Source: a virus. Taken from it: DNA of 64,000 nucleotides. Positions 1 through 64,000 of this stretch are shown here, piece after piece. The stretch is from IMG/VR virus record IMGVR_UViG_3300031963_000003, positions 169,564 to 233,563 of that record; one strand, 5' to 3'. The notes under the pieces were generated by a model, which was given only the letters and a program-made list of their open reading frames with translations, searched no databases and was not told the DNA's origin. The translations under genes were made by a program, and so were the position numbers. How positions within the stretch are numbered: position 1 is the first letter of the stretch; each line of letters begins with the position of its first letter.

Positions 1-111
1 TATGAGGAATGGGAAAAAAATTTTTTGGAAAATTTGAAATTGGGTATGGAATTAGGTGACGATTTTTCAGATTGGGACGTAACTTTAATGGACGGTTTGG
101 AGGATGAATAA
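1..111 (+). CDS. Hypothetical protein, C-terminal part only
   Basis: An open frame runs in from the left edge and ends at TAA 109-111, giving 36 residues rich in Asp and Glu. No start is visible, so the gene begins outside the window. Its last 8 nt overlap the start of the next gene, the tight spacing typical of this genome. Function unknown. Confidence 0.7.
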   Translation, partial: YEEWEKNFLENLKLGMELGDDFSDWDVTLMDGLEDE

Positions 112-508
112 AAAGAAACCTGATATTGTTGTTTGGGATGAAACAAATGGGTACGACGCTAATAGAAAGCATTATCCTACCAGTATCGGTTCGCCAAAAT
201 TTGAATTACCTAATGTGGGTCTCGTAAAAAAAGAGTCCTCAAAAAAAATGATTGATGTCTTTAATCGTCAAAGAGAAGAAATCATTCAATCAATAGAAAA
301 ACTTCAAAGAGAGTATGTGGATTCAATAATGGTTTGGGAATCAAAAATTTCTTTTGACCCAATTGTTGGTGAAACATATTACTTATATAATTTTAATGGT
401 GTAAATACATTATCATTATTATCACCAAAAGATTGGAATCGGGGTGACGATTTTATTGGTGCTTTTACATTAAATTCAGATAGAAAATGGGTTAGAAATG
501 AAAGGTAA
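104..508 (+). CDS. DUF2452-like protein
   Basis: 134 aa. The N-terminal KKPDIVVWDE and PTSIGSPKF segments, a central helical stretch (about residues 45-75) and the C-terminal SFDPIVGETYYLY...FIGAFTLNSDRKW region match the pattern I recall for DUF2452, a family of unknown function common in Bacteroidota. The ATG overlaps the upstream gene by 8 nt and the end overlaps the HAD gene by 11 nt, so the genes are probably co-transcribed. The role is unknown; the family assignment is from memory of the motif layout. Confidence 0.75.
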   Translation: MNKKKPDIVVWDETNGYDANRKHYPTSIGSPKFELPNVGLVKKESSKKMIDVFNRQREEIIQSIEKLQREYVDSIMVWESKISFDPIVGETYYLYNFNGVNTLSLLSPKDWNRGDDFIGAFTLNSDRKWVRNER

Positions 509-1112
509 ATTAATATATCAAAAAAAATCTGACGAACTTATTAACAGTGTCGAAGGATGGTTTATTGTTTCTGAAGATTCATCAAAGAATTTTGAAGCAT
601 CAAAAGAAACTTTAGAAAAAATAAAAAGCGGAAAATATGATGTAAAAGACGGTGATGAAGTCGAGTATGTTTTAAAAACAAATTGTCAAGTAATGTACGA
701 TGATATTTTTCATAGTACAATTGCTGACATCATAATAACGCAAAAAATGGTTAGTCGGGTTTTTCTGATTGATATTGATGGGACAATTTGTGACGACATT
801 AAAAATGAAGATTCACATCTTTATCCGACAGCTAACCATTACCCAAACGCGTTGGGTATCATCAACAAATGGTACGATGAGGGAAATGTAATTACATTTT
901 TTACCGCTCGTGAAAGTAAAGACCGTGAAGTAACCGAAACATGGTTAAAAGAAAAAGGTTTTAAATATCACGGATTGGTTATGGACAAACCAAGAATCAA
1001 AGATGACCAAGAATATGTGTGGATTGATAATAGAAAAGTCAGAGCGATTACGTATCTTGGAACGTGGTCTGAATTAAAAGAAGTAGACGCAAAAATTCAA
1101 ACATTTGAGTAA
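498..1112 (+). CDS. HAD-like phosphatase with extra N-terminal domain
   Basis: 204 aa in two parts. Residues 1-85 form an unrecognised charged domain. Residues 86-204 are HAD-like: motif I FLIDIDGT (nucleophile and acid Asp near residue 93), motif II TFFTARE and a late acidic motif YVWIDNRK. HAD enzymes of this size usually remove phosphate from nucleotides, sugars or nucleic-acid ends. The stop shares an A with the thymidylate synthase start (TAATG), which suggests coupled translation and a role in nucleotide metabolism. Substrate unknown. Confidence 0.75.
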   Translation: MKGKLIYQKKSDELINSVEGWFIVSEDSSKNFEASKETLEKIKSGKYDVKDGDEVEYVLKTNCQVMYDDIFHSTIADIIITQKMVSRVFLIDIDGTICDDIKNEDSHLYPTANHYPNALGIINKWYDEGNVITFFTARESKDREVTETWLKEKGFKYHGLVMDKPRIKDDQEYVWIDNRKVRAITYLGTWSELKEVDAKIQTFE

Positions 1113-2437
1113 TGAACAAATTAGATAAACAATACACAGACTTACTCCAAACTATTATAGATTATGGGGTAGAAAAGAAAGACCGTACAGGTACAGGAAC
1201 CAAATCTATTTTTGGTTATACAATCCGTCATAAAATGTCCGATGGGTTTCCATTACTTACAACCAAGAAAATGGCGTGGAAGACGATGGTAACCGAATTG
1301 TTATGGTTCCTTCGTGGTGATACAAACATCAAGTTCCTTGTTGATAACAATTGTCATATTTGGGATGGTGATGCGTATAAGAACTATCTAATTGAAGATG
1401 CCAAAATCTTACCTAATATGTCAAAAGAAAAAATGTTAGAGTTAGGATTTCGATTAACAAAAGAAGAATTCATCAACAAAATAAAAACCGATGATGAGTT
1501 TGCTAAGAAGTGGGGTGACCTCGGACCTGTGTATGGTAAGCAATGGAGAAGATGGGGTAGAAAGAATGTGACTAATTACGACTTAAAGGATGTAAAAGGT
1601 TCTGACCAACACAGAGTACTAAAAGCAATTGAAATCGGTGAAGATGTTACCAAGTATGGTGTCAAAATAGAATACCAAAACAATTCAATAGACCAAATCA
1701 CAAACCTAATCAACGACCTTAAAACAAATCCAGACTCAAGACGATTAATGGTCAATGCTTGGAATGTTGGAGAGCTGGACCAAATGGTTCTTCCACCTTG
1801 TCATTATGGATTTCAAGTTTATACGAGAGAGTTGAGTTTAGATGAAAGGATTAATTATTATAACTCAACAAAAGACCCTTTAAATCAAAGTAGTGATTAT
1901 CACGATGTTCACATGGATAGTTTAAGAGTTCCTAAACGAGCAATCTCTTTAATGTGGAATCAACGCTCAGTAGACACATTCTTAGGTCTACCATTCAATA
2001 TTGCTTCTTACGGTTTGTTACTTGAGATTATTGCTAAAGAAGTAAATATGGTACCTGATGAGTTGATTGGTAATTTAGGTGATACTCATTTGTATAGTAA
2101 CCATGTTGAACAAGCAAGAGAACAAATCGGTAGAAAGTATACACATGAAGAGAGAGAAGGTATGTTAAAAGAGGCGATGGGTCCTAATGGTTATAAAAGT
2201 GCGTTGAAAGACTTAGCACCATTTGGTGGAGGTATGTCTGAATATTATGAGATATATAAAATACCACGATACACAAGAGAACCTTATAAATTACCCAAAC
2301 TAAAACATATGAAGACCGATGAATTTTATAAATCATTATCTGAAGACTCATCTTTAATAACTCATTTGGAAAATAAGGATTTTCAAATCGAAAATTATCA
2401 ATCACACCCATCGATTAAAGCACCCTTAAGTAATTAA
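1112..2437 (+). CDS. thyA: Thymidylate synthase (ThyA type), enlarged
   Basis: 441 aa. Makes dTMP from dUMP with methylene-tetrahydrofolate. Visible signatures: DRTGTGTKSIFG and FPLLTTKK near the N-terminus, LLWFLRGDTNIKFL, the active-site segment LPPCHYGFQVY with catalytic Cys230, QRSVDTFLGLPFNIASY and GDTHLYSNH. The usual length is about 264-315 aa. The surplus lies in inserts between residues about 95 and 225 and in a C-terminal region; no intein splice motifs or frame break are visible. It starts on the A of the preceding stop. dTMP synthesis in phages normally supports rapid DNA replication. Confidence 0.95.
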   Translation: MNKLDKQYTDLLQTIIDYGVEKKDRTGTGTKSIFGYTIRHKMSDGFPLLTTKKMAWKTMVTELLWFLRGDTNIKFLVDNNCHIWDGDAYKNYLIEDAKILPNMSKEKMLELGFRLTKEEFINKIKTDDEFAKKWGDLGPVYGKQWRRWGRKNVTNYDLKDVKGSDQHRVLKAIEIGEDVTKYGVKIEYQNNSIDQITNLINDLKTNPDSRRLMVNAWNVGELDQMVLPPCHYGFQVYTRELSLDERINYYNSTKDPLNQSSDYHDVHMDSLRVPKRAISLMWNQRSVDTFLGLPFNIASYGLLLEIIAKEVNMVPDELIGNLGDTHLYSNHVEQAREQIGRKYTHEEREGMLKEAMGPNGYKSALKDLAPFGGGMSEYYEIYKIPRYTREPYKLPKLKHMKTDEFYKSLSEDSSLITHLENKDFQIENYQSHPSIKAPLSN

Positions 2438-2440
2438 ACT

Positions 2441-2596
2441 ATGAAAATAAGTATTGACAAAGTTGTATATCAATCTTATATTTTACCATATGTTAAAATA
2501 ACATATAACAGTTGGTTAAATGGTGATTATGAATTAATAATTGGTTGGTTTAGTTATCAATTGGTTATTGGTTATACACCAAAACATAACAGATAA
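2441..2596 (+). CDS. Small hypothetical protein
   Basis: 51 aa, starting 3 nt after the thyA stop. It is aromatic-rich (many Tyr and Trp) with no Cys, no clear membrane segment and no motif I recognise. The position in a gap between two genes on the same strand and the clean ATG-to-TAA frame support it being real; function unknown. Confidence 0.55.
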   Translation: MKISIDKVVYQSYILPYVKITYNSWLNGDYELIIGWFSYQLVIGYTPKHNR

Positions 2597-2609
2597 TTGA
2601 AAAATATAG

Positions 2610-2858
2610 ATGATTAAATTTTTAAAACTGCTATTGATGAAACTTAGGCGTTTAAATTCCCCAACAATAGTTGAACCAGTAAAATGGTCAGTAGAGGATT
2701 TTAATAAAGCCAAAAAATGGGCCCAATCAAGATTACACCCTTCTTATAATGATAGAACAATATGGGACGTGGTTTATAGTGTAAGATATGATACTGCCGA
2801 AGTTCTTCACGAAATAAATAAGTTCATAGTTATAGAAAATAAAAATAAAAACAAATAA
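2610..2858 (+). CDS. Small hypothetical protein
   Basis: 82 aa with a short hydrophobic, basic N-terminus (residues 1-15) followed by a soluble segment with WSVEDFNKAKKWAQSRLHPSY and a Lys/Asn-rich tail. It may be loosely membrane-associated. It sits 13 nt after the previous gene and 4 nt before the lipoprotein gene, so it is probably in the same transcript. No family recognised. Confidence 0.6.
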   Translation: MIKFLKLLLMKLRRLNSPTIVEPVKWSVEDFNKAKKWAQSRLHPSYNDRTIWDVVYSVRYDTAEVLHEINKFIVIENKNKNK

Positions 2859-2862
2859 AAAA

Positions 2863-4239
2863 ATGAAAATTACAAAAACACTATTATTAATTTTAGGATT
2901 GTTTACAATCGTATACTCATGTTCTGACACGAGTAAAACAATTAAACCACAAGAGTTCCCAACGGACTTAGGTATTTCGGGATTCAATTTTCCTGAAGAC
3001 TCTACGAAAATTTACGGATGGTTAGAGAATCAAGATACAACCAGTATTGTAAATCACGCGTGGGGTATTTGGGCTGGACTTACTCAACCAACAAAACAAA
3101 AATACAATGGTCAAACATTGTTGGTTTTTGAAACTTGGATGGGTGTTCAAGAACTATCTGCAATGTCTGCACAGGGTCAAGTTTCAAGTTCAATGGAAAA
3201 ATCAAACAGAACTGAACTTAACATCCCGAAACAATTTGTACATGGTAAACTTTTCGCGGGACAAAAGATTGACACAAACTTCACTGTGTTGGAAACAGTT
3301 TCTTATGACCCATCTGCGGCACATTTTGCAACATCAAACAAATTATTTAATCAATCGTCATTGAACAAATATTTGGTAAAAGATGGAATTGGTGCGGTAC
3401 CTGAATTTCCTAATACTTCAATCACCACCAAACCAACATATTATGCTGGTGTACCAAGTAAAAACGGTTTGATTAGAGTACCTGTTTGGGTATCACCAAA
3501 TCCGGCCAAAGCGTATAGATATAATGAATGGCAACAATGGGTTTACGCCGATGTTAATAATAAACAGGAACCGAATAAAAAGTTAGTACCTGTAACAACA
3601 TCAAATCCCACAGAGGAACAAATTAAAGATGCGACCTGTAACGTAAATGATTTTATTAATTATAAAATTGATAGAGTAGGTGCGGACTATCTCAATAGTC
3701 ACCAAGACGTTGGAACTACACCAAGTAGACAATTTATCGAAGGTGACTATGTGTTGTTGGTAGCCATGCACGTAACAACAAAAGAATTTAAAAATTGGAC
3801 ATGGCAAACTTATTTTTGGTGCCCTGACCCGTCTAACCCTCCTTCACCAAGTTCTAAATTTGAAGCAGGTCTTAGACCTAAAGAACTTAAAGGCGCCGCT
3901 TCACACTACGCAGTTAGTACAGCATACGCAATGGTTTGGCCGAATCAACCTGTGAGTGGCGGTTCTGACAACAACGCTAGACCGATACTTGCTTTCAATC
4001 CTTATTTAGAGGGTGGATTTGGTCCAAAAGTTTTCAGTTTACAAAACAAATTCAGACCTGATTTTGTGTATGGAATGCAAACAAACTGTATGTCATGTCA
4101 CGCATTGTCGACTATGACGGGTAAGAATGGATACACCACAAATCAATACATTGATATGATGGACACATCGTTATTTAAGAATGATGTTAAATTAGATTTC
4201 ACATGGTCAATTCAAGGTAACTTGAATTCTGATAAGTAA
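2863..4239 (+). CDS. Secreted lipoprotein with one c-type heme motif
   Basis: 458 aa. Residues 1-19 form a signal sequence ending in a lipobox (VYSC, Cys20), so the mature protein should be lipid-anchored on the far side of the inner membrane. A single CXXCH heme-attachment motif (C409-M-S-C-H413) lies near the C-terminus after a long region rich in Trp, Asn and Pro. This fits a cytochrome c-like lipoprotein of the kind found in bacterial genomes, which is unusual cargo for a phage. Heme attachment would need the host's cytochrome c maturation system. No other domain recognised. Confidence 0.75.
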   Translation: MKITKTLLLILGLFTIVYSCSDTSKTIKPQEFPTDLGISGFNFPEDSTKIYGWLENQDTTSIVNHAWGIWAGLTQPTKQKYNGQTLLVFETWMGVQELSAMSAQGQVSSSMEKSNRTELNIPKQFVHGKLFAGQKIDTNFTVLETVSYDPSAAHFATSNKLFNQSSLNKYLVKDGIGAVPEFPNTSITTKPTYYAGVPSKNGLIRVPVWVSPNPAKAYRYNEWQQWVYADVNNKQEPNKKLVPVTTSNPTEEQIKDATCNVNDFINYKIDRVGADYLNSHQDVGTTPSRQFIEGDYVLLVAMHVTTKEFKNWTWQTYFWCPDPSNPPSPSSKFEAGLRPKELKGAASHYAVSTAYAMVWPNQPVSGGSDNNARPILAFNPYLEGGFGPKVFSLQNKFRPDFVYGMQTNCMSCHALSTMTGKNGYTTNQYIDMMDTSLFKNDVKLDFTWSIQGNLNSDK

Positions 4240-4258
4240 TAACATAAAATAACAACAA

Positions 4259-4570
4259 GTGAAGCTCCGTAAAATCGTAAAAGAATATAAAAATGCTACA
4301 ACTTATGAGATATGGGAAGGAATTAGAGACAATTTTACTTTCGGTTTCATCGGAGCGACACTTGTTGTTTTTATTGCAACAAGAACCGACTTTGCTGTTC
4401 TTATCGGTTATATTGTCTACTATTATTACATGGGTCGGATAGTTAATCGACCAAAGTACGTTACAGATTTAGGTAAGTTGATAGTTTTCCCAATCCCTTC
4501 GGCATTGGGTGCGTTCACAGGGTATAAGTTATCTTATACTTTAATTGGGTTATTGGGGAGTATTTTTTAA
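4259..4570 (+). CDS. Small membrane protein, GTG start
   Basis: 103 aa with three likely membrane segments (about residues 27-43, 45-58 and 80-100) separated by short charged loops. No in-frame ATG exists near the 5' end, so the GTG at 4259 is the best start. It ends overlapping by 4 nt the opposite-strand basic protein gene. No family recognised; an envelope role is the only inference possible. Confidence 0.65.
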   Translation: MKLRKIVKEYKNATTYEIWEGIRDNFTFGFIGATLVVFIATRTDFAVLIGYIVYYYYMGRIVNRPKYVTDLGKLIVFPIPSALGAFTGYKLSYTLIGLLGSIF

Positions 4571-4719
4571 TTAGTTCTCCTACCCTGTCCACGGTAGTTT
4601 TTCTCACTTTTATCGTGTTTATTAAAAGATTTTTTAGCTTTACCTAATCTTCTTTTACCAAAATTCACCTTTATAGATGCGTTTGATGATTTACCTTTTG
4701 AACTTTTTCCTGCTGCCAT
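4567..4719 (-). CDS. Very basic 50-residue protein
   Basis: 50 aa, starting MAAGKSSKGKSS and rich in Lys and Arg with almost no hydrophobic residues; the C-terminal half contains FNKHDKSEKNYRGQGRR. The composition is that of a small nucleic-acid- or ribosome-binding peptide. It is one of the few minus-strand genes in this half and converges on the membrane protein gene with a 4-nt overlap. Too short for a family call. Confidence 0.6.
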   Translation of the reverse strand: MAAGKSSKGKSSNASIKVNFGKRRLGKAKKSFNKHDKSEKNYRGQGRRTN

Positions 4720-4744
4720 GTTAATAATTTTATAAAAATAAATA

Positions 4745-4773
4745 TGGATATCATTAAAAAAGTGGTATATTTG
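4745..4773 (+). promoter_or_regulatory. Bacteroidota-type promoter
   Basis: TATATTTG (-7 box) at 4766-4773, with ATGGATATC upstream, which also occurs at the strong promoters at 19944 and 58582. It drives the first PcfJ-like gene 16 nt downstream. Confidence 0.7.
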
Positions 4774-4788
4774 TAAAAAATATCAAAA

Positions 4789-6624
4789 ATGCAACTCATC
4801 AAACAAAGATTTTCTTATTTCAGAATAGATTTAGTTAGGGATAATTGTATGTTGTCTGAAGATAGACCAATACCAATTGTTGTATCTGATGGTAAAGAAC
4901 TGGATGATGATTTTTTATTTACTGAACAGGTTAAGACACTTGAGCCCGTTGTAAATAGGGATACCAAATTTGAAACCATAAAATTGGAACCAAGACCATC
5001 AAAGGGTGCGAGGACAAAATATTTTTATGGTGAAAAAGAAAAAGAATACGTTTCTTTCATAAAATTGACAAAAGAACCTTGTTACACAACAAGTGAAAAA
5101 CATTTAAAAAGACATTATGGGAATCCTTTCTCATCAATACAAATTGTAACATTTGAAAGAACAATAGAACTTAGAGAAGGTAAACTTTACATAAGGTGTT
5201 ACAAGAATACCAGATATCGTGATTTTAATTGGAAATATTTCCGTAAATCTTCCAAGGTAATGACGTTAACAATTGATTTACAGAAGGGAGATTTTACGAT
5301 TGGGGATATGAATTTTGGAAAGATAAAATCCAAAAGATTTAGAAAAAATTCATTTACTACGTTAGAAATCTTGTTGGGTTCAAACAGTCTTTTCAATTTA
5401 AAAAAAGAGTTTAGTAACAATCTTAAAATCGCTAAGGAATTTGATGACACATTTAATGAACACGAATTTGTAAATGTTATTAAAAATCACATTCCAAACT
5501 TACCTACTAACGTTGGAAACTTATTTGATAAACATTTTTTTATAACTAGTTTTATTGAATTCTTTGCGGAAAAGAAAAAAATAAAAACACCAAACGACTT
5601 TGTACCACTTATTAAAATACATTACCCAACTGAAAAATACCTTAAAAAGAATCAGAGAAAATTAATGCAATCTATTTTGGATAGTTACGGAATAAATTCA
5701 AAATTTACCTTGAAACTTTTCCATGAAAATCCAAAATTAAATTTACAAGAGTTTTCATGTATGTGTGATTTACTTGGAAAGGATTATCCAAAATACCTCG
5801 GTTCTTTGAAAAGTGAATGTTTTAATCTTTTTATGGTAGATAATGGTAATGCACATTCTATGGTACCGCTTGAATTGAGAGGTGCTAAAAATCACCACCG
5901 ACACCTGTTTATTGATAATGTTGATAGGGAAAATATCATTAAAATTTTAAATTCCCTGATTCCCAAACCGGCAGGAGACCATTCAGTATCGTCGGTTACT
6001 CGAGGTATATACACTTTGATAAAAGACCACTTCGATATGATTGAAAAGATTCGTGAATTTGACCCTAACATAAAAATGAGGGCAACAAATTACACGGACT
6101 TTCATACAGAGCACATTGAACTATCCAAGACATGTTCATTAATCAAAAAGGGTTGGTCAATCGAATATCAATATGACAACAGAATGGTGAGATTAGTGGA
6201 GGAACAAATAAAGACTCGATTTGAGAACGACAATCATATTTTTTCTCCTGTGATATTAAAGAGAGAAGAAGAATATTCGGAAGAGGGTACATTTATGCAC
6301 CACTGTGTTGCCAGTTACGCAAACAAAGAATCATCAATGATAATTTCATTGAGGACCAACGGTGGTTCAGATAGAGTAACATGTGAGTTTAACAAAAAAA
6401 CAGGTGACTGTATTCAGGAGAGACATTTTTGTAATAAGTTACCACCTGAGTATTTTGGTGAATCATTAGAAATATTAAAACAAAGAGTTAGAAAATTTGC
6501 GTCACAAAGATTATTGAACCACATTGATATTAAAAAGGTGAAAGTTAAAATAAATGGGAAGGAAGTCAACCAAAGAGAACCTGATTTATTTGAACAACTG
6601 ATGAATGGTGACATAGAGTTTTAA
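4789..6624 (+). CDS. PcfJ-like protein
   Basis: 611 aa, mostly charged and helical. Near residues 495-540 it has the PcfJ signature: EEYSEEGTFMHHCVASYANKE followed by an ISLR-type strand. PcfJ is a family found on conjugative plasmids and phages whose biochemical role is not established. It has its own promoter at 4745-4773 and is followed 23 nt later by a second, shorter relative. The N-terminal 480 residues show no domain I recognise. Confidence 0.75.
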   Translation: MQLIKQRFSYFRIDLVRDNCMLSEDRPIPIVVSDGKELDDDFLFTEQVKTLEPVVNRDTKFETIKLEPRPSKGARTKYFYGEKEKEYVSFIKLTKEPCYTTSEKHLKRHYGNPFSSIQIVTFERTIELREGKLYIRCYKNTRYRDFNWKYFRKSSKVMTLTIDLQKGDFTIGDMNFGKIKSKRFRKNSFTTLEILLGSNSLFNLKKEFSNNLKIAKEFDDTFNEHEFVNVIKNHIPNLPTNVGNLFDKHFFITSFIEFFAEKKKIKTPNDFVPLIKIHYPTEKYLKKNQRKLMQSILDSYGINSKFTLKLFHENPKLNLQEFSCMCDLLGKDYPKYLGSLKSECFNLFMVDNGNAHSMVPLELRGAKNHHRHLFIDNVDRENIIKILNSLIPKPAGDHSVSSVTRGIYTLIKDHFDMIEKIREFDPNIKMRATNYTDFHTEHIELSKTCSLIKKGWSIEYQYDNRMVRLVEEQIKTRFENDNHIFSPVILKREEEYSEEGTFMHHCVASYANKESSMIISLRTNGGSDRVTCEFNKKTGDCIQERHFCNKLPPEYFGESLEILKQRVRKFASQRLLNHIDIKKVKVKINGKEVNQREPDLFEQLMNGDIEF

Positions 6625-6644
6625 TACTACATAATTAAATTTAG

Positions 6645-6667
6645 TCCATGTATATTTTATACATGGA
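6645..6667. repeat. Perfect 9-bp inverted repeat over a start codon
   Basis: TCCATGTAT and ATACATGGA separated by a 5-nt loop. The left arm contains ATG 6648 and the right arm contains ATG 6663, the two candidate starts of the second PcfJ-like gene. It could be an mRNA hairpin that hides the start, or an operator. Confidence 0.75.
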
Positions 6668-8051
6668 TTTGTTACTTAGACATTATCAAAACAAAAAATC
6701 CAAAACGAACAATTCGGTTTCGATTTGTGAATTACAGTTGTATCAATATGATAGTTTGATACACTATATCGCGGATTTTTCTTTCGATTATTTACGATAC
6801 GGAATAAAAAACATCCTTACCATCCATCACGGGTTCACGGTTAATTTAAAAAACGGGGACATAAATACTTACTACCAATTATCAAACTATTCAGTGAGTG
6901 AAGGTGATAAAGGTAGAAGTAAAAATAATAGAAAGAAGAATAATTTTGATTCAATACTTGCACTAATAGAAAACGGCATGTACAAGGGTGAAAAGAGAAA
7001 AGATTATTGGGGTAAAAGGTATAATAAATCAATTCAGGACATTATTAATATTTTAATATCCAAAATACAATCTGAGTCAAATTTTAATATTGAAAAGAAT
7101 TATCAAGAGAAATGCTATATTAATCCACTATATGATTTGTTAGTTGATTTTCATTTATCAAAGAAAAATATAAAATACCATGATACTGTTTACACCACAA
7201 TTCAACAAGAGTATCCACAGAAAAAATGGTTAAAATTAAATGATAATAAATTTTTACCTTCTATTTTAGATTCGTATGGAATTAAATCAAAGTACTTGAT
7301 TGCTGAATTAAATAAACCACAAAACTTTGATGTGAATATTAAAAGTCTAAGCTTTCTATGTAAACTTTTTGGTGATGGTTACGTTGATTATTTAAGACAA
7401 ACTAAGTGGCACGACATTGTAAAACGTAATTCTAATTTCAGAAAATTCCACACTTTGAAAAATGATAAAGAAAAATCCATGATGGTCAAGGTTATTAATG
7501 ATTGGGAAACCACAAACCTATATAAAGATAATTTTGTTGAGTTGGTGAACAAATTAATGAATCTTCGAGAATTCATAGAATCCAAAAATATCCCCTGTAA
7601 ATTTAATGCGAGCGATTCCGACTCTGTAGAATTACTTTTAAATAAATTTGAAAACATAAAAAATCATTTTAAAAGGGGTTACAAAACAAGATATTCATTT
7701 AATGAGGAGTTCATAAATGAAATAGAATCTGACATTATAATTGACAATAAAGTTTTTCAAACCAAAATACTCAAAACCGAAGAGGATTTTTTCACTGAAG
7801 GATTTATGATGAAAAATTGTATGTCTAAACAATTCAGCAAAGGTGTGGTCTATATCTATCTTTCCATGAAATGTAATCGAACAAAGATTAATTTAGAATA
7901 TAAAAAAGGTAGTTTGATAATGTCTTTTGGTAAGGCCAATAGTCCTGTTGAGTCTTATTTCAATCCCGCAATAAATGAAATATCAAAAAAAATGATGAAA
8001 TATTCCAATATGACATGGACTAAAGAAAAATATGAATATATTTCAAAATAA
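6648..8051 (+). CDS. PcfJ-like protein, second copy
   Basis: 467 aa. It shares with its upstream neighbour a HYP..KKWLK...SILDSYGIKSKY block (about residues 185-220) and, near residues 386-420, the variant signature GFMMKNCMSKQFSKGVVYIYLSMK in place of HHCVASY. The two are diverged paralogues. ATG 6663 is an equally good start; both lie in a perfect inverted repeat. Function unknown; the tandem arrangement suggests they work together or arose by duplication. Confidence 0.72.
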   Translation: MYILYMDLLLRHYQNKKSKTNNSVSICELQLYQYDSLIHYIADFSFDYLRYGIKNILTIHHGFTVNLKNGDINTYYQLSNYSVSEGDKGRSKNNRKKNNFDSILALIENGMYKGEKRKDYWGKRYNKSIQDIINILISKIQSESNFNIEKNYQEKCYINPLYDLLVDFHLSKKNIKYHDTVYTTIQQEYPQKKWLKLNDNKFLPSILDSYGIKSKYLIAELNKPQNFDVNIKSLSFLCKLFGDGYVDYLRQTKWHDIVKRNSNFRKFHTLKNDKEKSMMVKVINDWETTNLYKDNFVELVNKLMNLREFIESKNIPCKFNASDSDSVELLLNKFENIKNHFKRGYKTRYSFNEEFINEIESDIIIDNKVFQTKILKTEEDFFTEGFMMKNCMSKQFSKGVVYIYLSMKCNRTKINLEYKKGSLIMSFGKANSPVESYFNPAINEISKKMMKYSNMTWTKEKYEYISK

Positions 8052-8063
8052 TTTTAGGATTTT

Positions 8064-8095
8064 TTTGGAAATCAAATTTTTCTTTTCTATATTTG
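8064..8095 (+). promoter_or_regulatory. Bacteroidota-type promoter
   Basis: TTTGG at 8064-8068 and TATATTTG at 8088-8095 with 19 nt between. It fits the consensus seen throughout the window and precedes a run of small membrane genes. Confidence 0.8.
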
Positions 8096-8115
8096 GTTGG
8101 TAAAACCCCTTAATC

Positions 8116-8280
8116 ATGGAACCAAAAGAATCAAAATCTAATTCTCACTTCAATATAAGTTTGGCCAAGTCAGGTTTGAGAATCGTGGCTTGTTATTTCT
8201 TATTTTTTACCAATTTAGAAACTGCGGCAATTTTATTTTTTGTGGCGGAGATACTCGGTATCGCGGAAGAAATCTTTTAA
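8116..8280 (+). CDS. Small membrane protein
   Basis: 54 aa. A charged N-terminus is followed by one hydrophobic segment (about residues 21-48) ending in an acidic tail. It starts 20 nt after a strong promoter, which supports expression. No family recognised. Confidence 0.65.
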   Translation: MEPKESKSNSHFNISLAKSGLRIVACYFLFFTNLETAAILFFVAEILGIAEEIF

Positions 8281-8292
8281 ATTGTATTAACC

Positions 8293-8565
8293 ATGAAATT
8301 CATTCAAGATATCAAATTTTATTTGGTACTCACCATGTTGTTTGCCATCTCTATGGGTATTCTTCTCCAAAAATCCATACATAGAGAAAATAAATTAAAA
8401 ACGGAACTATCAAGAACCAAACAGGAAATGGATAGTTTACAAACCTATCTATTTTTATTTGAAACTGAATATAATAGGTTCGCGATGGCGTATGATATGT
8501 TCTATGAAAGAAACCCAAAAGCTGCCGAAGAATTTGACCACATATTATCAAATGAGACAGAATAA
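8293..8565 (+). CDS. Membrane-anchored coiled-coil protein
   Basis: 90 aa with an N-terminal membrane segment (about residues 8-26) then a heptad-rich helix (residues 28-62). This is the layout of an inner-membrane anchor with a periplasmic coiled coil, as in Rz-like spanins, but no lysis partner is obvious next to it. The 3' end overlaps the next gene by 14 nt. Confidence 0.65.
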   Translation: MKFIQDIKFYLVLTMLFAISMGILLQKSIHRENKLKTELSRTKQEMDSLQTYLFLFETEYNRFAMAYDMFYERNPKAAEEFDHILSNETE

Positions 8566-8926
8566 GACAAAACAAAAAGTCGAACCACAAAAAGAAGAAG
8601 AGATGATAGTTGTTGACCCATCAAATGAAAACAATCAGGATATTGGTATTAGTGGTGAATGGATTAATATTAGAAAATCAACAATAATCACCCTAAATGA
8701 TTATTTGGTAGTTCAACACGATGAGGGACCAGTTTCTTTACGAGTTGAAATAAAGGCAGACTTTAATACTATACCACCTGAATACCATGAAATATTTTTA
8801 AATGTTTTATCTTCAAGATATCAAGGAAGAGTAAATTTTGGGGACAATCCGTTCTCAAAATGTAAACCAATCCAAAAGAGAAAATGGTATCAATTTTGGA
8901 GGTCAAAATATTTTGTCGGACCTTAA
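8552..8926 (+). CDS. Hypothetical protein
   Basis: 124 aa. The frame is open further upstream, but ATG 8552 is preferred because it overlaps the previous gene by only 14 nt instead of running inside it. The N-terminus is Lys/Glu-rich and likely disordered; the rest is a mixed soluble domain ending in KRKWYQFWRSKYF. No family recognised. Confidence 0.6.
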   Translation: MRQNKTKQKVEPQKEEEMIVVDPSNENNQDIGISGEWINIRKSTIITLNDYLVVQHDEGPVSLRVEIKADFNTIPPEYHEIFLNVLSSRYQGRVNFGDNPFSKCKPIQKRKWYQFWRSKYFVGP

Positions 8927-8937
8927 TATTTATTTTC

Positions 8938-9084
8938 ATGAAAAGTCCAAAAGAAATTAATAATCAGGTCATTAAAGAAGATAACCCAATTGTAAATGAT
9001 GAAATAATTCAGGAGAATTATGAATCAGATAATGATTATACTTGGGACGATAATAAACAACATACCGAACAAAATTTCTACTAA
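8938..9084 (+). CDS. Small acidic protein
   Basis: 48 aa, rich in Asn, Asp and Glu, likely disordered. ATG 8938 is chosen over an earlier in-frame ATG inside the preceding gene. It ends within 4 nt of the oppositely oriented glycosylase-like gene. Function unknown. Confidence 0.5.
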   Translation: MKSPKEINNQVIKEDNPIVNDEIIQENYESDNDYTWDDNKQHTEQNFY

Positions 9085-9548
9085 AACCAAGGAGGTACAT
9101 CTCTATTTTTCCATGTTGTGAATTTTGATTTTGCACCCCTGTAGTAGTTTCTGTAAGATTCAATCACACAATCTGTTTTATACTCTATTGGCATTGCTTT
9201 TGGTGGTGTAGTCAAACCTTTGTCACAAATTTTTAATTTATTTGTGACACACCACTCAATAACTTCTTGAGATTTATGACGTTTACCATAACGGTAAGTG
9301 TACTCTTTACAAAGTTCTAAACCCAATTCACAGAGTATTAGATAGTTTGTCAAGGATTCTCTTACCCATATTGAACACGGGTGATTTTTATGTGACAACT
9401 TGTACGGTACTTGACCGGTTACTTGTTCGGTCATGTGATGAGCCCCACACAAAAGTTGTGCAGTTTCCAATATCATTTTCACAACGTGTTTGTCGCAATG
9501 ATATTCGGCACATTTTTTTACATCTTTATCAAGAAAGAATATATTCAC
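9081..9548 (-). CDS. Phage protein of the family annotated as pyrimidine-dimer DNA glycosylase
   Basis: 155 aa. It begins MNIFFLDKD and contains CDKHVVKMILETAQLL, HKNHPCSIWVRES, a LCKEYTYRYGK block and a C-terminal YRNYY.GAKSKFTTWKNRDVPPWF. I recall these features from a widespread phage family often labelled pyrimidine-dimer DNA glycosylase, which would excise UV-damaged bases; that activity is not demonstrable from sequence. The start is GTG, fixed by a TATATTTG box (minus strand, 9553-9560) just upstream. It stands alone against the local gene direction, with a divergent promoter region shared with the next gene. Confidence 0.65.
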   Translation of the reverse strand: MNIFFLDKDVKKCAEYHCDKHVVKMILETAQLLCGAHHMTEQVTGQVPYKLSHKNHPCSIWVRESLTNYLILCELGLELCKEYTYRYGKRHKSQEVIEWCVTNKLKICDKGLTTPPKAMPIEYKTDCVIESYRNYYRGAKSKFTTWKNRDVPPWF

Positions 9549-9606
9549 AAGTCAAATATAGTGATAATTTGAAAAAAAATAGTTATATTTACTAAAAAAT
9601 CTTAAA

Positions 9607-10293
9607 ATGATGCGTATTTCAAATTCATTAATTGAAGGTGAAGTGAGAGAAATAAAACCTTTCATATTTGCTGTTATCGTTAAAAACCAATATGATAGGT
9701 CTAGCTTGTTTTGTAGATACCAAGAATTTTACGAATCTCCATACCCACAGATTAGAGGTAAGTTTTTCACTTTAGAACAATACATGAAGTTGTACATTGA
9801 TACAAATAAAAAACCTCATTTTACGTATCCAAGCGATTGGACTGGTTATAATATACCCTCGAAAGTTCTTTTAGAGGCAAAAAATACGTTTGGTTTACCT
9901 CGAACCCAATATGATTATACTATGTATGAAATTATTGAATACTGTGAAAGAGAGTGTAGAATAAAGAATCGTGGTGAACAACATTCTTGGTATCTTATCG
10001 GCGCTGATAAAGTAAAAAGTGGTGTAATGAATCATGAAATAGCTCACGGATTTTATTATACAAACCCACAATACAAAGTTGAGGTCGATTATTTAATTGG
10101 AGATATTAATCATAGAGATTATGAACATTTGAAAAAAGTTTTAATTAAAGGTGGATATTCTGACGACAAAACGATTATTGATGACGAGATTCAAGCATAC
10201 ATGTCAACAGGTAAACATCATGAATGGAAAGATTCTGTCTATGAAAAATATTCGTCAGACTTTATTAAAATATTTAAAAGATTCAATAAATGA
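9607..10293 (+). CDS. Hypothetical protein with HEXXH motif
   Basis: 228 aa. NHEIAHGFYYTNPQYKVE (about residues 142-160) contains HEIAH, the zinc-binding signature of metalloproteases, so a peptidase fold is possible. The rest (YTMYEIIEYCERECRIKNRGEQHSWYLIGAD) matches nothing I can name. The end overlaps the HAD gene start by 4 nt (ATGA), implying coupled translation. A TATATTTA box lies about 25 nt upstream. Confidence 0.6.
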   Translation: MMRISNSLIEGEVREIKPFIFAVIVKNQYDRSSLFCRYQEFYESPYPQIRGKFFTLEQYMKLYIDTNKKPHFTYPSDWTGYNIPSKVLLEAKNTFGLPRTQYDYTMYEIIEYCERECRIKNRGEQHSWYLIGADKVKSGVMNHEIAHGFYYTNPQYKVEVDYLIGDINHRDYEHLKKVLIKGGYSDDKTIIDDEIQAYMSTGKHHEWKDSVYEKYSSDFIKIFKRFNK

Positions 10294-10862
10294 AAGTTAT
10301 ATTTTTAGACCACGACGGTGTAATTTGTTTGTCGTCAGAATGGGGTGGTCGATTCAAGAAACAAGAAAAATGGGGTGGTCGTAAATTATCTATGACAACA
10401 TCAGAAATGCCACTAGAATACCGATTTGATAATTTCAATCAAAAAGCGGTTAAGGTATTAAACCAAATCATCGAAAAAACAGGTGCGGAAATTGTAACGT
10501 CATCTGATTGGAAGAGGTGGGCAAATCTCGAAGAAATGGGTGAATACTACGAATCAAAAGGTATCTCTAAAAAACCAATCGCTCTCACACCTAATTTAGG
10601 TCAGTGTAATTGGTATAATGATAAAGTATGGGTTTGGTCACCGAGATGGGATTTGGAGATGACTCGCGTTATCGAGATTAAACAATTTTTACACGACCAC
10701 CCTGAAGTTACTCATTGGGTTTCTGTTGATGATTTGGATATGGGTAAAAATGGAGAGGACTGGAAAGATTGGGGTTTAGATAATTTTGTATTAACTCCAT
10801 CATCTACTTTAGGTATCAAACAATCTGGTATAAAACAAAAGATTATCGATTACCTTACTTAA
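10290..10862 (+). CDS. HAD-like hydrolase
   Basis: 190 aa. Motif I is VIFLDHDGVI (residues 3-12), followed by a cap-like region, a TSSDWKRW segment with a motif II-like Ser and a late WVSVDDLDMG acidic motif. The layout resembles the HAD group linked with nucleic-acid end repair, but the substrate cannot be read from sequence. It overlaps the HEXXH protein gene by 4 nt. Confidence 0.7.
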   Translation: MKVIFLDHDGVICLSSEWGGRFKKQEKWGGRKLSMTTSEMPLEYRFDNFNQKAVKVLNQIIEKTGAEIVTSSDWKRWANLEEMGEYYESKGISKKPIALTPNLGQCNWYNDKVWVWSPRWDLEMTRVIEIKQFLHDHPEVTHWVSVDDLDMGKNGEDWKDWGLDNFVLTPSSTLGIKQSGIKQKIIDYLT

Positions 10863-10913
10863 TTACACCGTTTCTAAACGTAGGGATATTTATTTAAGTA
10901 TAGAATTGTTTTA

Positions 10914-12242
10914 ATGAAAAAACCCACACTACAAGAAGAATTACAACGAATCCATGAAATTACCTACGGTAAATCAATGGTAAATGAAAATTTTATCGAT
11001 GATTTATTGGGTAAAATTGGGTTAGGTAAAAAAGACGAAAAAAAAATAGACGACCCCAAAAAGGCGGACTTAGTTTCACCTGACGTTGCAGAATTTTATA
11101 AGACATTAGAAGATACCGCAGCTCAGGGTGGGTTATCAGAACAACCAAGAGGTTCTATGGAATATCAAAAAGGTGTCGAAACTATGCAAATTGGTTTAAT
11201 ACTCTTGGGTTATGAGTTACCTAAATTTGGTGTTGATGGTTTATTTGGTCCTGAAACCGCAAGTGCTGTTAGAAAATTCAAATCAGATAATTCTGTAATC
11301 AAAGAAAGTGCCGATTCATTAAGAGATAAATTAGATGATTTAGGTTACACCGAAAAAGGTAATGAGTTAACCAGTGGTGGTTCTATTAATGACAAACTCA
11401 CAGATATTGTTAGTCAAATTCTTGACAAGTACAGTCAAAGTAATCCTGATGTTGAGGTTACCATAACCGCAGGTAACGATAAATTCCACCATAATTTAAA
11501 TTACGTAAGTCAACACACCAAAGGAAATGCAATTGATTTGGTTTTAAATCCATATAATTCAAAAAACGCTTCCGATTTTATAAAATTACTCAACTCAACA
11601 AAAAGTAGTGATGGTAATTTTTCATACATAGATGAATACACCAATCCAACCAAAGCCGCAACTGGTGGTCATTTTCATTTACAATATGGTGGTAAATCAT
11701 CTTCTAGTAGTGGTACTTCTGAAAATGCCACACCTGAAATGTTAAATAAGTTATTGGAATTATTAAAAGCTAAAGGTGTTAAATCCGAAGAGTTAAAACA
11801 ATACCTTGACCAAGCGGCTAAAAATTCACAAATCAATGTTGACGGTTTAACGGACATCAATTTTTATAAAAAACTACTTGAAAATTTAGGTGCACCCGAA
11901 AGTGAGGAAAACTTAAAATTCTTATACGCTTGGAGACAGTCAGAAGGTTCGGGTGGAAAATATAATCCATTTAATACCACATGGGATTTACCGGGTTCCA
12001 CTAACGCAAATAGTGTTGGTGTTAAAAATTACAAATCTTTAGAAGACGGTATGAAAGCAACCATCAAAACATTGAGAAATGGTCTTTATACTTGTATTGT
12101 TGATGGTTTGGTAAATGATATTGGTGCTGCGGAAATTGCTAAGTGTGAATCACTTAAGACTTGGGGTACTGGTACTTTGGTTGCCAAAGTTGTAGATGGT
12201 TACGAAAGAGGTGCCAGTCCAAAAATCAAATCTTTAGCGTAA
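10914..12242 (+). CDS. Multidomain peptidoglycan-active protein with putative capsid-targeting N-terminus
   Basis: 442 aa. Residues 1-15 (ending LQRIHE) look like a T4-type capsid-targeting signal with an IXE cleavage site. Residues about 83-126 form a peptidoglycan-binding domain (MQIGLILLGY...GVDGLFGPETASAVRKF). Residues about 150-258 resemble an M15-type metallopeptidase (HHN, HTKGNAIDLV and GGHFHLQ supply the His/Asp ligands). Residues about 320-442 look lysozyme-like (YAWRQSEGSGGKYNPFNT with a candidate catalytic Glu344). Expected role: cutting the cell wall during entry or exit. Promoter-like AT-rich sequence precedes it. Confidence 0.75.
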   Translation: MKKPTLQEELQRIHEITYGKSMVNENFIDDLLGKIGLGKKDEKKIDDPKKADLVSPDVAEFYKTLEDTAAQGGLSEQPRGSMEYQKGVETMQIGLILLGYELPKFGVDGLFGPETASAVRKFKSDNSVIKESADSLRDKLDDLGYTEKGNELTSGGSINDKLTDIVSQILDKYSQSNPDVEVTITAGNDKFHHNLNYVSQHTKGNAIDLVLNPYNSKNASDFIKLLNSTKSSDGNFSYIDEYTNPTKAATGGHFHLQYGGKSSSSSGTSENATPEMLNKLLELLKAKGVKSEELKQYLDQAAKNSQINVDGLTDINFYKKLLENLGAPESEENLKFLYAWRQSEGSGGKYNPFNTTWDLPGSTNANSVGVKNYKSLEDGMKATIKTLRNGLYTCIVDGLVNDIGAAEIAKCESLKTWGTGTLVAKVVDGYERGASPKIKSLA

Positions 12243-12297
12243 AAAATTAATTTTACTTTTTCTTTTTCTTTCATATCTTTTCATAAAACAAAAAGTT

Positions 12298-12522
12298 ATG
12301 GCAAAAGATACCTGTGTAATTTGTGGTGTTGAGACACCATATGAATTTGAAACTCATATTGATTTGAGATACGGTTACGTTGAGGGATTAGGTCAATTGT
12401 GTGAGAAATGTAATCGTTCCGATGAGACTAAAAACTTATGTGTTCCAATTGATTTAATTAGGGATACACCAAACGATATGGAATTGGGTGAAAAAGTCAG
12501 AAGATTGTCCGATAAGTATTAA
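12298..12522 (+). CDS. Small zinc-ribbon protein
   Basis: 74 aa with two CXXC knuckles, CVIC (residues 6-9) and CEKC (about 35-38), expected to bind one zinc. The remainder is acidic. Probably a nucleic-acid or protein-binding accessory factor; no specific family recognised. It sits between two genes with capsid-targeting-like N-termini. Confidence 0.65.
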   Translation: MAKDTCVICGVETPYEFETHIDLRYGYVEGLGQLCEKCNRSDETKNLCVPIDLIRDTPNDMELGEKVRRLSDKY

Positions 12523-12565
12523 CAATTCTGTTTTTGGTTGTATTTATATGTAAAGAATTATTTCT

Positions 12566-13759
12566 ATGGATAAATTAACCGAAAAATATTTAAGACGTAT
12601 CATTTCTGAATCTTATATCTCTGATGTGGAGGAAATGGCATACAAACAAAAGGGTGTCAGGGATGACAAAGGTAAACTAGTAAAATATAAACCTTTCTTC
12701 AAAGAAGATAATGACACAGATATCCCTGATTATTGGATTGCAAACCCCACCTTACAAGAGGGTGGTGAGATATTAGTGGTACCATTAGATTGTCAGGAAC
12801 TTGAAGCGTTTAAAAATGCAAACAAAGAATTCTTAGAAAAAATCAAAGAACTCCACAATTTAGAACCACAATTAGCCGCTTGTAAGAGAGGAAAGTACCA
12901 TAGACCTATTGAAAAATATGTTGAGGGTGGATATAAACCCACAGGTGACACATATAAAGAACAAGAAACAATTAAGAGAAGACTATTCACAATCATTGCA
13001 AATACTTTTGAAGACGAATCGTTTGTTCAAGAACTTAACAAAAGAAGTATTCCTGCTGTGGTTGCTAGAGATAGAAAGAATGTCGACCAATATGGTAAAT
13101 TTACAAATCAATTAATTGAATACTCAACACATAACTATAATGCTTACCCAACAGTAAGGGATTTTTTATTATCGGCAGTGGCTCGAGTTCAGGGTAAAGA
13201 TACTGATGAAATGAAAACATTTTATATGGCTCGTCAGTACAATAAAAATTACAATAACTGGAGAGCAGACAAAAAAATGTTGAAACAATATGCTGGTAAA
13301 ACACCAAAATATATGTTAGACGCATATGGTCTTGAGGAAAAAAACATAGACGTTACAGTTAGAATGGATTTTGAACTTAAAGGAGAATTAATTGGTGAAA
13401 ATAGTTTTGCGTGGACCGCTAGAGCTCAAACCAAGTTAGGTAAAAAACTTGAAAGCGAAAGTGGATTAAAAGGTGGGTTTCTCGATGATAAATTAATTCA
13501 ATCATCTGCAACCGCACAACTTAGACCTGGAACAACATTCAATGATAATTATACGGTAATGAACGATAAACAAGTTGTGGATGCGTTAATGGAAGTTATT
13601 AATGATTTAAAAACACAGATTTTATCATTAAATCCAAAAGACAATCTTAAAAGCGCAACAGTAAAAAGATACCAAGTTGGGGGTCCAAACCAAAATGAAC
13701 TTAACGAATCAATAAAAAATAAATTGGTGAGTCGAATAGTTCAAAAAGTGGTCAAATAA
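12566..13759 (+). CDS. Putative capsid-targeted protein of unknown function
   Basis: 397 aa. The N-terminus MDKLTEKYLRRIISE ends in an ISE tripeptide that fits the (L/I)XE prohead-protease consensus of T4-like phages. The rest is soluble with long charged helices and a final NKLVSRIVQKVVK helix. No catalytic motif seen. It is followed by a strong intrinsic terminator, so it ends a transcript. Internal head protein or ejected protein is the inferred role. Confidence 0.6.
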   Translation: MDKLTEKYLRRIISESYISDVEEMAYKQKGVRDDKGKLVKYKPFFKEDNDTDIPDYWIANPTLQEGGEILVVPLDCQELEAFKNANKEFLEKIKELHNLEPQLAACKRGKYHRPIEKYVEGGYKPTGDTYKEQETIKRRLFTIIANTFEDESFVQELNKRSIPAVVARDRKNVDQYGKFTNQLIEYSTHNYNAYPTVRDFLLSAVARVQGKDTDEMKTFYMARQYNKNYNNWRADKKMLKQYAGKTPKYMLDAYGLEEKNIDVTVRMDFELKGELIGENSFAWTARAQTKLGKKLESESGLKGGFLDDKLIQSSATAQLRPGTTFNDNYTVMNDKQVVDALMEVINDLKTQILSLNPKDNLKSATVKRYQVGGPNQNELNESIKNKLVSRIVQKVVK

Positions 13760-13773
13760 ATTAAAACCAAATT

Positions 13774-13801
13774 AAATCCCGAGAAATCGGGATTTTTTTT
13801 T
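13774..13801 (+). terminator. Intrinsic terminator
   Basis: Perfect 9-bp stem AAATCCCGA/TCGGGATTT with a GAAA loop followed by a long T run, right after the 397-aa gene. Confidence 0.9.
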
Positions 13802-13808
13802 GCAATAT

Positions 13809-13840
13809 TTTGGTATATCCAAAATTATTTCATATATTTG
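13809..13840 (+). promoter_or_regulatory. Bacteroidota-type promoter
   Basis: TTTGG at 13809-13813 and TATATTTG at 13833-13840, 19 nt apart. It also decides the start of the next gene, because an upstream TTG start would lie inside the -7 box. Confidence 0.85.
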
Positions 13841-13858
13841 GCCCATATTAATTTTAAA

Positions 13859-14365
13859 ATGGGTACAAATTATTATCGTATACCGACCGCAGAGGAAATG
13901 GAGTCACGTAAATCACGTCTCCAAAGAGATATAGAAAAGATGACAATGTCACCTAGTGATATTGAACGTGGATTTCCCTTTATTGACCCATTTAAAGAAT
14001 CTTGGGAGATAGTTAGCCCTTGGGACATATTCAGAGATGGTACATCAATTCATTTAGGTAAAAGAAGTGGTGGGTGGAAGTTTTGTTGGAATTTTCATAA
14101 TAATAAACATTATTCAAATAAAGAAGAACTACTTTCATTTATTCGTTCAGGAAGAATTGTGGATGAATATGGTGAAGAATGGAATGTTGAAGAGTTTATC
14201 ACCATGGCTCTTGAGTGGGGTCAACCAGATGGTTGGGTTGTAAATGAAGAATACAGGAGAGACCAAAGGTCGAAAGGCCACGGAATGTTTTGGATGGACA
14301 ACGAAAAATATGATGATTTAATAATCGATGGACTTCGTGTGAGTACATCAGTTGATTTTAGTTAA
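13859..14365 (+). CDS. Phage protein of the MGTNYY type
   Basis: 168 aa starting MGTNYYRIPTAEEM, then a central LGKRSGGWKFCWNFHNNKHY segment. Small proteins that begin MGTN(Y/F)Y are common in phages; no function is known. ATG 13859 lies 19 nt after the -7 box of a strong promoter. It is followed after 1 nt by the metallophosphoesterase gene. Confidence 0.7.
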   Translation: MGTNYYRIPTAEEMESRKSRLQRDIEKMTMSPSDIERGFPFIDPFKESWEIVSPWDIFRDGTSIHLGKRSGGWKFCWNFHNNKHYSNKEELLSFIRSGRIVDEYGEEWNVEEFITMALEWGQPDGWVVNEEYRRDQRSKGHGMFWMDNEKYDDLIIDGLRVSTSVDFS

Positions 14366-14366
14366 T

Positions 14367-15023
14367 ATGTTAAGAATAGATAACAATAGAAAAGTTTGGA
14401 TAACGTCTGACACGCATTACTCACATACTAATATATGTAGAGGAATTACTAATTGGAGAATGCCTGACGGTAGTATTCCCGTTAATCAAACGAGAGACTT
14501 CGCAACTCTTGATAAGATGAACGCCGCGATTGTAAACAACATCAATGAGGTTGTTGGACAGGATGATGTTTTGATTCACTTGGGTGATTGGTCATTCGGT
14601 GGGTTTGATAATATAGCGGAATTCAGACATAGAATCGTTTGTCAAGAGATTCACATCCTATTGGGTAACCATGACCATCACATTGAAAGAAACCGTGAGA
14701 ATTGTCAGAGTTTATTTACCAGTGTAAGTCATTACAATAGACTTGAATACCAAGGGCATTCATTCGAGATGTTACATTATCCTATCAGTTCGTGGAACAA
14801 TCTGAGAAAGGGTAGAATCCATTTACACGGACACTGTCATTTACCTAACCACTTAAAAGTTAGTGGTGGGAGAAGAATGGATGTTGGTATGGATGGACAC
14901 CCTGAGTTCAGACCATATGACTTTGTACATGAGGTTTTAAATCCAATGTTGAAGGTTCCGATTGGTTCTGAATTGGGGGATATAGACCATCACAATGACG
15001 ACATGAAAAATGTTGTAGGTTAA
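14367..15023 (+). CDS. Metallophosphoesterase
   Basis: 218 aa. The calcineurin-like metal-binding motifs appear in order: ITSDTHYSH (D15, H17), LIHLGDWSFGG, LLGNHDHH, and HLHGHCHLP near the C-terminus. Such enzymes hydrolyse phosphodiesters or phosphomonoesters with two metal ions; the substrate is unknown. ATG 14367 is preferred to an upstream TTG because it begins 1 nt after the preceding stop. Confidence 0.85.
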   Translation: MLRIDNNRKVWITSDTHYSHTNICRGITNWRMPDGSIPVNQTRDFATLDKMNAAIVNNINEVVGQDDVLIHLGDWSFGGFDNIAEFRHRIVCQEIHILLGNHDHHIERNRENCQSLFTSVSHYNRLEYQGHSFEMLHYPISSWNNLRKGRIHLHGHCHLPNHLKVSGGRRMDVGMDGHPEFRPYDFVHEVLNPMLKVPIGSELGDIDHHNDDMKNVVG

Positions 15024-15061
15024 ATTTTTTACTTTAAAAAATATTTCATATAATTTAATTA

Positions 15062-15406
15062 ATGAACATGTTAAACAAAATCTTCACCAATATTATAAAA
15101 TCCAAAACAACGATTACCTTTTTGGTATTTTTCTTCATTGGAATTTCTTATCAATTTTTAATCTTTCCTGGATTAACCGTTGCAAATACGATAATCAACA
15201 TAATCTCAGCGATTTTTTCGGTGGGTACGGCAATGTTTGCGGTTTTTTATATTAGGTTTATGTACTTTAATGATGAACCTTTTGAACTCTTCACACCGGA
15301 CCCAAATAAAACACCTGAGACGGAATTGGATTATAATCCAAAGAAAGTTACCAAAAAAGAAAGAAAATCTAAAACAACAATTAAAATTAAAAAACAAACT
15401 AAATAA
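15062..15406 (+). CDS. Membrane protein with basic cytoplasmic tail
   Basis: 114 aa with two membrane segments (about residues 17-35 and 42-67) and a Lys/Thr-rich C-terminal tail. It lies 3 nt before the SPFH gene, suggesting they act together at the membrane. No family recognised. Confidence 0.65.
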   Translation: MNMLNKIFTNIIKSKTTITFLVFFFIGISYQFLIFPGLTVANTIINIISAIFSVGTAMFAVFYIRFMYFNDEPFELFTPDPNKTPETELDYNPKKVTKKERKSKTTIKIKKQTK

Positions 15407-15409
15407 ATT

Positions 15410-16261
15410 ATGGAACCATTTTTGAAACGATTAATTTTCGGAATTTTAGGATTCATTATCCTAACCTTATTGTTTTTCTCTTGTGAGAGAATTGACGCCG
15501 GTCACGTCGGTGTAAAAGTAAATCTATATGGTGATGGAAAGGGTGTTGATGATGTCACCGAATGTACAGGTATGGTATTCTACAACCCCTTCACAACAAA
15601 GATTTATGAATTCCCAACCTATATTCAACACAAAGAGTATAAGAAAACTGAGGAATCTGATAATTCATTTGTTGTAAACTCAAAAGACGGTTCTGAGTTT
15701 CAAGTATCCCCAATTATGAACTATTCGGTTCAAAGAGAAAAAGTACCCACAATATTTTCAAAGTATCGTAGGTCATTACCTGAAATTGAGGAGGGATTTT
15801 TAAAGACCGCAGTATATGACGCGTTTCGTTTAGCAACAAATAAGTACACTGCTGATGAACTAATCTCGAATAGGGCGGTGTTTGAAGTTGAGGTTCGTAA
15901 ACTATTGGAAAGTCAACTTTTAAAAGAAGGGTTTGTGATAAACCAATTCACCTCAAATTTGATTTACCCTGAGACATTTAAGAAGTCCATTGAAGCCAAG
16001 AACAATGCGGTCCAAGCAGCGTTAAGGGCGGAAAATGAGGTAAAAACTGCGGAAGCTCAAGCCAAGATTAAAATTGCAACCGCCAATGGTAATGCTCAAG
16101 CAATGTTGACCGCGGCTAAAGCGGAATCCGAAGCCAATCGGATGAAACAACAAACAATTACACCTTTACTCCTACAACTTGAATGGATTAATAAATGGAA
16201 TGGGAAGTTACCCGAAACCATGTTAGGTGACAAAAATAATACGATGATAGGTATTAAATAA
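15410..16261 (+). CDS. SPFH/prohibitin-family membrane protein
   Basis: 283 aa. An N-terminal membrane anchor (about residues 7-25) is followed by an SPFH (band 7) domain starting RIDAGHVGVKV and by a long Ala/Glu/Lys coiled coil (residues 195-250, EAKNNAVQAALRAENEVKTAEAQ). SPFH proteins form ring-like assemblies at membranes and often bind proteases or stabilise membrane complexes. Finding one in a phage suggests control of a host membrane process. It ends at an intrinsic terminator. Confidence 0.85.
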   Translation: MEPFLKRLIFGILGFIILTLLFFSCERIDAGHVGVKVNLYGDGKGVDDVTECTGMVFYNPFTTKIYEFPTYIQHKEYKKTEESDNSFVVNSKDGSEFQVSPIMNYSVQREKVPTIFSKYRRSLPEIEEGFLKTAVYDAFRLATNKYTADELISNRAVFEVEVRKLLESQLLKEGFVINQFTSNLIYPETFKKSIEAKNNAVQAALRAENEVKTAEAQAKIKIATANGNAQAMLTAAKAESEANRMKQQTITPLLLQLEWINKWNGKLPETMLGDKNNTMIGIK

Positions 16262-16265
16262 AAAG

Positions 16266-16289
16266 AACCCCTCGAAAGAGGGGTTTTTT
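16266..16289 (+). terminator. Intrinsic terminator
   Basis: Perfect 8-bp stem AACCCCTC/GAGGGGTT with GAAA loop and T run, 4 nt after the SPFH stop. Confidence 0.92.
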
Positions 16290-16322
16290 GTTTACATACG
16301 ATATTTATAGATAAAAGAAAAA

Positions 16323-16556
16323 ATGAAAAAAGTAGTTAAATTATCAATCAAAGATTTAGAAAATATTGTAAAAAGAACAATCAACGAAGCTGAGTTTGAT
16401 GATTTCGATACTCAAGCACAGCCCGAGGAATTACCAGGTGCTCAGGAGTACGAAGATGAACAAGAATTAAAAAGAACTGTGGCTATTGGTAAAGGTGACG
16501 ATGGAAAAATATACGTAACTGATGTTGAAACCGGTGAAATAATTGCAACCAAGTAA
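16323..16556 (+). CDS. Small protein with capsid-targeting-like N-terminus
   Basis: 77 aa. The N-terminal helix MKKVVKLSIKDLENIVKRTINE ends in INE (residues 20-22), matching the (L/I)XE cleavage consensus of T4-type prohead proteases. The rest is acidic and Gln/Glu-rich, ending in a small beta domain (KIYVTDVETGEIIATK). Likely an internal head peptide; inference only. Confidence 0.6.
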   Translation: MKKVVKLSIKDLENIVKRTINEAEFDDFDTQAQPEELPGAQEYEDEQELKRTVAIGKGDDGKIYVTDVETGEIIATK

Positions 16557-16557
16557 A

Positions 16558-17058
16558 TTATTGGTCCTTAACTTTTTTCTTCAAGTTCCTTATCATCCCA
16601 ATTAATTTCTCATCCCTTTTATTATTAATAATAGTGGTGGTGTTAGATGATTCAGGAAGCATCGCCATCACTCTTACGGAACTATCATCATTAATATTAT
16701 AGGTTTTACGAGACATTGAGTTTACTACTCTTGTCTCGTTTTTCATTTTATTGGTATAGTTTTCAATATCACTTATAATAGTTAATATCTCATTTTCCCT
16801 TTTAACCATTTCATTGGTACACTCTCTTTGATTTTCTATTACTTGGTTGTTTAACTCATCAATTCTATTGTTTAGTTGTACAATCTGATTGTTTTGGGAT
16901 TCTATCCTTAATTTCAGTTCTTCGTCATTATATGTTAAAGACTCAGTGATTTTGGGTCCAACCGAGATAATTATAATTGAAAATAACAAAATTGACAGAG
17001 CAACAATTCTTTGTCTCTGTGTGAATTTTGATAATATTTCAGATATATACTTAAACAT
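16558..17058 (-). CDS. Membrane-anchored coiled-coil protein, spanin-like layout
   Basis: 166 aa. One membrane segment near the N-terminus (about residues 18-36) precedes a long coiled coil (residues 45-115) and a basic tail. This is the architecture of an inner-membrane spanin (Rz-like), but no outer-membrane partner lipoprotein is encoded inside or just after it, so the role is uncertain. It is transcribed against its neighbours and abuts the 77-aa gene by 1 nt. Confidence 0.6.
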   Translation of the reverse strand: MFKYISEILSKFTQRQRIVALSILLFSIIIISVGPKITESLTYNDEELKLRIESQNNQIVQLNNRIDELNNQVIENQRECTNEMVKRENEILTIISDIENYTNKMKNETRVVNSMSRKTYNINDDSSVRVMAMLPESSNTTTIINNKRDEKLIGMIRNLKKKVKDQ

Positions 17059-17084
17059 ATAATAATAAATATTTCATAATTAAA

Positions 17085-17423
17085 ATGGCAAACAAAAAAG
17101 GATTAAATACTCGAGTAATTACTGTTTTTCATCCAGACACTGACGAGGAATTTGAATTATTCGTAACCTATGAATACATAAATAAAGATGATTCAGATGA
17201 AGATGATAATTTATTTATGGATAACAATGAGGTTGATATTAAATCATATGAACCAAACAACGAAGTTGATGAATTACCAACTTGGTTAACAGAAGATATG
17301 GTCTACGAGGCCTTGTACGCTGAATTGGAGATAGATGAATTCGAGGGGGAAGAACTCACAGAAGAAGAGGAAGACACCTACTACAATGATTTTGTTGAGG
17401 ATTCTGACAATGATGATTATTAA
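17085..17423 (+). CDS. Strongly acidic protein
   Basis: 112 aa. After a short beta-rich N-terminus it is dominated by Asp and Glu, giving a very negative charge, as in DNA-mimic or chaperone-like proteins. No motif recognised. It starts 26 nt from the oppositely oriented coiled-coil gene. Confidence 0.6.
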   Translation: MANKKGLNTRVITVFHPDTDEEFELFVTYEYINKDDSDEDDNLFMDNNEVDIKSYEPNNEVDELPTWLTEDMVYEALYAELEIDEFEGEELTEEEEDTYYNDFVEDSDNDDY

Positions 17424-17487
17424 AATTACTCTTTAAAATTTTTTATTTTAAAAATTTATTCTTATACTTGTCATAGAAGTATTTCAA

Positions 17488-17967
17488 ATGACAAAGTATA
17501 CTATTTTTTGTGATTTAGATGGGGTCTTAATAGATTTCAACCAAGGTTATAAAGACCTTACTGGTATTGATTTGAACAAAGACGAACATCGTAACGACTC
17601 ACAATTTTGGGCACCAATAGAAAAGGCGGGATATGATTTTTGGGTCAATTTGAAATGGATTGAACCTGACGGTCACATTTTGTGGGAACACATTTCCAAG
17701 TATAATCCAACCCTTTTATCTGCACCATCAAGACAAGTTGAATCCCGTATTGGGAAAATGGAATGGGTAAACAGGGAGTTACCCGGTGTTGCTTTAATAT
17801 TAAGAAGTGCTAAACATAAAAAAGATTTCGCGGCTCCATACACAATATTAATCGACGATAGGAAAGATACTATAGACGGTTGGAATGAAAACGGTGGTGA
17901 AGGTATTCTTCATACTTCCGCGGAAGAAACAATCAAAATATTAAAAGAAAAATATAATTTACACTAA
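17488..17967 (+). CDS. 5'(3')-deoxyribonucleotidase-like HAD phosphatase
   Basis: 159 aa. Motif I FCDLDGVLIDF (D9, D11), a motif II-like SAPS, and a late ILIDDRKDTI acidic motif match the NT5C group that dephosphorylates deoxynucleoside monophosphates. Together with thymidylate synthase it would adjust nucleotide pools. Its stop overlaps the next start (TAATG). Confidence 0.78.
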   Translation: MTKYTIFCDLDGVLIDFNQGYKDLTGIDLNKDEHRNDSQFWAPIEKAGYDFWVNLKWIEPDGHILWEHISKYNPTLLSAPSRQVESRIGKMEWVNRELPGVALILRSAKHKKDFAAPYTILIDDRKDTIDGWNENGGEGILHTSAEETIKILKEKYNLH

Positions 17968-18158
17968 TGGCAGAAAATAGTTCGTCATCAGGAGGAGTGG
18001 GATTCTTCGGTCTGATGTTTTTAATTTTTATGACACTTAAACTTACTGGTGTTATTGATTGGTCGTGGTGGTGGGTGACCGCACCACTATGGGGTGGGTT
18101 TGCCCTCATCTTTATTGTCATCATGATTGTTGTAGTTGTAAAAGCACTTGACCGATGA
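17967..18158 (+). CDS. Small two-helix phage membrane protein
   Basis: 63 aa with two membrane segments around the conserved-looking KLTGVIDWSWWWVTAPLWGG. That core is typical of small phage proteins often labelled transmembrane Fragile-X-F protein, whose role is unknown. Overlaps both neighbours by 1 and 4 nt, so it is translated as part of a coupled set. Confidence 0.75.
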   Translation: MAENSSSSGGVGFFGLMFLIFMTLKLTGVIDWSWWWVTAPLWGGFALIFIVIMIVVVVKALDR

Positions 18159-18823
18159 TATATGTATCAATAGACATTGAGACTTCAGGTCTCGAACCGT
18201 TAAACAATAGTGTGTTGTCTTTTGGTGCTATCATAGAAGACACCACTAATAAATTACCATACGAGAAATTACCAAAGTTTAACGCCATCGTACTTCAAAA
18301 CCAAATTACCGGTTCACCGAGAGCGATTTCCATGAACAAAGAAATCATATCATTAATTGGTGAATATAAAGAAGGTAACGAAGAGGATAGGGCAAACTTG
18401 GAACATCATAGTGATTATGTATTTTTGGAAGAAAATGAACTGGCACAAAAATTCTATGACTTTTTATTCTTAAATGGTATCTACCCAAATTCATCATTTC
18501 TAAATAATCATGTTAGAAATGTCAATGGAACAATGATACCGGCTTTTAACAATCACACACCATCACTTACAATTAATGTTGCCGGTAAAAATTTTGGAAC
18601 CTTTGATAAATTGTTCTTGGAAGAATTACCGTGGTGGAAAAAACTCATAAAAATCAGACAAAGAATTATTGACCCTTCCGTTTTGTATTGTATATGGGAT
18701 GAGGATAACGCAATTCCAAGTCTTAAAAAATGTAAAGAACGTGCTGGAATTGACGGAGAAGTCGCTCACACCGCTCTTGAGGACGCTTGGGACGTGGTTC
18801 AAATGTTACGTAAATTTTATTAA
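18155..18823 (+). CDS. DEDD-type 3'-5' exonuclease
   Basis: 222 aa. Exo I SIDIETSG (D7, E9), a central NFGTFDKLFL (third Asp) and Exo III HTALEDAWDVV (His and final Asp) define a DnaQ/RNase T-like fold. It removes nucleotides from 3' ends of DNA or RNA. It overlaps the membrane protein gene by 4 nt. Proofreading, RNA turnover and salvage of host DNA are all possible. Confidence 0.85.
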   Translation: MIYVSIDIETSGLEPLNNSVLSFGAIIEDTTNKLPYEKLPKFNAIVLQNQITGSPRAISMNKEIISLIGEYKEGNEEDRANLEHHSDYVFLEENELAQKFYDFLFLNGIYPNSSFLNNHVRNVNGTMIPAFNNHTPSLTINVAGKNFGTFDKLFLEELPWWKKLIKIRQRIIDPSVLYCIWDEDNAIPSLKKCKERAGIDGEVAHTALEDAWDVVQMLRKFY

Positions 18824-18842
18824 TAAACTAAATTAAAACAAT

Positions 18843-19883
18843 ATGTCACGAATCAAAGAACTAAAACAAAATCCTGACAACAACATAAATATGGTTGATG
18901 TCTTTCAAATCTTTTGCCCTGAGGGTAAATCTAAGTACATCGAATTTTTAATTCGACTTTCAAAAAACACGAAACATTTAGACATGTACGTCAATGAAGT
19001 TCGTGAGAATCTAAAAAGAGAATTTGGAATTACAGATGACCACTTTAAAGGAATGACCCCATTTCAAATTTTTAGCTCTTACAGATTTTTGGAACAGAGT
19101 TTTAATTTTTCAGATTTAAAAACATTCCAAAAATTTTGTGATTACAATGAAAGAGGATTGATTCAAGATAATGACTTATCTAAATTTAAATCTTTTGACG
19201 ATGTAATGACGGCGACTAGTCTCGCTGAGATTAAAGCTTTCGAGAAAGATTTGGAAAAACAAATTCACACATTGTTCACTTCAGATGAGTGGATTGTTTT
19301 AAGACCTTTAACGTTTTACGCCTCAAAGAAATATGGGTCATCAACAAAATGGTGTACGTCGTCTGAGAATAACCCGGATTATTTCCTAAGATACTCCAAA
19401 AGAGGTATCCTTATTTATGTGATTAATAAATTAACAGGATTAAAAGTTGGTTGCTTTAAATCACTCGACTCAGACCCTGAATTTTCTTTTTGGAATCAAA
19501 TTGATTCTCGTATCGATTCATTAGAAAGTGGTTTACCTGATTTTATATTGGGTGTCATTAAAAATGAAGTTAGTGAAAACCCAGTAACCAACAACTCTTT
19601 GTTGACTGAAGAAGATAGAATCAAAGAGGATGTGTTACTGAAAGAGTTTACCAAAATGGAGGTACTACCAGAACCAACGGATATGGAATCCCCAATGGGT
19701 GAAGCTGATATGGATATGAGAAATGTGGATATAAGAGAAGAGAGAGAATGGGTAGTTGAACGTGATGTTGAAGCGGTTGTGGAAGAAAGGGCGTACGAGA
19801 CAAGTGGAATGATGTCGGAAGGACCGAGAGAAATCTTACGAGGAACCTATGACAATGAAAATGCCACCTTGAGGAGAATTTAA
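18843..19883 (+). CDS. Phage protein with WCT-type motif, distantly PcfJ-like
   Basis: 346 aa. Around residues 163-195 it has KKYGSSTKWCTSSENNPDYF...RGILIYVINK, a layout that parallels the PcfJ signature. The C-terminal third (from residue 255) is acidic and low in hydrophobics, rich in Glu, Arg and Met, and probably disordered. Proteins with this WCT motif are frequent in large phages but uncharacterised. It ends before a terminator. Confidence 0.6.
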   Translation: MSRIKELKQNPDNNINMVDVFQIFCPEGKSKYIEFLIRLSKNTKHLDMYVNEVRENLKREFGITDDHFKGMTPFQIFSSYRFLEQSFNFSDLKTFQKFCDYNERGLIQDNDLSKFKSFDDVMTATSLAEIKAFEKDLEKQIHTLFTSDEWIVLRPLTFYASKKYGSSTKWCTSSENNPDYFLRYSKRGILIYVINKLTGLKVGCFKSLDSDPEFSFWNQIDSRIDSLESGLPDFILGVIKNEVSENPVTNNSLLTEEDRIKEDVLLKEFTKMEVLPEPTDMESPMGEADMDMRNVDIREEREWVVERDVEAVVEERAYETSGMMSEGPREILRGTYDNENATLRRI

Positions 19884-19908
19884 TTACAATCAAATCTAAA
19901 TTTGTAAG

Positions 19909-19934
19909 GAGGGATTTCGGTCCCTCTTTTTTTT
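19909..19934 (+). terminator. Intrinsic terminator
   Basis: Stem GAGGGA/TCCCTC with a 6-nt loop followed by eight T, 25 nt after the WCT-protein gene. Confidence 0.88.
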
Positions 19935-19943
19935 GAAAAAAAA

Positions 19944-19975
19944 TTTGGATATCTCAAATACTAGTAATATATTTG
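19944..19975 (+). promoter_or_regulatory. Strong Bacteroidota-type promoter
   Basis: TTTGG at 19944-19948 (within TTTGGATATC) and TATATTTG at 19968-19975, 19 nt apart, ending 17 nt before the outer-membrane protein start. Confidence 0.87.
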
Positions 19976-19992
19976 TATGTAAATCATAAAAA

Positions 19993-20460
19993 ATGAAAAA
20001 ATTCTTAATGATATTTTGTATGCTGTTGATGAACAACACATGGGCACAAGGGTTAAGAGTACCCCAAAGAATATTCAATTATGGATTATCTTATGGTCCT
20101 AGAGGTAATTCATCATATTATTCCGCGGGTTACGAATTCTCCAAAGAAAAAACAAATGCCTTTATTGGAATTGGTTATGGTAAATTGATGGCCGAATTAA
20201 ATTTATTTAACCCCAATACTTTAACAATCAATGGTAGACCTGAAGAAATTTATGTTGTTTTAAATTACGTTTACACAAATAAAGATTATAAATGGTTAAT
20301 TTTAACAGGTGGGGCGGGTTTATCTGTTGATGGTGGTAATCAAATTATATTGAAGACCGCTGCAAATTTGAAATTATCATATCCCTTGTACTTAACTTTA
20401 AGTTTTTATCAAACCGATAAACCTCAGTTTATGATTGGGGGTAGGTTGTTTATTTTTTGA
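19993..20460 (+). CDS. Secreted outer-membrane beta-barrel-like protein
   Basis: 155 aa. A signal peptide (residues 1-19, cleaved after TWAQ or nearby) is followed by alternating hydrophobic/polar strands and a terminal Phe (GGRLFIF), both usual for small outer-membrane barrels. A phage-encoded protein of this kind could alter the infected cell's surface, for example block superinfection; that is inference. It begins a transcript from a strong promoter and is followed 2 nt later by methylglyoxal synthase. Confidence 0.68.
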   Translation: MKKFLMIFCMLLMNNTWAQGLRVPQRIFNYGLSYGPRGNSSYYSAGYEFSKEKTNAFIGIGYGKLMAELNLFNPNTLTINGRPEEIYVVLNYVYTNKDYKWLILTGGAGLSVDGGNQIILKTAANLKLSYPLYLTLSFYQTDKPQFMIGGRLFIF

Positions 20461-20462
20461 TT

Positions 20463-20837
20463 ATGAAAATAGCACTCATAGCACACGACGGTAAGAAGGC
20501 GGACATGGTTGCCTTTGTAATGAAACGATTAGATTTTTTTAATCGAACCGATGTTGATATTGTTGCAACGGGTACGACAGGTAAAAGAATAATGTTTGCT
20601 GGTGTTACAAAGGTTGAACAAGTCAATTCAGGACCAATGGGTGGAGACGCGGAAATTGCTGCAATGGTCTCGAGAAAAGAAATCGATGCGGTTATATTTT
20701 TTAGGGACCCATTGGATAAACACCCGCACGAACCTGATGTACAAATGTTAATGAGGGTTTGTGATGTGCACGAAGTGGCATTAGCTACAAACTACTCAAG
20801 TGCAAGAATGGTCGTGGACCATTTTACGAAAAGTTAA
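20463..20837 (+). CDS. mgsA: Methylglyoxal synthase
   Basis: 124 aa. Converts dihydroxyacetone phosphate to methylglyoxal and phosphate. Family hallmarks: IALIAHDGKK (H8), ATGTTG, SGPMGGD with the catalytic Asp62, and FFRDPLDKHPHEPDV (H89). It is shorter than the E. coli enzyme (152 aa), mainly at both ends, but all key residues are present. ATG 20463 is used; an upstream in-frame TTG overlaps the previous stop. A toxic-aldehyde-producing, phosphate-releasing enzyme is rare phage cargo. Confidence 0.92.
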   Translation: MKIALIAHDGKKADMVAFVMKRLDFFNRTDVDIVATGTTGKRIMFAGVTKVEQVNSGPMGGDAEIAAMVSRKEIDAVIFFRDPLDKHPHEPDVQMLMRVCDVHEVALATNYSSARMVVDHFTKS

Positions 20838-20878
20838 ATTTTGGAACAATAATTGTCTAACACTCAAACACTAAAATT

Positions 20879-21445
20879 ATGTTTTACAAATATGATAACT
20901 CTCTACTCCTTTGGAAAAAGGATTGGAAAAAAGTAAAAATCGCGTTGTCGGTTGTAATTGTTTTGGTAATCTCTTCATTTATTTTAGGTCGTTTTATACG
21001 GTTTAAAAGTTTGGACAGTTACGAAAAAGAATTAATCGTAATTTCATTAGAAAAAGAAAAAAATAAATTTTCAGAGGATAAGTTTGTATCAGAACTAAAA
21101 AGATTAAACGTTAAATTTCCACATATTGTTATGGCTCAAGCCATTGCTGAGACGGGACATTACAAAAGTCAAGTTTTCAAGGAAAATAATAATCTGTTTG
21201 GTATGAAACAGGCGACAGTTAGAATCAACACCGCCAAAGGAACTCAAAACGGTCACGCGTTTTATGATAACTGGTACCAATCTGTTTATGATTATGCGTT
21301 TTACCAATGCCGATACCTTGGTCAGATTAATACTGAAAATGAATACTATTTGTATTTATCAAATACCTACGCCGAAGCGGGTGAAGGGTATGTTAAATTA
21401 TTGAAAGACATAATTCAAACTGAAAAATTAAAAGAAAAATTTTAA
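20879..21445 (+). CDS. Membrane-anchored glucosaminidase-type lysin
   Basis: 188 aa. A hydrophobic segment (about residues 22-41) acts as signal anchor; the remainder is a glucosaminidase domain with HIVMAQAIAETGHYKS (catalytic Glu region), NNLFGMK and YAEAGEGYVK. It should cut glycan strands of peptidoglycan in the periplasm and may be the endolysin. A short membrane-anchored gene follows 2 nt later. Confidence 0.85.
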   Translation: MFYKYDNSLLLWKKDWKKVKIALSVVIVLVISSFILGRFIRFKSLDSYEKELIVISLEKEKNKFSEDKFVSELKRLNVKFPHIVMAQAIAETGHYKSQVFKENNNLFGMKQATVRINTAKGTQNGHAFYDNWYQSVYDYAFYQCRYLGQINTENEYYLYLSNTYAEAGEGYVKLLKDIIQTEKLKEKF

Positions 21446-21447
21446 TC

Positions 21448-21804
21448 ATGGATATAAAACAAGTCAGGATTCTTTTGGCGTTTATAACGGTCATAATTTT
21501 CACTGGTATTCTTCATTTTAATAAAGAAAAGATACATAACTATATTACAGATGAAAATATAGTTGAGGAAGAAATAAGTGAGGAAGTTATACCAAGGAGC
21601 GAAAAAGAGTGGTATCCTGTACCGGTAGTATCCTGTGAAGAAATATTCCAAAATCAATATCATATAACATTTGAAAATGGTGTCACAATACTAACCAATA
21701 AACCCGCCAAAATTGGTGATACCACAAAATGTTGGATAAATGGGTGGTATAATTCCAAAATAGATGAGTCCTTAGACTCGTTGACATTTGAAAATCCATA
21801 TTAA
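21448..21804 (+). CDS. Membrane-anchored hypothetical protein
   Basis: 118 aa. An N-terminal membrane segment (about residues 6-22) precedes an acidic linker and a small beta domain (ITFENGVTILTNKPAKIGD...WINGWY). The partner location next to the lysin suggests a role in the envelope or lysis. No family recognised; ends at a terminator. Confidence 0.65.
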   Translation: MDIKQVRILLAFITVIIFTGILHFNKEKIHNYITDENIVEEEISEEVIPRSEKEWYPVPVVSCEEIFQNQYHITFENGVTILTNKPAKIGDTTKCWINGWYNSKIDESLDSLTFENPY

Positions 21805-21807
21805 TTT

Positions 21808-21832
21808 AATCCCCGAAAGGGGATTTTTTTTT
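21808..21832 (+). terminator. Intrinsic terminator
   Basis: Perfect 7-bp stem AATCCCC/GGGGATT, GAAA loop, T run; directly after the 118-aa gene. Confidence 0.92.
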
Positions 21833-21839
21833 ATTAATT

Positions 21840-21872
21840 TTTGGAAATACGATTTCTTTTTATTATATTTTG
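21840..21872 (+). promoter_or_regulatory. Bacteroidota-type promoter
   Basis: TTTGG at 21840-21844 and TATATTTTG at 21864-21872; precedes the aminotransferase gene. Confidence 0.78.
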
Positions 21873-21904
21873 TTAGTGGTAAGTACAGACTAACTTAGAA
21901 TATA

Positions 21905-23014
21905 ATGAAAGTAAATATATCGAATGCAACCTTCTCTTCGATAGTAGGGATTGGTCAGAAAGTTAAAAGGGCGGCAAAAGAATCAGGTAATTCATATCTC
22001 GAATTAAATAGAGGTGTAAACGCTGTTACGGAAATCGATTTGACGGGAGTTATGAAACAAATTGATTTTAACTCAAAAGAGTTTCAAGTATATGCACCTA
22101 ACTTGGGTATTGAAACATTTAGACATTCTATCGTTTCAGAATATTTTCCTTCATTTGCAAATTCACCTAATTTCATCAATAATATTGCAATCACACCAGG
22201 TGGTATGCCTGCGTTAGATTTGGTTATCCAATTATTAAATGTAGAAAATATTTATTTCCCAAAATTTTATTGGGGTTCTTATTCTAAAATGGCAACAATT
22301 AGACAAAAGTCTTTTTCATTTTATGAATCATTAGAATCTTTAGAAGCATCCAATTTTAGTGAATCATCTTGTATTTTTATTTGTGACCCAAATAATCCTA
22401 CAGGTGTAAAAATAGATGACAACATTCTTTTCAGAAAGATTTATGAGATATCGATGACAGGTGCGATTATAATATTTGATTCACCATACCGTAAGTTATT
22501 TTATGAAGATGATTTCTTTGATAAAGTTGCCCATCTTGATAATGTTATTATCACCGAATCTTTTTCAAAATGGGTAGGTTTATCGGGTTTAAGAATGGGT
22601 TTCATTTTTTGTAAGGACAAGGATTTTAATTCAGAATTAAACATTCGTTTACTTTATGAATTCAATGCCGTATGTTCCCCATCTCAAATGATTATTGAGA
22701 AAGTTTTAACCACACCCGAAGGAAGAAGTTCATTAGAACAATTTAAAAATATAACAACTAATAATATCTTTAAGAATGTAAATTACCTAAAAGAGAAAAA
22801 CCTACTGGTTGAAGAAATTTACCAAGGTGGTCAACCATTAGGTATCTTCGCGGTTATAAATAAATCGGAAGATTACTTATTTCAACATAGAATCGGTGCT
22901 GTTGGTCTTGATAAGTTTGTTTATCACGATAAGGACTTATGGTCATCATATTCTAGAATCTGCGTGTCAGTTGAGCACGAATTATTTAAAAAATATTTAC
23001 TAAACATAAAATAA
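21905..23014 (+). CDS. PLP-dependent aminotransferase, class I/II
   Basis: 369 aa, a normal length. Fold-type I signatures: TPGGMPALDLVI, FICDPNNPTG (substrate and cofactor binding), IIFDSPYRKLFYE and SFSKWVGLSGLRMGF with the cofactor lysine at K222. It should transfer amino groups between an amino acid or amino sugar precursor and a keto acid; substrate unknown. It has its own promoter and begins a transcript that continues into the helicase gene. Confidence 0.88.
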   Translation: MKVNISNATFSSIVGIGQKVKRAAKESGNSYLELNRGVNAVTEIDLTGVMKQIDFNSKEFQVYAPNLGIETFRHSIVSEYFPSFANSPNFINNIAITPGGMPALDLVIQLLNVENIYFPKFYWGSYSKMATIRQKSFSFYESLESLEASNFSESSCIFICDPNNPTGVKIDDNILFRKIYEISMTGAIIIFDSPYRKLFYEDDFFDKVAHLDNVIITESFSKWVGLSGLRMGFIFCKDKDFNSELNIRLLYEFNAVCSPSQMIIEKVLTTPEGRSSLEQFKNITTNNIFKNVNYLKEKNLLVEEIYQGGQPLGIFAVINKSEDYLFQHRIGAVGLDKFVYHDKDLWSSYSRICVSVEHELFKKYLLNIK

Positions 23015-23020
23015 ATAAAA

Positions 23021-23239
23021 ATGCAAACATTAATTTTTAACACAACAACAAAAGAAGTTAAGCTTTACGAAGGTCCAAAAGAATCTTCAAAATTATTAGA
23101 AATGATTACAGATGCACCAACTGTTAGAATAAGTGACAGTGGTTACTATGAAGTCATGAAGAAATTGGATGGAGATGAAAAAAATATTCCTGTTTTAAGA
23201 GTACCAATTTCAAATACAAACATGTTTATCGAAAAGTAA
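23021..23239 (+). CDS. Small hypothetical protein
   Basis: 72 aa, mixed alpha/beta with a TLIFNTTTKEVKLYEG strand pair at the N-terminus. It sits between aminotransferase and helicase genes with gaps of 6 and 1 nt, so it belongs to the same operon. Function unknown. Confidence 0.65.
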   Translation: MQTLIFNTTTKEVKLYEGPKESSKLLEMITDAPTVRISDSGYYEVMKKLDGDEKNIPVLRVPISNTNMFIEK

Positions 23240-23240
23240 T

Positions 23241-25154
23241 ATGTCTAAATTTACACCCAGCAAATATCAAAAAGATATTTTCAATTTTATTTTAAAAGAT
23301 ACTCGAAACGCAGTAGTTTCTGCTGTTGCTGGTAGTGGTAAAACGACGACACTATTAAAAGCTTTGGACTTAATACCTGATGATAAATCAGTATTGTTTT
23401 TGGCATTCAATGTTAGTATACGAGATGAATTAAAAAGAAGGATTCCCGAAAATAAGAACATTGATGTCAAAACGGTCCATGGTTTCGGTTACACAATCAT
23501 GAGGAATAACTATGATTGTGGTGTTGACGAAAAAAGTTTAAAGTATCGAAATCTTTTTTGGGACATCATTAATTTTTACAGTGGTGAAAAACCCGATAGT
23601 TTAGACAAATACGGATTCAACGAAGAACAAAACAAGTACATTCAAGGCATCCATGATTCTGTTCAAGGTGAGAATATTGACAGGTATAAATTTGTTACCG
23701 ATGTTGTAACTCTGTGTAATTTATCGAGACAACATTTAGTAAATTTTGATATCAAACCAATTGGTGTTGGTGAGATAAATAAAATTGCAGAGTTTCATTC
23801 TGTGAACAATCAAGATGGTGAATCCACTGCCGCATGGTATCTGTCTAAATTGGGTATGTCTTATCTAAAGGTTCTCGATTATACCGACATGATTTCTTTA
23901 CCAATCATTTTGAACCATTCGGGAGATAATTACGATTTTGTTTTTATAGACGAATGTCAAGATTTGAATTCTTGTCACCGTTTATTGATGCAAAAAGCAA
24001 TGAAACCTGATGGTGGTAGATTCATTGCTGTAGGTGACCCTAAACAAGCGATATATGGTTTTGCAGGTGCTGACCATGAGTCATATCAAAAATTGAAAGA
24101 ACTACCAAACACGGTTGAATTACCATTGTCTTTTACATATAGAGTCTCGCCTGAGATTTTAAATTTGGTTCGACACATAAATCCAGCAATCATTGCTCAT
24201 TCTAAAAATAGGTCAGGTAGAGTAATTGAAAACTTCTCCTATAAAGATATTATGGATGGGGACATGGTTTTGTGTAGAAATACATTTCCGGTTGTCTCAT
24301 TGTGTATCAAATTATTAAGTGAAGGTAAAAAATCTTATATAATTGGTTCTGATATTGGTAAGTCTTTGAAAACCATGATACTTTCTTGCAACAAGAAGAA
24401 TGAAGAATATAACATGACAAACGTAATATGTTGTCTTCTTAAGGACAAAGAAAAGTTGATTGAAAAAACAATGACAAATCACACAATGAAAAGAAGTGAA
24501 GCGTTAGAGGATAACCAAGTAATTCTATTTGGTGAAAAGATACAAGTAATAGAAGCGTTATCCCACGGGATAGATGACCCCGCAATTGTTGTAAAGAAAA
24601 TCGATGATATCTTTTCAGATGATAAAAAAAGTGGAATATGCTTGAGTAACGTACATAAATCTAAAGGTCTTGAATCAGAAAGGGTTTTTATTATCCACCC
24701 AGAATTATTTCCATCGAAATTTGCAACCTTACCATGGCAAATTGAACAAGAAAAAAATTTAGAATACGTTGCTTACACAAGAGCCAAAACCACTTTAGGA
24801 TTTGTAACCGACTTTGATGCATTTGTTAACCACAAATCAAGGGACATTGACGAATCCAAATTAAAGGTGAGTAAATTTGTCGGTAGTCCTGGTATGAAAA
24901 TTTATTTTGAACTAACTGTTACCGATATTAGAACCGTGAATGGTCTTTATGGGCCAACAACTGTCTATGATTTGGTTGACAAAAATGGTAACATATTTTC
25001 TAAATTTGGTGAAATTAATACTGAATACCTAACAACTAATTTACATAAGAGCGTTTCAATTAATTCAAAGGTGTCTTTTTACGGCATAATAAAGGAACAC
25101 TCAGAATTTAGGGGAAACAAGGTTACTAAATTGGGTAAGATATCTCAGTACTAA
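23241..25154 (+). CDS. UvrD/PcrA-like superfamily 1 DNA helicase
   Basis: 637 aa. Walker A AVAGSGKTTT (residues 28-37), motif Ia FLAFN, motif II FIDECQDLN (around residue 237), motif III VGDPKQAIYGFAGAD, motif IV-like LSFTYRVSPEI, motif V NVHKSKGLES and motif VI VAYTRAKTTL are all present. It unwinds DNA 3' to 5' with ATP. The C-terminal 90 residues after motif VI resemble a small beta-barrel domain. Likely used in phage replication or repair. Confidence 0.93.
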   Translation: MSKFTPSKYQKDIFNFILKDTRNAVVSAVAGSGKTTTLLKALDLIPDDKSVLFLAFNVSIRDELKRRIPENKNIDVKTVHGFGYTIMRNNYDCGVDEKSLKYRNLFWDIINFYSGEKPDSLDKYGFNEEQNKYIQGIHDSVQGENIDRYKFVTDVVTLCNLSRQHLVNFDIKPIGVGEINKIAEFHSVNNQDGESTAAWYLSKLGMSYLKVLDYTDMISLPIILNHSGDNYDFVFIDECQDLNSCHRLLMQKAMKPDGGRFIAVGDPKQAIYGFAGADHESYQKLKELPNTVELPLSFTYRVSPEILNLVRHINPAIIAHSKNRSGRVIENFSYKDIMDGDMVLCRNTFPVVSLCIKLLSEGKKSYIIGSDIGKSLKTMILSCNKKNEEYNMTNVICCLLKDKEKLIEKTMTNHTMKRSEALEDNQVILFGEKIQVIEALSHGIDDPAIVVKKIDDIFSDDKKSGICLSNVHKSKGLESERVFIIHPELFPSKFATLPWQIEQEKNLEYVAYTRAKTTLGFVTDFDAFVNHKSRDIDESKLKVSKFVGSPGMKIYFELTVTDIRTVNGLYGPTTVYDLVDKNGNIFSKFGEINTEYLTTNLHKSVSINSKVSFYGIIKEHSEFRGNKVTKLGKISQY

Positions 25155-25155
25155 A

Positions 25156-25186
25156 TTGACATTTTAAAAATTATTAATTATATTTG
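25156..25186 (+). promoter_or_regulatory. Putative promoter
   Basis: TATATTTG at 25179-25186 with a weaker TTGAC at 25156-25160; the start of the next gene lies 4 nt downstream, so the transcript may be nearly leaderless. Confidence 0.6.
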
Positions 25187-25190
25187 AATC

Positions 25191-25676
25191 ATGGGATGTG
25201 ATATTCATGTGTATTTGGAAAAATACACTTCAGTAAATGGTGAAAATAAATGGGTCAATGTTGACCATTGGCAAATAAATCCACATTTTGGAATGAACGA
25301 TTCCGAAAGGGAGTACGACCACGTTGCTTTTTATTGGGGAAGAAATTATGATTTATTCTCAATTCTTGCGGAGGTCAGAGGTTCAATGGACCCGATTGCG
25401 GACCCAAGGGGTTTACCTGAGGATGTGACTGAGACAACAAGAAAGGAATATGAAAGAGGTGATATGGTCCATACAGCTTCTTACTACACCTTAAAAGAAC
25501 TCAAAGATTATCTGTACAATAATTCAGATAATGAAGAAATCGTTGAGAACTTAAAATATTTTGTTGACTCTATGGACAATAGGTTTAAAGAAGAATTTTG
25601 GATAACAAATGATGACCAAAAGAGGTATACGATTAAAGAGAATGGTTTTAGAGTTGTCTTTTGGTTTGACAACTAA
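25191..25676 (+). CDS. Conserved phage protein of the MGCDIH type
   Basis: 161 aa starting MGCDIHVYLEKY, with W.VDHWQ, YWGRNYDLFSILAEVRG and RGLPEDVT blocks. These features are shared by a family found widely in phages and bacteria whose function is not known. Begins just after a promoter. Confidence 0.75.
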   Translation: MGCDIHVYLEKYTSVNGENKWVNVDHWQINPHFGMNDSEREYDHVAFYWGRNYDLFSILAEVRGSMDPIADPRGLPEDVTETTRKEYERGDMVHTASYYTLKELKDYLYNNSDNEEIVENLKYFVDSMDNRFKEEFWITNDDQKRYTIKENGFRVVFWFDN

Positions 25677-25684
25677 TTCTAATA

Positions 25685-25909
25685 ATGATAACAACAACCA
25701 CAAAAGATTATTATGAATGTGTGAGATGTGGTATTAACACCTCATTCGAATATAGAATTTGTCCATGTAACAGAAAACCATGTGATGCGATAAAAAAAGG
25801 AATTATTACAATCACAAAAAATATTACACTGGATGATGATAATTTTAAAGCCGACGGTAGGGACAGGAATGATGATATAGGACAAATGTTGGCATCATGG
25901 AATGTTTAA
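25685..25909 (+). CDS. Small cysteine-rich protein
   Basis: 74 aa with CVRCG (residues 12-16), CPC and a fourth Cys, probably a zinc-binding knuckle. It lies 8 nt after the MGCDIH gene. No family recognised. Confidence 0.6.
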   Translation: MITTTTKDYYECVRCGINTSFEYRICPCNRKPCDAIKKGIITITKNITLDDDNFKADGRDRNDDIGQMLASWNV

Positions 25910-25912
25910 AAT

Positions 25913-26167
25913 ATGGAAGAAAAATTATATAGTGCAGCAAAAGACTTCGTAAAGAGGTATGGACAAGATGATGTTAGTGAACACATCATCAACATCATTG
26001 TATCGGTAATGAGAACAAGAGATGGGGTTGGACCCATTGGGGGTAGTTTCGTTCAATCTGTTGTGAATAACGATTTGTGTGGTGCGGTAGTTAGGGCCGA
26101 CAATGAATGTTTAAAACACATCAAGTTAATCGCTCTTTCAAGAAACAATTGTTTCTGTGAAGATTAA
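25913..26167 (+). CDS. Conserved small phage protein
   Basis: 84 aa, largely helical, with the block VMRTRDGVGPIGGSFVQSVVNNDLCGAVVRADNE. I recall this highly conserved stretch from several phage hypothetical proteins. Role unknown. Confidence 0.68.
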   Translation: MEEKLYSAAKDFVKRYGQDDVSEHIINIIVSVMRTRDGVGPIGGSFVQSVVNNDLCGAVVRADNECLKHIKLIALSRNNCFCED

Positions 26168-26203
26168 TTTTGTTTTATCAAAAAAATCATTTATATTTAG
26201 AAT

Positions 26204-26458
26204 ATGAAAAATCTAACATTTGTAATTTTTTTGGGTCTAATATTAATGTCTTGCAAGTACAAGACACAATATACTGACACTAAAATCCCATGTATTGTTG
26301 ATTCTGTTGAATATCATGGAATTGGTTGTGACAATACTTTACAAACAACTCCATATTGGAAATTGTATCTAAAAAACCCCGAAATGAAAATAACATCGTA
26401 CAGGTCATATGAAAAAGGTGATACTGTGTATGTAATCGAAAGAAAAATAAAAAAATAA
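26204..26458 (+). CDS. Small lipoprotein
   Basis: 84 aa. A signal sequence with lipobox LMSC (Cys17) predicts lipid anchoring; the mature part is about 67 residues, with one more Cys pair. TATATTTAG about 15 nt upstream may be a -7 box. Function unknown, perhaps surface exclusion or lysis. Confidence 0.7.
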   Translation: MKNLTFVIFLGLILMSCKYKTQYTDTKIPCIVDSVEYHGIGCDNTLQTTPYWKLYLKNPEMKITSYRSYEKGDTVYVIERKIKK

Positions 26459-26461
26459 AAT

Positions 26462-27334
26462 ATGATTAATAGAATTTTTACTCCTGAATGGAAACTATGG
26501 ATTTGGTCTAATATTGTGAATGGATATGATAGAGAGTCCATTTTTAATGTTTTACTTAATAATGGATTTGATTACAATTTAATTAAAAGAGAACTTGAAA
26601 TTGAACCAACTAACGCGTTAATTTGGCAAAGACAATATTCACAGGAAAACCTTAATCAACCTTACGAAGTTGAACTTTATCCGTTCAATAAATCTCTATG
26701 TGATAACCCAAGAGCTTATAGAGTTGAAAATAATTTAGTTGAAATTTATCATTACCCTGAATTATTAACATTAATTGAATGTGATGATTTGATATCGATT
26801 ACAGACAAAAAATTAAACTCACAGAAAAAATCTAAGGACTTGCAATCACCCATGATTCATAAGTTAGATAAAAAGTCTGAGATTTATAAAACAGTAAATG
26901 AGAGAATCAATTCTGTTATTGGTATTCGAGATTCATTTGGTGAAGATGTTTTTATTCAAAAAATAACACCCGAATTCAATTATGAGGAAAAATACGATTT
27001 TCTACTACCTAATCAAATATCGGAGGACAAATTGTTTACAAACATGGGTAATAGATTGTGGAGTGTCCAAATATCATTGAATAACATTACTGAGGGTGGA
27101 CATCTAACTTTTAATTCAATTGAAAGAAGTGTAAAACCTGTAAAAGGAGATGGAGTAATTTGGAAAAATTTATACCATGATTTTCAACTAAACCCTTACA
27201 CCAAACATACACATTTTAAAACAACCGAAGGCGATAAATACGTTTTGTTTAAGTATTATAGAATGGCTGACGGTAGTCAAGTTGTAAAAGAAGGACAACA
27301 AGAAATTGAAATTCAATTAGATGAGATTAAGTAG
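26462..27334 (+). CDS. Prolyl-4-hydroxylase-like 2OG-Fe(II) dioxygenase, possibly altered active site
   Basis: 290 aa. The C-terminal half (about residues 155-275) follows the P4Hc pattern: RLWSVQISLNNITEGGHLTFN, then VKPVKGDGVIWKNL and KHTHFKTTEGDKYVLFKYYR with the distal His and the 2OG-binding basic residue. The first iron ligands, normally HXD, appear as KYD in EEKYDFLLPN, so the first His seems to be missing. The N-terminal 90 residues contain a helical region seen next to such domains in phages. Targets unknown. Confidence 0.7.
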   Translation: MINRIFTPEWKLWIWSNIVNGYDRESIFNVLLNNGFDYNLIKRELEIEPTNALIWQRQYSQENLNQPYEVELYPFNKSLCDNPRAYRVENNLVEIYHYPELLTLIECDDLISITDKKLNSQKKSKDLQSPMIHKLDKKSEIYKTVNERINSVIGIRDSFGEDVFIQKITPEFNYEEKYDFLLPNQISEDKLFTNMGNRLWSVQISLNNITEGGHLTFNSIERSVKPVKGDGVIWKNLYHDFQLNPYTKHTHFKTTEGDKYVLFKYYRMADGSQVVKEGQQEIEIQLDEIK

Positions 27335-27548
27335 TATTATTTTATTTGTTTTACTCGTCACATCATGTTCTGAACCAAACACAAAACAAGTTGTAAACGA
27401 TAGGAATAACCCCCAAACTATTAAACTTAGTAATCAATCCGAATACAGAGTTTTTGAATGGGAACATAAGGGACATACTTATCTCATAATCGATAGAAGT
27501 CATGGTTCAGGAATCACACACGCAGGACATTGTCCCTGTGGAAAATAA
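27321..27548 (+). CDS. Small lipoprotein
   Basis: 75 aa. Signal peptide with lipobox VTSC (Cys16), and a C-terminal GHTYLIIDRSHGSGITHAGHCPCGK with His and Cys residues that could bind metal. It overlaps the oxygenase gene by 14 nt and the next small gene by 47 nt. Confidence 0.68.
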   Translation: MRLSSIILFVLLVTSCSEPNTKQVVNDRNNPQTIKLSNQSEYRVFEWEHKGHTYLIIDRSHGSGITHAGHCPCGK

Positions 27549-27639
27549 ACTTACTTCTGAACAAGAAGAGATTTTATGGTGGGAACACTATGAGAAAATG
27601 TATTTAACCAGCGAAGATGGGGAATCTGAATTTTCATGA
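27502..27639 (+). CDS. Small overlapping protein
   Basis: 45 aa, acidic, with EQEEILWWEHYEKMY. The frame starts inside the lipoprotein gene (47-nt overlap) and runs 23 nt into the next gene, filling the gap between them. Translational coupling in a compact genome fits, but such overlaps can also arise by chance. Confidence 0.4.
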   Translation: MVQESHTQDIVPVENKLTSEQEEILWWEHYEKMYLTSEDGESEFS

Positions 27640-28156
27640 AGATATAAAAATCGGTCAAACTAATGAACAAGTAGTCATTGATGTATTTGAAAGAGAATAC
27701 AATGCTATTTGTGTTGGGAAGAGTGAAAAAGAAAATGGTAATTTAAAAGAGTTCGATTTAATATTCAATTTCCCAACTAAAACCCATGTGGTTGCAGAAG
27801 TCAAGACAGAAGACAAATGGGTACAACCCGGTAGAACATTACCAAACGGTGCCTATTTTCCCGGTATAGATACTGGTAACCTATGTATTGAATTTAGGAT
27901 GCACGGTAAGGACAGTGGAATAATGGTAACCAAATCAGATTTGTGGGTAATAGTTTTTATGAACATCAAAGAGATTTGGGTGATTAAAACTAATAAATTA
28001 AGAAAATTAATTTCAGAAAATAATTTCAAAGTAAAGATAGGTGGTGACGAGGTTTATGCTGGAACTAACGTATTGATTCCTGAAGAGAAAAGGTCACATA
28101 TGTATTTGATTCCAAGAAAAAACTTTGAGTCTCATTTTACAGTTTTAAAATACTAA
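27617..28156 (+). CDS. Putative PD-(D/E)XK-type nuclease
   Basis: 179 aa. FDLIFNFPTKTHVVAEVKTED (about residues 47-67) has an Asp followed by E-V-K, the usual core of PD-(D/E)XK nucleases and Holliday-junction-like enzymes; the preceding GQTNEQVVIDVF helix with its Glu fits too. If active it would cut DNA. It converges on the Nudix gene with a 4-nt overlap. Confidence 0.5.
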   Translation: MGNLNFHEDIKIGQTNEQVVIDVFEREYNAICVGKSEKENGNLKEFDLIFNFPTKTHVVAEVKTEDKWVQPGRTLPNGAYFPGIDTGNLCIEFRMHGKDSGIMVTKSDLWVIVFMNIKEIWVIKTNKLRKLISENNFKVKIGGDEVYAGTNVLIPEEKRSHMYLIPRKNFESHFTVLKY

Positions 28157-28569
28157 CCAAATCTTTCTCTCACGAAATCTTGCATTATCTTACCCATAAT
28201 GTTTGCAAAATTTAATTCAGATAACTCACTTTGAGTTACAAATCTAAGATACTGACCCTCATTTAGTGGAATTTCTTCAATAGGTTTGTCAATCACACCG
28301 TGAAATATATATTTAATATTTGGGGACACATCACCCTCAATACAGACATACTTCTTCCAAAAAGAAAATCTAACTAAACTGCTCGAGTCAGTTTCAATTT
28401 CTTCTATCATTTCTCTTTTCAACGCTTCTAATGGTGTTTCTCTTTTTTCAACGTGACCACCTATAAGGTCCCAATGATTTGGAAAGGGGATATCTGGGTT
28501 GTTGTCTCTTAAATACACCAAGTATTTACCTTCAGGGTTTTGAAGAATGATTTGAGATATTTGTATCAT
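28153..28569 (-). CDS. Nudix hydrolase
   Basis: 138 aa. The Nudix box lies at residues 38-58 (GHVEKRE...REMIEEI), with the catalytic REXXEE intact and the late Gly replaced. Nudix enzymes split nucleoside diphosphates linked to other groups, for example oxidised nucleotides, NAD or RNA caps. It is a lone minus-strand gene, with its start about 40 nt from the divergent next gene. Confidence 0.88.
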   Translation of the reverse strand: MIQISQIILQNPEGKYLVYLRDNNPDIPFPNHWDLIGGHVEKRETPLEALKREMIEEIETDSSSLVRFSFWKKYVCIEGDVSPNIKYIFHGVIDKPIEEIPLNEGQYLRFVTQSELSELNFANIMGKIMQDFVRERFG

Positions 28570-28607
28570 AATTTTGATTTATAAAGATAAATATTTATAC
28601 TTTACGT

Positions 28608-28787
28608 ATGAAAATAGTTTTATTAACATTTGGTATATTGTTTCTAATTGTAACCTGGTTGTTTGCAACTGCAACAACCATAAACGGAGAGCACAATCGA
28701 ACAGCATTTAAAATTAAATCATTATTTTATTGGGTTGCTGTGACCTCATCATTTTGTTTGGGGTATATGATTGCCTCAAAATTTTAA
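28608..28787 (+). CDS. Small two-helix membrane protein
   Basis: 59 aa with two membrane segments (about residues 3-21 and 40-57) joined by a short charged loop. The layout is like small holins, but no other evidence supports that. It is divergent from the Nudix gene and 11 nt before the next gene. Confidence 0.65.
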   Translation: MKIVLLTFGILFLIVTWLFATATTINGEHNRTAFKIKSLFYWVAVTSSFCLGYMIASKF

Positions 28788-28798
28788 ATCGACAATAA

Positions 28799-29002
28799 AT
28801 GAACAACGCAGAAACTCACGAATTTTATGGATGGATGGCTTTTAATGAAGGATTCTTTCACGAGTGGAGAGATGAGGTTGCGAACAGACTTTTAAAATTA
28901 AGTCCCCATGAGTGTGCTAGAGATGATTTTAGGGCGAATTTGTCAATTGAGGTTTTTAACGAAATGACTAAACGCAAAAATAATCTTGAGTTAGGGGAAT
29001 AA
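28799..29002 (+). CDS. Small hypothetical protein
   Basis: 67 aa, helical and acidic, with EFYGWMAFNEGFFHEWRDEVANRLL. Directly abuts the next gene. No family recognised. Confidence 0.62.
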   Translation: MNNAETHEFYGWMAFNEGFFHEWRDEVANRLLKLSPHECARDDFRANLSIEVFNEMTKRKNNLELGE

Positions 29003-29467
29003 ATGGTGGATATGACTTTTTTAGAAAAAATAAAAGTAGTTGTTGATAGAAGATATAATTCCGAATTGTTAAAAAGGCACGACGGTGATTTCTTTTGTAA
29101 TAAATGGTGGTGCTTTAAAGTCAAAGTAGAGACAATACCAATGTCCGAAATTAAAACAAGAGTAAAATCAATTCATTTAAAACCAATACATAAACAAATT
29201 GAATTAGATATAATAGAAAGAGGGTTTGATTATAATAAGGGTCACATCTATCTAACAAACAAAAATTATATTTTTGATGGTTATCATAGGTACTTTATTT
29301 TAAAAAGACATTTTGACGATTCACTATTAATTACCGTTTATAGGTTGACAAATGTCAGTAGCGGATTCACATATGCATTTAAAATGTCTATTATACATTT
29401 GTTTGTAAAAATTTATAGATTTTTGTTTAAAAGAGATAAAGGACAAATCATAGAAATAAATTTGTAA
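29003..29467 (+). CDS. ParB-like N-terminal domain protein
   Basis: 154 aa. IFDGYHRYFILKRH (about residues 90-103) resembles the DGXHR motif of ParB/Srx domains, which bind nucleotide and in some phage members cut DNA. PMSEIKTRVKSIHLKP before it fits the start of that fold. The C-terminal hydrophobic, basic region may touch the membrane. An alternative start at residue 4 exists. Confidence 0.55.
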   Translation: MVDMTFLEKIKVVVDRRYNSELLKRHDGDFFCNKWWCFKVKVETIPMSEIKTRVKSIHLKPIHKQIELDIIERGFDYNKGHIYLTNKNYIFDGYHRYFILKRHFDDSLLITVYRLTNVSSGFTYAFKMSIIHLFVKIYRFLFKRDKGQIIEINL

Positions 29468-29492
29468 TCATTTAATTGAGATAATTATAGAT

Positions 29493-30188
29493 ATGAAAAT
29501 AGATGCACTTTTTATTTCAGATGTTCACCTTGGTACTAAGGGTAGTAATTCTGAAATGGTGCTTGAAGTCCTAAAAAAATATGAACCAACTTATTTGTTT
29601 TTAGTTGGTGATATCATAGATGGTTGGATGTTACAGAGGAAGTTCAGATGGAAACAAAACGACACCAATGTGATAAGAAAAATATTATCACATTCCAAAA
29701 GAGGTACTCAAGTAATTTATGTTACTGGTAATCATGATGAATTTTTAAGACAATATACGGACTTATCTTTTGGTAACATTGAAATTTGTAATGAATACAA
29801 ATATGGTAATGTATTTATTACCCATGGAGACCTTTATGATGGTGTGGTTAAGTTAAAATGGTTAGGTATTTTAGGTTCCATTGGTTACGATATTGCGATT
29901 TCTATAGATAGGACTCTAAAAAAATTTGGACATAAGAGGTCCCTTTCTAAATTTTTAAAGGACAGTGTTAAAGAGGCTGTTAAATTTATTACGAGTTTTG
30001 AGGTAGAACTGGTTAGACAGGCAAAAAAAAGAGAGTGTGACACTGTGATATGTGGTCACATACACAATCCTGAAGATAAAATTATTGAGGGTGTGAGGTA
30101 TTTAAATTGTGGGGATTGGATAGAAAACAATACTTACATAATACATCATAACGGGGATTTTAAACTTCAGAGATATGCCACTTTATAA
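29493..30188 (+). CDS. LpxH-like metallophosphoesterase
   Basis: 231 aa. Motifs: ISDVHLGTKGSN, VGDIIDGW, VTGNHDEFLR, ITHGD and CGHIHNPE, the full set of metal ligands, in the spacing of UDP-2,3-diacylglucosamine pyrophosphatases and their Bacteroidota relatives. It overlaps the glycosyltransferase gene by 14 nt, so the pair probably acts on lipid-linked or envelope sugars. Exact substrate unknown. Confidence 0.82.
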   Translation: MKIDALFISDVHLGTKGSNSEMVLEVLKKYEPTYLFLVGDIIDGWMLQRKFRWKQNDTNVIRKILSHSKRGTQVIYVTGNHDEFLRQYTDLSFGNIEICNEYKYGNVFITHGDLYDGVVKLKWLGILGSIGYDIAISIDRTLKKFGHKRSLSKFLKDSVKEAVKFITSFEVELVRQAKKRECDTVICGHIHNPEDKIIEGVRYLNCGDWIENNTYIIHHNGDFKLQRYATL

Positions 30189-30912
30189 ACCAACAAAAAT
30201 AAAAAACAAACTAACCATTGTAATTCCATGTTACAATGAAGACAAGTATATTAAGAAGACTCTCGACTCAATACACAAACAAGTTTTAATTGATGGTACA
30301 AGAGTAATCATTGCTGATAACCATTCAACAGACCGAACAAGGGCGATTATCAATAATATGTCTATGATGTACTCTGATAGACTTAAGATAGAAATGATTG
30401 ACGGTGGTAAAGTTGGTGAAGCAAGAAATTTAGGGAGTGATTTGGTTAATACTGAATATGTTTTATTTGTGGATGCTGACATCCAATTCTTCAATTCAAT
30501 TACAATTCACGACTGTATTGAGGAAATGATTTTGGAAGATTTGGATTTGATGACATGTAAAATAAAATCAACATCTAAAAATTGGAAGTCCAAATTGGTA
30601 TTCGTTTGTTTTAATTCCGTTAATAATATTATTAGTAAATTCAGTCCATTCGCTGTTGGTACCTTTTTCTTGACAAAAACTGATAAATTTAGAGAATTAG
30701 GTAAATTTAATGAGGAATACCAACACAGTGAAGACTATGGTTTAAGTAGGAAATACAATTCAAAAAAGTTTAAAATATCCGAACATTACGTTGGTCAAGA
30801 TGACCGTAGATTCAAGAAAATGGGGTATTTGGGAATGATTAAACTAATCATTAAGTCCTTTTTGAATAGGGAAAACGAAGAATATTTCAAAAAAGATATT
30901 GGTTATTGGTGA
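30175..30912 (+). CDS. GT2-family glycosyltransferase
   Basis: 245 aa. GT-A fold signatures: TIVIPCYNEDKYIKKTLDSI (residues 14-33), IADNHSTDRT, the DXD motif LFVDADIQF and an acceptor-side HSEDYGLSRK acid motif. It transfers a sugar from a nucleotide donor. Coupling with the LpxH-like enzyme points to changing the cell surface or to sugar modification of a lipid; inference. Confidence 0.87.
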   Translation: MPLYKPTKIKNKLTIVIPCYNEDKYIKKTLDSIHKQVLIDGTRVIIADNHSTDRTRAIINNMSMMYSDRLKIEMIDGGKVGEARNLGSDLVNTEYVLFVDADIQFFNSITIHDCIEEMILEDLDLMTCKIKSTSKNWKSKLVFVCFNSVNNIISKFSPFAVGTFFLTKTDKFRELGKFNEEYQHSEDYGLSRKYNSKKFKISEHYVGQDDRRFKKMGYLGMIKLIIKSFLNRENEEYFKKDIGYW

Positions 30913-30960
30913 TTTCAAAAAAAATTTTGAAATTTAAAATATTCTTCTTAATATTGACTC

Positions 30961-31032
30961 ATGATTGTACTTTTATTATTTATCATTTGCATACTTTTGT
31001 ATGCAATCAATGAAAACATCCGAAAAAAATAA
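30961..31032 (+). CDS. Single-helix membrane microprotein
   Basis: 23 aa, nearly all one hydrophobic helix with a basic tail (ENIRKK). Short, but the ATG starts 48 nt after the glycosyltransferase and a TAATATTG-like box precedes it. It could be chance. Confidence 0.4.
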   Translation: MIVLLLFIICILLYAINENIRKK

Positions 31033-31038
31033 ATCACT

Positions 31039-31347
31039 ATGCTTCACACCAACATTGAGGTATACGAGTATTTACAACCACACTACAAGTGGAATTTAGT
31101 ATCTATTGCATTCTGTGATAGAATGTTGATGGTGTTGATTTCAAAAGGTTGTAGTGATAAGGAGATATTAGATTTAAAAAAATACCTAAACAAAAATCAG
31201 TTCTATGAATATGAAGAAACTAATCTATACTACCGTTTAAAAAGTAGGTCGGGTGAATTTGTAGAACCTCCAATATTTGACAGGGAGAATGGTGAAGTTA
31301 GGGTTGAGATGGCGAAAAGATTTATCGGTAGAACACAACAATTTTAA
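31039..31347 (+). CDS. Hypothetical protein
   Basis: 102 aa, soluble, with helices around WNLVSIAFCDRMLMVLISKG and a Tyr/Glu-rich middle. No motif recognised. First of a run of small soluble genes. Confidence 0.65.
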   Translation: MLHTNIEVYEYLQPHYKWNLVSIAFCDRMLMVLISKGCSDKEILDLKKYLNKNQFYEYEETNLYYRLKSRSGEFVEPPIFDRENGEVRVEMAKRFIGRTQQF

Positions 31348-31359
31348 TATTATCTTTGT

Positions 31360-31656
31360 ATGGTGGTACACAAAAAAGTCAAAGAAGCATACCAAGAATA
31401 TATCAAGTGGTATGATAACTTAGGTATAAATAGGGAATACCTGAGAGAAGTAAAAATCAAGAGTCTTACTGAATTTGCACAAAGGATAATCAATGATTAT
31501 GAACTTTGGTATATGTTCGGTGAGGATTGTACCTTACCACTGTCACTTTTGGAAAGACAAGAAATATTCAAGGAAAGACATCCAAGTTCATGGGATATTT
31601 TATCTCATAAACATTATGATGATTTTTTAATACCAACAGTAAAATTAATAAGATAA
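31360..31656 (+). CDS. Hypothetical protein
   Basis: 98 aa, mainly helical, rich in aromatic and charged residues (EAYQEYIKWYDNLG). The next gene starts 2 nt later. No family recognised. Confidence 0.65.
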   Translation: MVVHKKVKEAYQEYIKWYDNLGINREYLREVKIKSLTEFAQRIINDYELWYMFGEDCTLPLSLLERQEIFKERHPSSWDILSHKHYDDFLIPTVKLIR

Positions 31657-31658
31657 AC

Positions 31659-32243
31659 ATGAAGTATACGCTAAAAACTTATGGATGGAGCGCCGAGTTT
31701 ATCGGTAAAAAACTCACTGACGAACAGGTTGAACAAATTGAACTCTTAAAAGAAGAAAAAGAGTACGATGAACTTTGGGAAACTAGATTTGACTTGGAAA
31801 GTTTAGATATTGACATTTACGATGGTGACATCTTTCACGTAAACAAAGCATTGGATAACCAAACAATGACCTTTGAACTTGAAGATGAAAATGGTAACAA
31901 CGTACTATCTTTTGGTATTGAAGATATTCAAACAATCTCTTCAGTGAATGAGGATTGGGATGATTATATTTCACACCGAGCATTCCCAATGGAAAAGGGT
32001 GAAAATATCTATGTGAGTGTTGACGAAAACAAAGGTGGTATTTGGGAATATGAAATTGAATCTGAAACGGTTCCAACCATTGAAGATTTTACCTACTGTC
32101 ACGGTTCTGTCGACTTTCCTGATGGGGACTGGGATTACATCGATAGAATATTTTTTAAGGGTGAATCCATGGAACCCTCTGATTTTTTGGACAACTGGGG
32201 TAAATCCTCTCAGGTAGACATTTTTAAATTTGAAGAAAACTAG
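31659..32243 (+). CDS. Acidic hypothetical protein
   Basis: 194 aa, very rich in Asp/Glu, with short beta strands (MTFELEDENGNNVLSFGIEDI). May bind calcium or mimic nucleic acid, but no motif proves this. Overlaps the next gene by 14 nt. Confidence 0.68.
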   Translation: MKYTLKTYGWSAEFIGKKLTDEQVEQIELLKEEKEYDELWETRFDLESLDIDIYDGDIFHVNKALDNQTMTFELEDENGNNVLSFGIEDIQTISSVNEDWDDYISHRAFPMEKGENIYVSVDENKGGIWEYEIESETVPTIEDFTYCHGSVDFPDGDWDYIDRIFFKGESMEPSDFLDNWGKSSQVDIFKFEEN

Positions 32244-32418
32244 TTCACCTTGTAAGGAATGTCCATGGGTTGTCAGAAATAATAATAATGACACCATCAT
32301 CCATTTTTCTAAACGAATGGGTAAATCACACGCTTGTCATATGGTTCAAAAAAACATATGGGACGTTTCCAAAGACAATATTTGTGAAGGTAGTAAAAGA
32401 CACTTCAAAAAAAATTAA
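32230..32418 (+). CDS. Cys/His-rich small protein, TTG start
   Basis: 62 aa with CKECPW (residues 8-13), SHACHM and a final Cys, likely a compact metal-binding knuckle seen in small phage proteins. No ATG is available near the 5' end; TTG 32230 gives a 14-nt overlap with the upstream gene. Confidence 0.55.
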   Translation: MKKTSSPCKECPWVVRNNNNDTIIHFSKRMGKSHACHMVQKNIWDVSKDNICEGSKRHFKKN

Positions 32419-32423
32419 AATAT

Positions 32424-32455
32424 TTTTGCATATTAAAAAATATACATTATATTTG
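32424..32455 (+). promoter_or_regulatory. Bacteroidota-type promoter
   Basis: TATATTTG at 32448-32455 with TTTTTG upstream at about 32423-32428; precedes a microprotein gene and the structured RNA region. Confidence 0.7.
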
Positions 32456-32469
32456 TATCAAAATTAATT

Positions 32470-32577
32470 ATGACAGTTATTTTAGTATACATAGGATTCT
32501 CTCTTTGGTTTCTCGCTGGTTACAAAGTAGGGGAATATAGAACAAGAAAAGAATATCTAAAGAAACGTTCCGATTAA
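32470..32577 (+). CDS. Small membrane protein
   Basis: 35 aa: one hydrophobic segment (residues 3-20) then a basic tail (YRTRKEYLKKRSD). It starts 14 nt after a good promoter and ends just before the structured RNA, so both may share a transcript. Confidence 0.6.
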   Translation: MTVILVYIGFSLWFLAGYKVGEYRTRKEYLKKRSD

Positions 32578-32582
32578 TCATC

Positions 32583-32784
32583 GGATAGTGTGCCTCACAT
32601 GATGAGAAACGGTGTGATAACCGTAGAGGACTGATAATAAGACAACGTCTTATTCGGACTGACTATCCGCGGGGAATACCAAAAGGGTGATAAAGAACAA
32701 CGTGCCCCTGTAAGTCTATTCCTAACCCGGCAACGGGGACAACCATAACACCTGAAAGTTGGATAAATTAGGGTGTTTTTTTTT
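32583..32784 (+). ncRNA. Putative structured non-coding RNA with intrinsic terminator
   Basis: GC-rich island in AT-rich DNA, with no convincing ORF on the plus strand. Visible helices: P1 GGATAGT (32583-32589) with ACTATCC (32662-32668); inside it CCTC/GAGG (32593-32596, 32626-32629), ACGGT/ACCGT (32609-32613, 32620-32624) and a perfect 8-bp stem (32636-32643, 32647-32654). Then GGAATA/TATTCC (32673-32678, 32717-32722), and a CCCG-GCAA-CGGG hairpin with a GNRA tetraloop (32726-32737). It ends in an ACACC/GGTGT hairpin with nine T. I recognise no known class (not tRNA, tmRNA, RNase P or a consensus hammerhead). Confidence 0.65.
32748..32784 (+). terminator. Intrinsic terminator of the structured RNA
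   Basis: ACACC (32748-32752) pairs with GGTGT (32772-32776), followed by a T run to 32784. The loop is long (19 nt). Confidence 0.75.
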
Positions 32785-32792
32785 GTGATTTT

Positions 32793-32823
32793 TTTGGATT
32801 TCACAAAAAAATTTTTATATTTG
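32793..32823 (+). promoter_or_regulatory. Bacteroidota-type promoter
   Basis: TTTGG at 32793-32797 and TATATTTG at 32816-32823, 18 nt apart, directly after the RNA terminator; starts the next operon. Confidence 0.85.
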
Positions 32824-32838
32824 AAGAAAAATGTGATT

Positions 32839-32925
32839 ATGGAAAGATATCCCTTTTGGTTGAACAACTTGGTGTACTTCTTAGCAGGTATAGGATTTGG
32901 ATTTTTAATCTTTATGTATCTATGA
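32839..32925 (+). CDS. Membrane microprotein
   Basis: 28 aa with one hydrophobic helix (VYFLAGIGFGFLIFMYL). First gene after a strong promoter; its stop overlaps the next ATG (ATGA). Confidence 0.55.
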   Translation: MERYPFWLNNLVYFLAGIGFGFLIFMYL

Positions 32926-33122
32926 ACACATTTTATATAGGTCAACGGGTTTTATACAAACAAATGGACTGTGTTGTGACTAATGCATCCATTGCTCGTG
33001 GAAAAAAGTATGAAGTTTCTCCTGTTGGTCGTAATCAATACTTCATCGTGGGGTATTGGGAGATTGAAACACCTAAAACTACATACAATGGACAACCAAG
33101 GAAAGAGGAAGGAACAAATTGA
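32922..33122 (+). CDS. Small hypothetical protein
   Basis: 66 aa, beta-rich (FYIGQRVLYKQMDCVVTNASIARGKKYEV), reminiscent of small SH3-like domains. The start at 32922 is chosen for the 4-nt ATGA overlap with the preceding microprotein; the frame is open further upstream. Confidence 0.62.
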   Translation: MNTFYIGQRVLYKQMDCVVTNASIARGKKYEVSPVGRNQYFIVGYWEIETPKTTYNGQPRKEEGTN

Positions 33123-33201
33123 ATTTAGTGAAAAAATGGCTTTTTGGTCATTAATTGGTATTATCGTAATTATTGTGACTTTGATAATACTTAATAGGTG
33201 A
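33088..33201 (+). CDS. Single-helix membrane protein
   Basis: 37 aa: charged N-terminus (DNQGKRKEQIEFSEK) and one hydrophobic helix. Overlaps the previous gene by 35 nt and is followed closely by the next one, an arrangement common here. Confidence 0.55.
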   Translation: MDNQGKRKEQIEFSEKMAFWSLIGIIVIIVTLIILNR

Positions 33202-33215
33202 AGGAAAACCAAACT

Positions 33216-33476
33216 ATGAGAATATACAAATCAAACAACTTAGAGAAAGAAACTATGTGCACTGGTACAATTTACAAATTTAAAGACCGATGGTTCTTTA
33301 GATACATCTTAATGTTCGACGATGAATATACAGAAATACCTGTTAATGAGGAATCAATTCCAAAATCTAAATGGATGTCGGAATTTTACTCTTCAGGTGT
33401 AAGAGTAAACGCTCAAATTGTTACAAAACAAAGAGAGGATGGTAGTATGTTTGACGAAGCAATTCTTGCAGAATAA
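33216..33476 (+). CDS. Small hypothetical protein
   Basis: 86 aa, beta-rich (CTGTIYKFKDRWFFRYILMFDDEYTEIPV). A GTG at 33198 overlapping the previous stop is an alternative start that adds six residues. No family recognised. Confidence 0.62.
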   Translation: MRIYKSNNLEKETMCTGTIYKFKDRWFFRYILMFDDEYTEIPVNEESIPKSKWMSEFYSSGVRVNAQIVTKQREDGSMFDEAILAE

Positions 33477-33491
33477 AACTAATTTAATTAT

Positions 33492-33761
33492 ATGAAAACA
33501 TTTAACGATTTAGAATTCGAACAAATCGATGAATCCCCATTTATGGTTGGTAAAAAGGTACGTACACAATTTGATAATGGATACGGGGTATCTGTCGTTT
33601 CTCACACATACTCCTACGGTGGTAAGGATGGTTTGTATGAACTTGCGGTCTTAGATAAAAATGGTGACCTCACCTACGAAACACCAATAACCAGCGATGT
33701 CCTTGGTTATTTAGAACCTGAACAAGTTACAGAGATTATGAAAAAAGTACAGTCTCTGTAA
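33492..33761 (+). CDS. Small hypothetical protein
   Basis: 89 aa, with VGKKVRTQFDNGYGVSVVSHTYSYGG and a final helix, a pattern seen in small phage beta-barrel proteins. Its stop shares its A with the next start. Confidence 0.65.
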   Translation: MKTFNDLEFEQIDESPFMVGKKVRTQFDNGYGVSVVSHTYSYGGKDGLYELAVLDKNGDLTYETPITSDVLGYLEPEQVTEIMKKVQSL

Positions 33762-34408
33762 TGATAGATAATATAGAATTAGTTAAGTCATTACTCAACT
33801 TCGAAAACGAGGGTGACTTCTATATGCTCTACATTTTCAAACGAAAGAAAGACCAACCCGAAGGGGAGAGAGATAATCACCAATCGGTGAGAACAATTAA
33901 GACTTACTGTATTGAAAGTATCGAACATCTTGAACGTAGGTACGATGAGATTAAACAACTGTGTGAGATGTTTAAGGCGAGGGCATACATCCACGTTCAA
34001 AAACAAAATCACTTTGATGTTTCATTGAATATGATGGTTGACCTCGCTCAACGTATTCAGAATGGACAACATAATCAGAAAGGATTATTTGATAGCGTTG
34101 TTGGTCAGTTAAAGACACAGGAGAAACGTTGGATAGTGGATGTTGATGATGTAAAAGAGATGAGTCCAATGATGGTTGCATTTATTGAATATGAATGTAA
34201 ACCATTTACTGAAGTTGAATTTGATGAAGCCGGTGTTCCAATTGGTTACAAGGTGGGACCAAAGGTTGAGGCTGTAATCCCAACAAAGAACGGACACCAC
34301 TTAATTACCAAAAAATTTGATGTGATGAAGTTTAAGGAGAGATACCCTGAATTAGATATTCAAAAGAAAAACCCCACACTACTTTATTTACCAAATTCAT
34401 TAGATTAA
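33761..34408 (+). CDS. Hypothetical protein, weak primase-like motifs
   Basis: 215 aa. RWIVDVDDVKEM (about residue 124) followed by VIPTKNGHHLITKKFD (about 176-191) resembles the paired DXD and SXH-type motifs of archaeo-eukaryotic primases, but the resemblance is weak and unverified. Translation is coupled to the previous gene (1-nt overlap). Confidence 0.5.
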   Translation: MIDNIELVKSLLNFENEGDFYMLYIFKRKKDQPEGERDNHQSVRTIKTYCIESIEHLERRYDEIKQLCEMFKARAYIHVQKQNHFDVSLNMMVDLAQRIQNGQHNQKGLFDSVVGQLKTQEKRWIVDVDDVKEMSPMMVAFIEYECKPFTEVEFDEAGVPIGYKVGPKVEAVIPTKNGHHLITKKFDVMKFKERYPELDIQKKNPTLLYLPNSLD

Positions 34409-34409
34409 T

Positions 34410-35105
34410 ATGATAAAAGAAAATCCAAATTACGTAAGGTTCGTAGAATCTTGGTCGTCAAAAGATGATTGGAGAGACCCAATCATGAAACCTGTTTGTT
34501 ATGAAAATGGGTGGGTAGTTTCAACCAACTCATACAAAGCGTTGTGGTTTCATGATGTCGACTACATTAATAATGAAAACATACATGACCACAGCAAAGG
34601 TAATGGTGTCAACGCCCAACCTGTCATGTTTGAGTTTCGTAAATTTTATGAAGGTGATTCAAAACCATTCGGGAGAATTAAAGTATCTGACCTTGAAAAA
34701 GTTTATGAAGACATCAAGATGATTCCTGAGTTTGACAAAAAATATAAGGAATGTTATCAATGTGATGGACACGGGACTGTTGAGTGTAATTGTTGTGGAC
34801 ACGAAACCGAATGTGATGACTGTGATGGGGAAGGTAAGGTAGAATGTGGTGAAGAAGAAAATGGTGAGTACACTTATCCCAATAAACACTTCATTGTTGT
34901 TCACGGTGTTCATTTGTCATTATATGAGATGAGAGAACTCATCGATAATGTCAAGTTTATTGGTGTGGATGAATTGGAAGTTTATCCAACCGATAGTGAT
35001 ATTAAATCGTTATTTGGTATTCCAAATGAAAAAATGTATATTTTGATTATGGGTAATATGACTAACGATGTCGAAAAAACCTACAAAGTAAGAGTTAATT
35101 GTTAA
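34410..35105 (+). CDS. Protein with DnaJ-type zinc-finger repeats
   Basis: 231 aa. Residues about 113-150 hold four Cys pairs (CYQCDGHGTVEC, CC, CDDCDGEGKVEC), the CXXCXGXG pattern of the DnaJ central zinc domain, here without a J domain. The flanks are unrecognised. It could act as a chaperone-like or RNA-binding zinc protein. Confidence 0.68.
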   Translation: MIKENPNYVRFVESWSSKDDWRDPIMKPVCYENGWVVSTNSYKALWFHDVDYINNENIHDHSKGNGVNAQPVMFEFRKFYEGDSKPFGRIKVSDLEKVYEDIKMIPEFDKKYKECYQCDGHGTVECNCCGHETECDDCDGEGKVECGEEENGEYTYPNKHFIVVHGVHLSLYEMRELIDNVKFIGVDELEVYPTDSDIKSLFGIPNEKMYILIMGNMTNDVEKTYKVRVNC

Positions 35106-35109
35106 TATT

Positions 35110-35217
35110 ATGGAAAATTTACATCCAGTAGCACAAGTAGTTGGAATAATCGTAATCGGTTTATGCGTTTGTATTGCGTTGTTATCACTATTCACAACTT
35201 ATTTTGATAAAGAATAA
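35110..35217 (+). CDS. Membrane microprotein
   Basis: 35 aa with one hydrophobic helix (residues 10-30) and the acidic end FDKE. Fills the 4-nt-spaced gap between its neighbours. Confidence 0.55.
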   Translation: MENLHPVAQVVGIIVIGLCVCIALLSLFTTYFDKE

Positions 35218-35235
35218 AATAAATCTCATTTCACT

Positions 35236-36078
35236 TTGCGGTACGTTTATAAAATTATTGAAAAATATAAGAGGTCATTATTATTAATATACTTCTACAT
35301 CTTTATTGCACAAATCATTTTCTTGGTTGAACCCTATGTGTTGGGTAAATCAATAGATGGTTTATTGAATAAGGAGTATTATTGGATTGGGGTTTTTCTT
35401 TTAATAGAATCTCTCTCCAATTTTTTCATTTATAAACGTATGGTATTTGACACCAAGATTTACACATCTATCTACAATGATATTGTGTTTAACTATTTGG
35501 ATAGTTCAGAGGATTCGGATGTCTCAACGAGGTTGGGTAGAACGGATTTAGCACATAGTATTGTGGATTTCTTGGAACACCACATACACTATTATATAAT
35601 GTCAATACTTTCCATAATTGGAACATTGTTTTTTATATTCATGTCCCACGTGGTTACTGGTTTTATTGTATTGTTATGTGCTCCGTTCATTTGTTTTATT
35701 GTATGGAAGTTCTACGGTAAGATTGCTCAGTCCACAAAAATTAGTCACAACCAACACGAAAAGAAAATGGATGTGCTCAACACAAACGATAGAGGTTTGA
35801 TTGATTCATTCTTTAAAAGGAGAAGAAGGATTTGGATTTCAGCATCCACCCTACAAGGAAAGAATTGGACTTCACTCAATATGGTAAAGACCATCTTCTT
35901 GGTTTTATCATTAATCATTTTCACTCACGAAAATGTGAAACTAACACAAGGTGAAGCCATTGCAATGTATTCTTATATAAATCAATTTTTGGTTTCCCTC
36001 TTATCCATCCCTGTGGGTATGGAAATGTTTACAAGAATGACCGATATAATAAAAAGATTAAAAAATACAAATGAGTAA
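35236..36078 (+). CDS. ABC-transporter transmembrane-domain-like protein without ATPase
   Basis: 280 aa with six likely membrane segments and the LVEPYVLGKSIDGLL opening typical of type IV ABC exporter permease domains. The nucleotide-binding half normally fused behind it is absent: the gene ends at residue 280 and no Walker motif occurs nearby. Start is TTG 35236, since no ATG lies between it and the previous stop. A lone permease could associate with or interfere with host transporters. Confidence 0.65.
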   Translation: MRYVYKIIEKYKRSLLLIYFYIFIAQIIFLVEPYVLGKSIDGLLNKEYYWIGVFLLIESLSNFFIYKRMVFDTKIYTSIYNDIVFNYLDSSEDSDVSTRLGRTDLAHSIVDFLEHHIHYYIMSILSIIGTLFFIFMSHVVTGFIVLLCAPFICFIVWKFYGKIAQSTKISHNQHEKKMDVLNTNDRGLIDSFFKRRRRIWISASTLQGKNWTSLNMVKTIFLVLSLIIFTHENVKLTQGEAIAMYSYINQFLVSLLSIPVGMEMFTRMTDIIKRLKNTNE

Positions 36079-36259
36079 CGAAAAACTAACACCGGTAAAT
36101 TGGTTAATCACCAAACTTCAATTGGATACGAGGTATAGTGGAATTTATGACGATATACTAAACGAAGCAAGAAAAATGGAAGATGACCATTATGAAAAAC
36201 TGAAAGATTTTGATAATTGGAAAGATTGGAAAAACGGTATAGAAACTAAATCAGAGTAA
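36071..36259 (+). CDS. Small hypothetical protein
   Basis: 62 aa, helical, Lys/Asp-rich (EDDHYEKLKDFDNWKDWK). Overlaps the permease gene by 8 nt. No family recognised. Confidence 0.6.
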   Translation: MSNEKLTPVNWLITKLQLDTRYSGIYDDILNEARKMEDDHYEKLKDFDNWKDWKNGIETKSE

Positions 36260-36260
36260 T

Positions 36261-36440
36261 ATGTTTCATGATTTGATGGATGAACTTATGGCGGGGGAAT
36301 TGGGTGTTGATGTAGAAACATACATTGATGTCATTGAAGATAAGTGCACAATGGAAGAAGCCAAGTTTATTATTGATAACATCTTTCAAGAAAAAGATAA
36401 AGAGAAGGCCATAGAATTGTTTAACAGTAAATTAGAATAA
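36261..36440 (+). CDS. Small acidic helical protein
   Basis: 59 aa, strongly acidic with two helices (MFHDLMDELMAGELG and EEAKFIIDNIFQEKDKEKAIELF). It begins 1 nt after the previous stop and ends 1 nt before the next gene, which supports its reality. Confidence 0.62.
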   Translation: MFHDLMDELMAGELGVDVETYIDVIEDKCTMEEAKFIIDNIFQEKDKEKAIELFNSKLE

Positions 36441-36441
36441 T

Positions 36442-36663
36442 ATGTATAAATCATTCAAACTAACAAAGAGATATAGTATTGCGTTTAATACTTTTCCTAA
36501 GTCGGCTAAAAGTATCGAGACCAAAATACCGGCATATCACACGGGGATTTGTAAATCAACCGATGAGATAAATGAATTTGATACATACTTTTTTGTTTTG
36601 GGTACTTTTAGAATAATGTGGTATGTTGAACACAAACACAAGTGTGGTGTAACCAATGGATAA
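36442..36663 (+). CDS. Small hypothetical protein
   Basis: 73 aa, beta-rich, ending in WYVEHKHKCGVTNG. No family recognised; same tight operon. Confidence 0.6.
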   Translation: MYKSFKLTKRYSIAFNTFPKSAKSIETKIPAYHTGICKSTDEINEFDTYFFVLGTFRIMWYVEHKHKCGVTNG

Positions 36664-36671
36664 AAATCAAT

Positions 36672-36860
36672 ATGGAAAAGATTATTACATTCGGTTGTCA
36701 GAAAAATGTTTTTGTATATAAGGAAGGTTGTGGGTTATTACCAAATCCTCCTTACAGAAAACACGAAACGGTGGAAATGGCAATCCAACATTTAAAAGAA
36801 AAAGGAATACAGGAACCAAAAGTAATAGAACATGACACAAAAAGAACAAGCATTAAATGA
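36672..36860 (+). CDS. Small hypothetical protein
   Basis: 62 aa. The start at 36672 avoids overlap with the previous gene; an upstream in-frame ATG exists at 36642. It ends 29 nt inside the next gene. No motif recognised. Confidence 0.6.
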   Translation: MEKIITFGCQKNVFVYKEGCGLLPNPPYRKHETVEMAIQHLKEKGIQEPKVIEHDTKRTSIK

Positions 36861-37053
36861 CACCAAAAACCGATTCACAAATCTGTTGGATGGTTGTGTA
36901 AGGTCTGGTGTAAGTGTATCAGAAATCATTCGTTACTACGAATCAAGATTGAACAACCAACCAGTACCTGAAACCAAAAGGTCGTCGGGAATTGTAGATA
37001 ATTTTATCGAGGACTATCTCAAACATATGGAGAACGAAGATGGAGGATTTTAA
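36832..37053 (+). CDS. Small helical protein
   Basis: 73 aa with a helix-turn-like middle (GVSVSEIIRYYESRL), possibly DNA-binding but unproven. Overlaps both neighbours. Confidence 0.6.
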   Translation: MTQKEQALNDTKNRFTNLLDGCVRSGVSVSEIIRYYESRLNNQPVPETKRSSGIVDNFIEDYLKHMENEDGGF

Positions 37054-37201
37054 ATTATTAAGGGGATATGCCGACCCGTTGGTAAGTTTAAGAATGACCA
37101 TAGAAAGTTTAGCCAGAGTCATGGAGAATTACAATTACAGTTTGATTCAATTGAACAACTCTTTAGAACAATTAAACAATACCTTACGAGAAAATAATTA
37201 A
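37040..37201 (+). CDS. Small coiled-coil protein
   Basis: 53 aa with a Leu/Asn heptad pattern (SLARVMENYNYSLIQLNNSLEQLNNTL). Overlaps the previous gene by 14 nt and is followed by a new promoter. Confidence 0.58.
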   Translation: MEDFKLLRGYADPLVSLRMTIESLARVMENYNYSLIQLNNSLEQLNNTLRENN

Positions 37202-37206
37202 GATTT

Positions 37207-37238
37207 TTTGGAATATTCAAATTAATTGGTTATTTTTG
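37207..37238 (+). promoter_or_regulatory. Bacteroidota-type promoter
   Basis: TTTGG at 37207-37211 and TATTTTTG at 37231-37238 (one mismatch to TATATTTG), 19 nt apart. Confidence 0.75.
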
Positions 37239-37254
37239 TTAAAAACAAAAGGAC

Positions 37255-37470
37255 ATGGCTATCATCACCATCTTAATATCAATAATGTACGGATTCTATA
37301 TCTTAGTATCCCTATTGCGTAGAAGATGGAATGATTTTCTTTATGGGATATGTCTTGGTTTACTTATCATTTCAAATATTCCAACCATTTCTTTCGTTAT
37401 CAGTTTACTCGGTCTTATCATTTTACACAGGTACATAGAAGTAAGGGAAAAAAATACAAACGAATCATAA
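37255..37470 (+). CDS. Small two-helix membrane protein
   Basis: 71 aa with membrane segments at about residues 2-20 and 30-58 and a charged tail (RYIEVREKNTNES). First gene behind its own promoter. No family recognised. Confidence 0.65.
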   Translation: MAIITILISIMYGFYILVSLLRRRWNDFLYGICLGLLIISNIPTISFVISLLGLIILHRYIEVREKNTNES

Positions 37471-37471
37471 T

Positions 37472-37663
37472 ATGCTTAAACACTATAACATAAAAGTTTT
37501 ATTACAATCGGCAACCACACAGTATTGGGCTGAGTACACAATATACGATGTGGTTAAATTCGAGGTAGGTAGAAACCATTATTTTTTACAGACCGAGGAT
37601 GGTGATGAGAACTATTTCCCCATAAACTTTTCAATCATCAAACAAATAGAAGACCACCGATAG
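37472..37663 (+). CDS. Small hypothetical protein
   Basis: 63 aa, beta-rich with many aromatics. Its last base coincides with the first base of a possible GTG start of the next frame. Function unknown. Confidence 0.58.
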   Translation: MLKHYNIKVLLQSATTQYWAEYTIYDVVKFEVGRNHYFLQTEDGDENYFPINFSIIKQIEDHR

Positions 37664-37734
37664 TGGAAAATATTTTCAAAAAACGTCGTTATAGTGGAAA
37701 AAATTCCCGGTTCCGGTGCCCGAGGTTCATTTTA

Positions 37735-38145
37735 ATGGAAAAAATAAATAATATGGAACCACAAGATAAATGGGTATTCTTCAAAGACATTGATTGGGAT
37801 TGTCCAAAGAACAATAAGTTTAATGTGGATACAAGGGATTTCCATGTGGGATATCATTGGAATGATGAAGGACATCCTGATATTTCTACCATAAACAAAT
37901 ACCCACATTTCTTTTGGACCAAGGATGAACTAACCACATTACTGGAAAGATACTACGAAGAATCTGGTGGTGAGGGTGAATGGAGGTATTTCTCATTGGA
38001 AACCTATCGCGATGGTTGGTATCTAAAGTACTTAAGAATATTCAGAACGGATATGGGATTCATCATATGTGATTCTGAGAATAAAGCGTTGAAGAAAGAT
38101 ATATTAAACGGAAAGGTTTACCAAGAATTATTGCATCATCATTAA
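37735..38145 (+). CDS. Hypothetical protein
   Basis: 136 aa with WVFFKDIDWDCPKNNKF and YFSLETYRDGWYLKYLR. Starts at GTG 37663 or ATG 37753 are also possible; ATG 37735 is chosen because the GTG version would add a basic, low-complexity leader. Translation is coupled to the next gene (1-nt overlap). Confidence 0.6.
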   Translation: MEKINNMEPQDKWVFFKDIDWDCPKNNKFNVDTRDFHVGYHWNDEGHPDISTINKYPHFFWTKDELTTLLERYYEESGGEGEWRYFSLETYRDGWYLKYLRIFRTDMGFIICDSENKALKKDILNGKVYQELLHHH

Positions 38146-38498
38146 TGGATACAATTAACTTTACATTGTTAAGGGGAATAACCTATAAAAATCACCGTGA
38201 AATTCTTCGCCGTGGTGATATGACTATTATATTAAGATTCTTTGAAGAGTCCCCTGATTTTCGATTTGATACCCACGTGGAAATATGTCATAATAACGGA
38301 ACCCGTGTAATTGAGGAAGGTGAGACTTTTAAAAGAAACGGAAACAGGGAAGACTATGTTAATTTTGCTAAAAGGATATTGGATACATATGAATACGTGG
38401 AAGGTAACATAGAAAACATGTACGATTATATTCGTTTGTTTTTGGGTACACTTTTAGTGATTAACGAATCGCTGGGGGAAATTAATGAAAATAACTAA
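38145..38498 (+). CDS. Hypothetical protein
   Basis: 117 aa, mixed alpha/beta, begins on the last base of the previous stop. No motif recognised. Confidence 0.62.
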   Translation: MDTINFTLLRGITYKNHREILRRGDMTIILRFFEESPDFRFDTHVEICHNNGTRVIEEGETFKRNGNREDYVNFAKRILDTYEYVEGNIENMYDYIRLFLGTLLVINESLGEINENN

Positions 38499-38528
38499 AA
38501 AACAATAACTGGGGTTCCAACTAATAAT

Positions 38529-38783
38529 ATGAATAACGAAATTACATATAGAGTAATAATAGATACAACCATAAAAGATGGAAGATGTATATATAATCTC
38601 TCAACTCCTACAGACCAACCTCAAATAACTTTAAATCAAATTACCAGTATACTATCAGGAGCACTATCTCTAAGTATAAGAGGTTCAGAAAATGAAGCAC
38701 AAACAATGAGGGATGTAATAAATTACCTTAATGAAGAATTTGTTAGTATAGATTCATTTAAAGATATACATGTAAAGAAATGA
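38529..38783 (+). CDS. Small hypothetical protein
   Basis: 84 aa with a helical QITSILSGALSLSIRGSENEAQTM segment. Overlaps the next gene by 4 nt (ATGA). Confidence 0.62.
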   Translation: MNNEITYRVIIDTTIKDGRCIYNLSTPTDQPQITLNQITSILSGALSLSIRGSENEAQTMRDVINYLNEEFVSIDSFKDIHVKK

Positions 38784-39148
38784 AAGGAATACTGTATAAA
38801 GAAAATAATAATTGGATGGTAAGATGGTATGATGAAATAAACTCATCCACCGATTCAACCCAAATTGGAATAATCCCATTACACCCTGGTGATGTAAAGA
38901 ATCATGGTCATATACTAAAGGAATATACTATGGTTGATTTTGATATCATTCCTGTATTTGTGGAAAAGGAAGGTGAAGAATGTGTAAACGGGGAAGATGT
39001 TCCACACGCGAGGATTAAGAACACAGAGAACATTCTATATGGTTCTATAGAAGAATTGATTATTCGTTGGAATATTGATGGAACAAAAACCGCTGGTAGT
39101 CTCACAAGAGAAATAATGGATATAATAAAAAAACATATTACGTTATGA
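38780..39148 (+). CDS. Hypothetical protein
   Basis: 122 aa, beta-rich start (GILYKENNNWMVRWYDE) and a final helix. Overlaps both neighbours by 4 nt. No family recognised. Confidence 0.65.
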   Translation: MKGILYKENNNWMVRWYDEINSSTDSTQIGIIPLHPGDVKNHGHILKEYTMVDFDIIPVFVEKEGEECVNGEDVPHARIKNTENILYGSIEELIIRWNIDGTKTAGSLTREIMDIIKKHITL

Positions 39149-39396
39149 TTACAGAACAGAATTTAATTGATTTGGGTTTTGAAAAGGTTGAAGGGAATCT
39201 TGAAGGACAAACAGAACCATGGTACTATTATAATTTGGATATAGATAATGTTAATCTAACTTCAGATGATAGTGACATGGTTAAAGATGAACACTGGAAT
39301 GTTCATGTATGGGAATTGGATTTGGTTATTAATAATATGTCTAACCTAAATGGTTTCATAAACATCATCACAAGAATAATAAGGGATAACAAATGA
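39145..39396 (+). CDS. Small acidic protein
   Basis: 83 aa with LIDLGFEKVEG and PWYYYNLDIDNVNL, a pattern common in small phage proteins of unknown role. Overlaps the following microprotein by 4 nt. Confidence 0.65.
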   Translation: MITEQNLIDLGFEKVEGNLEGQTEPWYYYNLDIDNVNLTSDDSDMVKDEHWNVHVWELDLVINNMSNLNGFINIITRIIRDNK

Positions 39397-39488
39397 AGTA
39401 TATTAAAAAGTTAATGAACCACCTTTGGTGGTTAAAAAAACAGAAGGTAGAAAGTATGGTTTACTGCGGTAGACCCACATCGGTTTAA
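39393..39488 (+). CDS. Basic microprotein
   Basis: 31 aa, basic, with HLWWLKKQKVE. Supported only by the ATGA overlap with the upstream stop. Confidence 0.4.
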   Translation: MKYIKKLMNHLWWLKKQKVESMVYCGRPTSV

Positions 39489-39518
39489 ACAATTTGAAAC
39501 CATAGTTGTTACATCTAT

Positions 39519-39728
39519 ATGAAAAAATTTATACTGTACAGACCACTCTCGGATATGGAATCTGATGGGGTTTATTTTGACGAATCGGTTAAGAAGAAAC
39601 TGGTTGAAGAGAGAGAAAAACAGGTATGTCATTATAGTGGTTTACCCTCTGTTTGGATGTACAGTAGTGATAGGATTTTGACCCACGATACCCCTAATGT
39701 AATACAGAAAGAGTTAAAAAACCCTTGA
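39519..39728 (+). CDS. Small hypothetical protein
   Basis: 69 aa, with FDESVKKKLVEEREKQVCHYSGLPSVW. No family recognised; near the end of the plus-strand run. Confidence 0.6.
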   Translation: MKKFILYRPLSDMESDGVYFDESVKKKLVEEREKQVCHYSGLPSVWMYSSDRILTHDTPNVIQKELKNP

Positions 39729-39791
39729 TTTTAACCCTGTAATCCAGACATTTTTTGTCGTAAGGAATTTTTCTCAGATATATACGAATGT

Positions 39792-39926
39792 ATGACAAGA
39801 AATCCCGCTGGTCGTATTACAATCCATAAAAGTGGATTAAAGTGGGAAATTGTGGGACATAGTAGGGGATTGACCCTTGTTCGAAATAAGAGTTATATTT
39901 TTATATTTTCAGAAAAACAGATGTAA
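39792..39926 (+). CDS. Small hypothetical protein, last plus-strand gene
   Basis: 44 aa, basic and beta-rich (RITIHKSGLKWEIVGHSRGLTLVRNKSYIFIF). It runs to the terminator hairpin that separates the plus and minus halves. Moderate support only. Confidence 0.5.
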   Translation: MTRNPAGRITIHKSGLKWEIVGHSRGLTLVRNKSYIFIFSEKQM

Positions 39927-39928
39927 AT

Positions 39929-39959
39929 AAAAAACCCCCAAGTGTCATACAAGGGGGTT
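39929..39959 (-). terminator. Intrinsic terminator at the convergence point
   Basis: AACCCCC/GGGGGTT stem with a 13-nt loop; the A run on its left becomes a T run for minus-strand transcripts. It ends the minus-strand transcript of the 263-aa gene and may also slow plus-strand RNA polymerase. Confidence 0.85.
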
Positions 39960-39979
39960 AATGTATATACGTATATATG

Positions 39980-40771
39980 TCATACACGTCTCGTGTCGTC
40001 AATAAAAATTCTTACGTTGTGTTTCTCCCTGAACTTTTTTTCTAACTTATCAATAATATTATCTTGTAAGTTATAGGGGAAATCGGGACTACCTTTTTCG
40101 ATACCATCTATGGTTTTAAATTTTGAATCAATGAACGGAATTAAATCTTTTTCATTTTTTATATCTTTTTTCCCGCGTACCACAACTCTAATAACTGGGT
40201 TGTCTACGAGTTCATACTCATGGTCATCTATCTTTCCTTTTTTATATACGGTGTAATACACCGTCGCTCTCTTTATTAAAATTTTTATCCACTCATCCAT
40301 TTGGTCAAAAAACTTAGGTAATACATCTTGAGGTAATACAAGGGAATATTGGCCAGACAAAATGTACTGTATTGTTGGATTATCATACCTGAGGTGATTG
40401 GTATAATTTCTGTCAAACGATTCTTCTAATAAATCAATAATTAAAGGTCCGTTAATAAGGTGAAGTGACCTTATACTTAACTTGAACGGAAATTCACCGA
40501 ACCCAATCTCTTGAATTTTTCTGCCAACCAAAATGTAGATGTCATTAATCATCTCAGGATAAACCCTGTTAACATCAACAAATAGTTTCAATAGACATTC
40601 ACTTATAAAAGGGACACCATCTATTGTTCCTTGGGTTGGGTCTTCAGCTACAACATATTTTATTGTAATGGTCCCATCGGTCAGTCCTTTAAGTGAGTCA
40701 CCTATTTGTGGTAAAGCGTCGTGAAACTTTTGGACATCATCACCTTCTAAAGTTTCTGTTAGTTTAATCAT
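39980..40771 (-). CDS. Hypothetical protein
   Basis: 263 aa, mainly soluble alpha/beta. Readable blocks are KLTETLEGDDVQKFHDALPQIG, ISECLLKLFVDVNRVYPEM and a C-terminal KFREKHNVRIFIDDTRRV. No catalytic motif or family recognised. An in-frame ATG at 40798 would add nine residues but would lie over a TATATGTA box. It is the last gene of the minus half, and four GCCAAAC elements lie upstream. Confidence 0.65.
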   Translation of the reverse strand: MIKLTETLEGDDVQKFHDALPQIGDSLKGLTDGTITIKYVVAEDPTQGTIDGVPFISECLLKLFVDVNRVYPEMINDIYILVGRKIQEIGFGEFPFKLSIRSLHLINGPLIIDLLEESFDRNYTNHLRYDNPTIQYILSGQYSLVLPQDVLPKFFDQMDEWIKILIKRATVYYTVYKKGKIDDHEYELVDNPVIRVVVRGKKDIKNEKDLIPFIDSKFKTIDGIEKGSPDFPYNLQDNIIDKLEKKFREKHNVRIFIDDTRRV

Positions 40772-40804
40772 CTCATTTACTTTACATATAAATACCATTC
40801 CCCC

Positions 40805-40988
40805 GCCAAACTAAATCGACCTCCTCAGGTCCCTGAACTAACAAGTGTTAGTTAGTTTGTGCCAAACAAAATCGGTACCGTCGGACGATTCTGAGGATTC
40901 TGATTCCGCCAAACTAAATCGGTGGATTTATTGTTACAACATCAATTGTCTAAACAACCTTTCCGCCAAACTAAATTGACCATCTCAG
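40805..40988. repeat. Four direct copies of the GCCAAAC(T/A)AAAT(C/T)G element
   Basis: Copies at 40805-40818, 40861-40874, 40908-40921 and 40975-40988, spaced 47-67 bp, all in one orientation. Between the first two lies an imperfect inverted repeat built from CTAAC and GTTAG. No gene lies in this stretch. Confidence 0.85.
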
Positions 40989-41010
40989 GTCCCGTCGTCA
41001 GGATTCTCAT

Positions 41011-41047
41011 TAAAAAAAAAAATCCCGTGACGTTAATCACAGGATTT
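41011..41047 (-). terminator. Intrinsic terminator
   Basis: AAATCCCGTGA (41020-41030) pairs with TCACAGGATTT (41037-41047) with one mismatch; T run on the minus strand. Ends the basic protein gene. Confidence 0.85.
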
Positions 41048-41070
41048 GGTTAAGAGACTTGAGTCGTCTA

Positions 41071-41340
41071 TTACATATTACTCAAGATACTCTTACGGAA
41101 CTCGAAAGCTTTCTTCTTGGAGGAGAAGTTCTGAGAGTAACGGGTTCCGTTAACGCTAGCACGTACACGGTAAGAGAAACCATCATAGTAGATGTGGTGT
41201 GAAACAGGTACGTAAGTACTTACGGTTGTTTTCATAGCCGGAGCTGCTACTGCTTTCTTCCCACCCTTTTTGGGGGCTGGAGCTGGTTTCGCCGCTGGTT
41301 TGCTGGCGGGTTTTTTAGTTGTGGACTTCTTTGTTGCCAT
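41071..41340 (-). CDS. Histone-H1-like tail fused to AP2-like DNA-binding domain
   Basis: 89 aa. Residues 1-37 are almost only Lys, Ala, Pro and Thr, like an H1 tail. Residues 48-85 (YYDGFSYRVRASVNGTRYSQNFSSKKKAFEFRKS) resemble the three-strand-plus-helix AP2/arm-binding domain of phage integrases. A DNA-binding or DNA-packaging role is likely. It forms a single-gene cassette with its own terminator. Confidence 0.65.
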   Translation of the reverse strand: MATKKSTTKKPASKPAAKPAPAPKKGGKKAVAAPAMKTTVSTYVPVSHHIYYDGFSYRVRASVNGTRYSQNFSSKKKAFEFRKSILSNM

Positions 41341-41429
41341 AATATATTGATTTTGATATATAAAATATACACAAGAAAATCCTAAAAACCAAATCCTATA
41401 AAAAAATCTTTCAAAGAACTAATGCCAAA

Positions 41430-41750
41430 CTAAATCCACAGTATGATTCCCTCCTCAGGGTTATCAGGGTACCGTGACTCTTCTAAACATACACCACATG
41501 TGGATGGTAATAATTGCTGCTTACCTTTTATTCCATCTACCTGAAATTGCGATAGAGGTGCTGGTATACTGAATCCACATATGTGACACTCTAACCTATA
41601 TACGTTTAACTCACCCTTCCAATATAAATCAGTCAAGTTGAATTTCTTTCCCATCACTACGTTGTCATTAACGTCGGTAATGGTGTCTTCTATTATTTCA
41701 CCTGTGGTAGGGTCCGTGAAGTATACCTTGTCCCTGATGAAGAGTTTCAT
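41430..41750 (-). CDS. Zinc-ribbon protein
   Basis: 106 aa. CHIC (about residues 55-58) and CGVC (about 84-87) form a likely zinc ribbon. Starts within the end of the upstream small gene (4-nt overlap), last of a minus-strand operon beginning at 43303. Confidence 0.65.
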   Translation of the reverse strand: MKLFIRDKVYFTDPTTGEIIEDTITDVNDNVVMGKKFNLTDLYWKGELNVYRLECHICGFSIPAPLSQFQVDGIKGKQQLLPSTCGVCLEESRYPDNPEEGIILWI

Positions 41751-41905
41751 TTACTCTTCCCCCTTTCTTCCAAACGTTGCAAATATTGTGAAAACATCTT
41801 GGCCGCCATTGCTAACCTTTGAGGTTTAAAACAATATTTCTTATTAAGTCTAGCCATTGCTATCCTCATGAACTGTTCCTGAATCCGTGGTTCTACTACT
41901 ATCAT
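41747..41905 (-). CDS. Small basic helical protein
   Basis: 52 aa, basic, helical, Met/Arg/Lys-rich (QFMRIAMARLNKKYCFKPQRLAMAAKM). The 4-nt overlap with the next gene and fit in a 170-nt gap support it. Function unknown. Confidence 0.58.
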   Translation of the reverse strand: MIVVEPRIQEQFMRIAMARLNKKYCFKPQRLAMAAKMFSQYLQRLEERGKSK

Positions 41906-41919
41906 GACTTTAAATATTG

Positions 41920-42381
41920 CTACAGGTGAGTATTGAATACATCAAAATCCCTAATTCCCATATTTTGTCTCTCCACTCTTGCGTTGTGCTGTAAAAACGC
42001 TTGAATACCTTCACCGTGTGGTACGGCTTGAAATATTAGTTGCTGTTTAAATTGCTCTGAAGTAATAACTCGAACAACAGACAGTCCAAGTAATCTCATC
42101 CAAAATGGTTCGTCGACCATTACAGATTTAATCCTGAAATAGTTCACAGATTCTCGAGTCACACTGAAGACCCCTTTTCGTTCAATTACACAGTCATCAT
42201 AGAATTCATACCTCCAACAATCTACTTCGAAATATTTGTAGATATAGATGACTACCGCCAATGCACATGCATATGGGTGTACGAAGTAAGTTGCTGGTAC
42301 CATGGCCAGCCAACCAATATTCAACCACTGAGATGGGGTGAATATGTGAATCGGTTCTTGAGGTTTCTGTGTATTGAACAT
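41920..42381 (-). CDS. bPH-domain membrane protein
   Basis: 153 aa. Two membrane segments (about residues 18-48) are followed by the WRYEFYDDCVIERKGVFSVTRESVNYFRIKSVMV...LLGLSVVRVIT pattern of bacterial PH-like (DUF304/YdbS) domains. These membrane proteins are of unclear function. Sits 4 nt from the lipoprotein gene. Confidence 0.75.
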   Translation of the reverse strand: MFNTQKPQEPIHIFTPSQWLNIGWLAMVPATYFVHPYACALAVVIYIYKYFEVDCWRYEFYDDCVIERKGVFSVTRESVNYFRIKSVMVDEPFWMRLLGLSVVRVITSEQFKQQLIFQAVPHGEGIQAFLQHNARVERQNMGIRDFDVFNTHL

Positions 42382-42385
42382 AATA

Positions 42386-42676
42386 CTAAGTTTTTGTTAC
42401 AGTTTTATTTGCGGTTGTTCCTGCTGGTGAACATCCACATGGTGATGCTTTTCTACACATATTCATAAATGTCAGTGTATCCACTAAGTATACCTTCATG
42501 GTATCACCATATGAACCTTTATCCCATTGGGGTTTAATTACTTCTCGGGTTATGTTGCAATCGATAAAGTAAACTTTGTGTCCACTTACTAATGCCTTGT
42601 CCCCGTGTTGGATATATGTTCGATTGGTTCCACAACCAACTAATCCAAGTGCTGATATAAATAATATTTTTTTCAT
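42386..42676 (-). CDS. Small lipoprotein
   Basis: 96 aa. Signal sequence with lipobox LVGC (Cys15); mature part Thr/Cys-rich with a C-terminal CGCSPAG. Co-transcribed with the bPH protein, so a joint envelope role is plausible. Confidence 0.68.
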   Translation of the reverse strand: MKKILFISALGLVGCGTNRTYIQHGDKALVSGHKVYFIDCNITREVIKPQWDKGSYGDTMKVYLVDTLTFMNMCRKASPCGCSPAGTTANKTVTKT

Positions 42677-42700
42677 AACTCCAAATCTAAATAAAATTTA

Positions 42701-43303
42701 TTACTTCTCAATATGGATATCACGAAAAAATTCAAAATCAATTACTTCGTCTTCCTCCACCGCGAAGTCAACACACATTGCAATAATCTTTCCTCTTTTC
42801 TTTGCAACATATAATGTGTAAGAACCATCACCAAAACCAGATGAAGAAACTACTCCCTCGTCATACACACCGTATCGACTATCACCCAAGGTACGAGAAC
42901 ACATACTGATGTACCATTTTTCACCTTGTTCTTCCTCACGGGCCTCGGTCATTTCTTTCCAAGGTGTTACACCAAAGAATGAAATGTCACCATCTCCCAA
43001 ACCGATTCGTTCTGTAATAGAGTCGTCACGGTAAGATTCTTTGGAGAAGATTCCACACTGACCTGAGTCGACACCGATGGTTGCAGGATAATCTTTCCAA
43101 ACCAGTTTGTCGTCTTTATGGTCCTCGTGTATGACAAGTATCATTGAACTTCGGATACCCCAATCACCACAGTCGTGACGCTTAACATAGGTGTCATACA
43201 TACCGGGTTTAACACCACTAACAATTCCCTGACACCAGGTTGGGATTGTGTAACAAGGGTCGGATACTACGACCTCAGTTCCTAATTTGATTTTGTTTGT
43301 CAT
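42701..43303 (-). CDS. DUF4241-like protein
   Basis: 200 aa. VVVSDPCYTIPTWCQGIV, ATIGVDSGQCGIF, and VVSSSGFGDGSYTLYVAKKRGKIIAMCVDF match the DUF4241 layout (unknown function). ATG 43303 is preferred over one 60 nt upstream because the promoter (43333-43364) lies between. It heads an operon through to the zinc-ribbon gene at 41430. Confidence 0.78.
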   Translation of the reverse strand: MTNKIKLGTEVVVSDPCYTIPTWCQGIVSGVKPGMYDTYVKRHDCGDWGIRSSMILVIHEDHKDDKLVWKDYPATIGVDSGQCGIFSKESYRDDSITERIGLGDGDISFFGVTPWKEMTEAREEEQGEKWYISMCSRTLGDSRYGVYDEGVVSSSGFGDGSYTLYVAKKRGKIIAMCVDFAVEEDEVIDFEFFRDIHIEK

Positions 43304-43332
43304 ACACCTATTGATTTTTAATGTTCTATATT

Positions 43333-43364
43333 CAAAATTAATACATTTACTAGAATATTCCAAA
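43333..43364 (-). promoter_or_regulatory. Minus-strand promoter
   Basis: -7-like TAATTTTG at 43333-43340 and -33 TTTGG at 43360-43364, followed upstream by a GCCAATCTAAAT element at 43382-43393. Confidence 0.65.
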
Positions 43365-43394
43365 TTTTTCTAGAATATTTTTGCCAATCTAAAT

Positions 43395-43694
43395 TCAGTA
43401 CATCTCCTCCTTCAGTTGCTTTGCTTTCTCAAAGTGTTTCTTGATTTGGTTTGCAAAACTCACCAAACGAGCTTTGGTCTTTGCGTATGCGTAGAACTGA
43501 CAATACTCACTGTCAAAATCGATTCCACTACAATTGATGTTTCTCTTGACACAGTCCTCGAAGTCATAGGCAGAGTCGTAGTCGTGACCAATTGCTTCTT
43601 TTTTAGGGAAACCAGTAAGTGTCCACTGTGCTCCATCCCAATCACCTTTGTAAATTGAGAGTCCAATACCTGTTGAAATTGTTTCTGTTTTCAT
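43395..43694 (-). CDS. Hypothetical protein
   Basis: 99 aa with GDWDGAQWTLTGFPKKEAIGHDYDSAYDFEDCV and a C-terminal helix. ATG 43694 is used, 4 nt after the upstream gene's stop. Last gene of the operon starting at 45065. Confidence 0.62.
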   Translation of the reverse strand: MKTETISTGIGLSIYKGDWDGAQWTLTGFPKKEAIGHDYDSAYDFEDCVKRNINCSGIDFDSEYCQFYAYAKTKARLVSFANQIKKHFEKAKQLKEEMY

Positions 43695-43698
43695 ACCT

Positions 43699-44178
43699 CT
43701 ACTTTTTAAATGTTGATTTGAATACTCGGATGTTTTCCTCAATCTCGAGGTCCATAGCCTGAGCTAACTTCATCTTGGCTTTGGTCATGAACTCCTTGTC
43801 GCCAGACAAAATCTCCAAATCCTCCTCAGGGTGAAACTCAATCTTGTCGACAATAACACGGACATCTTTTGACTTCTTATCCTTACGGTAGAAAGGAGTC
43901 CTTGCGTAGATGTACTCACGAACTTGAGTCAACTTGATATCACTGAGGTCCTCACGAATTCTCATTTGGATTATAATCTCCTCGAGTGATGCTAGTTTTT
44001 CGAATGTTAATTTACTCTCAGTGATTAAGTTCTTATATAAACCAGTGAGCTCTTTAAGCTCCTTAGAATATTTCTTACCATCACCGTGGTTGATGAATTG
44101 GTCATATGAACTCAGTTCACTCTTTGACCCTACGATGTCAATGAAGACACCCTCGATTGTTTTATTTACTCGTCCCAT
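43699..44178 (-). CDS. Hypothetical protein
   Basis: 159 aa, charged and helical, begins MGRVNKTIEGVFIDIVGSKSELSSYDQFINHGDGKK. No family recognised. Confidence 0.65.
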   Translation of the reverse strand: MGRVNKTIEGVFIDIVGSKSELSSYDQFINHGDGKKYSKELKELTGLYKNLITESKLTFEKLASLEEIIIQMRIREDLSDIKLTQVREYIYARTPFYRKDKKSKDVRVIVDKIEFHPEEDLEILSGDKEFMTKAKMKLAQAMDLEIEENIRVFKSTFKK

Positions 44179-44183
44179 AATCT

Positions 44184-44444
44184 TTAAAAGAAGTTTAATA
44201 CAGATTTTAACATGCCAAACAAAATTCGGGGTTCGGCTGTCCCGTCGGAAAATTTTACTTCAGAGTTTTCCATTTCTCTTTTCATTTGAATTGCTTCATC
44301 AACTTTAATCCGTTGCTCGATGGTTCTTGCGTGGTATTTGGATGAAACAATGACATTCTCTTGAGTTCTCAATGCGTCTACCCATTCTTGGTAGGTTAAT
44401 TCTTCTTGAGGTTCTGCTGTCGATAATATTTTCAAATCTTCCAT
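44184..44444 (-). CDS. Small helical protein
   Basis: 86 aa, with LTYQEWVDALRTQENVIVSSKYHARTIEQRIK. Its final codons (ILFGMLK) are formed by a GCCAAACAAAAT element at 44214-44225, so the repeat is part of the coding sequence here. Confidence 0.62.
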   Translation of the reverse strand: MEDLKILSTAEPQEELTYQEWVDALRTQENVIVSSKYHARTIEQRIKVDEAIQMKREMENSEVKFSDGTAEPRILFGMLKSVLNFF

Positions 44445-44450
44445 ATGAAT

Positions 44451-45065
44451 TTATTTTACTTTTTCCTTTAGTTCTTCTTCGTATATTCTACGGATTTCTT
44501 TTGCGTCTTCCGTATCCACATAAGGGAATTGTGCAACGAAGTCATCAACACTAGTTTCGTTATCGATTGCATATTCCATCTCATTTTGGAAAAGGGATTC
44601 CCAAAAGTATTCTTCGTCAAAACGATAGTTACCTTCGAGATAACCATAATCATCCTCAACCACTCCGTTTTGATTAATGGTTGTTTTGCCACAGAAATCA
44701 CTTCCACCCTCCGAGTAGAACAACTCCACATCCACACCATACATCTTGTGTAATACAACACCAAAGTTTATTGGTGGTGACCACGCCGTATCAGGTGACA
44801 TATAGATAACATCCTTCTCAAAAGTGAAGTTGCAGTCGGCGTATGACACATCCCATTTGGTACCATACCAACTGGTGTTTGCATTATACCATCCACCTTG
44901 TTCGTATTCTTCTTTACTAATTTCAGGTTCACGACCGATTAAGGACTCAAACACGATACACTTTTCAGGTTCGGACTTTGGAACATCATTAAGGATACGA
45001 GTGAGCAAACCAATCTGCTCTTCAGTACCTGTTATTGTTATTGAGTTTTGACACCAGTTCGGCAT
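44451..45065 (-). CDS. YubB-like (DUF1281) protein
   Basis: 204 aa. The opening MPNWCQNSITITGTEEQI and the GGWYNANTSWYGTKWDV segment are the hallmark of the YubB/Api92-like ferredoxin-fold family found on plasmids and phages (function unknown). The C-terminus is acidic. First gene of a four-gene operon from the promoter at 45096-45127. Confidence 0.8.
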   Translation of the reverse strand: MPNWCQNSITITGTEEQIGLLTRILNDVPKSEPEKCIVFESLIGREPEISKEEYEQGGWYNANTSWYGTKWDVSYADCNFTFEKDVIYMSPDTAWSPPINFGVVLHKMYGVDVELFYSEGGSDFCGKTTINQNGVVEDDYGYLEGNYRFDEEYFWESLFQNEMEYAIDNETSVDDFVAQFPYVDTEDAKEIRRIYEEELKEKVK

Positions 45066-45095
45066 AATCTATCTATTTTAAGCTGTTCATTAATA

Positions 45096-45127
45096 CAAAG
45101 GTATAAAGAGGATACCATTTTACCAAA
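45096..45127 (-). promoter_or_regulatory. Minus-strand promoter
   Basis: -7 TATACCTTTG at 45096-45105 and -33 TTTGG at 45123-45127, with the -33 in the loop of a hairpin. Confidence 0.75.
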
Positions 45128-45140
45128 CGATATCCTCTTT
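45105..45140 (-). terminator. Perfect 10-bp hairpin between -7 and beyond -33; possible terminator or operator
   Basis: AAAGAGGATA (45105-45114) pairs perfectly with TATCCTCTTT (45131-45140). It lies just after the stop of the 181-aa gene, so may end that transcript, but it also encloses the -33 box of the next promoter. It lacks the long T run of other terminators. Confidence 0.6.
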
Positions 45141-45148
45141 TTATTTTT

Positions 45149-45694
45149 TTACCAGGATGATTGGTAGTAGAAATCTCCTTCCTTTTCCTCTAATAAGGGA
45201 GTGATTTGTTTGATGGTATCTTCTAAACCTTTTAGATACCACTCATCATATTCAGTTCCCCCGAAAAAGAAACCTGCTTGGGTTGGTAGTAGTTCTTCCG
45301 CAAGTTCGGTGTCGGTGTAGACATCGATGTCCTCATACAATTCCTTACCACCTTGCCAACCAACTTTCACCTGAACCTTCTTCGTCGGAGAATTTTTCAG
45401 GGTTGCTCTAACTTTCCCACAGGTATCCACCAACTCTTTGAGTTTTTCGCGGTCTACATAATACTCACCACAATCGTCCTCACCGTCCTGTACATTGTTT
45501 ACAAACCATGCGTGGATGTGGTTGTCCTTTCTCCAATACGCCACCTGTTCCTCGATGGATGAAATTCTGTCGGGTTGAATTTCCTTAACTACTTTCCCAC
45601 CCTTCTTAACTGTCACCTTGTGAAGTTGTTCGGGTTCCATATGTGACCAATTTTTCACATAGGTTTTCTTCTTGAGATACATGTCTAATCCCAT
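45149..45694 (-). CDS. Conserved phage protein of the MGLDMYL type
   Basis: 181 aa starting MGLDMYLKKKTYV, with VAYWRKDNHIHAWFVNNVQDGEDDCGEYYVDREKL and GFFFGGTEYDEWYL. These blocks recur in a family common in phages, function unknown. Spaced 4 nt from the upstream gene's stop. Confidence 0.78.
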   Translation of the reverse strand: MGLDMYLKKKTYVKNWSHMEPEQLHKVTVKKGGKVVKEIQPDRISSIEEQVAYWRKDNHIHAWFVNNVQDGEDDCGEYYVDREKLKELVDTCGKVRATLKNSPTKKVQVKVGWQGGKELYEDIDVYTDTELAEELLPTQAGFFFGGTEYDEWYLKGLEDTIKQITPLLEEKEGDFYYQSSW

Positions 45695-45698
45695 TGTA

Positions 45699-46001
45699 TT
45701 ATTGATTTAAGATGTTAAACAATTTTGTACCAAGACCAAATAACTTTTCGGCCTTATCTTCTCTTTTTCCTTCACTACACACGTAGATTGACTTATCAGG
45801 TAGAACACCCAAATCCAACATTCCAAATGTGTGTTCCCATTTACCATTGATGAATTGTTCACCTGTAAACCTTTCTTGTGCGTTGTACGCTTCGTAGGTC
45901 ATTTTCAATTTGACATTATTCTCATTTTGAATAATTCTCATCTCATATGACTTATCTCTCAAGTGAGATGATACCGAGTGGATTACTTTTTCTTTTTTCA
46001 T
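45699..46001 (-). CDS. Hypothetical protein
   Basis: 100 aa, mixed beta/alpha. ATG 46001 lies 4 nt after the -7 box of its promoter; a longer frame from an upstream TTG would run through that promoter and is rejected. Confidence 0.62.
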   Translation of the reverse strand: MKKEKVIHSVSSHLRDKSYEMRIIQNENNVKLKMTYEAYNAQERFTGEQFINGKWEHTFGMLDLGVLPDKSIYVCSEGKREDKAEKLFGLGTKLFNILNQ

Positions 46002-46005
46002 AATA

Positions 46006-46037
46006 CAAAGATATAACAATTTTTCTTTTATACCAAA
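46006..46037 (-). promoter_or_regulatory. Minus-strand promoter, copy A of a 60-bp repeat
   Basis: -7 TATATCTTTG at 46006-46015, -33 TTTGG at 46033-46037, then GCCAAACTAAAT upstream (46053-46064). Nearly identical copies lie at 46394 and 47151. Confidence 0.87.
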
Positions 46038-46061
46038 TTTATTTTCAACTTTGTTGCCAAA

Positions 46062-46373
46062 CTAAATGTCCTCGACGGTAAAGTCATCCGACTCAAGGAT
46101 GTCTATGATGTGTGCGAGTTCATATATGTCCAATTCAACTAACGAGAGTTCTATACTATCACCAAAACTTTCCGACATCACAGTACCATCAGGTAATATT
46201 CCATACGCCGCGTATTGAACTCTACCATCATCTTCGTACATACCTTCGGTAACCCAAACTCCAAACACATTTCTAAATGTGATTTGTTGGTTCTCACCAA
46301 TAATGGTCGAACATTTGTTTTTAATTTTTTTGATTATTTCCTCTTGTAGGTCTTGAATTTTTTTCTTGTACAT
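46062..46373 (-). CDS. Hypothetical protein
   Basis: 103 aa. Lys-rich N-terminal helix, then NVFGVWVTEGMYEDDGRVQYAAYGILPDGTV. Its stop codon overlaps the GCCAAACTAAAT element of the next promoter. No family recognised. Confidence 0.62.
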   Translation of the reverse strand: MYKKKIQDLQEEIIKKIKNKCSTIIGENQQITFRNVFGVWVTEGMYEDDGRVQYAAYGILPDGTVMSESFGDSIELSLVELDIYELAHIIDILESDDFTVEDI

Positions 46374-46393
46374 AATAAAATGTTTTAGTAATA

Positions 46394-46425
46394 CAAAGAT
46401 ATAACAATTTTTCTTTTATACCAAA
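46394..46425 (-). promoter_or_regulatory. Minus-strand promoter, copy B
   Basis: Same sequence as copy A from -7 (46394-46403) through -33 (46421-46425) and on to GCCAACCTAAAT. Confidence 0.87.
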
Positions 46426-46495
46426 TTTATTTTCAACTTTGTTGCCAACCTAAATCAATGTCCATCCCATAATATATGTGTACGAGGTTTTTAAT

Positions 46496-46521
46496 AAAAA
46501 ACCCCACATTTCTGTGGGGTT
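46496..46521 (-). terminator. Intrinsic terminator
   Basis: AACCCCACA/TGTGGGGTT perfect stem, T run on minus strand; ends the MGYTTDF gene. Confidence 0.92.
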
Positions 46522-46536
46522 CTCTCCTTAAACCAA

Positions 46537-47127
46537 TCAATCATAAGTAATCCTCGCGTATTTTACTGTGACCCAGTTGTCCTTTACAACAATCTTACCC
46601 ATGTCCTCACCATCCTCGCCTTTCCAATAAACCTCACCATTTAATTTCACACCCCACTTCTCAAAGAAATGATTGATGATATATTTCAACCACTCAACGT
46701 AGTTGTAAAACTTCTCACCACCATCCCATATTAGATGAGTTCCATTTTCATCCGTAGTCCACTGACACCATAAACCAGGTTGACATTTACCCTCTCGTGT
46801 TCTCAAATCATTTTGTGTCCACCTTTCGTTGTAGTTAGTTGTTAGAAAATCTAGTTGACCTGGAGGTGTATTGTAATCGACAATACTATCATCCTTGTCT
46901 TGACCTGCGAACCCATTACCACCAACAAAGTATTCACCATCGTTTCCGTAGGTTTCTTCTTTTGGTAGAAAAGGGTTTCCGTGTTCACCCTTAAATAACT
47001 CATAGAGTTTCTCAACATTTCGTTTCATTCTACGAGTGTTGTTGAACTTGGTGATGTAATTCTTTTCATCACTAGTAAGTGGACGACTGAATTCAAATCC
47101 ACCTTCGAAATCGGTTGTGTATCCCAT
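46537..47127 (-). CDS. Conserved phage protein of the MGYTTDF type
   Basis: 196 aa. MGYTTDFEG, NTRRMKRN, GEYFVGGNGFAGQ, VDYNTPPGQ, QPGLWCQW, WDGGEKFYNYVEWLKYII and LNGEVYWKGE are the signature blocks of a very widespread phage family without known function. Single-gene cassette with its own promoter and terminator. Confidence 0.85.
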   Translation of the reverse strand: MGYTTDFEGGFEFSRPLTSDEKNYITKFNNTRRMKRNVEKLYELFKGEHGNPFLPKEETYGNDGEYFVGGNGFAGQDKDDSIVDYNTPPGQLDFLTTNYNERWTQNDLRTREGKCQPGLWCQWTTDENGTHLIWDGGEKFYNYVEWLKYIINHFFEKWGVKLNGEVYWKGEDGEDMGKIVVKDNWVTVKYARITYD

Positions 47128-47150
47128 ACTTTTTTAATTTAATTGTATTA

Positions 47151-47182
47151 CAAAGATATAACAATTTTTCTTTTATACCAAA
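47151..47182 (-). promoter_or_regulatory. Minus-strand promoter, copy C
   Basis: -7 TATATCTTTG at 47151-47160, -33 TTTGG at 47178-47182, GCCAAACTAAAT upstream. Matches copies A and B almost completely. Confidence 0.87.
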
Positions 47183-47206
47183 TTTTTTTTCAACTTTGTC
47201 GCCAAA

Positions 47207-47683
47207 CTAAATCCCCCCTGTGAATATGGGGTTTGGTCTGAACTCCAATTTGTACTTTGGGTTGTAACTACCACCCGAACAATTGCTACATGAATAAGAC
47301 CTACTTCTTAAACGATGGGCTTTGGATACCTTACCACAACCAACACATGTTGCAATATATTTTGCTTCGGGTGTTTCAACTACTTTACTACTATAACAAC
47401 GATGTCCATCACAACCTATTTCAATCGCTTTCGACCTCCATACATGGTTATGTTTTTGACCAGGACAAAGTGCGTGTGCAATCTCATGTAGAATAGTATT
47501 CTTTACATGACTTTCATCATTAAGTAATGTCAATACTTTGGATAGTGTAATTTGTTTAGGTCTGTATTTACAACACCCAAACCTACTTTTTGCATTGTCA
47601 TACGCAAATGTCCACCCCTTAACATCTAACTTGTGTTTGTGAATTAACTTCTCTGCTAACCGTTGTGCTTTAATTAAGTCCAT
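47207..47683 (-). CDS. SprT-like zinc metalloprotease domain protein
   Basis: 158 aa. HEIAH (residues 66-70) with a third His in GQKHNHVW gives the SprT active site; a C-terminal zinc ribbon (C113/C116, C132/C135) completes the family layout. SprT/SPRTN relatives cleave proteins trapped on DNA; whether this member does is unknown. Its stop touches the upstream element of the next promoter. Confidence 0.85.
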   Translation of the reverse strand: MDLIKAQRLAEKLIHKHKLDVKGWTFAYDNAKSRFGCCKYRPKQITLSKVLTLLNDESHVKNTILHEIAHALCPGQKHNHVWRSKAIEIGCDGHRCYSSKVVETPEAKYIATCVGCGKVSKAHRLRSRSYSCSNCSGGSYNPKYKLEFRPNPIFTGGI

Positions 47684-47704
47684 GTTGTTTTATTTTAGGC
47701 CAAA

Positions 47705-48094
47705 CTAAATTTCACCTTCACCTGTCGTGATGTACACTCCGTAATCGATGGTGTGCAATTGTGGTACTCCATCATTGTCCATGATGTGACCATCGAATAA
47801 CCAGTTGGGTTGAACTCGTGGATTGTATCGAACCCTACGACTTTCATCCTTGTATGGTTGACCTGTGTAAATCTTGATGTCCTTACAAAGTATCCACGCA
47901 CATACTGTTTTATTACCACCATCGAAAATCTTCTGTGCTGTTTTCCTGTGGTTCTTAAATGTGCAACCTGTCATGACCAACTGATTATCTGTTGGACTGT
48001 AATACAATACACTACCATCAGGGTGTTGTACTTTCCACTTCATGTAGTTCTTACCTCTACCGAGATTGAACCTTACTTTAATACTTTTACTCAT
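47705..48094 (-). CDS. Hypothetical protein
   Basis: 129 aa, beta-rich with WKVQHPDGSVLYYSPTDNQLVMTGCTFKNHRKTAQKIF. ATG 48094 is 19 nt after the -7 box of its promoter; a longer TTG-start frame overlaps the promoter. No function known. Confidence 0.68.
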   Translation of the reverse strand: MSKSIKVRFNLGRGKNYMKWKVQHPDGSVLYYSPTDNQLVMTGCTFKNHRKTAQKIFDGGNKTVCAWILCKDIKIYTGQPYKDESRRVRYNPRVQPNWLFDGHIMDNDGVPQLHTIDYGVYITTGEGEI

Positions 48095-48112
48095 CTTGAT
48101 TGGTTTATAATA

Positions 48113-48144
48113 CAAATATAATACTAATTCTTTTATATTCCAAA
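48113..48144 (-). promoter_or_regulatory. Minus-strand promoter
   Basis: -7 TATATTTG at 48113-48120 and -33 TTTGG at 48140-48144, GCCAAACAAAAAT at 48154-48166. Confidence 0.87.
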
Positions 48145-48160
48145 TGTTTTTTTGCCAAAC

Positions 48161-48183
48161 AAAAATCCCCCTGTGACGGGGGA
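48161..48183 (-). terminator. Intrinsic terminator
   Basis: TCCCCC/GGGGGA stem with a 6-nt loop and T run on the minus strand, overlapping the GCCAAAC element of the next promoter. Confidence 0.82.
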
Positions 48184-48188
48184 CCTTT

Positions 48189-48791
48189 TTATTCTTTCAA
48201 ATCAAAAATCAATTCGGTGTAATTCATCATCCCATTGGTTACGAGTGGACTATCTTTTTCTACCGAGATAACATCTCTTGCCCACGAACCAACAATCTCA
48301 TTTTCATCATCACCTCTAAAATCTCCCCCACCCATTCCGTTACCTTCACTAGTTAATAGTGGTAAAGGGTGAATTTTTACACCATCCCATCCTTGAATTT
48401 CGGGAACTTTGTTTTTATCCACGAACATTTTTTTGGTGTGGTTTACAATGTAGGGGTATTCATCCGTTGATGACACTTTGGGTTTGATTTGGTTTTCATC
48501 ATTACAAAGTGAATACAAATTTGCATCGTACTCCTTCCCTTCCGAAATGACTTTTACACCTGGTTCTTCTCCTGCGTAATCACCCGCCCACACTACACGA
48601 CTTTTGTAATGTTCACCTCTACGGGTTAATTGTTTTTCAAAAGTTGAAACGAAGTTGTTCCCTTGATAGGAATGCTCCATCAGTTTGAGTCCGTTGTCGT
48701 ACTCGTGTGAATACATCCACGCTTTAACTGTTTCGTGTTCACCCTCTTTTGGGGTGTTACCTAAAATGATTGGTTTATAATATTGTCCCAT
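48189..48791 (-). CDS. Conserved phage protein of the MGQYYKP type
   Basis: 200 aa. MGQYYKPIILG, AWMYSHEYDNGLKLMEHSYQGNNFV and RVVWAGDYAGEE are typical of a phage/bacterial family with no known function. Single-gene cassette. Confidence 0.78.
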   Translation of the reverse strand: MGQYYKPIILGNTPKEGEHETVKAWMYSHEYDNGLKLMEHSYQGNNFVSTFEKQLTRRGEHYKSRVVWAGDYAGEEPGVKVISEGKEYDANLYSLCNDENQIKPKVSSTDEYPYIVNHTKKMFVDKNKVPEIQGWDGVKIHPLPLLTSEGNGMGGGDFRGDDENEIVGSWARDVISVEKDSPLVTNGMMNYTELIFDLKE

Positions 48792-48811
48792 TGTTATGTT
48801 GTTTTATGATA

Positions 48812-48843
48812 CAAATATAATACTGTTATTATTATATTCCAAA
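48812..48843 (-). promoter_or_regulatory. Minus-strand promoter
   Basis: -7 TATATTTG at 48812-48819, -33 TTTGG at 48839-48843, GCCAACCAAG element upstream (48873-48882). Confidence 0.85.
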
Positions 48844-48954
48844 TAATTTTTTATCTTTTTTATTGTTTTCTTGCCAACCAAGTTTTTGGATTAACCAGGG
48901 TCACCAGCAAAATGACCAGTAAAACTGGCTGTTGCAACCAGTCTGAAGCCAGGT

Positions 48955-49016
48955 GATTTTGGTTGGCACAACTTAAAGTGTTGATTTTATTAGGATTACA
49001 GAATGCCAAACAAAAT
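48955..49016. repeat. Inverted element pair, unit 1
   Basis: GATTTTGGTTGGC (48955-48967) faces GCCAAACAAAAT (49005-49016). The space between contains TTGATTTTATT, shared with units 3 and 4. Confidence 0.85.
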
Positions 49017-49054
49017 TCCGATGACCAGCATCATGCGCGCAACATCTTCAAGCA

Positions 49055-49080
49055 ATAAAAAACCCCTCATTGTGAGGGGT
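49055..49080 (-). terminator. Intrinsic terminator
   Basis: ACCCCTCA/TGAGGGGT stem, 3-nt loop, minus-strand T run; ends the GP88-like gene. Confidence 0.9.
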
Positions 49081-49837
49081 CTACTATAAACTTACTATCT
49101 TTTTGAGGTCGTTTTCGTGTGACTTTATATTTTAATCCCACAATAATGTCGTTCTCATCTCGATATCTCATATCATATAAGTCACCATCGATAACTTTTC
49201 TACCCCAAAACTTTTTGGGTATTTCTTTTTTGAAAACAACGGCAACTCGTATACCATTGTTCAACATACTAATACAATCTGAAAAGTTTGTACCACTAAA
49301 TGAAAATGTTAAGTCGTAGTTCTTATACTTCTTAACTAACTCCATTCGTTTACCCACTTTGCTGTAGTCGTAAAACATAACATTAGGAAACAATTGCAAA
49401 ATGTTTTTTCTTTTACCATCTATCTCCATATGAAAAGATTCGGGTGAAATGTCTGAAGTGTTATTTAAACGAACACTAAAGTGATAACCTTGTTTTTCTG
49501 CCTTCTTTTTTGCCGCCTCAATTTCTGCAACCATCCATTGCATGAAATACTGGCGATGTTCGAAAAACAATTTTGTTTTTTTAATTCTACTCTCAGTAAT
49601 CATGTCATCTCTCATGTTCATTCGATTCATACCAGATTCGTTTAAACATAGTGCAGTACACTCCGCGTTTCTCATTGGGCAAACTTCGTAACCACTTAAG
49701 TCCGCGGGTGCGAGGTAAAGACTGTAGGTTAATTCATCATACTTGTACGCCTTAGCGTGTTTTGATGTCAGGTTAACTGAACCTAAATAATTGATTCCAG
49801 TTTCCTTTCTGGCTTGGGTTTTATTTCTGTACTCCAT
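49067..49837 (-). CDS. GP88-family phage protein
   Basis: 256 aa. YSLYLAPADLSGYEVCPMRNAECTALCLNESGM is the Cys-containing core of the phage gene-product-88 family, followed by FSVRLNNTSDISPESF and VMFYDYSKVGKR. The family is widespread in phages but functionally unknown; the four Cys may hold a metal. ATG 49837 is used because the longer frame crosses the promoter. The stop lies within the terminator hairpin. Confidence 0.78.
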   Translation of the reverse strand: MEYRNKTQARKETGINYLGSVNLTSKHAKAYKYDELTYSLYLAPADLSGYEVCPMRNAECTALCLNESGMNRMNMRDDMITESRIKKTKLFFEHRQYFMQWMVAEIEAAKKKAEKQGYHFSVRLNNTSDISPESFHMEIDGKRKNILQLFPNVMFYDYSKVGKRMELVKKYKNYDLTFSFSGTNFSDCISMLNNGIRVAVVFKKEIPKKFWGRKVIDGDLYDMRYRDENDIIVGLKYKVTRKRPQKDSKFIVDPSQ

Positions 49838-49857
49838 ATAATATTGGTTTAACAATA

Positions 49858-49889
49858 CAAATATAAAACGAATTCTTTTATATTCCAAA
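49858..49889 (-). promoter_or_regulatory. Minus-strand promoter
   Basis: -7 TATATTTG at 49858-49865 and -33 TTTGG at 49885-49889. Confidence 0.87.
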
Positions 49890-49940
49890 TTTATTTTTAT
49901 TTTTTTTCTTCAGGAGGGACCTGTTCTTCCCAGGGCGATA

Positions 49941-49963
49941 TTGTTTGGCGGGCGCCAAACTAA
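49941..49963. repeat. Inverted element pair, unit 2 (collapsed form)
   Basis: TTGTTTGGCG (49941-49950) directly faces CGCCAAACTAA (49953-49963), a near-perfect palindrome with a 2-nt centre. Confidence 0.85.
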
Positions 49964-50007
49964 TTTAATAGACGAACTGTGCAGCTCCTCCGCACACATT
50001 CGAGCAA

Positions 50008-50036
50008 TAAAAAACCCCCACATTTCTGTGAGGGTT
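50008..50036 (-). terminator. Intrinsic terminator
   Basis: AACCCCCACA/TGTGAGGGTT stem with one mismatch, minus-strand T run. Confidence 0.9.
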
Positions 50037-50068
50037 TTTCGAACCGAACATTAAATCAATATACTAAA

Positions 50069-50440
50069 CTAAAGAACCCCTTCTATTGAATGTCCCTTTT
50101 TGGTGAGGTTTTTACCTTTACGTTCATAGTTGTTGTAGCCAACCAAAAACAAATCGTCTTTGGTCCCTAACACCATCGAACCTTCAAGTTTCATTCCACC
50201 ATAAGTTACTTTCAGCTTACGCATAAAATCATTGAAAGAACGCTCAAGCTGTACACCAATCTTATCGGTAGGAGGAACTGGTGCATTTTCAATGTGATAA
50301 CGAGTACCAACACGAGAAAATTTAATTCCCACCATTTCCTTTTTCTCAAAGTTTGGTAAACTCTCATTAAGGCATTCACGAATTTCGTGCAAAGACTTCT
50401 TCAGAGAATTAGCCGTAGTCTTTCTTGGTTTTTTTATCAT
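50069..50440 (-). CDS. Hypothetical protein
   Basis: 123 aa, basic N-terminus (MIKKPRKTTANSLKKSLHEIR), then beta-rich KEMVGIKFSRVGTRYHIENAPVPPTDKIGVQLERSFNDFMRKLK. No family recognised. Single-gene cassette; its promoter is less canonical (TTACTTTTG-like -7). Confidence 0.65.
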   Translation of the reverse strand: MIKKPRKTTANSLKKSLHEIRECLNESLPNFEKKEMVGIKFSRVGTRYHIENAPVPPTDKIGVQLERSFNDFMRKLKVTYGGMKLEGSMVLGTKDDLFLVGYNNYERKGKNLTKKGHSIEGVL

Positions 50441-50643
50441 ATTCAAGTTTTTGAATTACAGTACAAAAGTAATAAGAATATTTTCGATAAACAACAAATA
50501 TTTTCACTTTGTTCAACTTTTTTGTCAAAACCTTATACAAAAAGTGTCTTTTTTATTGGATTACAAACATTTGTGTGTTGAAAACTCCGCCAAACAAAAT
50601 CTGGAGTCGTCTTCAGGATGTTACATCTTGTGAAATTTTGAGC

Positions 50644-50673
50644 AAAAAAAAGGGGTAACCTTTCGGTCACCCC
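50644..50673 (-). terminator. Intrinsic terminator
   Basis: GGGGTAACC/GGTCACCCC stem (one mismatch), minus-strand T run; ends the ParB-like gene. Confidence 0.9.
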
Positions 50674-50695
50674 AATCACTAACCCTAATCCAAAG

Positions 50696-51451
50696 TTAGA
50701 AACGAAGGTTCAACTTGTCCTCATTACGACGCTTGTAGTTGTAAATGTCTTCAATCATTTCCGCGTATGATTTTTTATCACCACACATATAGATTGAACT
50801 TGGACGAAGTTTTACTTTATGTAAAAATTCTTCAAACTTAAAATCGGGTTTCTTTTCCATAATGGTAAGAATAGTACGAACAAATACCGATTTGTTGTAA
50901 CCCTTTTCAAAGTAAGGTTTCAGTTGGAGTAGGTTATTCGCCCATTCTTTGGCGGTTTCCATATTACCAACAACAAACTTACCATCCGCAAAATCTTGTT
51001 TGTCACAATGACGAGTACCAGAATTTTGTAGTAACATAATTCTTTCGGTCAAAGAAAACATCGGAAACTCTTTTGAAAAATCTTCCAAAGTTTTGTAAGA
51101 TTTGTTTCCTTGTTCGGAAAAACCATGAATGTAATCTTTCTTACCCCACTCTTTCATGTTCTGGTTGAACTTACGTGCGGCTTCAAAGATACCTTTCGTG
51201 GTGTTGGGGATTGAGTTGTCTACAATAAAGTAGATACCTTTACCCGCTTCTTTTGCTGCGGTTAGTCGGTGTTGTCCGTCTACAACCACATACTGGGAGT
51301 TTACAATGATTGGAACGAGTTTTAATCCGTCCTTCTTCATCGAGTCTGTAATACGCTTAACGCGTGGAGAGTCTACCTCACGATTTACATTGTGAAGTTT
51401 GAACATACCCAAATTTTGGGTGAACTTTACTTGAACATTTTTTGTACTCAT
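50696..51451 (-). CDS. ParB-like nuclease-domain protein
   Basis: 251 aa. The ParB/Srx core is clear: SPRVKRITDSMKKDGLKLVPIIV followed by VVVDGQHRLTAAKEAG (DGQHR at residues 58-62). The C-terminal 150 residues are not the usual ParB helix-turn-helix and are unrecognised. Such phage proteins may bind DNA or act as nucleases or CTPases. Single-gene cassette. Confidence 0.82.
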   Translation of the reverse strand: MSTKNVQVKFTQNLGMFKLHNVNREVDSPRVKRITDSMKKDGLKLVPIIVNSQYVVVDGQHRLTAAKEAGKGIYFIVDNSIPNTTKGIFEAARKFNQNMKEWGKKDYIHGFSEQGNKSYKTLEDFSKEFPMFSLTERIMLLQNSGTRHCDKQDFADGKFVVGNMETAKEWANNLLQLKPYFEKGYNKSVFVRTILTIMEKKPDFKFEEFLHKVKLRPSSIYMCGDKKSYAEMIEDIYNYKRRNEDKLNLRF

Positions 51452-51490
51452 TTTCGTTTCTAATTTTAGATTAAAGATTTAATGTGGGTA

Positions 51491-51522
51491 CAAAGATATA
51501 ATAGTTTTTCTTTTTTTCCAAA
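51491..51522 (-). promoter_or_regulatory. Minus-strand promoter
   Basis: -7 TATATCTTTG at 51491-51500 and -33 TTTGG at 51518-51522. Confidence 0.85.
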
Positions 51523-51711
51523 TTTTTTTTAAAGTTTTTTCAAAAAAGTTTTTCCACATACATCTTTGACTTTGTGTATGACAAACATACTAAAACTTTT
51601 AAGGATATTCACCAAGAATACTAGTATTTCTTGCCAAACAAAATCGTCCAGCCGTCGTCCAGTTTTCCCCCTGGCGTATGTTAAAACGAAGATTTTCAGT
51701 ATTTTAGAAAC

Positions 51712-51739
51712 AAAAAAAGGGATTCCGAAGAACCCCTTT
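51712..51739 (-). terminator. Probable intrinsic terminator
   Basis: AAAGGG and CCCCTTT stem (51716-51721, 51733-51739) with minus-strand T run; it lies 86 nt beyond the stop of the 83-aa gene. Confidence 0.7.
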
Positions 51740-51824
51740 AGTGTGTCAAACCAAACACAAATTACAACTATGAAATGTAATCCAATAAAAAGTTACACAT
51801 CATATTTTACATTGTCAAGTGTTT

Positions 51825-52076
51825 TTAGATTACAGGTAATACATCAAGTTCTTTACCTTTTTCTTGGTAGAACAAACTTCCACCATCATTTCCCTCATCA
51901 TCCATAGAAGGAATACATAGTGTTCCGTTGTCCAACTCAATACAAATTGGTCTCTTGTACCAACCCATAAGTTCCATTTCCTCATCGGTAAGATAACGAA
52001 CTGATTTGATAACTCGTCCCTTTAGGACTTTCTCACTTTGATTTACCCAATGGGTAGTTATTTCTTGATTTGTCAT
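51825..52076 (-). CDS. Conserved small phage protein
   Basis: 83 aa. IKSVRYLTDEEMELMGWYKRPICIELDNGTLCIPSMDDEGNDGGSLF is a block I recall from many phage hypothetical proteins. Function unknown. A -7 TATACCTTTG box lies at 52092-52101. Confidence 0.72.
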   Translation of the reverse strand: MTNQEITTHWVNQSEKVLKGRVIKSVRYLTDEEMELMGWYKRPICIELDNGTLCIPSMDDEGNDGGSLFYQEKGKELDVLPVI

Positions 52077-52149
52077 ACGAATGGTTTTTTACAAAGGTAT
52101 AAAGATTATTTCTTTTTACAAGTTATTTTTGCCAATCAATATTCACTGT

Positions 52150-52470
52150 TCACCATGTCTTCGGGTATCTTTCCAAAATATCTTGGGGATAGAGAACACC
52201 ATTACCATTAAGTAATACATCCTCCCACCAACGAATACCAATTTGTAAACGGGGTACTGCGAATTTTGGAATGTCATCTTGATGGACTCTAAAGAACACA
52301 TCGTTTCTTCCACCCGTTTCAGGTTCGCCTGGTGTAGGTAGTGTTTCTACTTCCTCACAATATTTTGCACGAACACCGAATTCTTGTTTTAACCACTTTT
52401 CGAATTCCTTAATGTTGGACTTACCGATAAGAGTTGCGGGCCAAACACAAACTTGACTGAAATTTTTCAT
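52150..52470 (-). CDS. Hypothetical protein
   Basis: 106 aa; IKEFEKWLKQEFGVRAKYCEEVETLP and GRNDVFFRVHQDDIPKFAVPRLQIGIRWWEDVL. Last gene of a three-gene operon starting at 52898. No family recognised. Confidence 0.65.
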   Translation of the reverse strand: MKNFSQVCVWPATLIGKSNIKEFEKWLKQEFGVRAKYCEEVETLPTPGEPETGGRNDVFFRVHQDDIPKFAVPRLQIGIRWWEDVLLNGNGVLYPQDILERYPKTW

Positions 52471-52471
52471 G

Positions 52472-52675
52472 TTACAAATAATTTAATTGACAATAATCCT
52501 CAAGGTCAACTAATGGTATGCGACCATATTTTACGGAAGAATAATACCCTTGAGTTTCGTACCCTTTCTTCCATTGTTCGAACGCCTTACACGCCGCTCT
52601 GTGCGACTTGTAGTAAGGTACATCCCTTTCGAGTGTGAACCCATCAGGGGATAAAATTTGAATTTTCTGTGCCAT
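52472..52675 (-). CDS. Small hypothetical protein
   Basis: 67 aa; basic and aromatic (YYKSHRAACKAFEQWKKGYETQGYYSSVKYGRIPL), a pattern common to small phage proteins. Spaced 1 and 4 nt from its neighbours. Confidence 0.65.
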   Translation of the reverse strand: MAQKIQILSPDGFTLERDVPYYKSHRAACKAFEQWKKGYETQGYYSSVKYGRIPLVDLEDYCQLNYL

Positions 52676-52679
52676 ATGA

Positions 52680-52898
52680 TTAACGATAAAGAGTTACATA
52701 GTCACCGAAATACTTTTCAATCACGCCAATCAAATTCTCATAATCCCCACTCATCATCTCCTCTTGAATTTTCTTGGAGTCCAAACCGAGTTGTTTCGCC
52801 CATTTTGAGGCGAGACCAATAAGAACGAACGCGTTCCCATCAGGTCCTGTGAGGTCAATCTCAATACCTCCTTGTTTTTCATCAATAGATTTTATCAT
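52680..52898 (-). CDS. Small hypothetical protein
   Basis: 72 aa with IDLTGPDGNAFVLIGLASKWAKQLGLDSKKIQEEM; resembles small phage proteins whose function is unknown. First gene of the operon. Confidence 0.68.
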   Translation of the reverse strand: MIKSIDEKQGGIEIDLTGPDGNAFVLIGLASKWAKQLGLDSKKIQEEMMSGDYENLIGVIEKYFGDYVTLYR

Positions 52899-52918
52899 TG
52901 TCTTGTCGTTTTATAATA

Positions 52919-52950
52919 CAAATATAAATCAGTAATTAATATAATCCAAA
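52919..52950 (-). promoter_or_regulatory. Minus-strand promoter
   Basis: -7 TATATTTG at 52919-52926, -33 TTTGG at 52946-52950, GCCAATCTAATTT upstream (52970-52982). Confidence 0.87.
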
Positions 52951-53014
52951 TATTTTTTTATTTTTCTTGCCAATCTAATTTCCGTCCTGAACCGTGACTC
53001 AGAGTCCTGAGAAA

Positions 53015-53037
53015 TAAAAAAACCCCTTTCGGGGTTT
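53015..53037 (-). terminator. Intrinsic terminator
   Basis: AAACCCC/GGGGTTT perfect stem, TTTC loop, minus-strand T run. Confidence 0.92.
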
Positions 53038-53040
53038 CTC

Positions 53041-53448
53041 TTACGAGGTGTACTTGTTATAGAACACTTCCATTCGTTCCATTACCACATCTAAACTCCA
53101 ACCACTTGTGTCTTGGTCGTTCCAATGAAAGTAACCCATTTGAAATTTCTCAACACAATTAGGTATTGATTTATCGTGTACGAACTCGGGGCAACCACCA
53201 TCAACAAAATCATCTTGGTAGTTACCACGATACTCAATTACGATATCCTTACCATTGAACTTTTTGGTGTAAGTTACTTTTTGAGTATACTTTTTGGTTT
53301 GAACTTTACCCTTTCGTGTCCAACCATGTTCGGACATAAAAACATCCATTTGTTGGTTAACACTTTCTTTTATCTTAGAAAGTTCATTCTCTTTTTCCTC
53401 TTTTTGTTTTTTCAAGAAGGAATAATAATCTTTAATTGTCGTGTACAT
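53041..53448 (-). CDS. Hypothetical protein
   Basis: 135 aa. Coiled-coil N-terminus (KKQKEEKENELSKIKESVNQQ) followed by a beta domain. Single-gene cassette. No family recognised. Confidence 0.65.
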   Translation of the reverse strand: MYTTIKDYYSFLKKQKEEKENELSKIKESVNQQMDVFMSEHGWTRKGKVQTKKYTQKVTYTKKFNGKDIVIEYRGNYQDDFVDGGCPEFVHDKSIPNCVEKFQMGYFHWNDQDTSGWSLDVVMERMEVFYNKYTS

Positions 53449-53469
53449 ATGTTTATTAATTTAACACCA

Positions 53470-53501
53470 CAAATATAAAAGTATATAGAATATAATCCAA
53501 T
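53470..53501 (-). promoter_or_regulatory. Minus-strand promoter
   Basis: -7 TATATTTG at 53470-53477 and ATTGG in place of TTTGG at 53497-53501. Confidence 0.78.
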
Positions 53502-53622
53502 AATTTTTTTATTTTTTTTGCCAAACAATTTGGTGGATTCCAGGTCCCCGCAGCAGGAAACCAGTAAAACCAGAAGCAATGACTAGAAAAAACCAGTTGT
53601 GCAACAGCAGCAACCAGCCCTT

Positions 53623-53684
53623 GATTTTGGTTGGCGAACCCAAACCATTGATTTTATTGGGTTTACAGAATGCCAAACAAAATC
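53623..53684. repeat. Inverted element pair, unit 3
   Basis: GATTTTGGTTGGC (53623-53635) faces GCCAAACAAAATC (53672-53684), 11 of 13 pairs match. Inside, AACCCAA and TTGGGTT form a second nested stem around TTGATTTTA. Confidence 0.88.
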
Positions 53685-53722
53685 ACGAACAGCAGCGCAA
53701 CCAGCAGCAACTTCGGAGCAAT

Positions 53723-53752
53723 AAAAAACCCCCACCTTTTGAGTGAGGGTTT
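53723..53752 (-). terminator. Intrinsic terminator
   Basis: AACCCCCAC and GTGAGGGTT stem with minus-strand T run; ends the four-gene operon from 55812. Confidence 0.88.
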
Positions 53753-53773
53753 TAACCAATAAAAATGAAACAA

Positions 53774-54463
53774 CTAACTCTCTGCGACCAATAGTTTTCG
53801 GTATTCTTTTTCGGTCAAGTGTCTAACCGAACCACTTTCACACTTCTTTTTCTTCTTAATAAGAACACAATCACCTTGCCGAACAATTTTCTCAATTCCA
53901 CCTTCTTTAATGTCTGTTTGAATTGTCCACGCGATTGCTTGAATAGGGGTAATCTTTTCACCAAAGTTCTCACTACTACTCAACCATTTGTCTTTGTTGT
54001 TAGTACGATAAACACTTTGTGCGTCCACCCAAATAAAATACTCCCTATCAGTTGAGGTGTCCTTACACTTTACAAAGTGAACATTATCTGGTCTACGCCA
54101 ACCAAATTCTGCACCTTCACCCCAAACATTTCCTTTTACTTCATAAAGTTCGTAGGTGTCCTCAAAGTTTTTCTTAATGAGTTCACCATTCTCACCAACC
54201 CAAAATGTTTCTTTTGAAATCGTTTCGGACTTAATAAGTGTGGGGTTCACTTCTTTGTAAATGTTTTCCAAACCCAAACAACCTACGGCGATACGCCTCT
54301 GTTCAATGTTTTGAATTTCGGTTGTAATTTCTTTGAAAGTAATAGGAACAATATCTTCCCAAATATCTTCCAAACCATTAAAGGGTGTATTACGATATTT
54401 TGTTTTTAATAAACGACAACCAATGTTGTAGTCAAAACGAGTGTTTTCAATTATGATTTTCAT
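53774..54463 (-). CDS. Hypothetical protein
   Basis: 229 aa. NIEQRRIAVGCLGLENIYKEV, ETFWVGENGELI and VRQGDCVLIKKKKKCE are recognisable conserved-looking blocks, but I cannot name the family with certainty. Last gene of the operon. Confidence 0.65.
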   Translation of the reverse strand: MKIIIENTRFDYNIGCRLLKTKYRNTPFNGLEDIWEDIVPITFKEITTEIQNIEQRRIAVGCLGLENIYKEVNPTLIKSETISKETFWVGENGELIKKNFEDTYELYEVKGNVWGEGAEFGWRRPDNVHFVKCKDTSTDREYFIWVDAQSVYRTNNKDKWLSSSENFGEKITPIQAIAWTIQTDIKEGGIEKIVRQGDCVLIKKKKKCESGSVRHLTEKEYRKLLVAES

Positions 54464-54483
54464 TTCTTTTACTTTTTAATTGT

Positions 54484-55137
54484 TTACATATCACTTTCAG
54501 TCAATACCAAAAATTGTCTTGTTAGTGAAACGAATAATGTGTTATCTACAATTTTAGGTAATACATCACTATCCACTTCTTCTGTGTTGAATTGAAACCA
54601 ATCCTCTTGTTCGCCGTCTGCGTTTTCAAATTCGTGGTTCTCAACAACATCAGTAATCTTTTCCAATAATGTATCAGAAATCTGTTCTTCCTCATCATTG
54701 AGAATACAATCACCTTTGTAGTTAATTGAACTTCCGTCTTGACTGCCAACCAAATTAAGGACTTTGGTTCTAATAAACTCAACCTCTTTTTCTGTGAGTT
54801 CAACAACAACTTCTTCTGTAAAACTCTCTGACCATTCCGCCTGTGCAGATTTGTAATACGAGAAAGTGGGGTTTTCCTCATCATCTTCATCAAGTGTAAT
54901 CTCAACACTTCCAAATTCACCAATGTAGTGTCCGTCAGAGTTCACATAAAATTCTACTCTACGGAAAACATCATCATCAAAGAAACTATCAAGTTCACCA
55001 CTCTCAACATCTTTGTTTTCTGAATTGTAAAAATTAAAGTGATAATCATTCATACTATCACCACCACAACTAAATTCCATAGTTGCGCTTGTAATACCTA
55101 ACTCTTTCCAGAGTGCGATTGCTTCATTAGTTTGCAT
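54484..55137 (-). CDS. Acidic hypothetical protein
   Basis: 217 aa, strongly acidic. MEFSCGGDSMNDYHFNFYNSE near the N-terminus resembles a family of unknown function seen in phages. Overlaps the DUF6915-like gene by 11 nt. Confidence 0.65.
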   Translation of the reverse strand: MQTNEAIALWKELGITSATMEFSCGGDSMNDYHFNFYNSENKDVESGELDSFFDDDVFRRVEFYVNSDGHYIGEFGSVEITLDEDDEENPTFSYYKSAQAEWSESFTEEVVVELTEKEVEFIRTKVLNLVGSQDGSSINYKGDCILNDEEEQISDTLLEKITDVVENHEFENADGEQEDWFQFNTEEVDSDVLPKIVDNTLFVSLTRQFLVLTESDM

Positions 55138-55531
55138 ATTCGTGGATTTTTTGGTTTAATTGTTTAACTACTTCGTACGCTTCGGGGTTGTCTAAATCTT
55201 TTACCCCATTACACATCCAGGGTTGAACCTCTAAATGTTTAAGGTAATCTTGTGGGGTTGGAACGAACTTCATTCTAAAATCTTCTGCGATATGTAACAT
55301 CGCAATATCAACAACATCAACTGACTTACCATCACTATTAGTAATGTTGTAACCGAAGATTTTTGGAATGATAGTGTATGCGAACCAAGTGTTGTGGGTG
55401 AGTAACCGAGAACTATTATTGTTCATTGTCGCTTTCGGACTATCAATAAGTTCGTGGATAGGTAAATAATCTTCTACCTTACCACCCCAACGCTTGACGC
55501 TGCTCTTTGAGTGAATTAGTGGGTTCGCCAT
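55127..55531 (-). CDS. DUF6915-like protein
   Basis: 134 aa. HSKSSVKRWGGKVEDYLPIHELIDSPKA, then LLTHNTWFAYTIIPKIFGYNITNSDGKSVDVVDIAMLHIAEDF and VPTPQDYL, the layout of DUF6915 in phages and bacteria (function unknown). ATG 55531 is used, 2 nt after the upstream stop, over a longer TTG start. Confidence 0.78.
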   Translation of the reverse strand: MANPLIHSKSSVKRWGGKVEDYLPIHELIDSPKATMNNNSSRLLTHNTWFAYTIIPKIFGYNITNSDGKSVDVVDIAMLHIAEDFRMKFVPTPQDYLKHLEVQPWMCNGVKDLDNPEAYEVVKQLNQKIHEYAN

Positions 55532-55533
55532 AG

Positions 55534-55812
55534 TTAATCCCAAATTTGAGTGATAGTACCTTCAAACGGATTGTACTCAACTTGTTTTCCCATAACCCAA
55601 TCACCTTGCTCAACTTTGAGTGGTTTGTGTTCGTTTGAGAAACTTCCATCGGGTTGTTCGTGTCTTAATACACTATCCTTTCTAACTTCAACTTCTGCGA
55701 AATCTGTTTGTGTTTCATCAACAATGAAATCACCATACAGAGTGTGCTGGTTAACACCCTCACCCTTTAAGAGTGTGTGTTTTTTCTTCGGAGTTACTTT
55801 CTTGTTTTTCAT
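55534..55812 (-). CDS. Hypothetical protein
   Basis: 92 aa; basic N-terminus then beta-rich GVNQHTLYGDFIVDETQTDF and VRKDSVLRHEQPDG. First gene of a four-gene operon. Confidence 0.65.
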   Translation of the reverse strand: MKNKKVTPKKKHTLLKGEGVNQHTLYGDFIVDETQTDFAEVEVRKDSVLRHEQPDGSFSNEHKPLKVEQGDWVMGKQVEYNPFEGTITQIWD

Positions 55813-55832
55813 TTTTAGATTGTTTTATGGTA

Positions 55833-55864
55833 CAAATATAAATCTATTTTTTGTATAAGTGAAT
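55833..55864 (-). promoter_or_regulatory. Minus-strand promoter, weak -33
   Basis: -7 TATATTTG at 55833-55840; the -33 region lacks TTTGG. A GCCAAACAAAAAT element follows at 55883-55895. Confidence 0.7.
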
Positions 55865-55888
55865 TTTTTTTTTATTTTTTTCGCCAAA

Positions 55889-55913
55889 CAAAAATCACCC
55901 GTGAAGGTGATTT
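55889..55913 (-). terminator. Intrinsic terminator
   Basis: AAATCACC/GGTGATTT stem overlapping the upstream element of the neighbouring promoter; short T run on the minus strand. Confidence 0.75.
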
Positions 55914-55915
55914 CG

Positions 55916-56137
55916 TCATTCGTTTCGTACAATATCTAATAGGTCATTCACAATTTCTTTTTTGGTTAATGAAAGAAGTTGATTACCTCTGAACGACAAC
56001 AACTTAAAGGTATTCATTCCTTTAATACCTTTTTCACCCTCTACATAGTAATCCATTTTCCACTTACCCAAATACTTAACATTCCCTATGTGTTTTACAT
56101 AGTAGACATTACCGATAGTTAGTTTTTCTAAAACCAT
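55916..56137 (-). CDS. Small hypothetical protein
   Basis: 73 aa, beta-rich (KLTIGNVYYVKHIGNVKYLGKWKMDYYVEGEKGIKGMNTF), SH3-like in appearance. ATG 56137 chosen because the longer frame enters the promoter. Single-gene cassette. Confidence 0.65.
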   Translation of the reverse strand: MVLEKLTIGNVYYVKHIGNVKYLGKWKMDYYVEGEKGIKGMNTFKLLSFRGNQLLSLTKKEIVNDLLDIVRNE

Positions 56138-56155
56138 ATAAATTAATTTAGAACA

Positions 56156-56187
56156 CAAATATAAATCTATATTTTGTATAATCCAAA
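56156..56187 (-). promoter_or_regulatory. Minus-strand promoter
   Basis: -7 TATATTTG at 56156-56163 and -33 TTTGG at 56183-56187, GCCAAACAAAAG upstream. Confidence 0.87.
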
Positions 56188-56259
56188 TTTATTTTTATAT
56201 TTCTTGCCAAACAAAAGTTATCCTGTGCTGCATCATCACCATCTTGGATACTTATTATT

Positions 56260-56391
56260 ATGATAGAAGGGATACTTTATACATTAGGAGTTGAGTTCGT
56301 ATTAGTCATTATATTGTTTTGTTATGAGTTAAGAAGACAACTAAAAGAAGATTATCAAGAGAAACCATTTAGATTCTGGGAAGATACATGA
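56260..56391 (+). CDS. Plus-strand membrane microprotein
   Basis: 43 aa: one membrane segment (residues 5-23) and a charged tail (RRQLKEDYQEKPFRFWEDT). It is the only plausible plus-strand gene in the right half, lying in a spacer between two minus-strand cassettes. A clear -7 box is not visible upstream, so expression is uncertain. Confidence 0.5.
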   Translation: MIEGILYTLGVEFVLVIILFCYELRRQLKEDYQEKPFRFWEDT

Positions 56392-56417
56392 ACATCTCCT
56401 GGTTGCGCGCAGCCCTC

Positions 56418-56481
56418 GATTTTGGTTGGCTCGAACCCAAAGTATTGATTTTATTGGGTTTAGAGTTTGCCAAACAATTTT
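56418..56481. repeat. Inverted element pair, unit 4
   Basis: GATTTTGGTTGGC (56418-56430) faces GCCAAACAATTTT (56469-56481); nested AACCCAA/TTGGGTT around ATTGATTTTA as in unit 3. Confidence 0.85.
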
Positions 56482-56519
56482 CACTGTTTGCGCGTAGCTC
56501 ACCATCAACTTTGGAGCAA

Positions 56520-56546
56520 TAAAAAACCCCACATTTCTGTGGGGTT
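56520..56546 (-). terminator. Intrinsic terminator
   Basis: AACCCCACA/TGTGGGGTT perfect stem, minus-strand T run. Confidence 0.92.
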
Positions 56547-56572
56547 CTTATTAATTGAGTACCTAACCAATC

Positions 56573-57427
56573 TTAAACCAACTCAACCAATTCTTTGAAA
56601 ATTTGACGTTCCCTTTGTCCATAGGTTCCAAACATCTTGTTTTCAGAGTTATCACCTTTACTTAAGGAATGTGTGGTGTACTTAGTAACCCCACTGAACA
56701 ATCCCCAAAGGTTATCACCTTTCTCTTTTACTTCACCATTAAGGTCTACGTAGAAACGAGAAAGACGATTACGAGTCACGGTCGACACATCTTTGTCACT
56801 ATTCAAATCAACATCTTTCATGATATTGAACAATGTACGTGTAACCCAATCCTCTTGTTTCTTGGTCATCTTCGTTTCAGAAAGTTTCTTAATGTCTTCG
56901 AACATTTCTTTTTCTTCCACGAGTACCCCCTCCAAACCACGACAGATATCATCGATTCTCATCTCCATGTTTTTGGTGTGACGAATTTTCGCATTCAAGT
57001 TACGGAACGCTGCGAAGAATGAATTCTGACAACTGATTGTAATATTACTTGGACCGAATGCCAAACTAGTTGACCCATCGAAGGAATTCACACCAGTGAT
57101 GAAACCCTCAACTCTGTCATTGCCCAATTTCAAATCATTTGATTTCAATTGAAGGTATACTTTCTCACCCCCACCAAAGTAACCACCTTTGTGAATTGGT
57201 AAACCAACCTGTTGAGATACCTTGTCTAGTAAATCAACCATCTGATGATTTTGATAAGGAAAGTAACCATCACCATGTACAGACAAAACAGTGTTTGTGT
57301 CCTCACGGATGATTGCTTTACTCTTAGGAACAATGATACCACTTTCTGTAGTGATACTTTCTTCTCTTACGGTCCAATTTAGGCCGACTTTGTTGAGAAC
57401 TTGCTGTGTGCGATTTTCTTGTGACAT
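56573..57427 (-). CDS. DUF932 (phage/plasmid-like TIGR03299) protein
   Basis: 284 aa. KAIIREDTNTVLSVHGDGYFPYQNHQMVDLLDKV, then ISCQNSFFAAFRN and the C-terminal YTTHSLSKGDNSENKMFGTYGQRERQIFKELVEL fit DUF932, a family common on phages and plasmids with unknown function. The start at 57427 avoids the promoter. Single-gene cassette. Confidence 0.85.
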   Translation of the reverse strand: MSQENRTQQVLNKVGLNWTVREESITTESGIIVPKSKAIIREDTNTVLSVHGDGYFPYQNHQMVDLLDKVSQQVGLPIHKGGYFGGGEKVYLQLKSNDLKLGNDRVEGFITGVNSFDGSTSLAFGPSNITISCQNSFFAAFRNLNAKIRHTKNMEMRIDDICRGLEGVLVEEKEMFEDIKKLSETKMTKKQEDWVTRTLFNIMKDVDLNSDKDVSTVTRNRLSRFYVDLNGEVKEKGDNLWGLFSGVTKYTTHSLSKGDNSENKMFGTYGQRERQIFKELVELV

Positions 57428-57449
57428 ATGGATGTTTTTTAATTTGATA

Positions 57450-57481
57450 CAAATGTAATACACTTTTCATTATAATCCAAA
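57450..57481 (-). promoter_or_regulatory. Minus-strand promoter
   Basis: -7 TACATTTG at 57450-57457 and -33 TTTGG at 57477-57481. Confidence 0.83.
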
Positions 57482-57531
57482 TAAATCTTTATTTTTTTTT
57501 TCTGACCCCAGAATTCACCGTACCATCTCAG

Positions 57532-57571
57532 AAATTGGTTGGCATCTGTCATACACCCGCCAAACTAAATT
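57532..57571. repeat. Inverted element pair, unit 5
   Basis: AAATTGGTTGGC (57532-57543) faces GCCAAACTAAATT (57559-57571) with a 15-nt centre containing TGTCATAC. Confidence 0.83.
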
Positions 57572-57610
57572 GAACACGGGATTTGCCGGCGACGAATTTT
57601 TTTAGCAAAC

Positions 57611-57638
57611 AAAAAACCCCCACATTTCTGTGAGGGTT
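57611..57638 (-). terminator. Intrinsic terminator
   Basis: AACCCCCACA/TGTGAGGGTT stem with minus-strand T run. Confidence 0.9.
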
Positions 57639-57689
57639 CCTTAACCAAATAAAACTAATCTATGAACGACAAATCAAGTGTATTACACT

Positions 57690-57830
57690 TTAACCAAATA
57701 TAGGAATTAAAACAAACATTGTCAATAGGAAAAACATAAGTATTACAATGCCACCCAAAATTCCATCCCAAAATTCCTTTCGGTCTTCTTGGTAAACTTC
57801 TTTGAAAGTTGAAAACATTTCCTTTAACAT
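57690..57830 (-). CDS. Small membrane protein
   Basis: 46 aa: acidic/basic N-terminal half and one C-terminal hydrophobic helix (GGIVILMFFLLTMFVLIPIFG), a tail-anchored layout. ATG 57830 follows the upstream stop by 1 nt; the longer frame overlaps that gene and is rejected. Confidence 0.6.
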   Translation of the reverse strand: MLKEMFSTFKEVYQEDRKEFWDGILGGIVILMFFLLTMFVLIPIFG

Positions 57831-57831
57831 A

Positions 57832-58191
57832 TCAATAATTGTTTTGATTATCGTAGTTGTCTCGGTAAACTCTTTTACGAGGTTGGTTGGTTCGTTGACC
57901 ATTCCAATGGCGGTCTCCATTACCACCATTTTCGTAGTATGAGTTATTAATCATTTCATCAACCGATGGAACTTCAAAGTCCATATCACAACTTCCATTC
58001 ATCATCTTCCACTGAATTTCATAAATGGTTTTAATGTCTTCTTCAACATTGACATATGTACCATCTATGTATTCAATCTTCGTTGCTATCTTGTCGTTTC
58101 TTTTATCCAAGATACTAAAAATGTTTTTGACATTTTGTAGATTGACAAGTGTTGGGGTTCCTTTACCTTGATAAGTGAGTTTAATTAACAT
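57832..58191 (-). CDS. Hypothetical protein
   Basis: 119 aa; an N-terminal beta domain (MLIKLTYQGKGTPTLVNLQNVKNIFSI) and an Asn/Arg/Gly-rich, probably disordered C-terminus. First gene of a two-gene cassette. Confidence 0.65.
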   Translation of the reverse strand: MLIKLTYQGKGTPTLVNLQNVKNIFSILDKRNDKIATKIEYIDGTYVNVEEDIKTIYEIQWKMMNGSCDMDFEVPSVDEMINNSYYENGGNGDRHWNGQRTNQPRKRVYRDNYDNQNNY

Positions 58192-58214
58192 TTTTTGTTT
58201 TTTTAATTATTGGA

Positions 58215-58247
58215 CAAATATACAAATGAATTTTTGGAATATACAAA
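58215..58247 (-). promoter_or_regulatory. Minus-strand promoter, weak -33
   Basis: -7 TATATTTG at 58215-58222; -33 degenerate. GCCAATCAAAATC element at 58255-58267. Confidence 0.7.
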
Positions 58248-58284
58248 CGATTGTGCCAATCAAAATCGGCGGTTCACCATCTCC

Positions 58285-58530
58285 TCAGATATTTCCCGAA
58301 AAGACAAGAAAATTGTTGGGTGGTAAATAAGTGTCGGGAGTGTCAATGATTTCATATTCATCTTCACCCTCAACTACACCAAGAGTCCTACCACTATCCC
58401 AACGGACATTGATAACACCATGACCAACATGATAAATTGTTCCCATTGAACCTTCCTCAACGGGGTTAGGGTCGTTCTCCATTGAAACGAGACGAATTCT
58501 TTTTCCGATTAATTTTTCGTTTATTTTCAT
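58285..58530 (-). CDS. DUF4314-like protein
   Basis: 81 aa. GKRIRLVSMENDPNPVEEGSMGTIYHVGHGVINVRWDSGRTLGVVEGEDEYEII is the complete DUF4314 pattern, a small SH3-like phage family of unknown function. Confidence 0.82.
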   Translation of the reverse strand: MKINEKLIGKRIRLVSMENDPNPVEEGSMGTIYHVGHGVINVRWDSGRTLGVVEGEDEYEIIDTPDTYLPPNNFLVFSGNI

Positions 58531-58551
58531 ATCTGTATTAGTTTATTAATA

Positions 58552-58582
58552 CAAATATACAACTTATTTTATGATATCCAAA
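58552..58582 (-). promoter_or_regulatory. Minus-strand promoter
   Basis: -7 TATATTTG at 58552-58559 and -33 TTTGG (in TTTGGATATC) at 58578-58582; GCCAATCAAATTG upstream. Confidence 0.87.
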
Positions 58583-58605
58583 TTTTTTTTAGGATATTTT
58601 GCCAA

Positions 58606-58911
58606 TCAAATTGATGTCAATCTGAATATTCGTTTGAACTCTTTTTCAATTCTTCTGAATCTTATTTCGTCTTTTTCTCTAACATAACGCGATATTGTTT
58701 TGTTAAATTGAAAGTTAGAACGAGTAAGAAGATAGATAAATTTTCTCCTCTCCACTTTGTGACCTTCAAAGTTGTATGCCCATTCAACATCAACCGAAAT
58801 ATAATTTTCAGTTTCAATGATGTCACACACTTTACCTTCTTTTTCCGATTTTTTTAGGTAGTTCATTACTTCCTCATCGGTATTCAATGATATGTCGTTA
58901 TAGTTTTTCAT
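58606..58911 (-). CDS. Hypothetical protein
   Basis: 101 aa, charged, with an Arg/Lys/Phe-rich C-terminus (DEIRFRRIEKEFKRIFRL). Start at 58911 lies 4 nt after the -7 box. No family recognised; its stop overlaps the neighbouring element. Confidence 0.62.
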   Translation of the reverse strand: MKNYNDISLNTDEEVMNYLKKSEKEGKVCDIIETENYISVDVEWAYNFEGHKVERRKFIYLLTRSNFQFNKTISRYVREKDEIRFRRIEKEFKRIFRLTSI

Positions 58912-58915
58912 AATA

Positions 58916-58946
58916 CAAATATACAATTCATTTTATGATATCCAAA
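58916..58946 (-). promoter_or_regulatory. Minus-strand promoter
   Basis: -7 TATATTTG at 58916-58923 and -33 TTTGG (in TTTGGATATC) at 58942-58946. Confidence 0.87.
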
Positions 58947-58997
58947 TTTATTTTAAAATATCCAATAACACCATCTACTGTTTCACCCGGCGTCGTA

Positions 58998-59061
58998 AAA
59001 ATTTTGGTTGGCTGACCACATAAAACACTTAAATATAATAGGTTATCCGCCAAACAAAATC
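58998..59061. repeat. Inverted element pair, unit 6
   Basis: AAATTTTGGTTGGC (58998-59012 region) faces CGCCAAACAAAATC (59048-59061). Confidence 0.83.
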
Positions 59062-59093
59062 CCCACCAGGCGTGGGCTGGGCGAATTCTGGTA

Positions 59094-59125
59094 TAAAAAA
59101 AAATCCCCGACTTTCGCCGAGGACT
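59094..59125 (-). terminator. Probable intrinsic terminator
   Basis: TCCCCGAC and CGAGGACTT imperfect stem around TTTCG with a long minus-strand T run; the same hairpin recurs at 61891. Confidence 0.8.
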
Positions 59126-59146
59126 TTTCACCTAACCAAACAAAAT

Positions 59147-59554
59147 CTATTCGTATTCTTCTGCGTACAATTCACCCGTGAGGTACATGTCGTAAGTTTT
59201 TACTTCACCCTCCAACACTTCGGTTACTTTGTCAATAAGACTTTGGGTAATTTTCTTTACTCCATATTCTTCACGGACTTTCTTCTTTGAAACAAAGTAC
59301 CAACCAACTTGTCCACTATCCCAACGACAACTGAACGGACTTGTGTTCATTGTAATTCCCGAGTGGTCGTACAAGTAAAGAGGTAAGATAACACAAACAT
59401 CTTCTTCTTTGATGATTGCGTTTTTCATTTCTTCCCAACCATTGTAGTTATTGTGGTTGTAGTCGTGTTTGTCTCCAAGGTCGTAACGTCCGTGAAAACA
59501 CACCATTTTTCCGAGGTTGTCCCAACTCCGTGGGTTGTCAAAATCTTGATACAT
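59147..59554 (-). CDS. Conserved phage protein (NPRSWDNLG type)
   Basis: 135 aa. NPRSWDNLGKMVCFHGRYDLGD, LPLYLYDHSGITMNTSPFSCRWDSGQVGW and YDMYLTGELYAEEYE form a highly conserved pattern in phage hypothetical proteins. Function unknown. Single-gene cassette. Confidence 0.8.
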   Translation of the reverse strand: MYQDFDNPRSWDNLGKMVCFHGRYDLGDKHDYNHNNYNGWEEMKNAIIKEEDVCVILPLYLYDHSGITMNTSPFSCRWDSGQVGWYFVSKKKVREEYGVKKITQSLIDKVTEVLEGEVKTYDMYLTGELYAEEYE

Positions 59555-59579
59555 AGTCGTTATTATTTATTGGTTTATA

Positions 59580-59611
59580 CAAATATATAACAATTTTATT
59601 CGTTTACCAAA
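59580..59611 (-). promoter_or_regulatory. Minus-strand promoter inside a coding end
   Basis: -7 TATATTTG at 59580-59587 and -33 TTTGG at 59607-59611; the -33 and the GCCAAAC element lie inside the last codons of the upstream 46-aa gene. Confidence 0.82.
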
Positions 59612-59736
59612 TCTTTTTTGCCAAACTTTATTCGTCTGTACGCCTTCGCCGAAGGTTTCGACTTCTGTAACATTTTCCTACGGACTATTTGTGCGACGTG
59701 TCTCACACTTAATCCATTAAGGGTTTCATTCTTCAT
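59596..59736 (-). CDS. Small basic protein overlapping the next promoter
   Basis: 46 aa, basic (RHVAQIVRRKMLQKSKPSAKAYRRIKFGKKDLVNE), perhaps nucleic-acid binding. It overlaps the upstream gene by 11 nt, and its C-terminal codons cover the GCCAAAC element and -33 box of the following promoter. Confidence 0.58.
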   Translation of the reverse strand: MKNETLNGLSVRHVAQIVRRKMLQKSKPSAKAYRRIKFGKKDLVNE

Positions 59737-59887
59737 AGTTAAATTCGGTTTCATCTTCTATTTCTTTAAGTTTTTGTTCAAACTCATTTCTCATTTCATC
59801 GGTATCAAAGATTGGTTGTTTAGTTTCATCATCAATGTAATAGTAAACACCGACTTTGATTTCCGTTGGGATTGATTTCTTACTCAT
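59726..59887 (-). CDS. Small acidic protein
   Basis: 53 aa, beta-strand start (IPTEIKVGVYYYIDDET) and acidic helix (MRNEFEQKLKEIEDETEF). First gene of a two-gene cassette. No family recognised. Confidence 0.65.
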   Translation of the reverse strand: MSKKSIPTEIKVGVYYYIDDETKQPIFDTDEMRNEFEQKLKEIEDETEFNYEE

Positions 59888-59907
59888 AGTAATTATGTAT
59901 TACGATA

Positions 59908-59939
59908 CAAATATAAAACTATATTCAGTATAATCCAAA
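59908..59939 (-). promoter_or_regulatory. Minus-strand promoter
   Basis: -7 TATATTTG at 59908-59915 and -33 TTTGG at 59935-59939. Confidence 0.87.
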
Positions 59940-59969
59940 TTTTTTTTCATACCTGTCGTCTCCATCCCA

Positions 59970-60070
59970 CAAATTGTTTGGCGTGTTGTTTAATGTTTTG
60001 ACCGAAAGATTAAACAAAACATATAGTGTAATACGCCTTTATTGAGTGTCATACAGTGCCAACCAAATTT
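59970..60070. repeat. Inverted element pair, unit 7
   Basis: AAATTGTTTGGCG (59971-59983) faces GCCAACCAAATTT (60058-60070). The 74-nt centre holds GTGTAATACG and GTGTCATACA. Confidence 0.82.
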
Positions 60071-60075
60071 AGGAT

Positions 60076-60089
60076 ACAGCACGTGCTGT
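60076..60089. repeat. Perfect 14-bp palindrome
   Basis: ACAGCACGTGCTGT in a gene-free spacer, just beyond a terminator; possible operator. Confidence 0.7.
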
Positions 60090-60109
60090 GAGGTGAAACT
60101 AAAACGCAA

Positions 60110-60140
60110 CAAAAAAGGGTAACATTTCTGCTACCCTTTT
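60110..60140 (-). terminator. Intrinsic terminator
   Basis: AAAAGGGTA/TACCCTTTT perfect 9-bp stem (60113-60121, 60132-60140) with minus-strand T run. Confidence 0.88.
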
Positions 60141-60163
60141 CCACCGCAACCGAGTTAAACCAA

Positions 60164-60712
60164 TTAAATCGACAAGTACAGGCGGTTGTGGTTGTATAGT
60201 GCGACTGGGTTTTCTTCCGCAATCTTACCATATTCCTTTTTAATGATTTCGTACATTCTATCTTGTGGTTCGTTAATACACTCCGATAAAAGTTCACAAA
60301 AACCATAGTTACTTTCATCAACTACTTCTTGTTCGGTACCAGGTAAACCACAATAGTACGCTTCCCCTACTTCGGAAATAAACATTCCCGAATAAAAACC
60401 TTTCAACTTAAAGTGATTAACGAATTTGTCCGCGTTACACCAAATAAAAATTGAATTGTCTTTTTCTTTTAATAGGTACACCATACTTTCATCAATGATG
60501 AAACCATTTGAACCAGGAAATTGTCCAACCGAGAACAATCCCATAGGTGCTCCGTGTCCACACATTATTACTCTGTCGTGGGCGTCGATAAGTTTTCTAA
60601 CTTCTTCTTTTGTTACCCCACCCGTGATAATTGTCTTATTCGGTATAGGTTCGTACACAATATCTAAAAATTGTGTCGATTTGTCTTTTGGATGAATTAC
60701 AAGTGTTTTCAT
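60164..60712 (-). CDS. Conserved hypothetical protein (MKTLVIHPKD type)
   Basis: 182 aa. MKTLVIHPKDKSTQFLDIVYEPI, TIITGGVTKEEVRKLIDAHDRVIMCGHGAPMGLFSVGQFP and FIWCNADKFV...GFYSGMFISEVGEA are conserved blocks I recall from Bacteroidota and phage proteins without function. The CGHG and WCNAD segments look like an enzyme active site. Start 60712 is set by the promoter at 60734-60765. Confidence 0.75.
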   Translation of the reverse strand: MKTLVIHPKDKSTQFLDIVYEPIPNKTIITGGVTKEEVRKLIDAHDRVIMCGHGAPMGLFSVGQFPGSNGFIIDESMVYLLKEKDNSIFIWCNADKFVNHFKLKGFYSGMFISEVGEAYYCGLPGTEQEVVDESNYGFCELLSECINEPQDRMYEIIKKEYGKIAEENPVALYNHNRLYLSI

Positions 60713-60733
60713 TATTTTGTCGATTTTATGATA

Positions 60734-60765
60734 CAAAGATATAACGAGTTTTTTATTCTACCAAA
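60734..60765 (-). promoter_or_regulatory. Minus-strand promoter
   Basis: -7 TATATCTTTG at 60734-60743 and -33 TTTGG at 60761-60765. Confidence 0.87.
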
Positions 60766-60841
60766 TTTATTTTTATTTTTCTTGCCAACTAACCAAATAG
60801 TAACTTACCATTCGGTAACATCTCAGAACCGCTGCGTCGGG

Positions 60842-60916
60842 AAAATTTTGGTTGGCGTTCTTACAATCTGTAAAGTAAAAACCTACTAATCTGTAAAGTG
60901 GATGCCAAACAATTTT
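60842..60916. repeat. Inverted element pair, unit 8
   Basis: AAAATTTTGGTTGGCG (60842-60857) faces GCCAAACAATTTT (60904-60916). The centre has two direct copies of AATCTGTAAAGT. Confidence 0.87.
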
Positions 60917-60945
60917 CACCCTGAACCGTGACTCAGGACTTCAGG

Positions 60946-60976
60946 TCATAAAAAAACCCCAACTTTCGTTGAGGTC
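60946..60976 (-). terminator. Intrinsic terminator
   Basis: ACCCCAAC and GTTGAGGT stem, TTTC loop, minus-strand T run. Confidence 0.88.
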
Positions 60977-60982
60977 TTGTCT

Positions 60983-61195
60983 TTACTCTTCTTCACTATC
61001 CCGAAAAATTTGAATCGCTTCGTTGAACAATTCATTCTGTAATTGAAATAGTGTATATCCACTCTTAATACATTCATCTACCCAATCATTATCACCTTCA
61101 AAAATTCCTTCCCAACTTCTATTCGGTGGTAAACCCATTTCGTTTTCGGTTTGAATATGTTGGTAAATTAAACCAACAACTTCTTGTCTTGTCAT
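60983..61195 (-). CDS. Small acidic protein
   Basis: 70 aa, helical, with GLPPNRSWEGIFEGDNDWVDECIKSGYTLFQLQNEL. Start 61195 avoids the promoter at 61218. No family recognised. Confidence 0.65.
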   Translation of the reverse strand: MTRQEVVGLIYQHIQTENEMGLPPNRSWEGIFEGDNDWVDECIKSGYTLFQLQNELFNEAIQIFRDSEEE

Positions 61196-61217
61196 TTTAA
61201 TTAGTTTTGGTGAAACA

Positions 61218-61249
61218 CAAAGATAAAACATTTTTTCGTATAATCCAAA
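61218..61249 (-). promoter_or_regulatory. Minus-strand promoter
   Basis: -7 TATCTTTG at 61218-61225 and -33 TTTGG at 61245-61249. Confidence 0.82.
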
Positions 61250-61314
61250 TTTTTTTATATCTTTCTTGCCAACCAATTTTCACCCTGAACCGTGACTCAA
61301 GTTCTTCAGGTCAT

Positions 61315-61342
61315 AAAAAAACCCCCACCTTTCGGTGAGGGT
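61315..61342 (-). terminator. Intrinsic terminator
   Basis: AACCCCCACC/GGTGAGGGTT stem with TTTC loop, minus-strand T run. Confidence 0.92.
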
Positions 61343-61348
61343 TCGTTG

Positions 61349-61651
61349 TTAAAAAACTTCGGGTTCAAACTCAATTTGTGGGATACCCAATAGTTCGTAA
61401 TCATCAAATTCCCCCCAATCGGGTTCATTGAAATAACGAAAACGGACATCCATAGTTCCATCTTCGTTCCACCAAATACGGACTTGGGTTCGGTGGTCGG
61501 AAATAAAAAACCCTTCAAGTTGTTCCAACTTCTCAATTAGAGGTTGAACATCCGAATCGTCAATAGTTACTTCTTCGTTATTAACGAGGAAATCATCAAC
61601 ACATTCACAATTACCATCGTAGTCGATAGAGAAATCAATGTACTTTTCCAT
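61349..61651 (-). CDS. Acidic hypothetical protein
   Basis: 100 aa, acidic, with VRIWWNEDGTMDVRFRYFNEPDWGEFDDYELLGIPQIEF. No family recognised; single-gene cassette. Confidence 0.66.
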   Translation of the reverse strand: MEKYIDFSIDYDGNCECVDDFLVNNEEVTIDDSDVQPLIEKLEQLEGFFISDHRTQVRIWWNEDGTMDVRFRYFNEPDWGEFDDYELLGIPQIEFEPEVF

Positions 61652-61683
61652 TTTGTTTTTTTTGTTTTATTGGTTTAACAATA

Positions 61684-61715
61684 CAAATATAAATCAAATT
61701 TTAATATACACAACA
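61684..61715 (-). promoter_or_regulatory. Minus-strand promoter, weak -33
   Basis: -7 TATATTTG at 61684-61691; -33 is degenerate (GTTGT). GCCAAACTACC upstream at 61743-61753. Confidence 0.72.
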
Positions 61716-61786
61716 TTTGAGTATATTTTTTTTTATCTATTTTGCCAAACTACCACGAAACAGATGACCACCTGTCGTCAAATCCG

Positions 61787-61850
61787 AAAAATTGTTTGGC
61801 GTAGGTGTAATACAATGTATGATAGTGTCATACAACGCCAACCAAAATTC
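61787..61850. repeat. Inverted element pair, unit 9
   Basis: AAAATTGTTTGGCG (to 61801) faces CGCCAACCAAAATT (61836-61849). Centre includes GTGTAATACA and GTGTCATACA. Confidence 0.87.
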
Positions 61851-61890
61851 CGAGCTGCAACTGTGCAGCTCCACTGCACACATCCGAGCA

Positions 61891-61921
61891 AAAAAAATCC
61901 CCGACTTTCGCCGAGGACTTT
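61891..61921 (-). terminator. Probable intrinsic terminator
   Basis: Same imperfect hairpin as at 59094 with a minus-strand T run. Confidence 0.8.
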
Positions 61922-61940
61922 CCACCTAACTAAACCAAAC

Positions 61941-62315
61941 CTAATATGAACCAAACCTTTCTTTTAACGCCACGTCAAACGCGGACATAAATGTTACTTG
62001 TTCTTTGACTTCTTCAAGTGAAAGTTTGGTATCACCATTTTCACCCGTTTCATCATCGTAACCCATTATCAACCCATTACCCGATAGAGGTTGTCGGTAA
62101 TTTTTCAACTTGAAAAACTTTGTGTTTTCATCAACACTCATTATACCTTCTTCATCAACATACACATCGTTTTCGTTGTTGTAACTAACAATCTCAAAAA
62201 TAGAACACTTTAAGTGTCCATAGATACTTGGTAACTGACTACCAGTTTCATCACGAACAACTTCAACTTCGGAAATTGTTTTGTTTTCTACGTCGATTAA
62301 AATTCCTCTTGACAT
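61941..62315 (-). CDS. Acidic hypothetical protein
   Basis: 124 aa, beta-rich, acidic: MSRGILIDVENKTISEVEV then SGNGLIMGYDDETGE. A pattern common in small phage proteins; function unknown. Single-gene cassette. Confidence 0.68.
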   Translation of the reverse strand: MSRGILIDVENKTISEVEVVRDETGSQLPSIYGHLKCSIFEIVSYNNENDVYVDEEGIMSVDENTKFFKLKNYRQPLSGNGLIMGYDDETGENGDTKLSLEEVKEQVTFMSAFDVALKERFGSY

Positions 62316-62344
62316 TTCTTTTTTGTTTTATTGGTTTAACGATA

Positions 62345-62376
62345 CAAATATAATACTATTTCTTTTATATTCCAAA
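62345..62376 (-). promoter_or_regulatory. Minus-strand promoter
   Basis: -7 TATATTTG at 62345-62352 and -33 TTTGG at 62372-62376, GCCAATCAAATT at 62387-62398. Confidence 0.87.
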
Positions 62377-62410
62377 TCTTTTTTTGCCAATCAAATTCCA
62401 ACATCTCCCG

Positions 62411-62626
62411 TCAGGAGGTCAGGTATTTCTTGTCTTTGACAAATTTGAGGTGTCTACATTCCTCAATAGTCAATCCCACAAATTCGTTGGGAGTGAAACT
62501 GATTTCATCGGGATAGTAGTCGAACAAAAATTCTTCTTGTCCATTTTCCATTGTAACCCACACTTGGGGCATCGGGTCGAACAAACTCTTTGGTTGTTCC
62601 GTAATACGAGATGAGATAACTTTCAT
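62411..62626 (-). CDS. Conserved small phage protein
   Basis: 71 aa. MKVISSRITEQPKSLFDPMPQVWVTMENGQEEFLFDYYPDEISFTPNEFVGLTIEE is a block I recall from multiple phage proteins. Beta-rich, function unknown. Confidence 0.74.
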   Translation of the reverse strand: MKVISSRITEQPKSLFDPMPQVWVTMENGQEEFLFDYYPDEISFTPNEFVGLTIEECRHLKFVKDKKYLTS

Positions 62627-62651
62627 GATTTTGTCTATTGGTTTAACTATA

Positions 62652-62683
62652 CAAATATAAAACTATTTTTCTTATATACCAAA
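62652..62683 (-). promoter_or_regulatory. Minus-strand promoter
   Basis: -7 TATATTTG at 62652-62659 and -33 TTTGG at 62679-62683. No separate GCCAA element lies between it and repeat unit 10. Confidence 0.85.
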
Positions 62684-62720
62684 TTTATTTTTATTTTTCT
62701 CAGAACCGTCGTCCGTATCC

Positions 62721-62784
62721 AAAAATTGGTTGGCGTAGGTGTAATACGATACTCACTATTTGTCATACGGCGCCAAACAATTTT
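62721..62784. repeat. Inverted element pair, unit 10
   Basis: AAAAATTGGTTGGCG (62721-62735) faces CGCCAAACAATTTT (62771-62784). Centre contains GTGTAATACGAT and TGTCATACG. Confidence 0.88.
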
Positions 62785-62841
62785 CCTTCAGGGCCCTGAC
62801 TCAAGTCCTGAAATGTTCACCTTATCAATAAGGGAAACAAA

Positions 62842-62872
62842 TAAAAAACCCCCACCATTACTGATGAGGGTT
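62842..62872 (-). terminator. Intrinsic terminator
   Basis: AACCCCCA and TGAGGGTT stem with minus-strand T run, ending the 134-aa gene. Confidence 0.85.
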
Positions 62873-62894
62873 AGTCTGAACCAACAAACTAAAT

Positions 62895-63299
62895 TCAATT
62901 TAAACAAAGATTTTTCATAAGGTCGGAAACTTGGTAAGGTTTATAAAAATCAAAAACCTCTTGATGTTTTTCATCGGTTACAAAATTGTGGAACTCAACA
63001 TTCAAAACGCCCTTGTCAAAGGTTGTTTCAACACTACACAAAATTTCGTGTCCATCCCTTTCAATGATTTGTGGAACAACTCGGTCGTACACCATTCTAC
63101 CGATTGGGTCGTTTGGTACTGGTCCACCACCAACACCATACTCGGTTTCCCCTTCTTCGTTTACTTTTTTCAAAAGGTACATTTTTACATTGGGTACACT
63201 ATCGTTTGTTCCCAACATTTCTTCGGTACTCACTTTTGCGGAGTGTGTCATTCCTTGAATAAAATCTCTGATTTCTTCAATGTCTTTGTAATTGTTCAT
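62895..63299 (-). CDS. Hypothetical protein
   Basis: 134 aa; KMYLLKKVNEEGETEYGVGGGPVPNDPIGRMVYDRVVPQIIERDGHEI in the middle, then VETTFDKGVLNVEFHNF. No family recognised. Start at 63299 avoids the promoter. Confidence 0.67.
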   Translation of the reverse strand: MNNYKDIEEIRDFIQGMTHSAKVSTEEMLGTNDSVPNVKMYLLKKVNEEGETEYGVGGGPVPNDPIGRMVYDRVVPQIIERDGHEILCSVETTFDKGVLNVEFHNFVTDEKHQEVFDFYKPYQVSDLMKNLCLN

Positions 63300-63328
63300 A
63301 CTTGTTCTTTTTATTTGGTTTAACAATA

Positions 63329-63360
63329 CGAATATAATATGATTAAACGGATATTCCAAA
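63329..63360 (-). promoter_or_regulatory. Minus-strand promoter
   Basis: -7 TATATTCG at 63329-63336 and -33 TTTGG at 63356-63360. Confidence 0.8.
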
Positions 63361-63422
63361 TAAATTTATATTTTTTTTGCCAACTTACGATACAAGATGT
63401 CGAGGGACAGAAGACGGATTTT

Positions 63423-63484
63423 GATTTTTGGTTGGCGAGCGTAATACGATAATACCAATGTGTAATACCCCGCCAAACAATTTT
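63423..63484. repeat. Inverted element pair, unit 11
   Basis: GATTTTTGGTTGGCG (63423-63437) faces CGCCAAACAATTTT (63471-63484). Centre has GCGTAATACGAT and TGTAATACC. Confidence 0.87.
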
Positions 63485-63521
63485 CTACGCTGCTCAAATC
63501 CACCACAGAACCTCGTGTAAA

Positions 63522-63550
63522 TAAAAAACCCCCAACTTTCGTTGAGGGTT
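63522..63550 (-). terminator. Intrinsic terminator
   Basis: AACCCCCAAC/GTTGAGGGTT stem, TTTC loop, minus-strand T run. Confidence 0.92.
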
Positions 63551-63569
63551 AATTACCATTTTGGAATTT

Positions 63570-63776
63570 TTAGAACCTTTGAGGTTGTGGTTTCTTTTTA
63601 CTCTTGATGTAATTTTTGATGTCCTCAAACAAAATGATAAAGAACATACCAATACCCATACAAGAAAATAAGAACATACCCATTTGATTGTCTACGGGAA
63701 TATCCCAAGTTAATGATACCCACATTGAGTAAACAATGAACCCGATGATTGCGATGTAAGGAAATAACTTTTTCAT
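63570..63776 (-). CDS. Small two-helix membrane protein
   Basis: 68 aa with membrane segments at about residues 4-22 and 32-51 and a basic tail (NYIKSKKKPQPQRF). Holin-like size, but no further support. Single-gene cassette. Confidence 0.67.
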   Translation of the reverse strand: MKKLFPYIAIIGFIVYSMWVSLTWDIPVDNQMGMFLFSCMGIGMFFIILFEDIKNYIKSKKKPQPQRF

Positions 63777-63805
63777 AATTGTTTCTTTTGTTTGGTTTAA
63801 CGATA

Positions 63806-63837
63806 CAAATATAATATAAGTTTCAATATAAACAACA
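63806..63837 (-). promoter_or_regulatory. Minus-strand promoter, weak -33
   Basis: -7 TATATTTG at 63806-63813; -33 degenerate. A GCCAACTTG element lies upstream. Confidence 0.7.
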
Positions 63838-63874
63838 TTTTTTTATATCTATTTTGCCAACTTGATAACACCAA

Positions 63875-64000
63875 CAACTTCTCCTTCGAGCAACAGCGCA
63901 TGGTTGGAAATTAGATTGGCGGTTTTAGCAACACCTAAAGCATTTAGCAACTTCTCCTTCGAGCAATTGCGCATGAGGGAAATTAGATTGGCGGTTTTAG
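63875..64000. repeat. Direct repeat at the window edge
   Basis: Two copies of a 53-54 bp unit (63875-63928 and 63948-64000), differing at a few positions, period 73 bp. Each starts CAACTTCTCCTTCGAGCAA, has GCGCATG in the middle and ends ATTGGCGGTTTTAG. The second copy reaches the last base, so the array may continue outside the window. Confidence 0.85.

Follow-up and report, generated by a model that had tools for sequence, protein, structure and literature searches.

The usual view of phage tRNA arrays is that they supplement translation, but large structured RNAs such as GOLLD, ROOL and T4 RNAC/RNAD are found in them too. The T4 RNAs are small stable phage RNAs (species 1 and 2), which are expressed and have no known function (PMC9697503, PMC3014915). 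GOLLD and ROOL are structured RNAs found near phage tRNA islands, also of unknown function (PMC12286853). Theta ribozymes, which are HDV-like, are found no more than 1 nt away from the 3' ends of phage tRNAs, and about 90% of their predicted hosts are Bacteroidota (PMC10879173).

We describe here an RNA family that adds to these a compact, covariation-backed RNA, doubly pseudoknotted and clearly bounded, present in many phages. Its small size suits straightforward biochemistry, and makes the role of non-tRNA RNAs in arrays approachable with one short transcript. The starting point was a 64-kb stretch of viral DNA, hereafter the window, corresponding to bases 169,564-233,563 of the 233.6-kb IMG/VR virus record IMGVR_UViG_3300031963_000003. 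Homologues were collected, 39 non-redundant members of the main group were aligned (alignment A2), and a covariance model of 191 positions was built (R1). The family is outside Rfam and appears undescribed, judging from the open-licence papers compared.

In the T4 genome, RNAC and RNAD adjoin tRNA-Arg, RNAD starting ~1 nt after it. The family RNA also sits directly after a tRNA in an array, although the window copy does not. The genomes of T4, Flavobacterium phage immuto and Bacteroides phage DAC22 gave no R1 match, the genome-wide search of T4 returning nothing significant. The full scan had its best hit over RNAD nucleotides 1-24 (7.9 bits, E 0.12), and an unrelated control stretch scored 7.8 bits. 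Upon local alignment, 2 of 400 shuffles were as good as RNAD and 145 of 400 as good as RNAC, only the AGAAR-hairpin segment being alike: the first 28 nt of RNAD weakly resemble the GAUGAGAA-P3 segment of the family, and RNAD's first bases vary among T4 relatives. Because the unrelated control scores almost equally, we take this resemblance only as a lead to a possible homologue.

GOLLD (RF02032), a large structured phage or prophage RNA by tRNA islands, is found near the family RNA in L031, L032 and L118, but it often exceeds 800 nt and is matched at separate places from R1: RF02032 does not match the family RNA, and its hits in these three loci lie elsewhere. RF02032 had no hit in the window's own record, nor in any control genome. 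ROOL is likewise a pseudoknotted phage RNA near tRNA islands (PMC12286853), but it measures ~660 nt, against ~213 nt for the window RNA, and no Rfam ROOL match was obtained. Finally, the family RNA shares with theta ribozymes a start where phage tRNAs end, but its fold is larger than, and different from, their minimal HDV fold; no HDV-family match was found in Rfam for the window RNA and its homologues, and their first helix is a local hairpin.

The RNA locus in the window phage

Promoters of the TTTG-N18-21-TANNTTTG type are typical of Bacteroidota. The window contains 30 such sites, versus 3.35 expected, and the nearest GenBank phage relatives of its helicase are from Bacteroides phages (36% identity), so that the host of this phage most likely belongs to the Bacteroidota. 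No tRNA gene was found in the window with ARAGORN; an array of 22-23 tRNAs is placed at the opposite end of the same record, far from the RNA copy. This array carries, between tRNA-Arg and tRNA-Leu, a freshwater-1 RNA, another small RNA of 62 nt, which has no match to the family RNA. Main features of the locus and of the array are as follows.

32425-32455, + strand: Bacteroidota-type promoter of the micropeptide and RNA unit, TTTG-N19-TANNTTTG (promoter pattern scan)
32470-32577, + strand: 35-aa micropeptide ORF, MTVILVYIGFSLWFLAGYKVGEYRTRKEYLKKRSD, its final codons overlapping the 5' end of the RNA
32565-32777, + strand: structured RNA, from the family consensus ACG to the final nucleotide of P6 (R1 match, A2 alignment)
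32793-32823: second Bacteroidota-type promoter, 3' of the RNA (promoter pattern scan)
L142:1920-1981 (record position C1:1920-1981), minus strand: freshwater-1 RNA (RF02979, 84.7 bits)

The original prediction, made on the window alone, described a GC-rich, multi-helix RNA of unknown class, with a GNRA tetraloop on a CCCG/CGGG stem and a terminator, lying between the micropeptide ORF (32470-32577) and the promoter (32793-32823). All these elements are present at that place, the tetraloop reading GCAA, and the RNA is a real structured one, outside Rfam. The proposed extent, 32583-32784, is right at its end and short at its start: conservation begins 18 nt earlier, and with its terminator the RNA covers 32565-32784 of the + strand, of which the consensus part makes ~213 nt. 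The island has 45% GC and the whole window 34%, which places it at the 99.2nd percentile of stretches of the same length. Its minimum free energy is ordinary (z = -0.93, 41 of 200 shuffles being as good), and structure was therefore judged from relatives, the proof being comparative. ARAGORN and Rfam recognized neither a tRNA fold nor a tmRNA in the window RNA. More generally, the window matched no Rfam 15 family at gathering threshold, and relaxing the threshold gave matches of chance level.

A neighbouring protein led to near-identical phages, and to L016, where the RNA is found at 73% DNA identity. The 35-aa micropeptide has a 71% identical counterpart in L016, and its homologues are restricted to the window lineage and L016, a distribution by which we rejected it as an obligatory partner of the RNA. 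In the close relative L015, a partial record, the RNA is absent from an otherwise similar region: promoter, micropeptide gene, RNA and terminator are replaced by a short unrelated stretch. As the whole unit is replaced, it behaves as a removable cassette, and the RNA appears dispensable at least locally, judging from this partial record. The RNA was also looked for in a more distant contig, L017, and not found. A second micropeptide ORF (28 aa, MERYPFWLNNLVYFLAGIGFGFLIFMYL, hydrophobic) is located at 32839-32925 of the window, with its own promoter upstream; it is still present in L015, which has no RNA cassette.

Conserved fold and pseudoknots

RNAalifold and the structure named by eye concur, on alignment A2, on hairpins P1, P2, P3, P5 and P6. 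Coordinates of all elements in the window are given below, together with the alignment evidence.

32569-32585, + strand: P1 hairpin, core 32569-32572 / 32582-32585; 4/4 pairs compensatory
32588-32600, + strand: P2 hairpin, 32588-32591 / 32597-32600; 3/4 pairs compensatory
32593-32629, + strand: PK1, P2 loop CCTC (32593-32596) with GAGG (32626-32629); 4/4 pairs compensatory, 86.5% of cells paired
32600-32608, + strand: joining strand P2-P3, TGATGAGAA, near-invariant in A2 columns, likewise in groups II and III (alignment A3)
32609-32624, + strand: P3 hairpin, 32609-32613 / 32620-32624; 5/5 pairs compensatory
32636-32654, + strand: P4a hairpin of the variable domain, AATAAGAC/GTCTTATT (folding of single members)
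32655-32669, + strand: P4b hairpin, CGGA-CTGACTA-TCCG, whose loop pairs in PK3
32661-32716, + strand: PK3, P4b loop GACT (32661-32664) with AGTC (32713-32716) (per-sequence shuffle test)
32717-32726, + strand: near-invariant TATTCCTAAC, candidate PK2 strand (invariant columns)
32726-32737, + strand: P5 hairpin, CCCG-GCAA-CGGG; 2/3 tested pairs compensatory, 100% of cells paired
32747-32777, + strand: P6, AACACC/GGTGTT, closing the 3' end; 3/6 pairs compensatory, 99.1% paired
32776-32784, + strand: U-tract after P6, intrinsic terminator (sequence; fold of 32741-32790, -7.8 kcal/mol)

The 39 sequences of A2 covary in these helices, so that the original prediction passes the refuting check set for it, a lack of covariation among homologues: compensatory changes were observed at 21 of the 26 tested pairs, PK1 included. 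Cells changed on both sides amounted to 156, versus 49.5 expected from shuffles, and 96.4% of the cells were able to pair once PK1 was added. The covariation score was 0.465, and fell to at most 0.081 when partners were slid by 1-3 columns; kinship of the sequences inflates such counts, yet the slid controls show no such effect. For one P2 pair (columns 30/39), all four Watson-Crick types occur. The CCTC/GAGG pairing is real, but takes the form of a pseudoknot, PK1, between the P2 loop and the strand that follows P3. It covaries at 4 of 4 positions, reading CCUC/GAGG in the window, UCCA/UGGA in L016 and CUCU/AGAG in L058.

The middle domain is variable, its type differs between members and it aligns poorly. 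We therefore searched each sequence for pairing between a hairpin loop of this domain and the 4-5 nt preceding UAUUCC. Of the 41 members, 39 allow such a pairing, PK3, whereas 200 shuffles gave 19.7 on average and 28 at most; in a few members, the hairpin chosen by the program differs from the choice by eye. A further candidate, PK2, would join UCC-U-AAC (TCC.AAC) to the nearly invariant GTTGGA at 32758-32763, a pairing that we only infer, because its strands do not vary.

Several other pairings were rejected. The long stem CGGATAGT (32582-32589)/ACTATCCG, favoured by the energy model in the window, is retained in full by only 2 of 39 homologues; instead of a long closing stem, the family uses the local P1 hairpin and two pseudoknots. 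Homologues did not support a long-range closing stem GGATAGT/ACTATCC, nor a TAG/CTA pairing that would connect P1 with the 3' half, the G in question being paired inside P2. An HDV-type pairing of the 5' ACGTTC with a downstream GAACGT was seen by eye only, in one type of variable domain.

Distribution and genomic setting of the family

Briefly, a pattern for the 3' part, TTCCTAACCCGN{2,8}GGGGACA, matched unrelated phage contigs in which the RNA lies within tRNA arrays, and two further patterns yielded most of the family. The main group comprises more than 80 IMG/VR records (about 84 by count), often fragments, and 54 distinct sequences. Model R1, whose construction from homologues had been proposed as a check of the RNA, covers all complete main-group loci end to end, and L092, L051 and L088, left out of the build, still score 94-140 bits. 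The window RNA, itself included in the model, is aligned over positions 1-191 (168.7 bits, E 6.7e-45) with P1, P2, PK1, P3, P5 and P6, and so belongs to the family. Most records have a single copy. The 310-kb phage record L081 has two differing copies on the minus strand, at 1502-1677 and 3244-3422, with different variable domains.

Outside this collection, searches were negative. No Rfam family appeared among the matches listed for homologous RNAs of the other searched loci (150 of 184 in the last list). Using blastn against 50,697 GenBank phage records, four members gave tRNA or chance fragments or nothing, and group III (see below) gave nothing. No family member was found in the plasmids searched. 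The pattern scan of 84,980 prokaryote genomes gave ten chance hits, none confirmed by R1 (12.8 bits at most), and R1 found none in 396 genomes of the Pedobacter phylum, under strict filters and with no positive control.

Across these many phages, the usual place of the RNA is between tRNA genes. At least 37 of the 54 distinct members lie directly after a tRNA (33 by a strict T-arm pattern, 4 more by ARAGORN). Where ARAGORN detects the tRNAs, there is typically no gap (0 nt) between the tRNA end and the RNA, and the next tRNA, where directly downstream, begins 3-7 nt after P6. Conservation begins within 1-2 nt of the tRNA end, the sequence upstream being otherwise unconserved. In the remaining members a small ORF or a spacer precedes the RNA, and AAAGAA or AAGAT is frequent ahead of ACG: in L056, L061 and L078 the RNA begins 4 nt after a small ORF, and in L101 it has a promoter 17 nt upstream and a tRNA-like sequence within a few bases downstream. 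Such free-standing copies have a small gene or a promoter upstream and sometimes their own terminator, a U-tract following P6 in the window, L066, L071 and L093. The window copy is of this kind, placed after the micropeptide gene, with its own terminator and no tRNA neighbours. No constant class of downstream gene was found in the main group, the RNA being followed by tRNAs or by unrelated sequence.

A pattern for the 5' domain revealed two divergent groups. Group II (10 loci) is mostly found within or adjoining tRNA arrays, and group III in T7-like phages; the L119 copy of the latter follows tRNA-Cys, and the genes 3' of it look like those for an ssDNA-binding protein, a primase-helicase and a DNA polymerase. 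Both groups retain P1, P2, the PK1 complement, GAUGAGAA and P3 (alignment A3); group II additionally retains UUCUAACCCC...GGGGACAG, and in group III the 3' half differs. Model E-values for these groups, 1e-14 to 3e-5, are optimistic because the hits were chosen by a pattern containing the conserved letters, and the retained pairing carries more weight. In L118 (6373-7201, minus strand), a group I and a group II RNA are ~400 nt apart in one array.

Proposed product and competing explanations

Family members are compact (~175-250 nt), doubly pseudoknotted phage RNAs. In our interpretation, which we hold to be probable, they are excised from tRNA or mRNA transcripts, stable and acting in trans. 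The array transcript would be cut by tRNA processing enzymes, tRNA 3'-end processing generating the 5' end of the RNA and RNase P, acting at the next tRNA, its 3' end. The main argument for a discrete product comes from anatomy: start and end are identical under different modes of production. Once excised, the RNA would persist and act during infection, alone or as an RNP. Its companions are phage tRNAs and, in some arrays, also tmRNA and GOLLD: both of these are near the RNA in L032 and share its locus in L118, and GOLLD is near it in L031. From this neighbourhood we propose, with less certainty, that its most likely service would be phage takeover or protection of translation. A small regulatory RNA, as first proposed, is possible. 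Another of the initial proposals, a packaged RNA, fits poorly with its absence from L015's record and its presence in unlike phage types.

The main mechanistic rival, which we consider unlikely, is that the RNA self-cleaves at its own 5' end. This would account for conservation starting within 1-2 nt of the tRNA end after an otherwise unconserved sequence, the fold is pseudoknotted, and theta ribozymes offer a precedent at phage tRNA 3' ends (PMC10879173). However, no Rfam ribozyme matched, P1 is a local hairpin and pairing of the 5' end with downstream sequence is not general. Moreover, cleavage at the predicted site would, in the window and in L016, interrupt the micropeptide ORF upstream of its stop codon, and ~200 nt with a conserved 3' half far exceed the needs of a trimming device. 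Still less probable is a cis-acting element, either a riboswitch or leader acting on the gene that follows, or a 3' UTR or terminator element of the preceding one. Co-transcription of the window copy with the micropeptide and its ending in a terminator, the start 4 nt after a small ORF in L056, L061 and L078, and the placement of group III, in T7-like phages, ahead of a gene resembling those for ssDNA-binding proteins would all suit it, but neighbour genes vary, micropeptide homologues are confined to the window lineage and L016, and most copies sit amid tRNA genes, where an ORF to be regulated is lacking. The riboswitch-like leader remnant initially envisaged is not supported, main-group copies lying between tRNAs or after unrelated small genes, and ending in their own terminator or shortly before a tRNA, with no constant gene downstream.

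We give little credit to a decoy or inhibitor countering the attack of host defences on tRNAs or translation, which would be why tRNA arrays carry it: patchiness among close relatives (the RNA was not found in L015's record), accessory-style mobility and tRNA-array linkage speak for it, but neither a defence target nor a known mimicry goes with it. As for a chance GC-rich foldable spacer with no functional RNA, the ordinary folding energy (z -0.93) would agree with it, but the homologues in unlike phages, the 156 compensatory cells and the covarying pseudoknot leave it a negligible probability, and we consider this reading refuted by covariation.

Compared with the excised trans-acting RNA that we favour, a bolder reading of the 5' domain is rather doubtful. 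P1-P2-PK1-P3 and GAUGAGAA, joined to three 3' halves in Bacteroidota-type and T7-like phages, might constitute a new catalytic or protein-recruiting module, either a class of self-cleaving ribozymes freeing phage tRNA ends or a translation-targeting RNP common to unlike phages, perhaps distantly related to T4 RNAD.

Other elements were noted around family members. At L032:6388-6792, a phage tmRNA with predicted tag ATSTVAVA shares its region with tRNAs, GOLLD and the RNA. Between tRNA-Asn and tRNA-Met of L030 (11919-12010), a GC-rich stretch of ~90 nt, GTGATAATCACTCCACGC...GATGGCAATGTGGTTATTAAGAGG, has similar sequences in the sister arrays L032, L035, L037 and L038, and is possibly a further array RNA. 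Lastly, a conserved hairpin-like sequence of GAGCCTGTAACAGGGCTC type is found ~10-25 nt upstream of the RNA in the tRNA-free L054, L087, L070 and L099, and L054 and L070 have in common the downstream sequence GCACCATTCTCACGTGG.

Follow-up and report, generated by a model that had tools for sequence, protein, structure and literature searches.

Introduction

T4-type phages carry mobile regulatory cassettes, the promoter early stem-loops (PeSLs; Arbiol 2010; Comeau 2014; both cited in PMC4503421). According to the account given in that source, they are units of an early promoter and a terminator lying between small nonessential genes of a hyperplastic region, in which genes are gained, lost and shuffled by recombination (PMC4503421). 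In cluster K mycobacteriophages, the SAS/ESAS system is based on a 13-bp asymmetric repeat (GGGATAGGAGCCC) located at start codons and confined to the non-structural half of the genome; half of the SAS sites have upstream imperfect inverted repeats with a variable spacer, which differ in sequence from the SAS and whose consensus changes between subclusters (PMC3203893). The stoperators of cluster A mycobacteriophages are many asymmetric, oriented sites served by a single phage protein, with a specificity particular to each group of relatives; the repressor, of known structure, belongs to temperate phages, and the system has no promoter phasing, pairs or cassette modules (PMC9283540, PMC6550527).

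The DNA analysed here is a giant-phage window of 64,000 nucleotides (bases 169,564–233,563 of a 233,563-bp virus contig; positions below are those of the window), the right part of which is an array of small gene units separated by copies of a short element. No near match to the phage was found among 50,697 phage records. The original prediction that no described system has such a layout was too strong, since PeSLs and SAS/ESAS come close; on comparison, the array resembles both while equalling neither. As with PeSLs, repeated units of promoter and stem-loop terminator lie between small genes, and genes have been gained or lost between relatives with breakpoints in these units (events E1 and E3–E6). 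A PeSL consists of a sigma-70 promoter and a terminator hairpin, whereas the promoters of the array are of the TTTG/TAnnTTTG type, and are accompanied by a phased putative operator, inverted pairs of this element and a linked gene for a small candidate DNA-binding protein. We know of no PeSL with a separate phased operator, inverted pairs, or a linked small DNA-binding protein gene of co-varying specificity. With SAS/ESAS the array shares imperfect inverted repeats with a variable spacer, although its element, ATTTTGTTTGGC, lies upstream of the promoter, makes up both single copies and pair arms, and has an identified candidate reader. Its sites are, like stoperators, numerous, asymmetric and biased in orientation, with specificity varying between relatives, but they show promoter phasing, inverted pairs and cassette modules. 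Finally, integron attC arrays likewise consist of single-gene units, most of them unknown, that are separated by a repeated inverted-repeat element; unlike in integrons, the PF00589 search found no integron-type integrase, the cassettes have their own promoters, and exchange appears to proceed via longer homology.

Abundance and distribution of the element

An element of the form GCCAA(A/C/T)C(T/A)AAAT had been counted by eye at more than 35 places in the array. To count it, a 16-nt weight matrix was used, (A/G)A(T/A)TT(T/A)G(T/G/A)TTGGC(A/G), scoring sites above 11 bits; motif refinement was confined to the array region, as free whole-genome refinement drifted to a giant tandem-repeat gene. 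The repeat proved real and stronger than stated: positions 40400–64000 contain 64 sites (49 on the minus strand and 15 on the plus strand), against a chance expectation of about 4 (50 third-order Markov simulations gave a mean of 3.9 and at most 9). The matrix recorded three sites between the start of the window and 40.4 kb and about eight in the remaining genome, leaving the other 210 kb of the contig almost free of the element. Some of the roughly eight sites in the remaining genome lie inside the tandem-repeat gene. The core of the element is asymmetric and 12 bp long (12–13 bp), and is positioned upstream of the promoter.

Intergenic DNA makes up 25% of the region but holds 49 of the 64 sites (P ∼ 4 × 10–18), and 28 of the 29 intergenic gaps of at least 60 bp in the array contain at least one. 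Promoters were found in nearly all gaps and terminators are visible in the sequence. The copies tend to be oriented with gene direction, both between genes (36 of 49) and within coding sequences (12 of 14); sense-strand copies within genes numbered 12, while synonymous shuffling predicted 2.3. Promoter activation leaves these intragenic copies unexplained, which counts against reading the array as an activator regulon. The sites occur in two arrangements, namely single copies that directly precede the –33 box and 11 inverted pairs further upstream, and direct copies are clustered around one gene at 40.8–41.4 kb.

An asymmetric 12–13-bp site, an orientation biased with transcription, an excess of copies within genes and specificity classes that differ between related phages are all compatible with stoperator-like silencing, in which a phage repressor sitting on many oriented copies would block transcription and keep the region shut until needed, as in cluster A mycobacteriophages. 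We nevertheless consider this rather unlikely: a roadblock needs no phasing to the –33 and –7 boxes, stoperators lack inverted pairs, the PF00589 search of G000, G001, G003 and G006 detected no integrase indicative of a temperate life style, and no repressor-type helix-turn-helix protein was identified.

Single copies are phased relative to the promoter

Counted from the first base of TTGGC, the TA of the –7 box lies 46–48 bp away at 14 of 21 promoters, 36–38 bp at five and 57–58 bp at two, these 21 values being non-independent because the promoter modules are related by descent. The three classes of this phage (G000) lie one helical turn apart, and distances one turn apart were also observed in relatives (48–50 and 60 bp in G020; 38, 48 and 69 bp in G023). 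The spacing of about 10–30 nt originally proposed thus gives way to a quantised one; the location of an element upstream of the –33 box holds for the single copies, although a separate class, the 11 inverted pairs, had been merged with them. The element lies near –60/–61, on a fixed helical face and upstream of the –35/–33 region, which is the placement of a class-I-type activator.

The single copies described below are on the minus strand. That at 43380–43395 stands 47 bp before a differing –7 variant, TAATTTTG. The module of element and promoter at 46001–46068, with TTGGC 47 bp before TATCTTTG, is nearly identical to that at 46383–46456. The 47-bp class further includes the modules at 47146–47213, 52896–52981 (the breakpoint of event E3), 53469–53532, 55832–55895 (breakpoint of E4), 56155–56218 and 61190–61280 (breakpoint of E6), and the module at 58539–58613 (breakpoint of E5) has a distance of 46 bp. 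Those at 48096–48166 and 62321–62398 belong to the 38-bp class, one turn shorter, and that at 48800–48885 to the 58-bp class, one turn longer.

The similarity of the modules by descent, the A-rich stretch between element and –33 box, which resembles an UP element, and a TTTG/TAnnTTTG promoter type apparently used by hosts would suit a reading in which only a promoter module was duplicated: the element would then serve host RNA polymerase or a host factor as an upstream part of the promoter, and no phage protein would be dedicated to it. This is very unlikely given that relatives combine different elements with the same promoter boxes, that copies of the element are found in inverted pairs as well as around the gene at 40.8–41.4 kb, and that the other promoters of the genome are nearly devoid of it.

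Inverted pairs

Three of the 11 pairs contain an IHF-type stretch between their arms: 48955–49017 (inner part of 37 bp, WATCAANNNNTTR-like, inverted in relative G003), 53623–53684 (36 bp) and 56418–56481 (38 bp). The pair at 57531–57571 encloses 15 bp with GTATGACA, and that at 62722–62784 encloses 37 bp with GTATGACA/GTATTACAC; GTATGACAC/GTATTACAC is found within 59970–60070 (75 bp) and 61788–61849 (36 bp). The inner 47 bp of the pair at 60844–60916 contain TTTACAGATT repeats and are inverted in relative X (L213). The remaining pairs lie at 49937–49966 (inner 4 bp), 59000–59061 (36 bp) and 63424–63484 (35 bp), the last of which lacks the left arm and the inner part, through a deletion, in G002, a genome that is otherwise identical.

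When phages were pooled, pair spacings favoured steps of 10.5 bp (R = 0.53, P about 2.5 × 10–4 with the period scan), whereas in single phages the effect lacked significance in G018 and was weak in several others. Judged by eye, no phasing of the pairs relative to the promoter was seen. The arms are complementary, and complementarity is kept where the element differs between phages, as it would be if the pairs formed RNA or single-strand hairpins acting as terminators or regulatory RNA. Such a role is extremely improbable: the pairs sit between terminator and promoter, single copies are equally common, no Rfam family matched, and the spacers range from 4 to 77 nt while following the helical repeat in the pooled data.

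Gain, loss and relocation of cassettes

Relatives ∼90% and ∼78% identical to this phage have gained or lost entire single-gene cassettes, and the breakpoints fall in the module of element and promoter that the units share; in more distant relatives the cassette order is shuffled. Comparing cassette order between relatives, as had been suggested, did reveal exchange. The cassettes, all on the minus strand, are E1 (46062–46382, a 103-aa gene), E4 (55883–56154, an 80-aa gene) and E5 (58606–58898, a 106-aa ORF), each absent from G003 and X; E3 (52974–53468, a 135-aa gene), absent from G003 but present in X; and E6 (60975–61267), absent from G003 and X, with a homologue at another place in L171/L172. 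A 96% match to E3 in L172, considered as a sign of recent transfer, was discarded because it proved to be short and to lie at the edge of a contig.

The stretch common to the modules is 50–78 bp of element plus promoter. A search for tyrosine recombinases (PF00589) gave no match in G000, G001, G003 and G006, while all control genomes were positive, and ordinary recombination at the repeats would thus be enough; together with the length of the shared stretch, this makes site-specific exchange at the 12-bp element unneeded. The gain, loss and relocation of cassettes at element sites, the inverted inner parts of two pairs and the loss of one arm and inner part in G002 could instead reflect a phage recombinase that moves cassettes by acting on the element, above all on the inverted pair, as on attC in integrons. 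That is distinctly unlikely, however, since the recombinase search, which covered the tyrosine class, was negative in these four genomes, the lost cassettes are bounded by single elements and 50–78 bp of shared promoter, sufficient for general recombination, template switching can invert a spacer between close inverted repeats, and the helical phasing suggests that the DNA acts as a double strand and not as a folded single strand. The proposed origin of the array by gain and loss of cassettes at the element accordingly stands as regards gain, loss and relocation with junctions in the module, and can do without exchange at the element itself.

A small protein gene flanked by direct copies of the element

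The new feature reported here is a gene for an 89-aa protein (41071–41340, minus strand) flanked by direct copies of the element. Four of these lie downstream (40802–40817, 40858–40873, 40905–40920 and 40962–40977) and one upstream (41421–41436), all on the minus strand; the four-copy layout (40802–40977) is repeated in relatives L294–L300. The protein is predicted to have a Lys/Ala/Pro-rich tail and a C-terminal beta-beta-beta-alpha domain (strands 46–52, 57–63 and 66–72, helix 75–87; C-terminal pLDDT 80–92). This order of secondary structure fits an AP2 or integrase-arm type fold, although no solved AP2 or arm-binding domain matched the protein significantly in either sequence or fold. Foldseek and profile searches with the fold returned nothing significant, no described family matched the protein family (the best hit being a weak dsrm match, E 0.017), and no homologues were found in isolated phages or bacterial genomes. 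A ParB-like protein (50696–51451) had been the first candidate reader; it was dropped because its relatives occur in phages that lack the element and because copies do not cluster around its gene.

Homologues of the 89-aa protein are present in every tested relative with a GNTTGGC element and a complete locus, and at eight of nine loci the gene has one to four direct copies per side and zero inverted ones. Related phages carry different elements, yet the same promoter boxes. In G018/G019 the homologue is flanked by these phages' own element, TACTGGGG. For G024/G025 and G038, the repeats flanking the homologue were read first and the arrays searched afterwards: the ATTTTCTGTGGCA repeat of G024/G025 recurred in the array (4 copies versus 0.01 expected), as did the TGAC(T/C)GGC repeat of G038 (7 copies versus 0.14 expected). 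The flanking copies at the homologous gene therefore predicted the element used across the array in these phages. This link between gene and element holds across phages with differing elements, and the protein–element pairs span six specificity classes, among whose element sequences are ATTTTGTTTGGC, TTTACTGGGG and ATTTTCTGTGGCA. G017 has no homologue in its 168-kb contig, despite 24 pairs of a TTAGTGGGGCA element; either another protein can serve or the contig is incomplete. Judging from these sequences, the element is apparently read by one tiny phage protein, most likely that of 89 aa.

Discussion

The array is probably one phage regulon with a dedicated DNA-binding protein, likely the 89-aa protein, laid over exchangeable cassettes. 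The original prediction had left two options, a cassette array and a regulon under a single phage factor. Each is partly supported and they are mutually compatible; support for the regulon comes from the helical position of single copies relative to the promoter and from a candidate reader gene flanked by element copies. We infer that one phage-encoded protein recognises the element, and that this is most probably the beta-beta-beta-alpha protein encoded at 41071–41340. Bound to a single copy near –60 on a fixed face of the helix, it would contact host RNA polymerase and switch the unit on or, less likely, hold it off. The same protein may bridge the copies of an inverted pair, whose arms enclose GTATTACA-type or IHF-type sequence, and control its own gene through the surrounding direct copies. 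Because every unit carries the same 50–80-bp module of element and promoter, general recombination between modules would add, remove and move whole one-gene cassettes.

Most of the unknown host-takeover and defence-related genes of large phages lie in accessory regions, and little is known of how genes acquired one by one come to be switched on jointly. A single short tag would explain both shared control of new units and a repeat for unit exchange. The protein–element pairs of the six specificity classes offer a ready set for studying concerted changes in a very small DNA-binding protein of phages and in its site, and accessory arrays in uncultured phages can be found via direct repeats around the 89-aa gene. 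It is possible, though we hold this only tentatively, that the element acts as a private address system, in which the linked protein sets the element class of each lineage and only cassettes of the resident class are expressed and kept. If so, one 12-bp code would govern both regulation and the range of gene exchange, and class switches would separate phages by barriers comparable to those of immunity groups.

The repeated element and its position relative to promoters

The window forms the right-hand end of a 233.6-kb virus contig, and from ∼40.4 kb on nearly all its genes are transcribed leftward, in many short units served by promoters of the TTTG/TAnnTTTG type. A weight matrix for the element (consensus in gene direction, (A/G)ATTT(T/A)G(T/G/A)TTGGC(A/G)) detected 64 copies in this 23.6-kb array vs ∼4 expected, and ∼11 across the other 210 kb of the contig. 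Forty-nine of the 64 lie between genes, and 28 of 29 gaps measuring at least 60 bp contain one. A tandem repeat of roughly 72 bp bearing an element copy (63876-64000) continues in L114; its copies differ between near-identical genomes. Left of the window, a single 5,472-aa ORF (G000:C1:107307-123725) is built of some thousand short repeats lying on the opposite reading of GGNGTNTTNGT and probably encodes a repetitive virion or adhesin-like protein.

Single copies were centred near -60, the site used by class I activators, and were separated from the -33 box by an A-rich stretch. The distance from the start of TTGGC to the TA of the -7 box was 46-48 bp in 14 of 21 promoters, 36-38 bp in five and 57-58 bp in two, with no intermediate values among these 21. 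Modules (element plus promoter stretch) have been copied from one another, and the 21 distances are not independent draws; the argument for phasing is that the shifts equal whole helical turns. The same rule, slightly shifted, was seen in the independent relatives G020 (48-50 and 60 bp) and G023 (38, 48 and 69 bp). In relative G006 (L123), promoters carry a further promoter-proximal motif, TTAACA-N5-TTTTAACAAGATAAATTTGG, in place of the single element, with two TTAACA boxes one turn apart. Perfect DnaA boxes (TTATCCACA / TGTGGATAA) lie near 1590 and 2060 of L140, the TCTGGA-type phage, directly upstream of promoters.

Eleven gaps also contained two facing copies, 4 to 75 bp apart. The inner lengths of 71 pairs pooled from eleven phages preferred a 10.5-bp period (R=0.53, p ∼2.5e-4, taking the choice of period into account). 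Phage by phage, this period was supported in G000 (the phage under study), G006, G016 and G017; G018 gave no such support, and several other phages had too few pairs. One kind of inner stretch reads GTATTACAC/GTATGACA; the other, in three pairs of G000, appears to fit the IHF consensus, WATCAANNNNTTR. In two pairs the inner part is flipped between relatives, and in G002 a 68-bp deletion relative to G000 has taken out an arm of the 63424-63484 pair together with its inner part. A different relative (L236), in which no homologue of the 89-aa protein described below was found, has about nine intergenic palindromes, AGGTGTAC-tcaa/ttga-GTACACCT.

A candidate element-reading protein

A gene at the array's far end (41071-41340) encodes a basic protein of 89 aa, a candidate reader of the element, and is flanked by direct element copies, one upstream and four downstream. 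Structure prediction, which also covered a 62-aa homologue, gave a beta-beta-beta-alpha domain with good confidence, an order found in AP2 domains and in the arm-binding domains of integrases. Since sequence and fold searches returned no significant match, the AP2/arm-binding-like class is only suggested, by the order of strands and helix. Homologues occur in all GNTTGGC-type phages with a complete locus, each surrounded by direct element copies; searches of isolated phages and of bacterial genomes found none. The organisms are uncultured, and the host is inferred from promoter type alone. Many relatives have conserved a ParB/DGQHR-like protein (50696-51451) in their arrays.

In other relatives, arrays built in the same way carry different elements: TAGTCTGGA in G016, TTACTGGGG in G018 and G019, and TTAGTGGGGCA, in 24 pairs, in G017. 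In G018 and G019, two copies of the phage's own element lie directly upstream of the homologue of the 89-aa gene. Three further homologues came from phages whose element was not known beforehand; the adjoining repeats, read by eye and fixed in exact form once the flanks of the gene had been inspected but before the array count, were ATTTTC(T/C)GTGGCA in G024/G025 and ATTATGACTGGC in G038. They recurred in the respective arrays in 4 copies vs 0.01 expected and 7 vs 0.14, some paired or beside promoters. The gene was absent from fourteen related records examined, all without a recognised element, and from G017 despite its 24-pair array.

Gain, loss and relocation of cassettes

Two genomes, G001 and G002, hardly differ from G000. 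G003 (∼90% identical) lacks five of the single-gene units of G000. Relative X (contig 3300021961_000226, ∼78% identical) lacks four stretches, three being units also missing in G003. The flanks of every absent unit share a 50-78-bp overlap made up of element and promoter; alignment placed the crossover within this module or, for cassette E6, in terminator, spacer and element. Cassettes E1 (46062-46382), E4 (55883-56154), E5 (58606-58898) and E6 (60975-61267) are missing from both G003 and X, and were therefore probably gained in the G000 lineage; E3 (52974-53468), which X also has, was probably lost in G003. Shared genes stand in a rearranged order in G006 (45-93% protein identity), with new genes interspersed, and in L171/L172 an E6 homologue lies between homologues of E3 and the 52680 gene, distant from its G000 location. 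Such exchange would need no further enzyme, because the shared modules provide sufficient homology. Near 12682 of L179, a TACTGGGG-type phage has GTTTGGC-type copies adjoining its own element, an arrangement that would fit the uptake of a foreign cassette.

Discussion

The PeSLs of T4-type phages share, as reported, the shuffling half of the present system. In layout the array is similar to SAS/ESAS of cluster K phages, for which no reader protein is known (PMC3203893).

High-scoring copies of the element lie within genes at 40527, 42313, 43805, 44218, 45359, 52729, 54101 and other positions; those on the sense strand numbered 12 vs 2.3 expected under synonymous shuffling. A stoperator-like role of the element would explain this excess better than a regulon, which leaves it unexplained. 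For the array, the simplest account is a regulon of a small phage protein, on predicted binding: the 89-aa protein would bind the element, touch RNA polymerase from a fixed helical face and join the arms of inverted pairs. Activation would be likelier than repression, since the element sits in phase with the promoter and clear of it.
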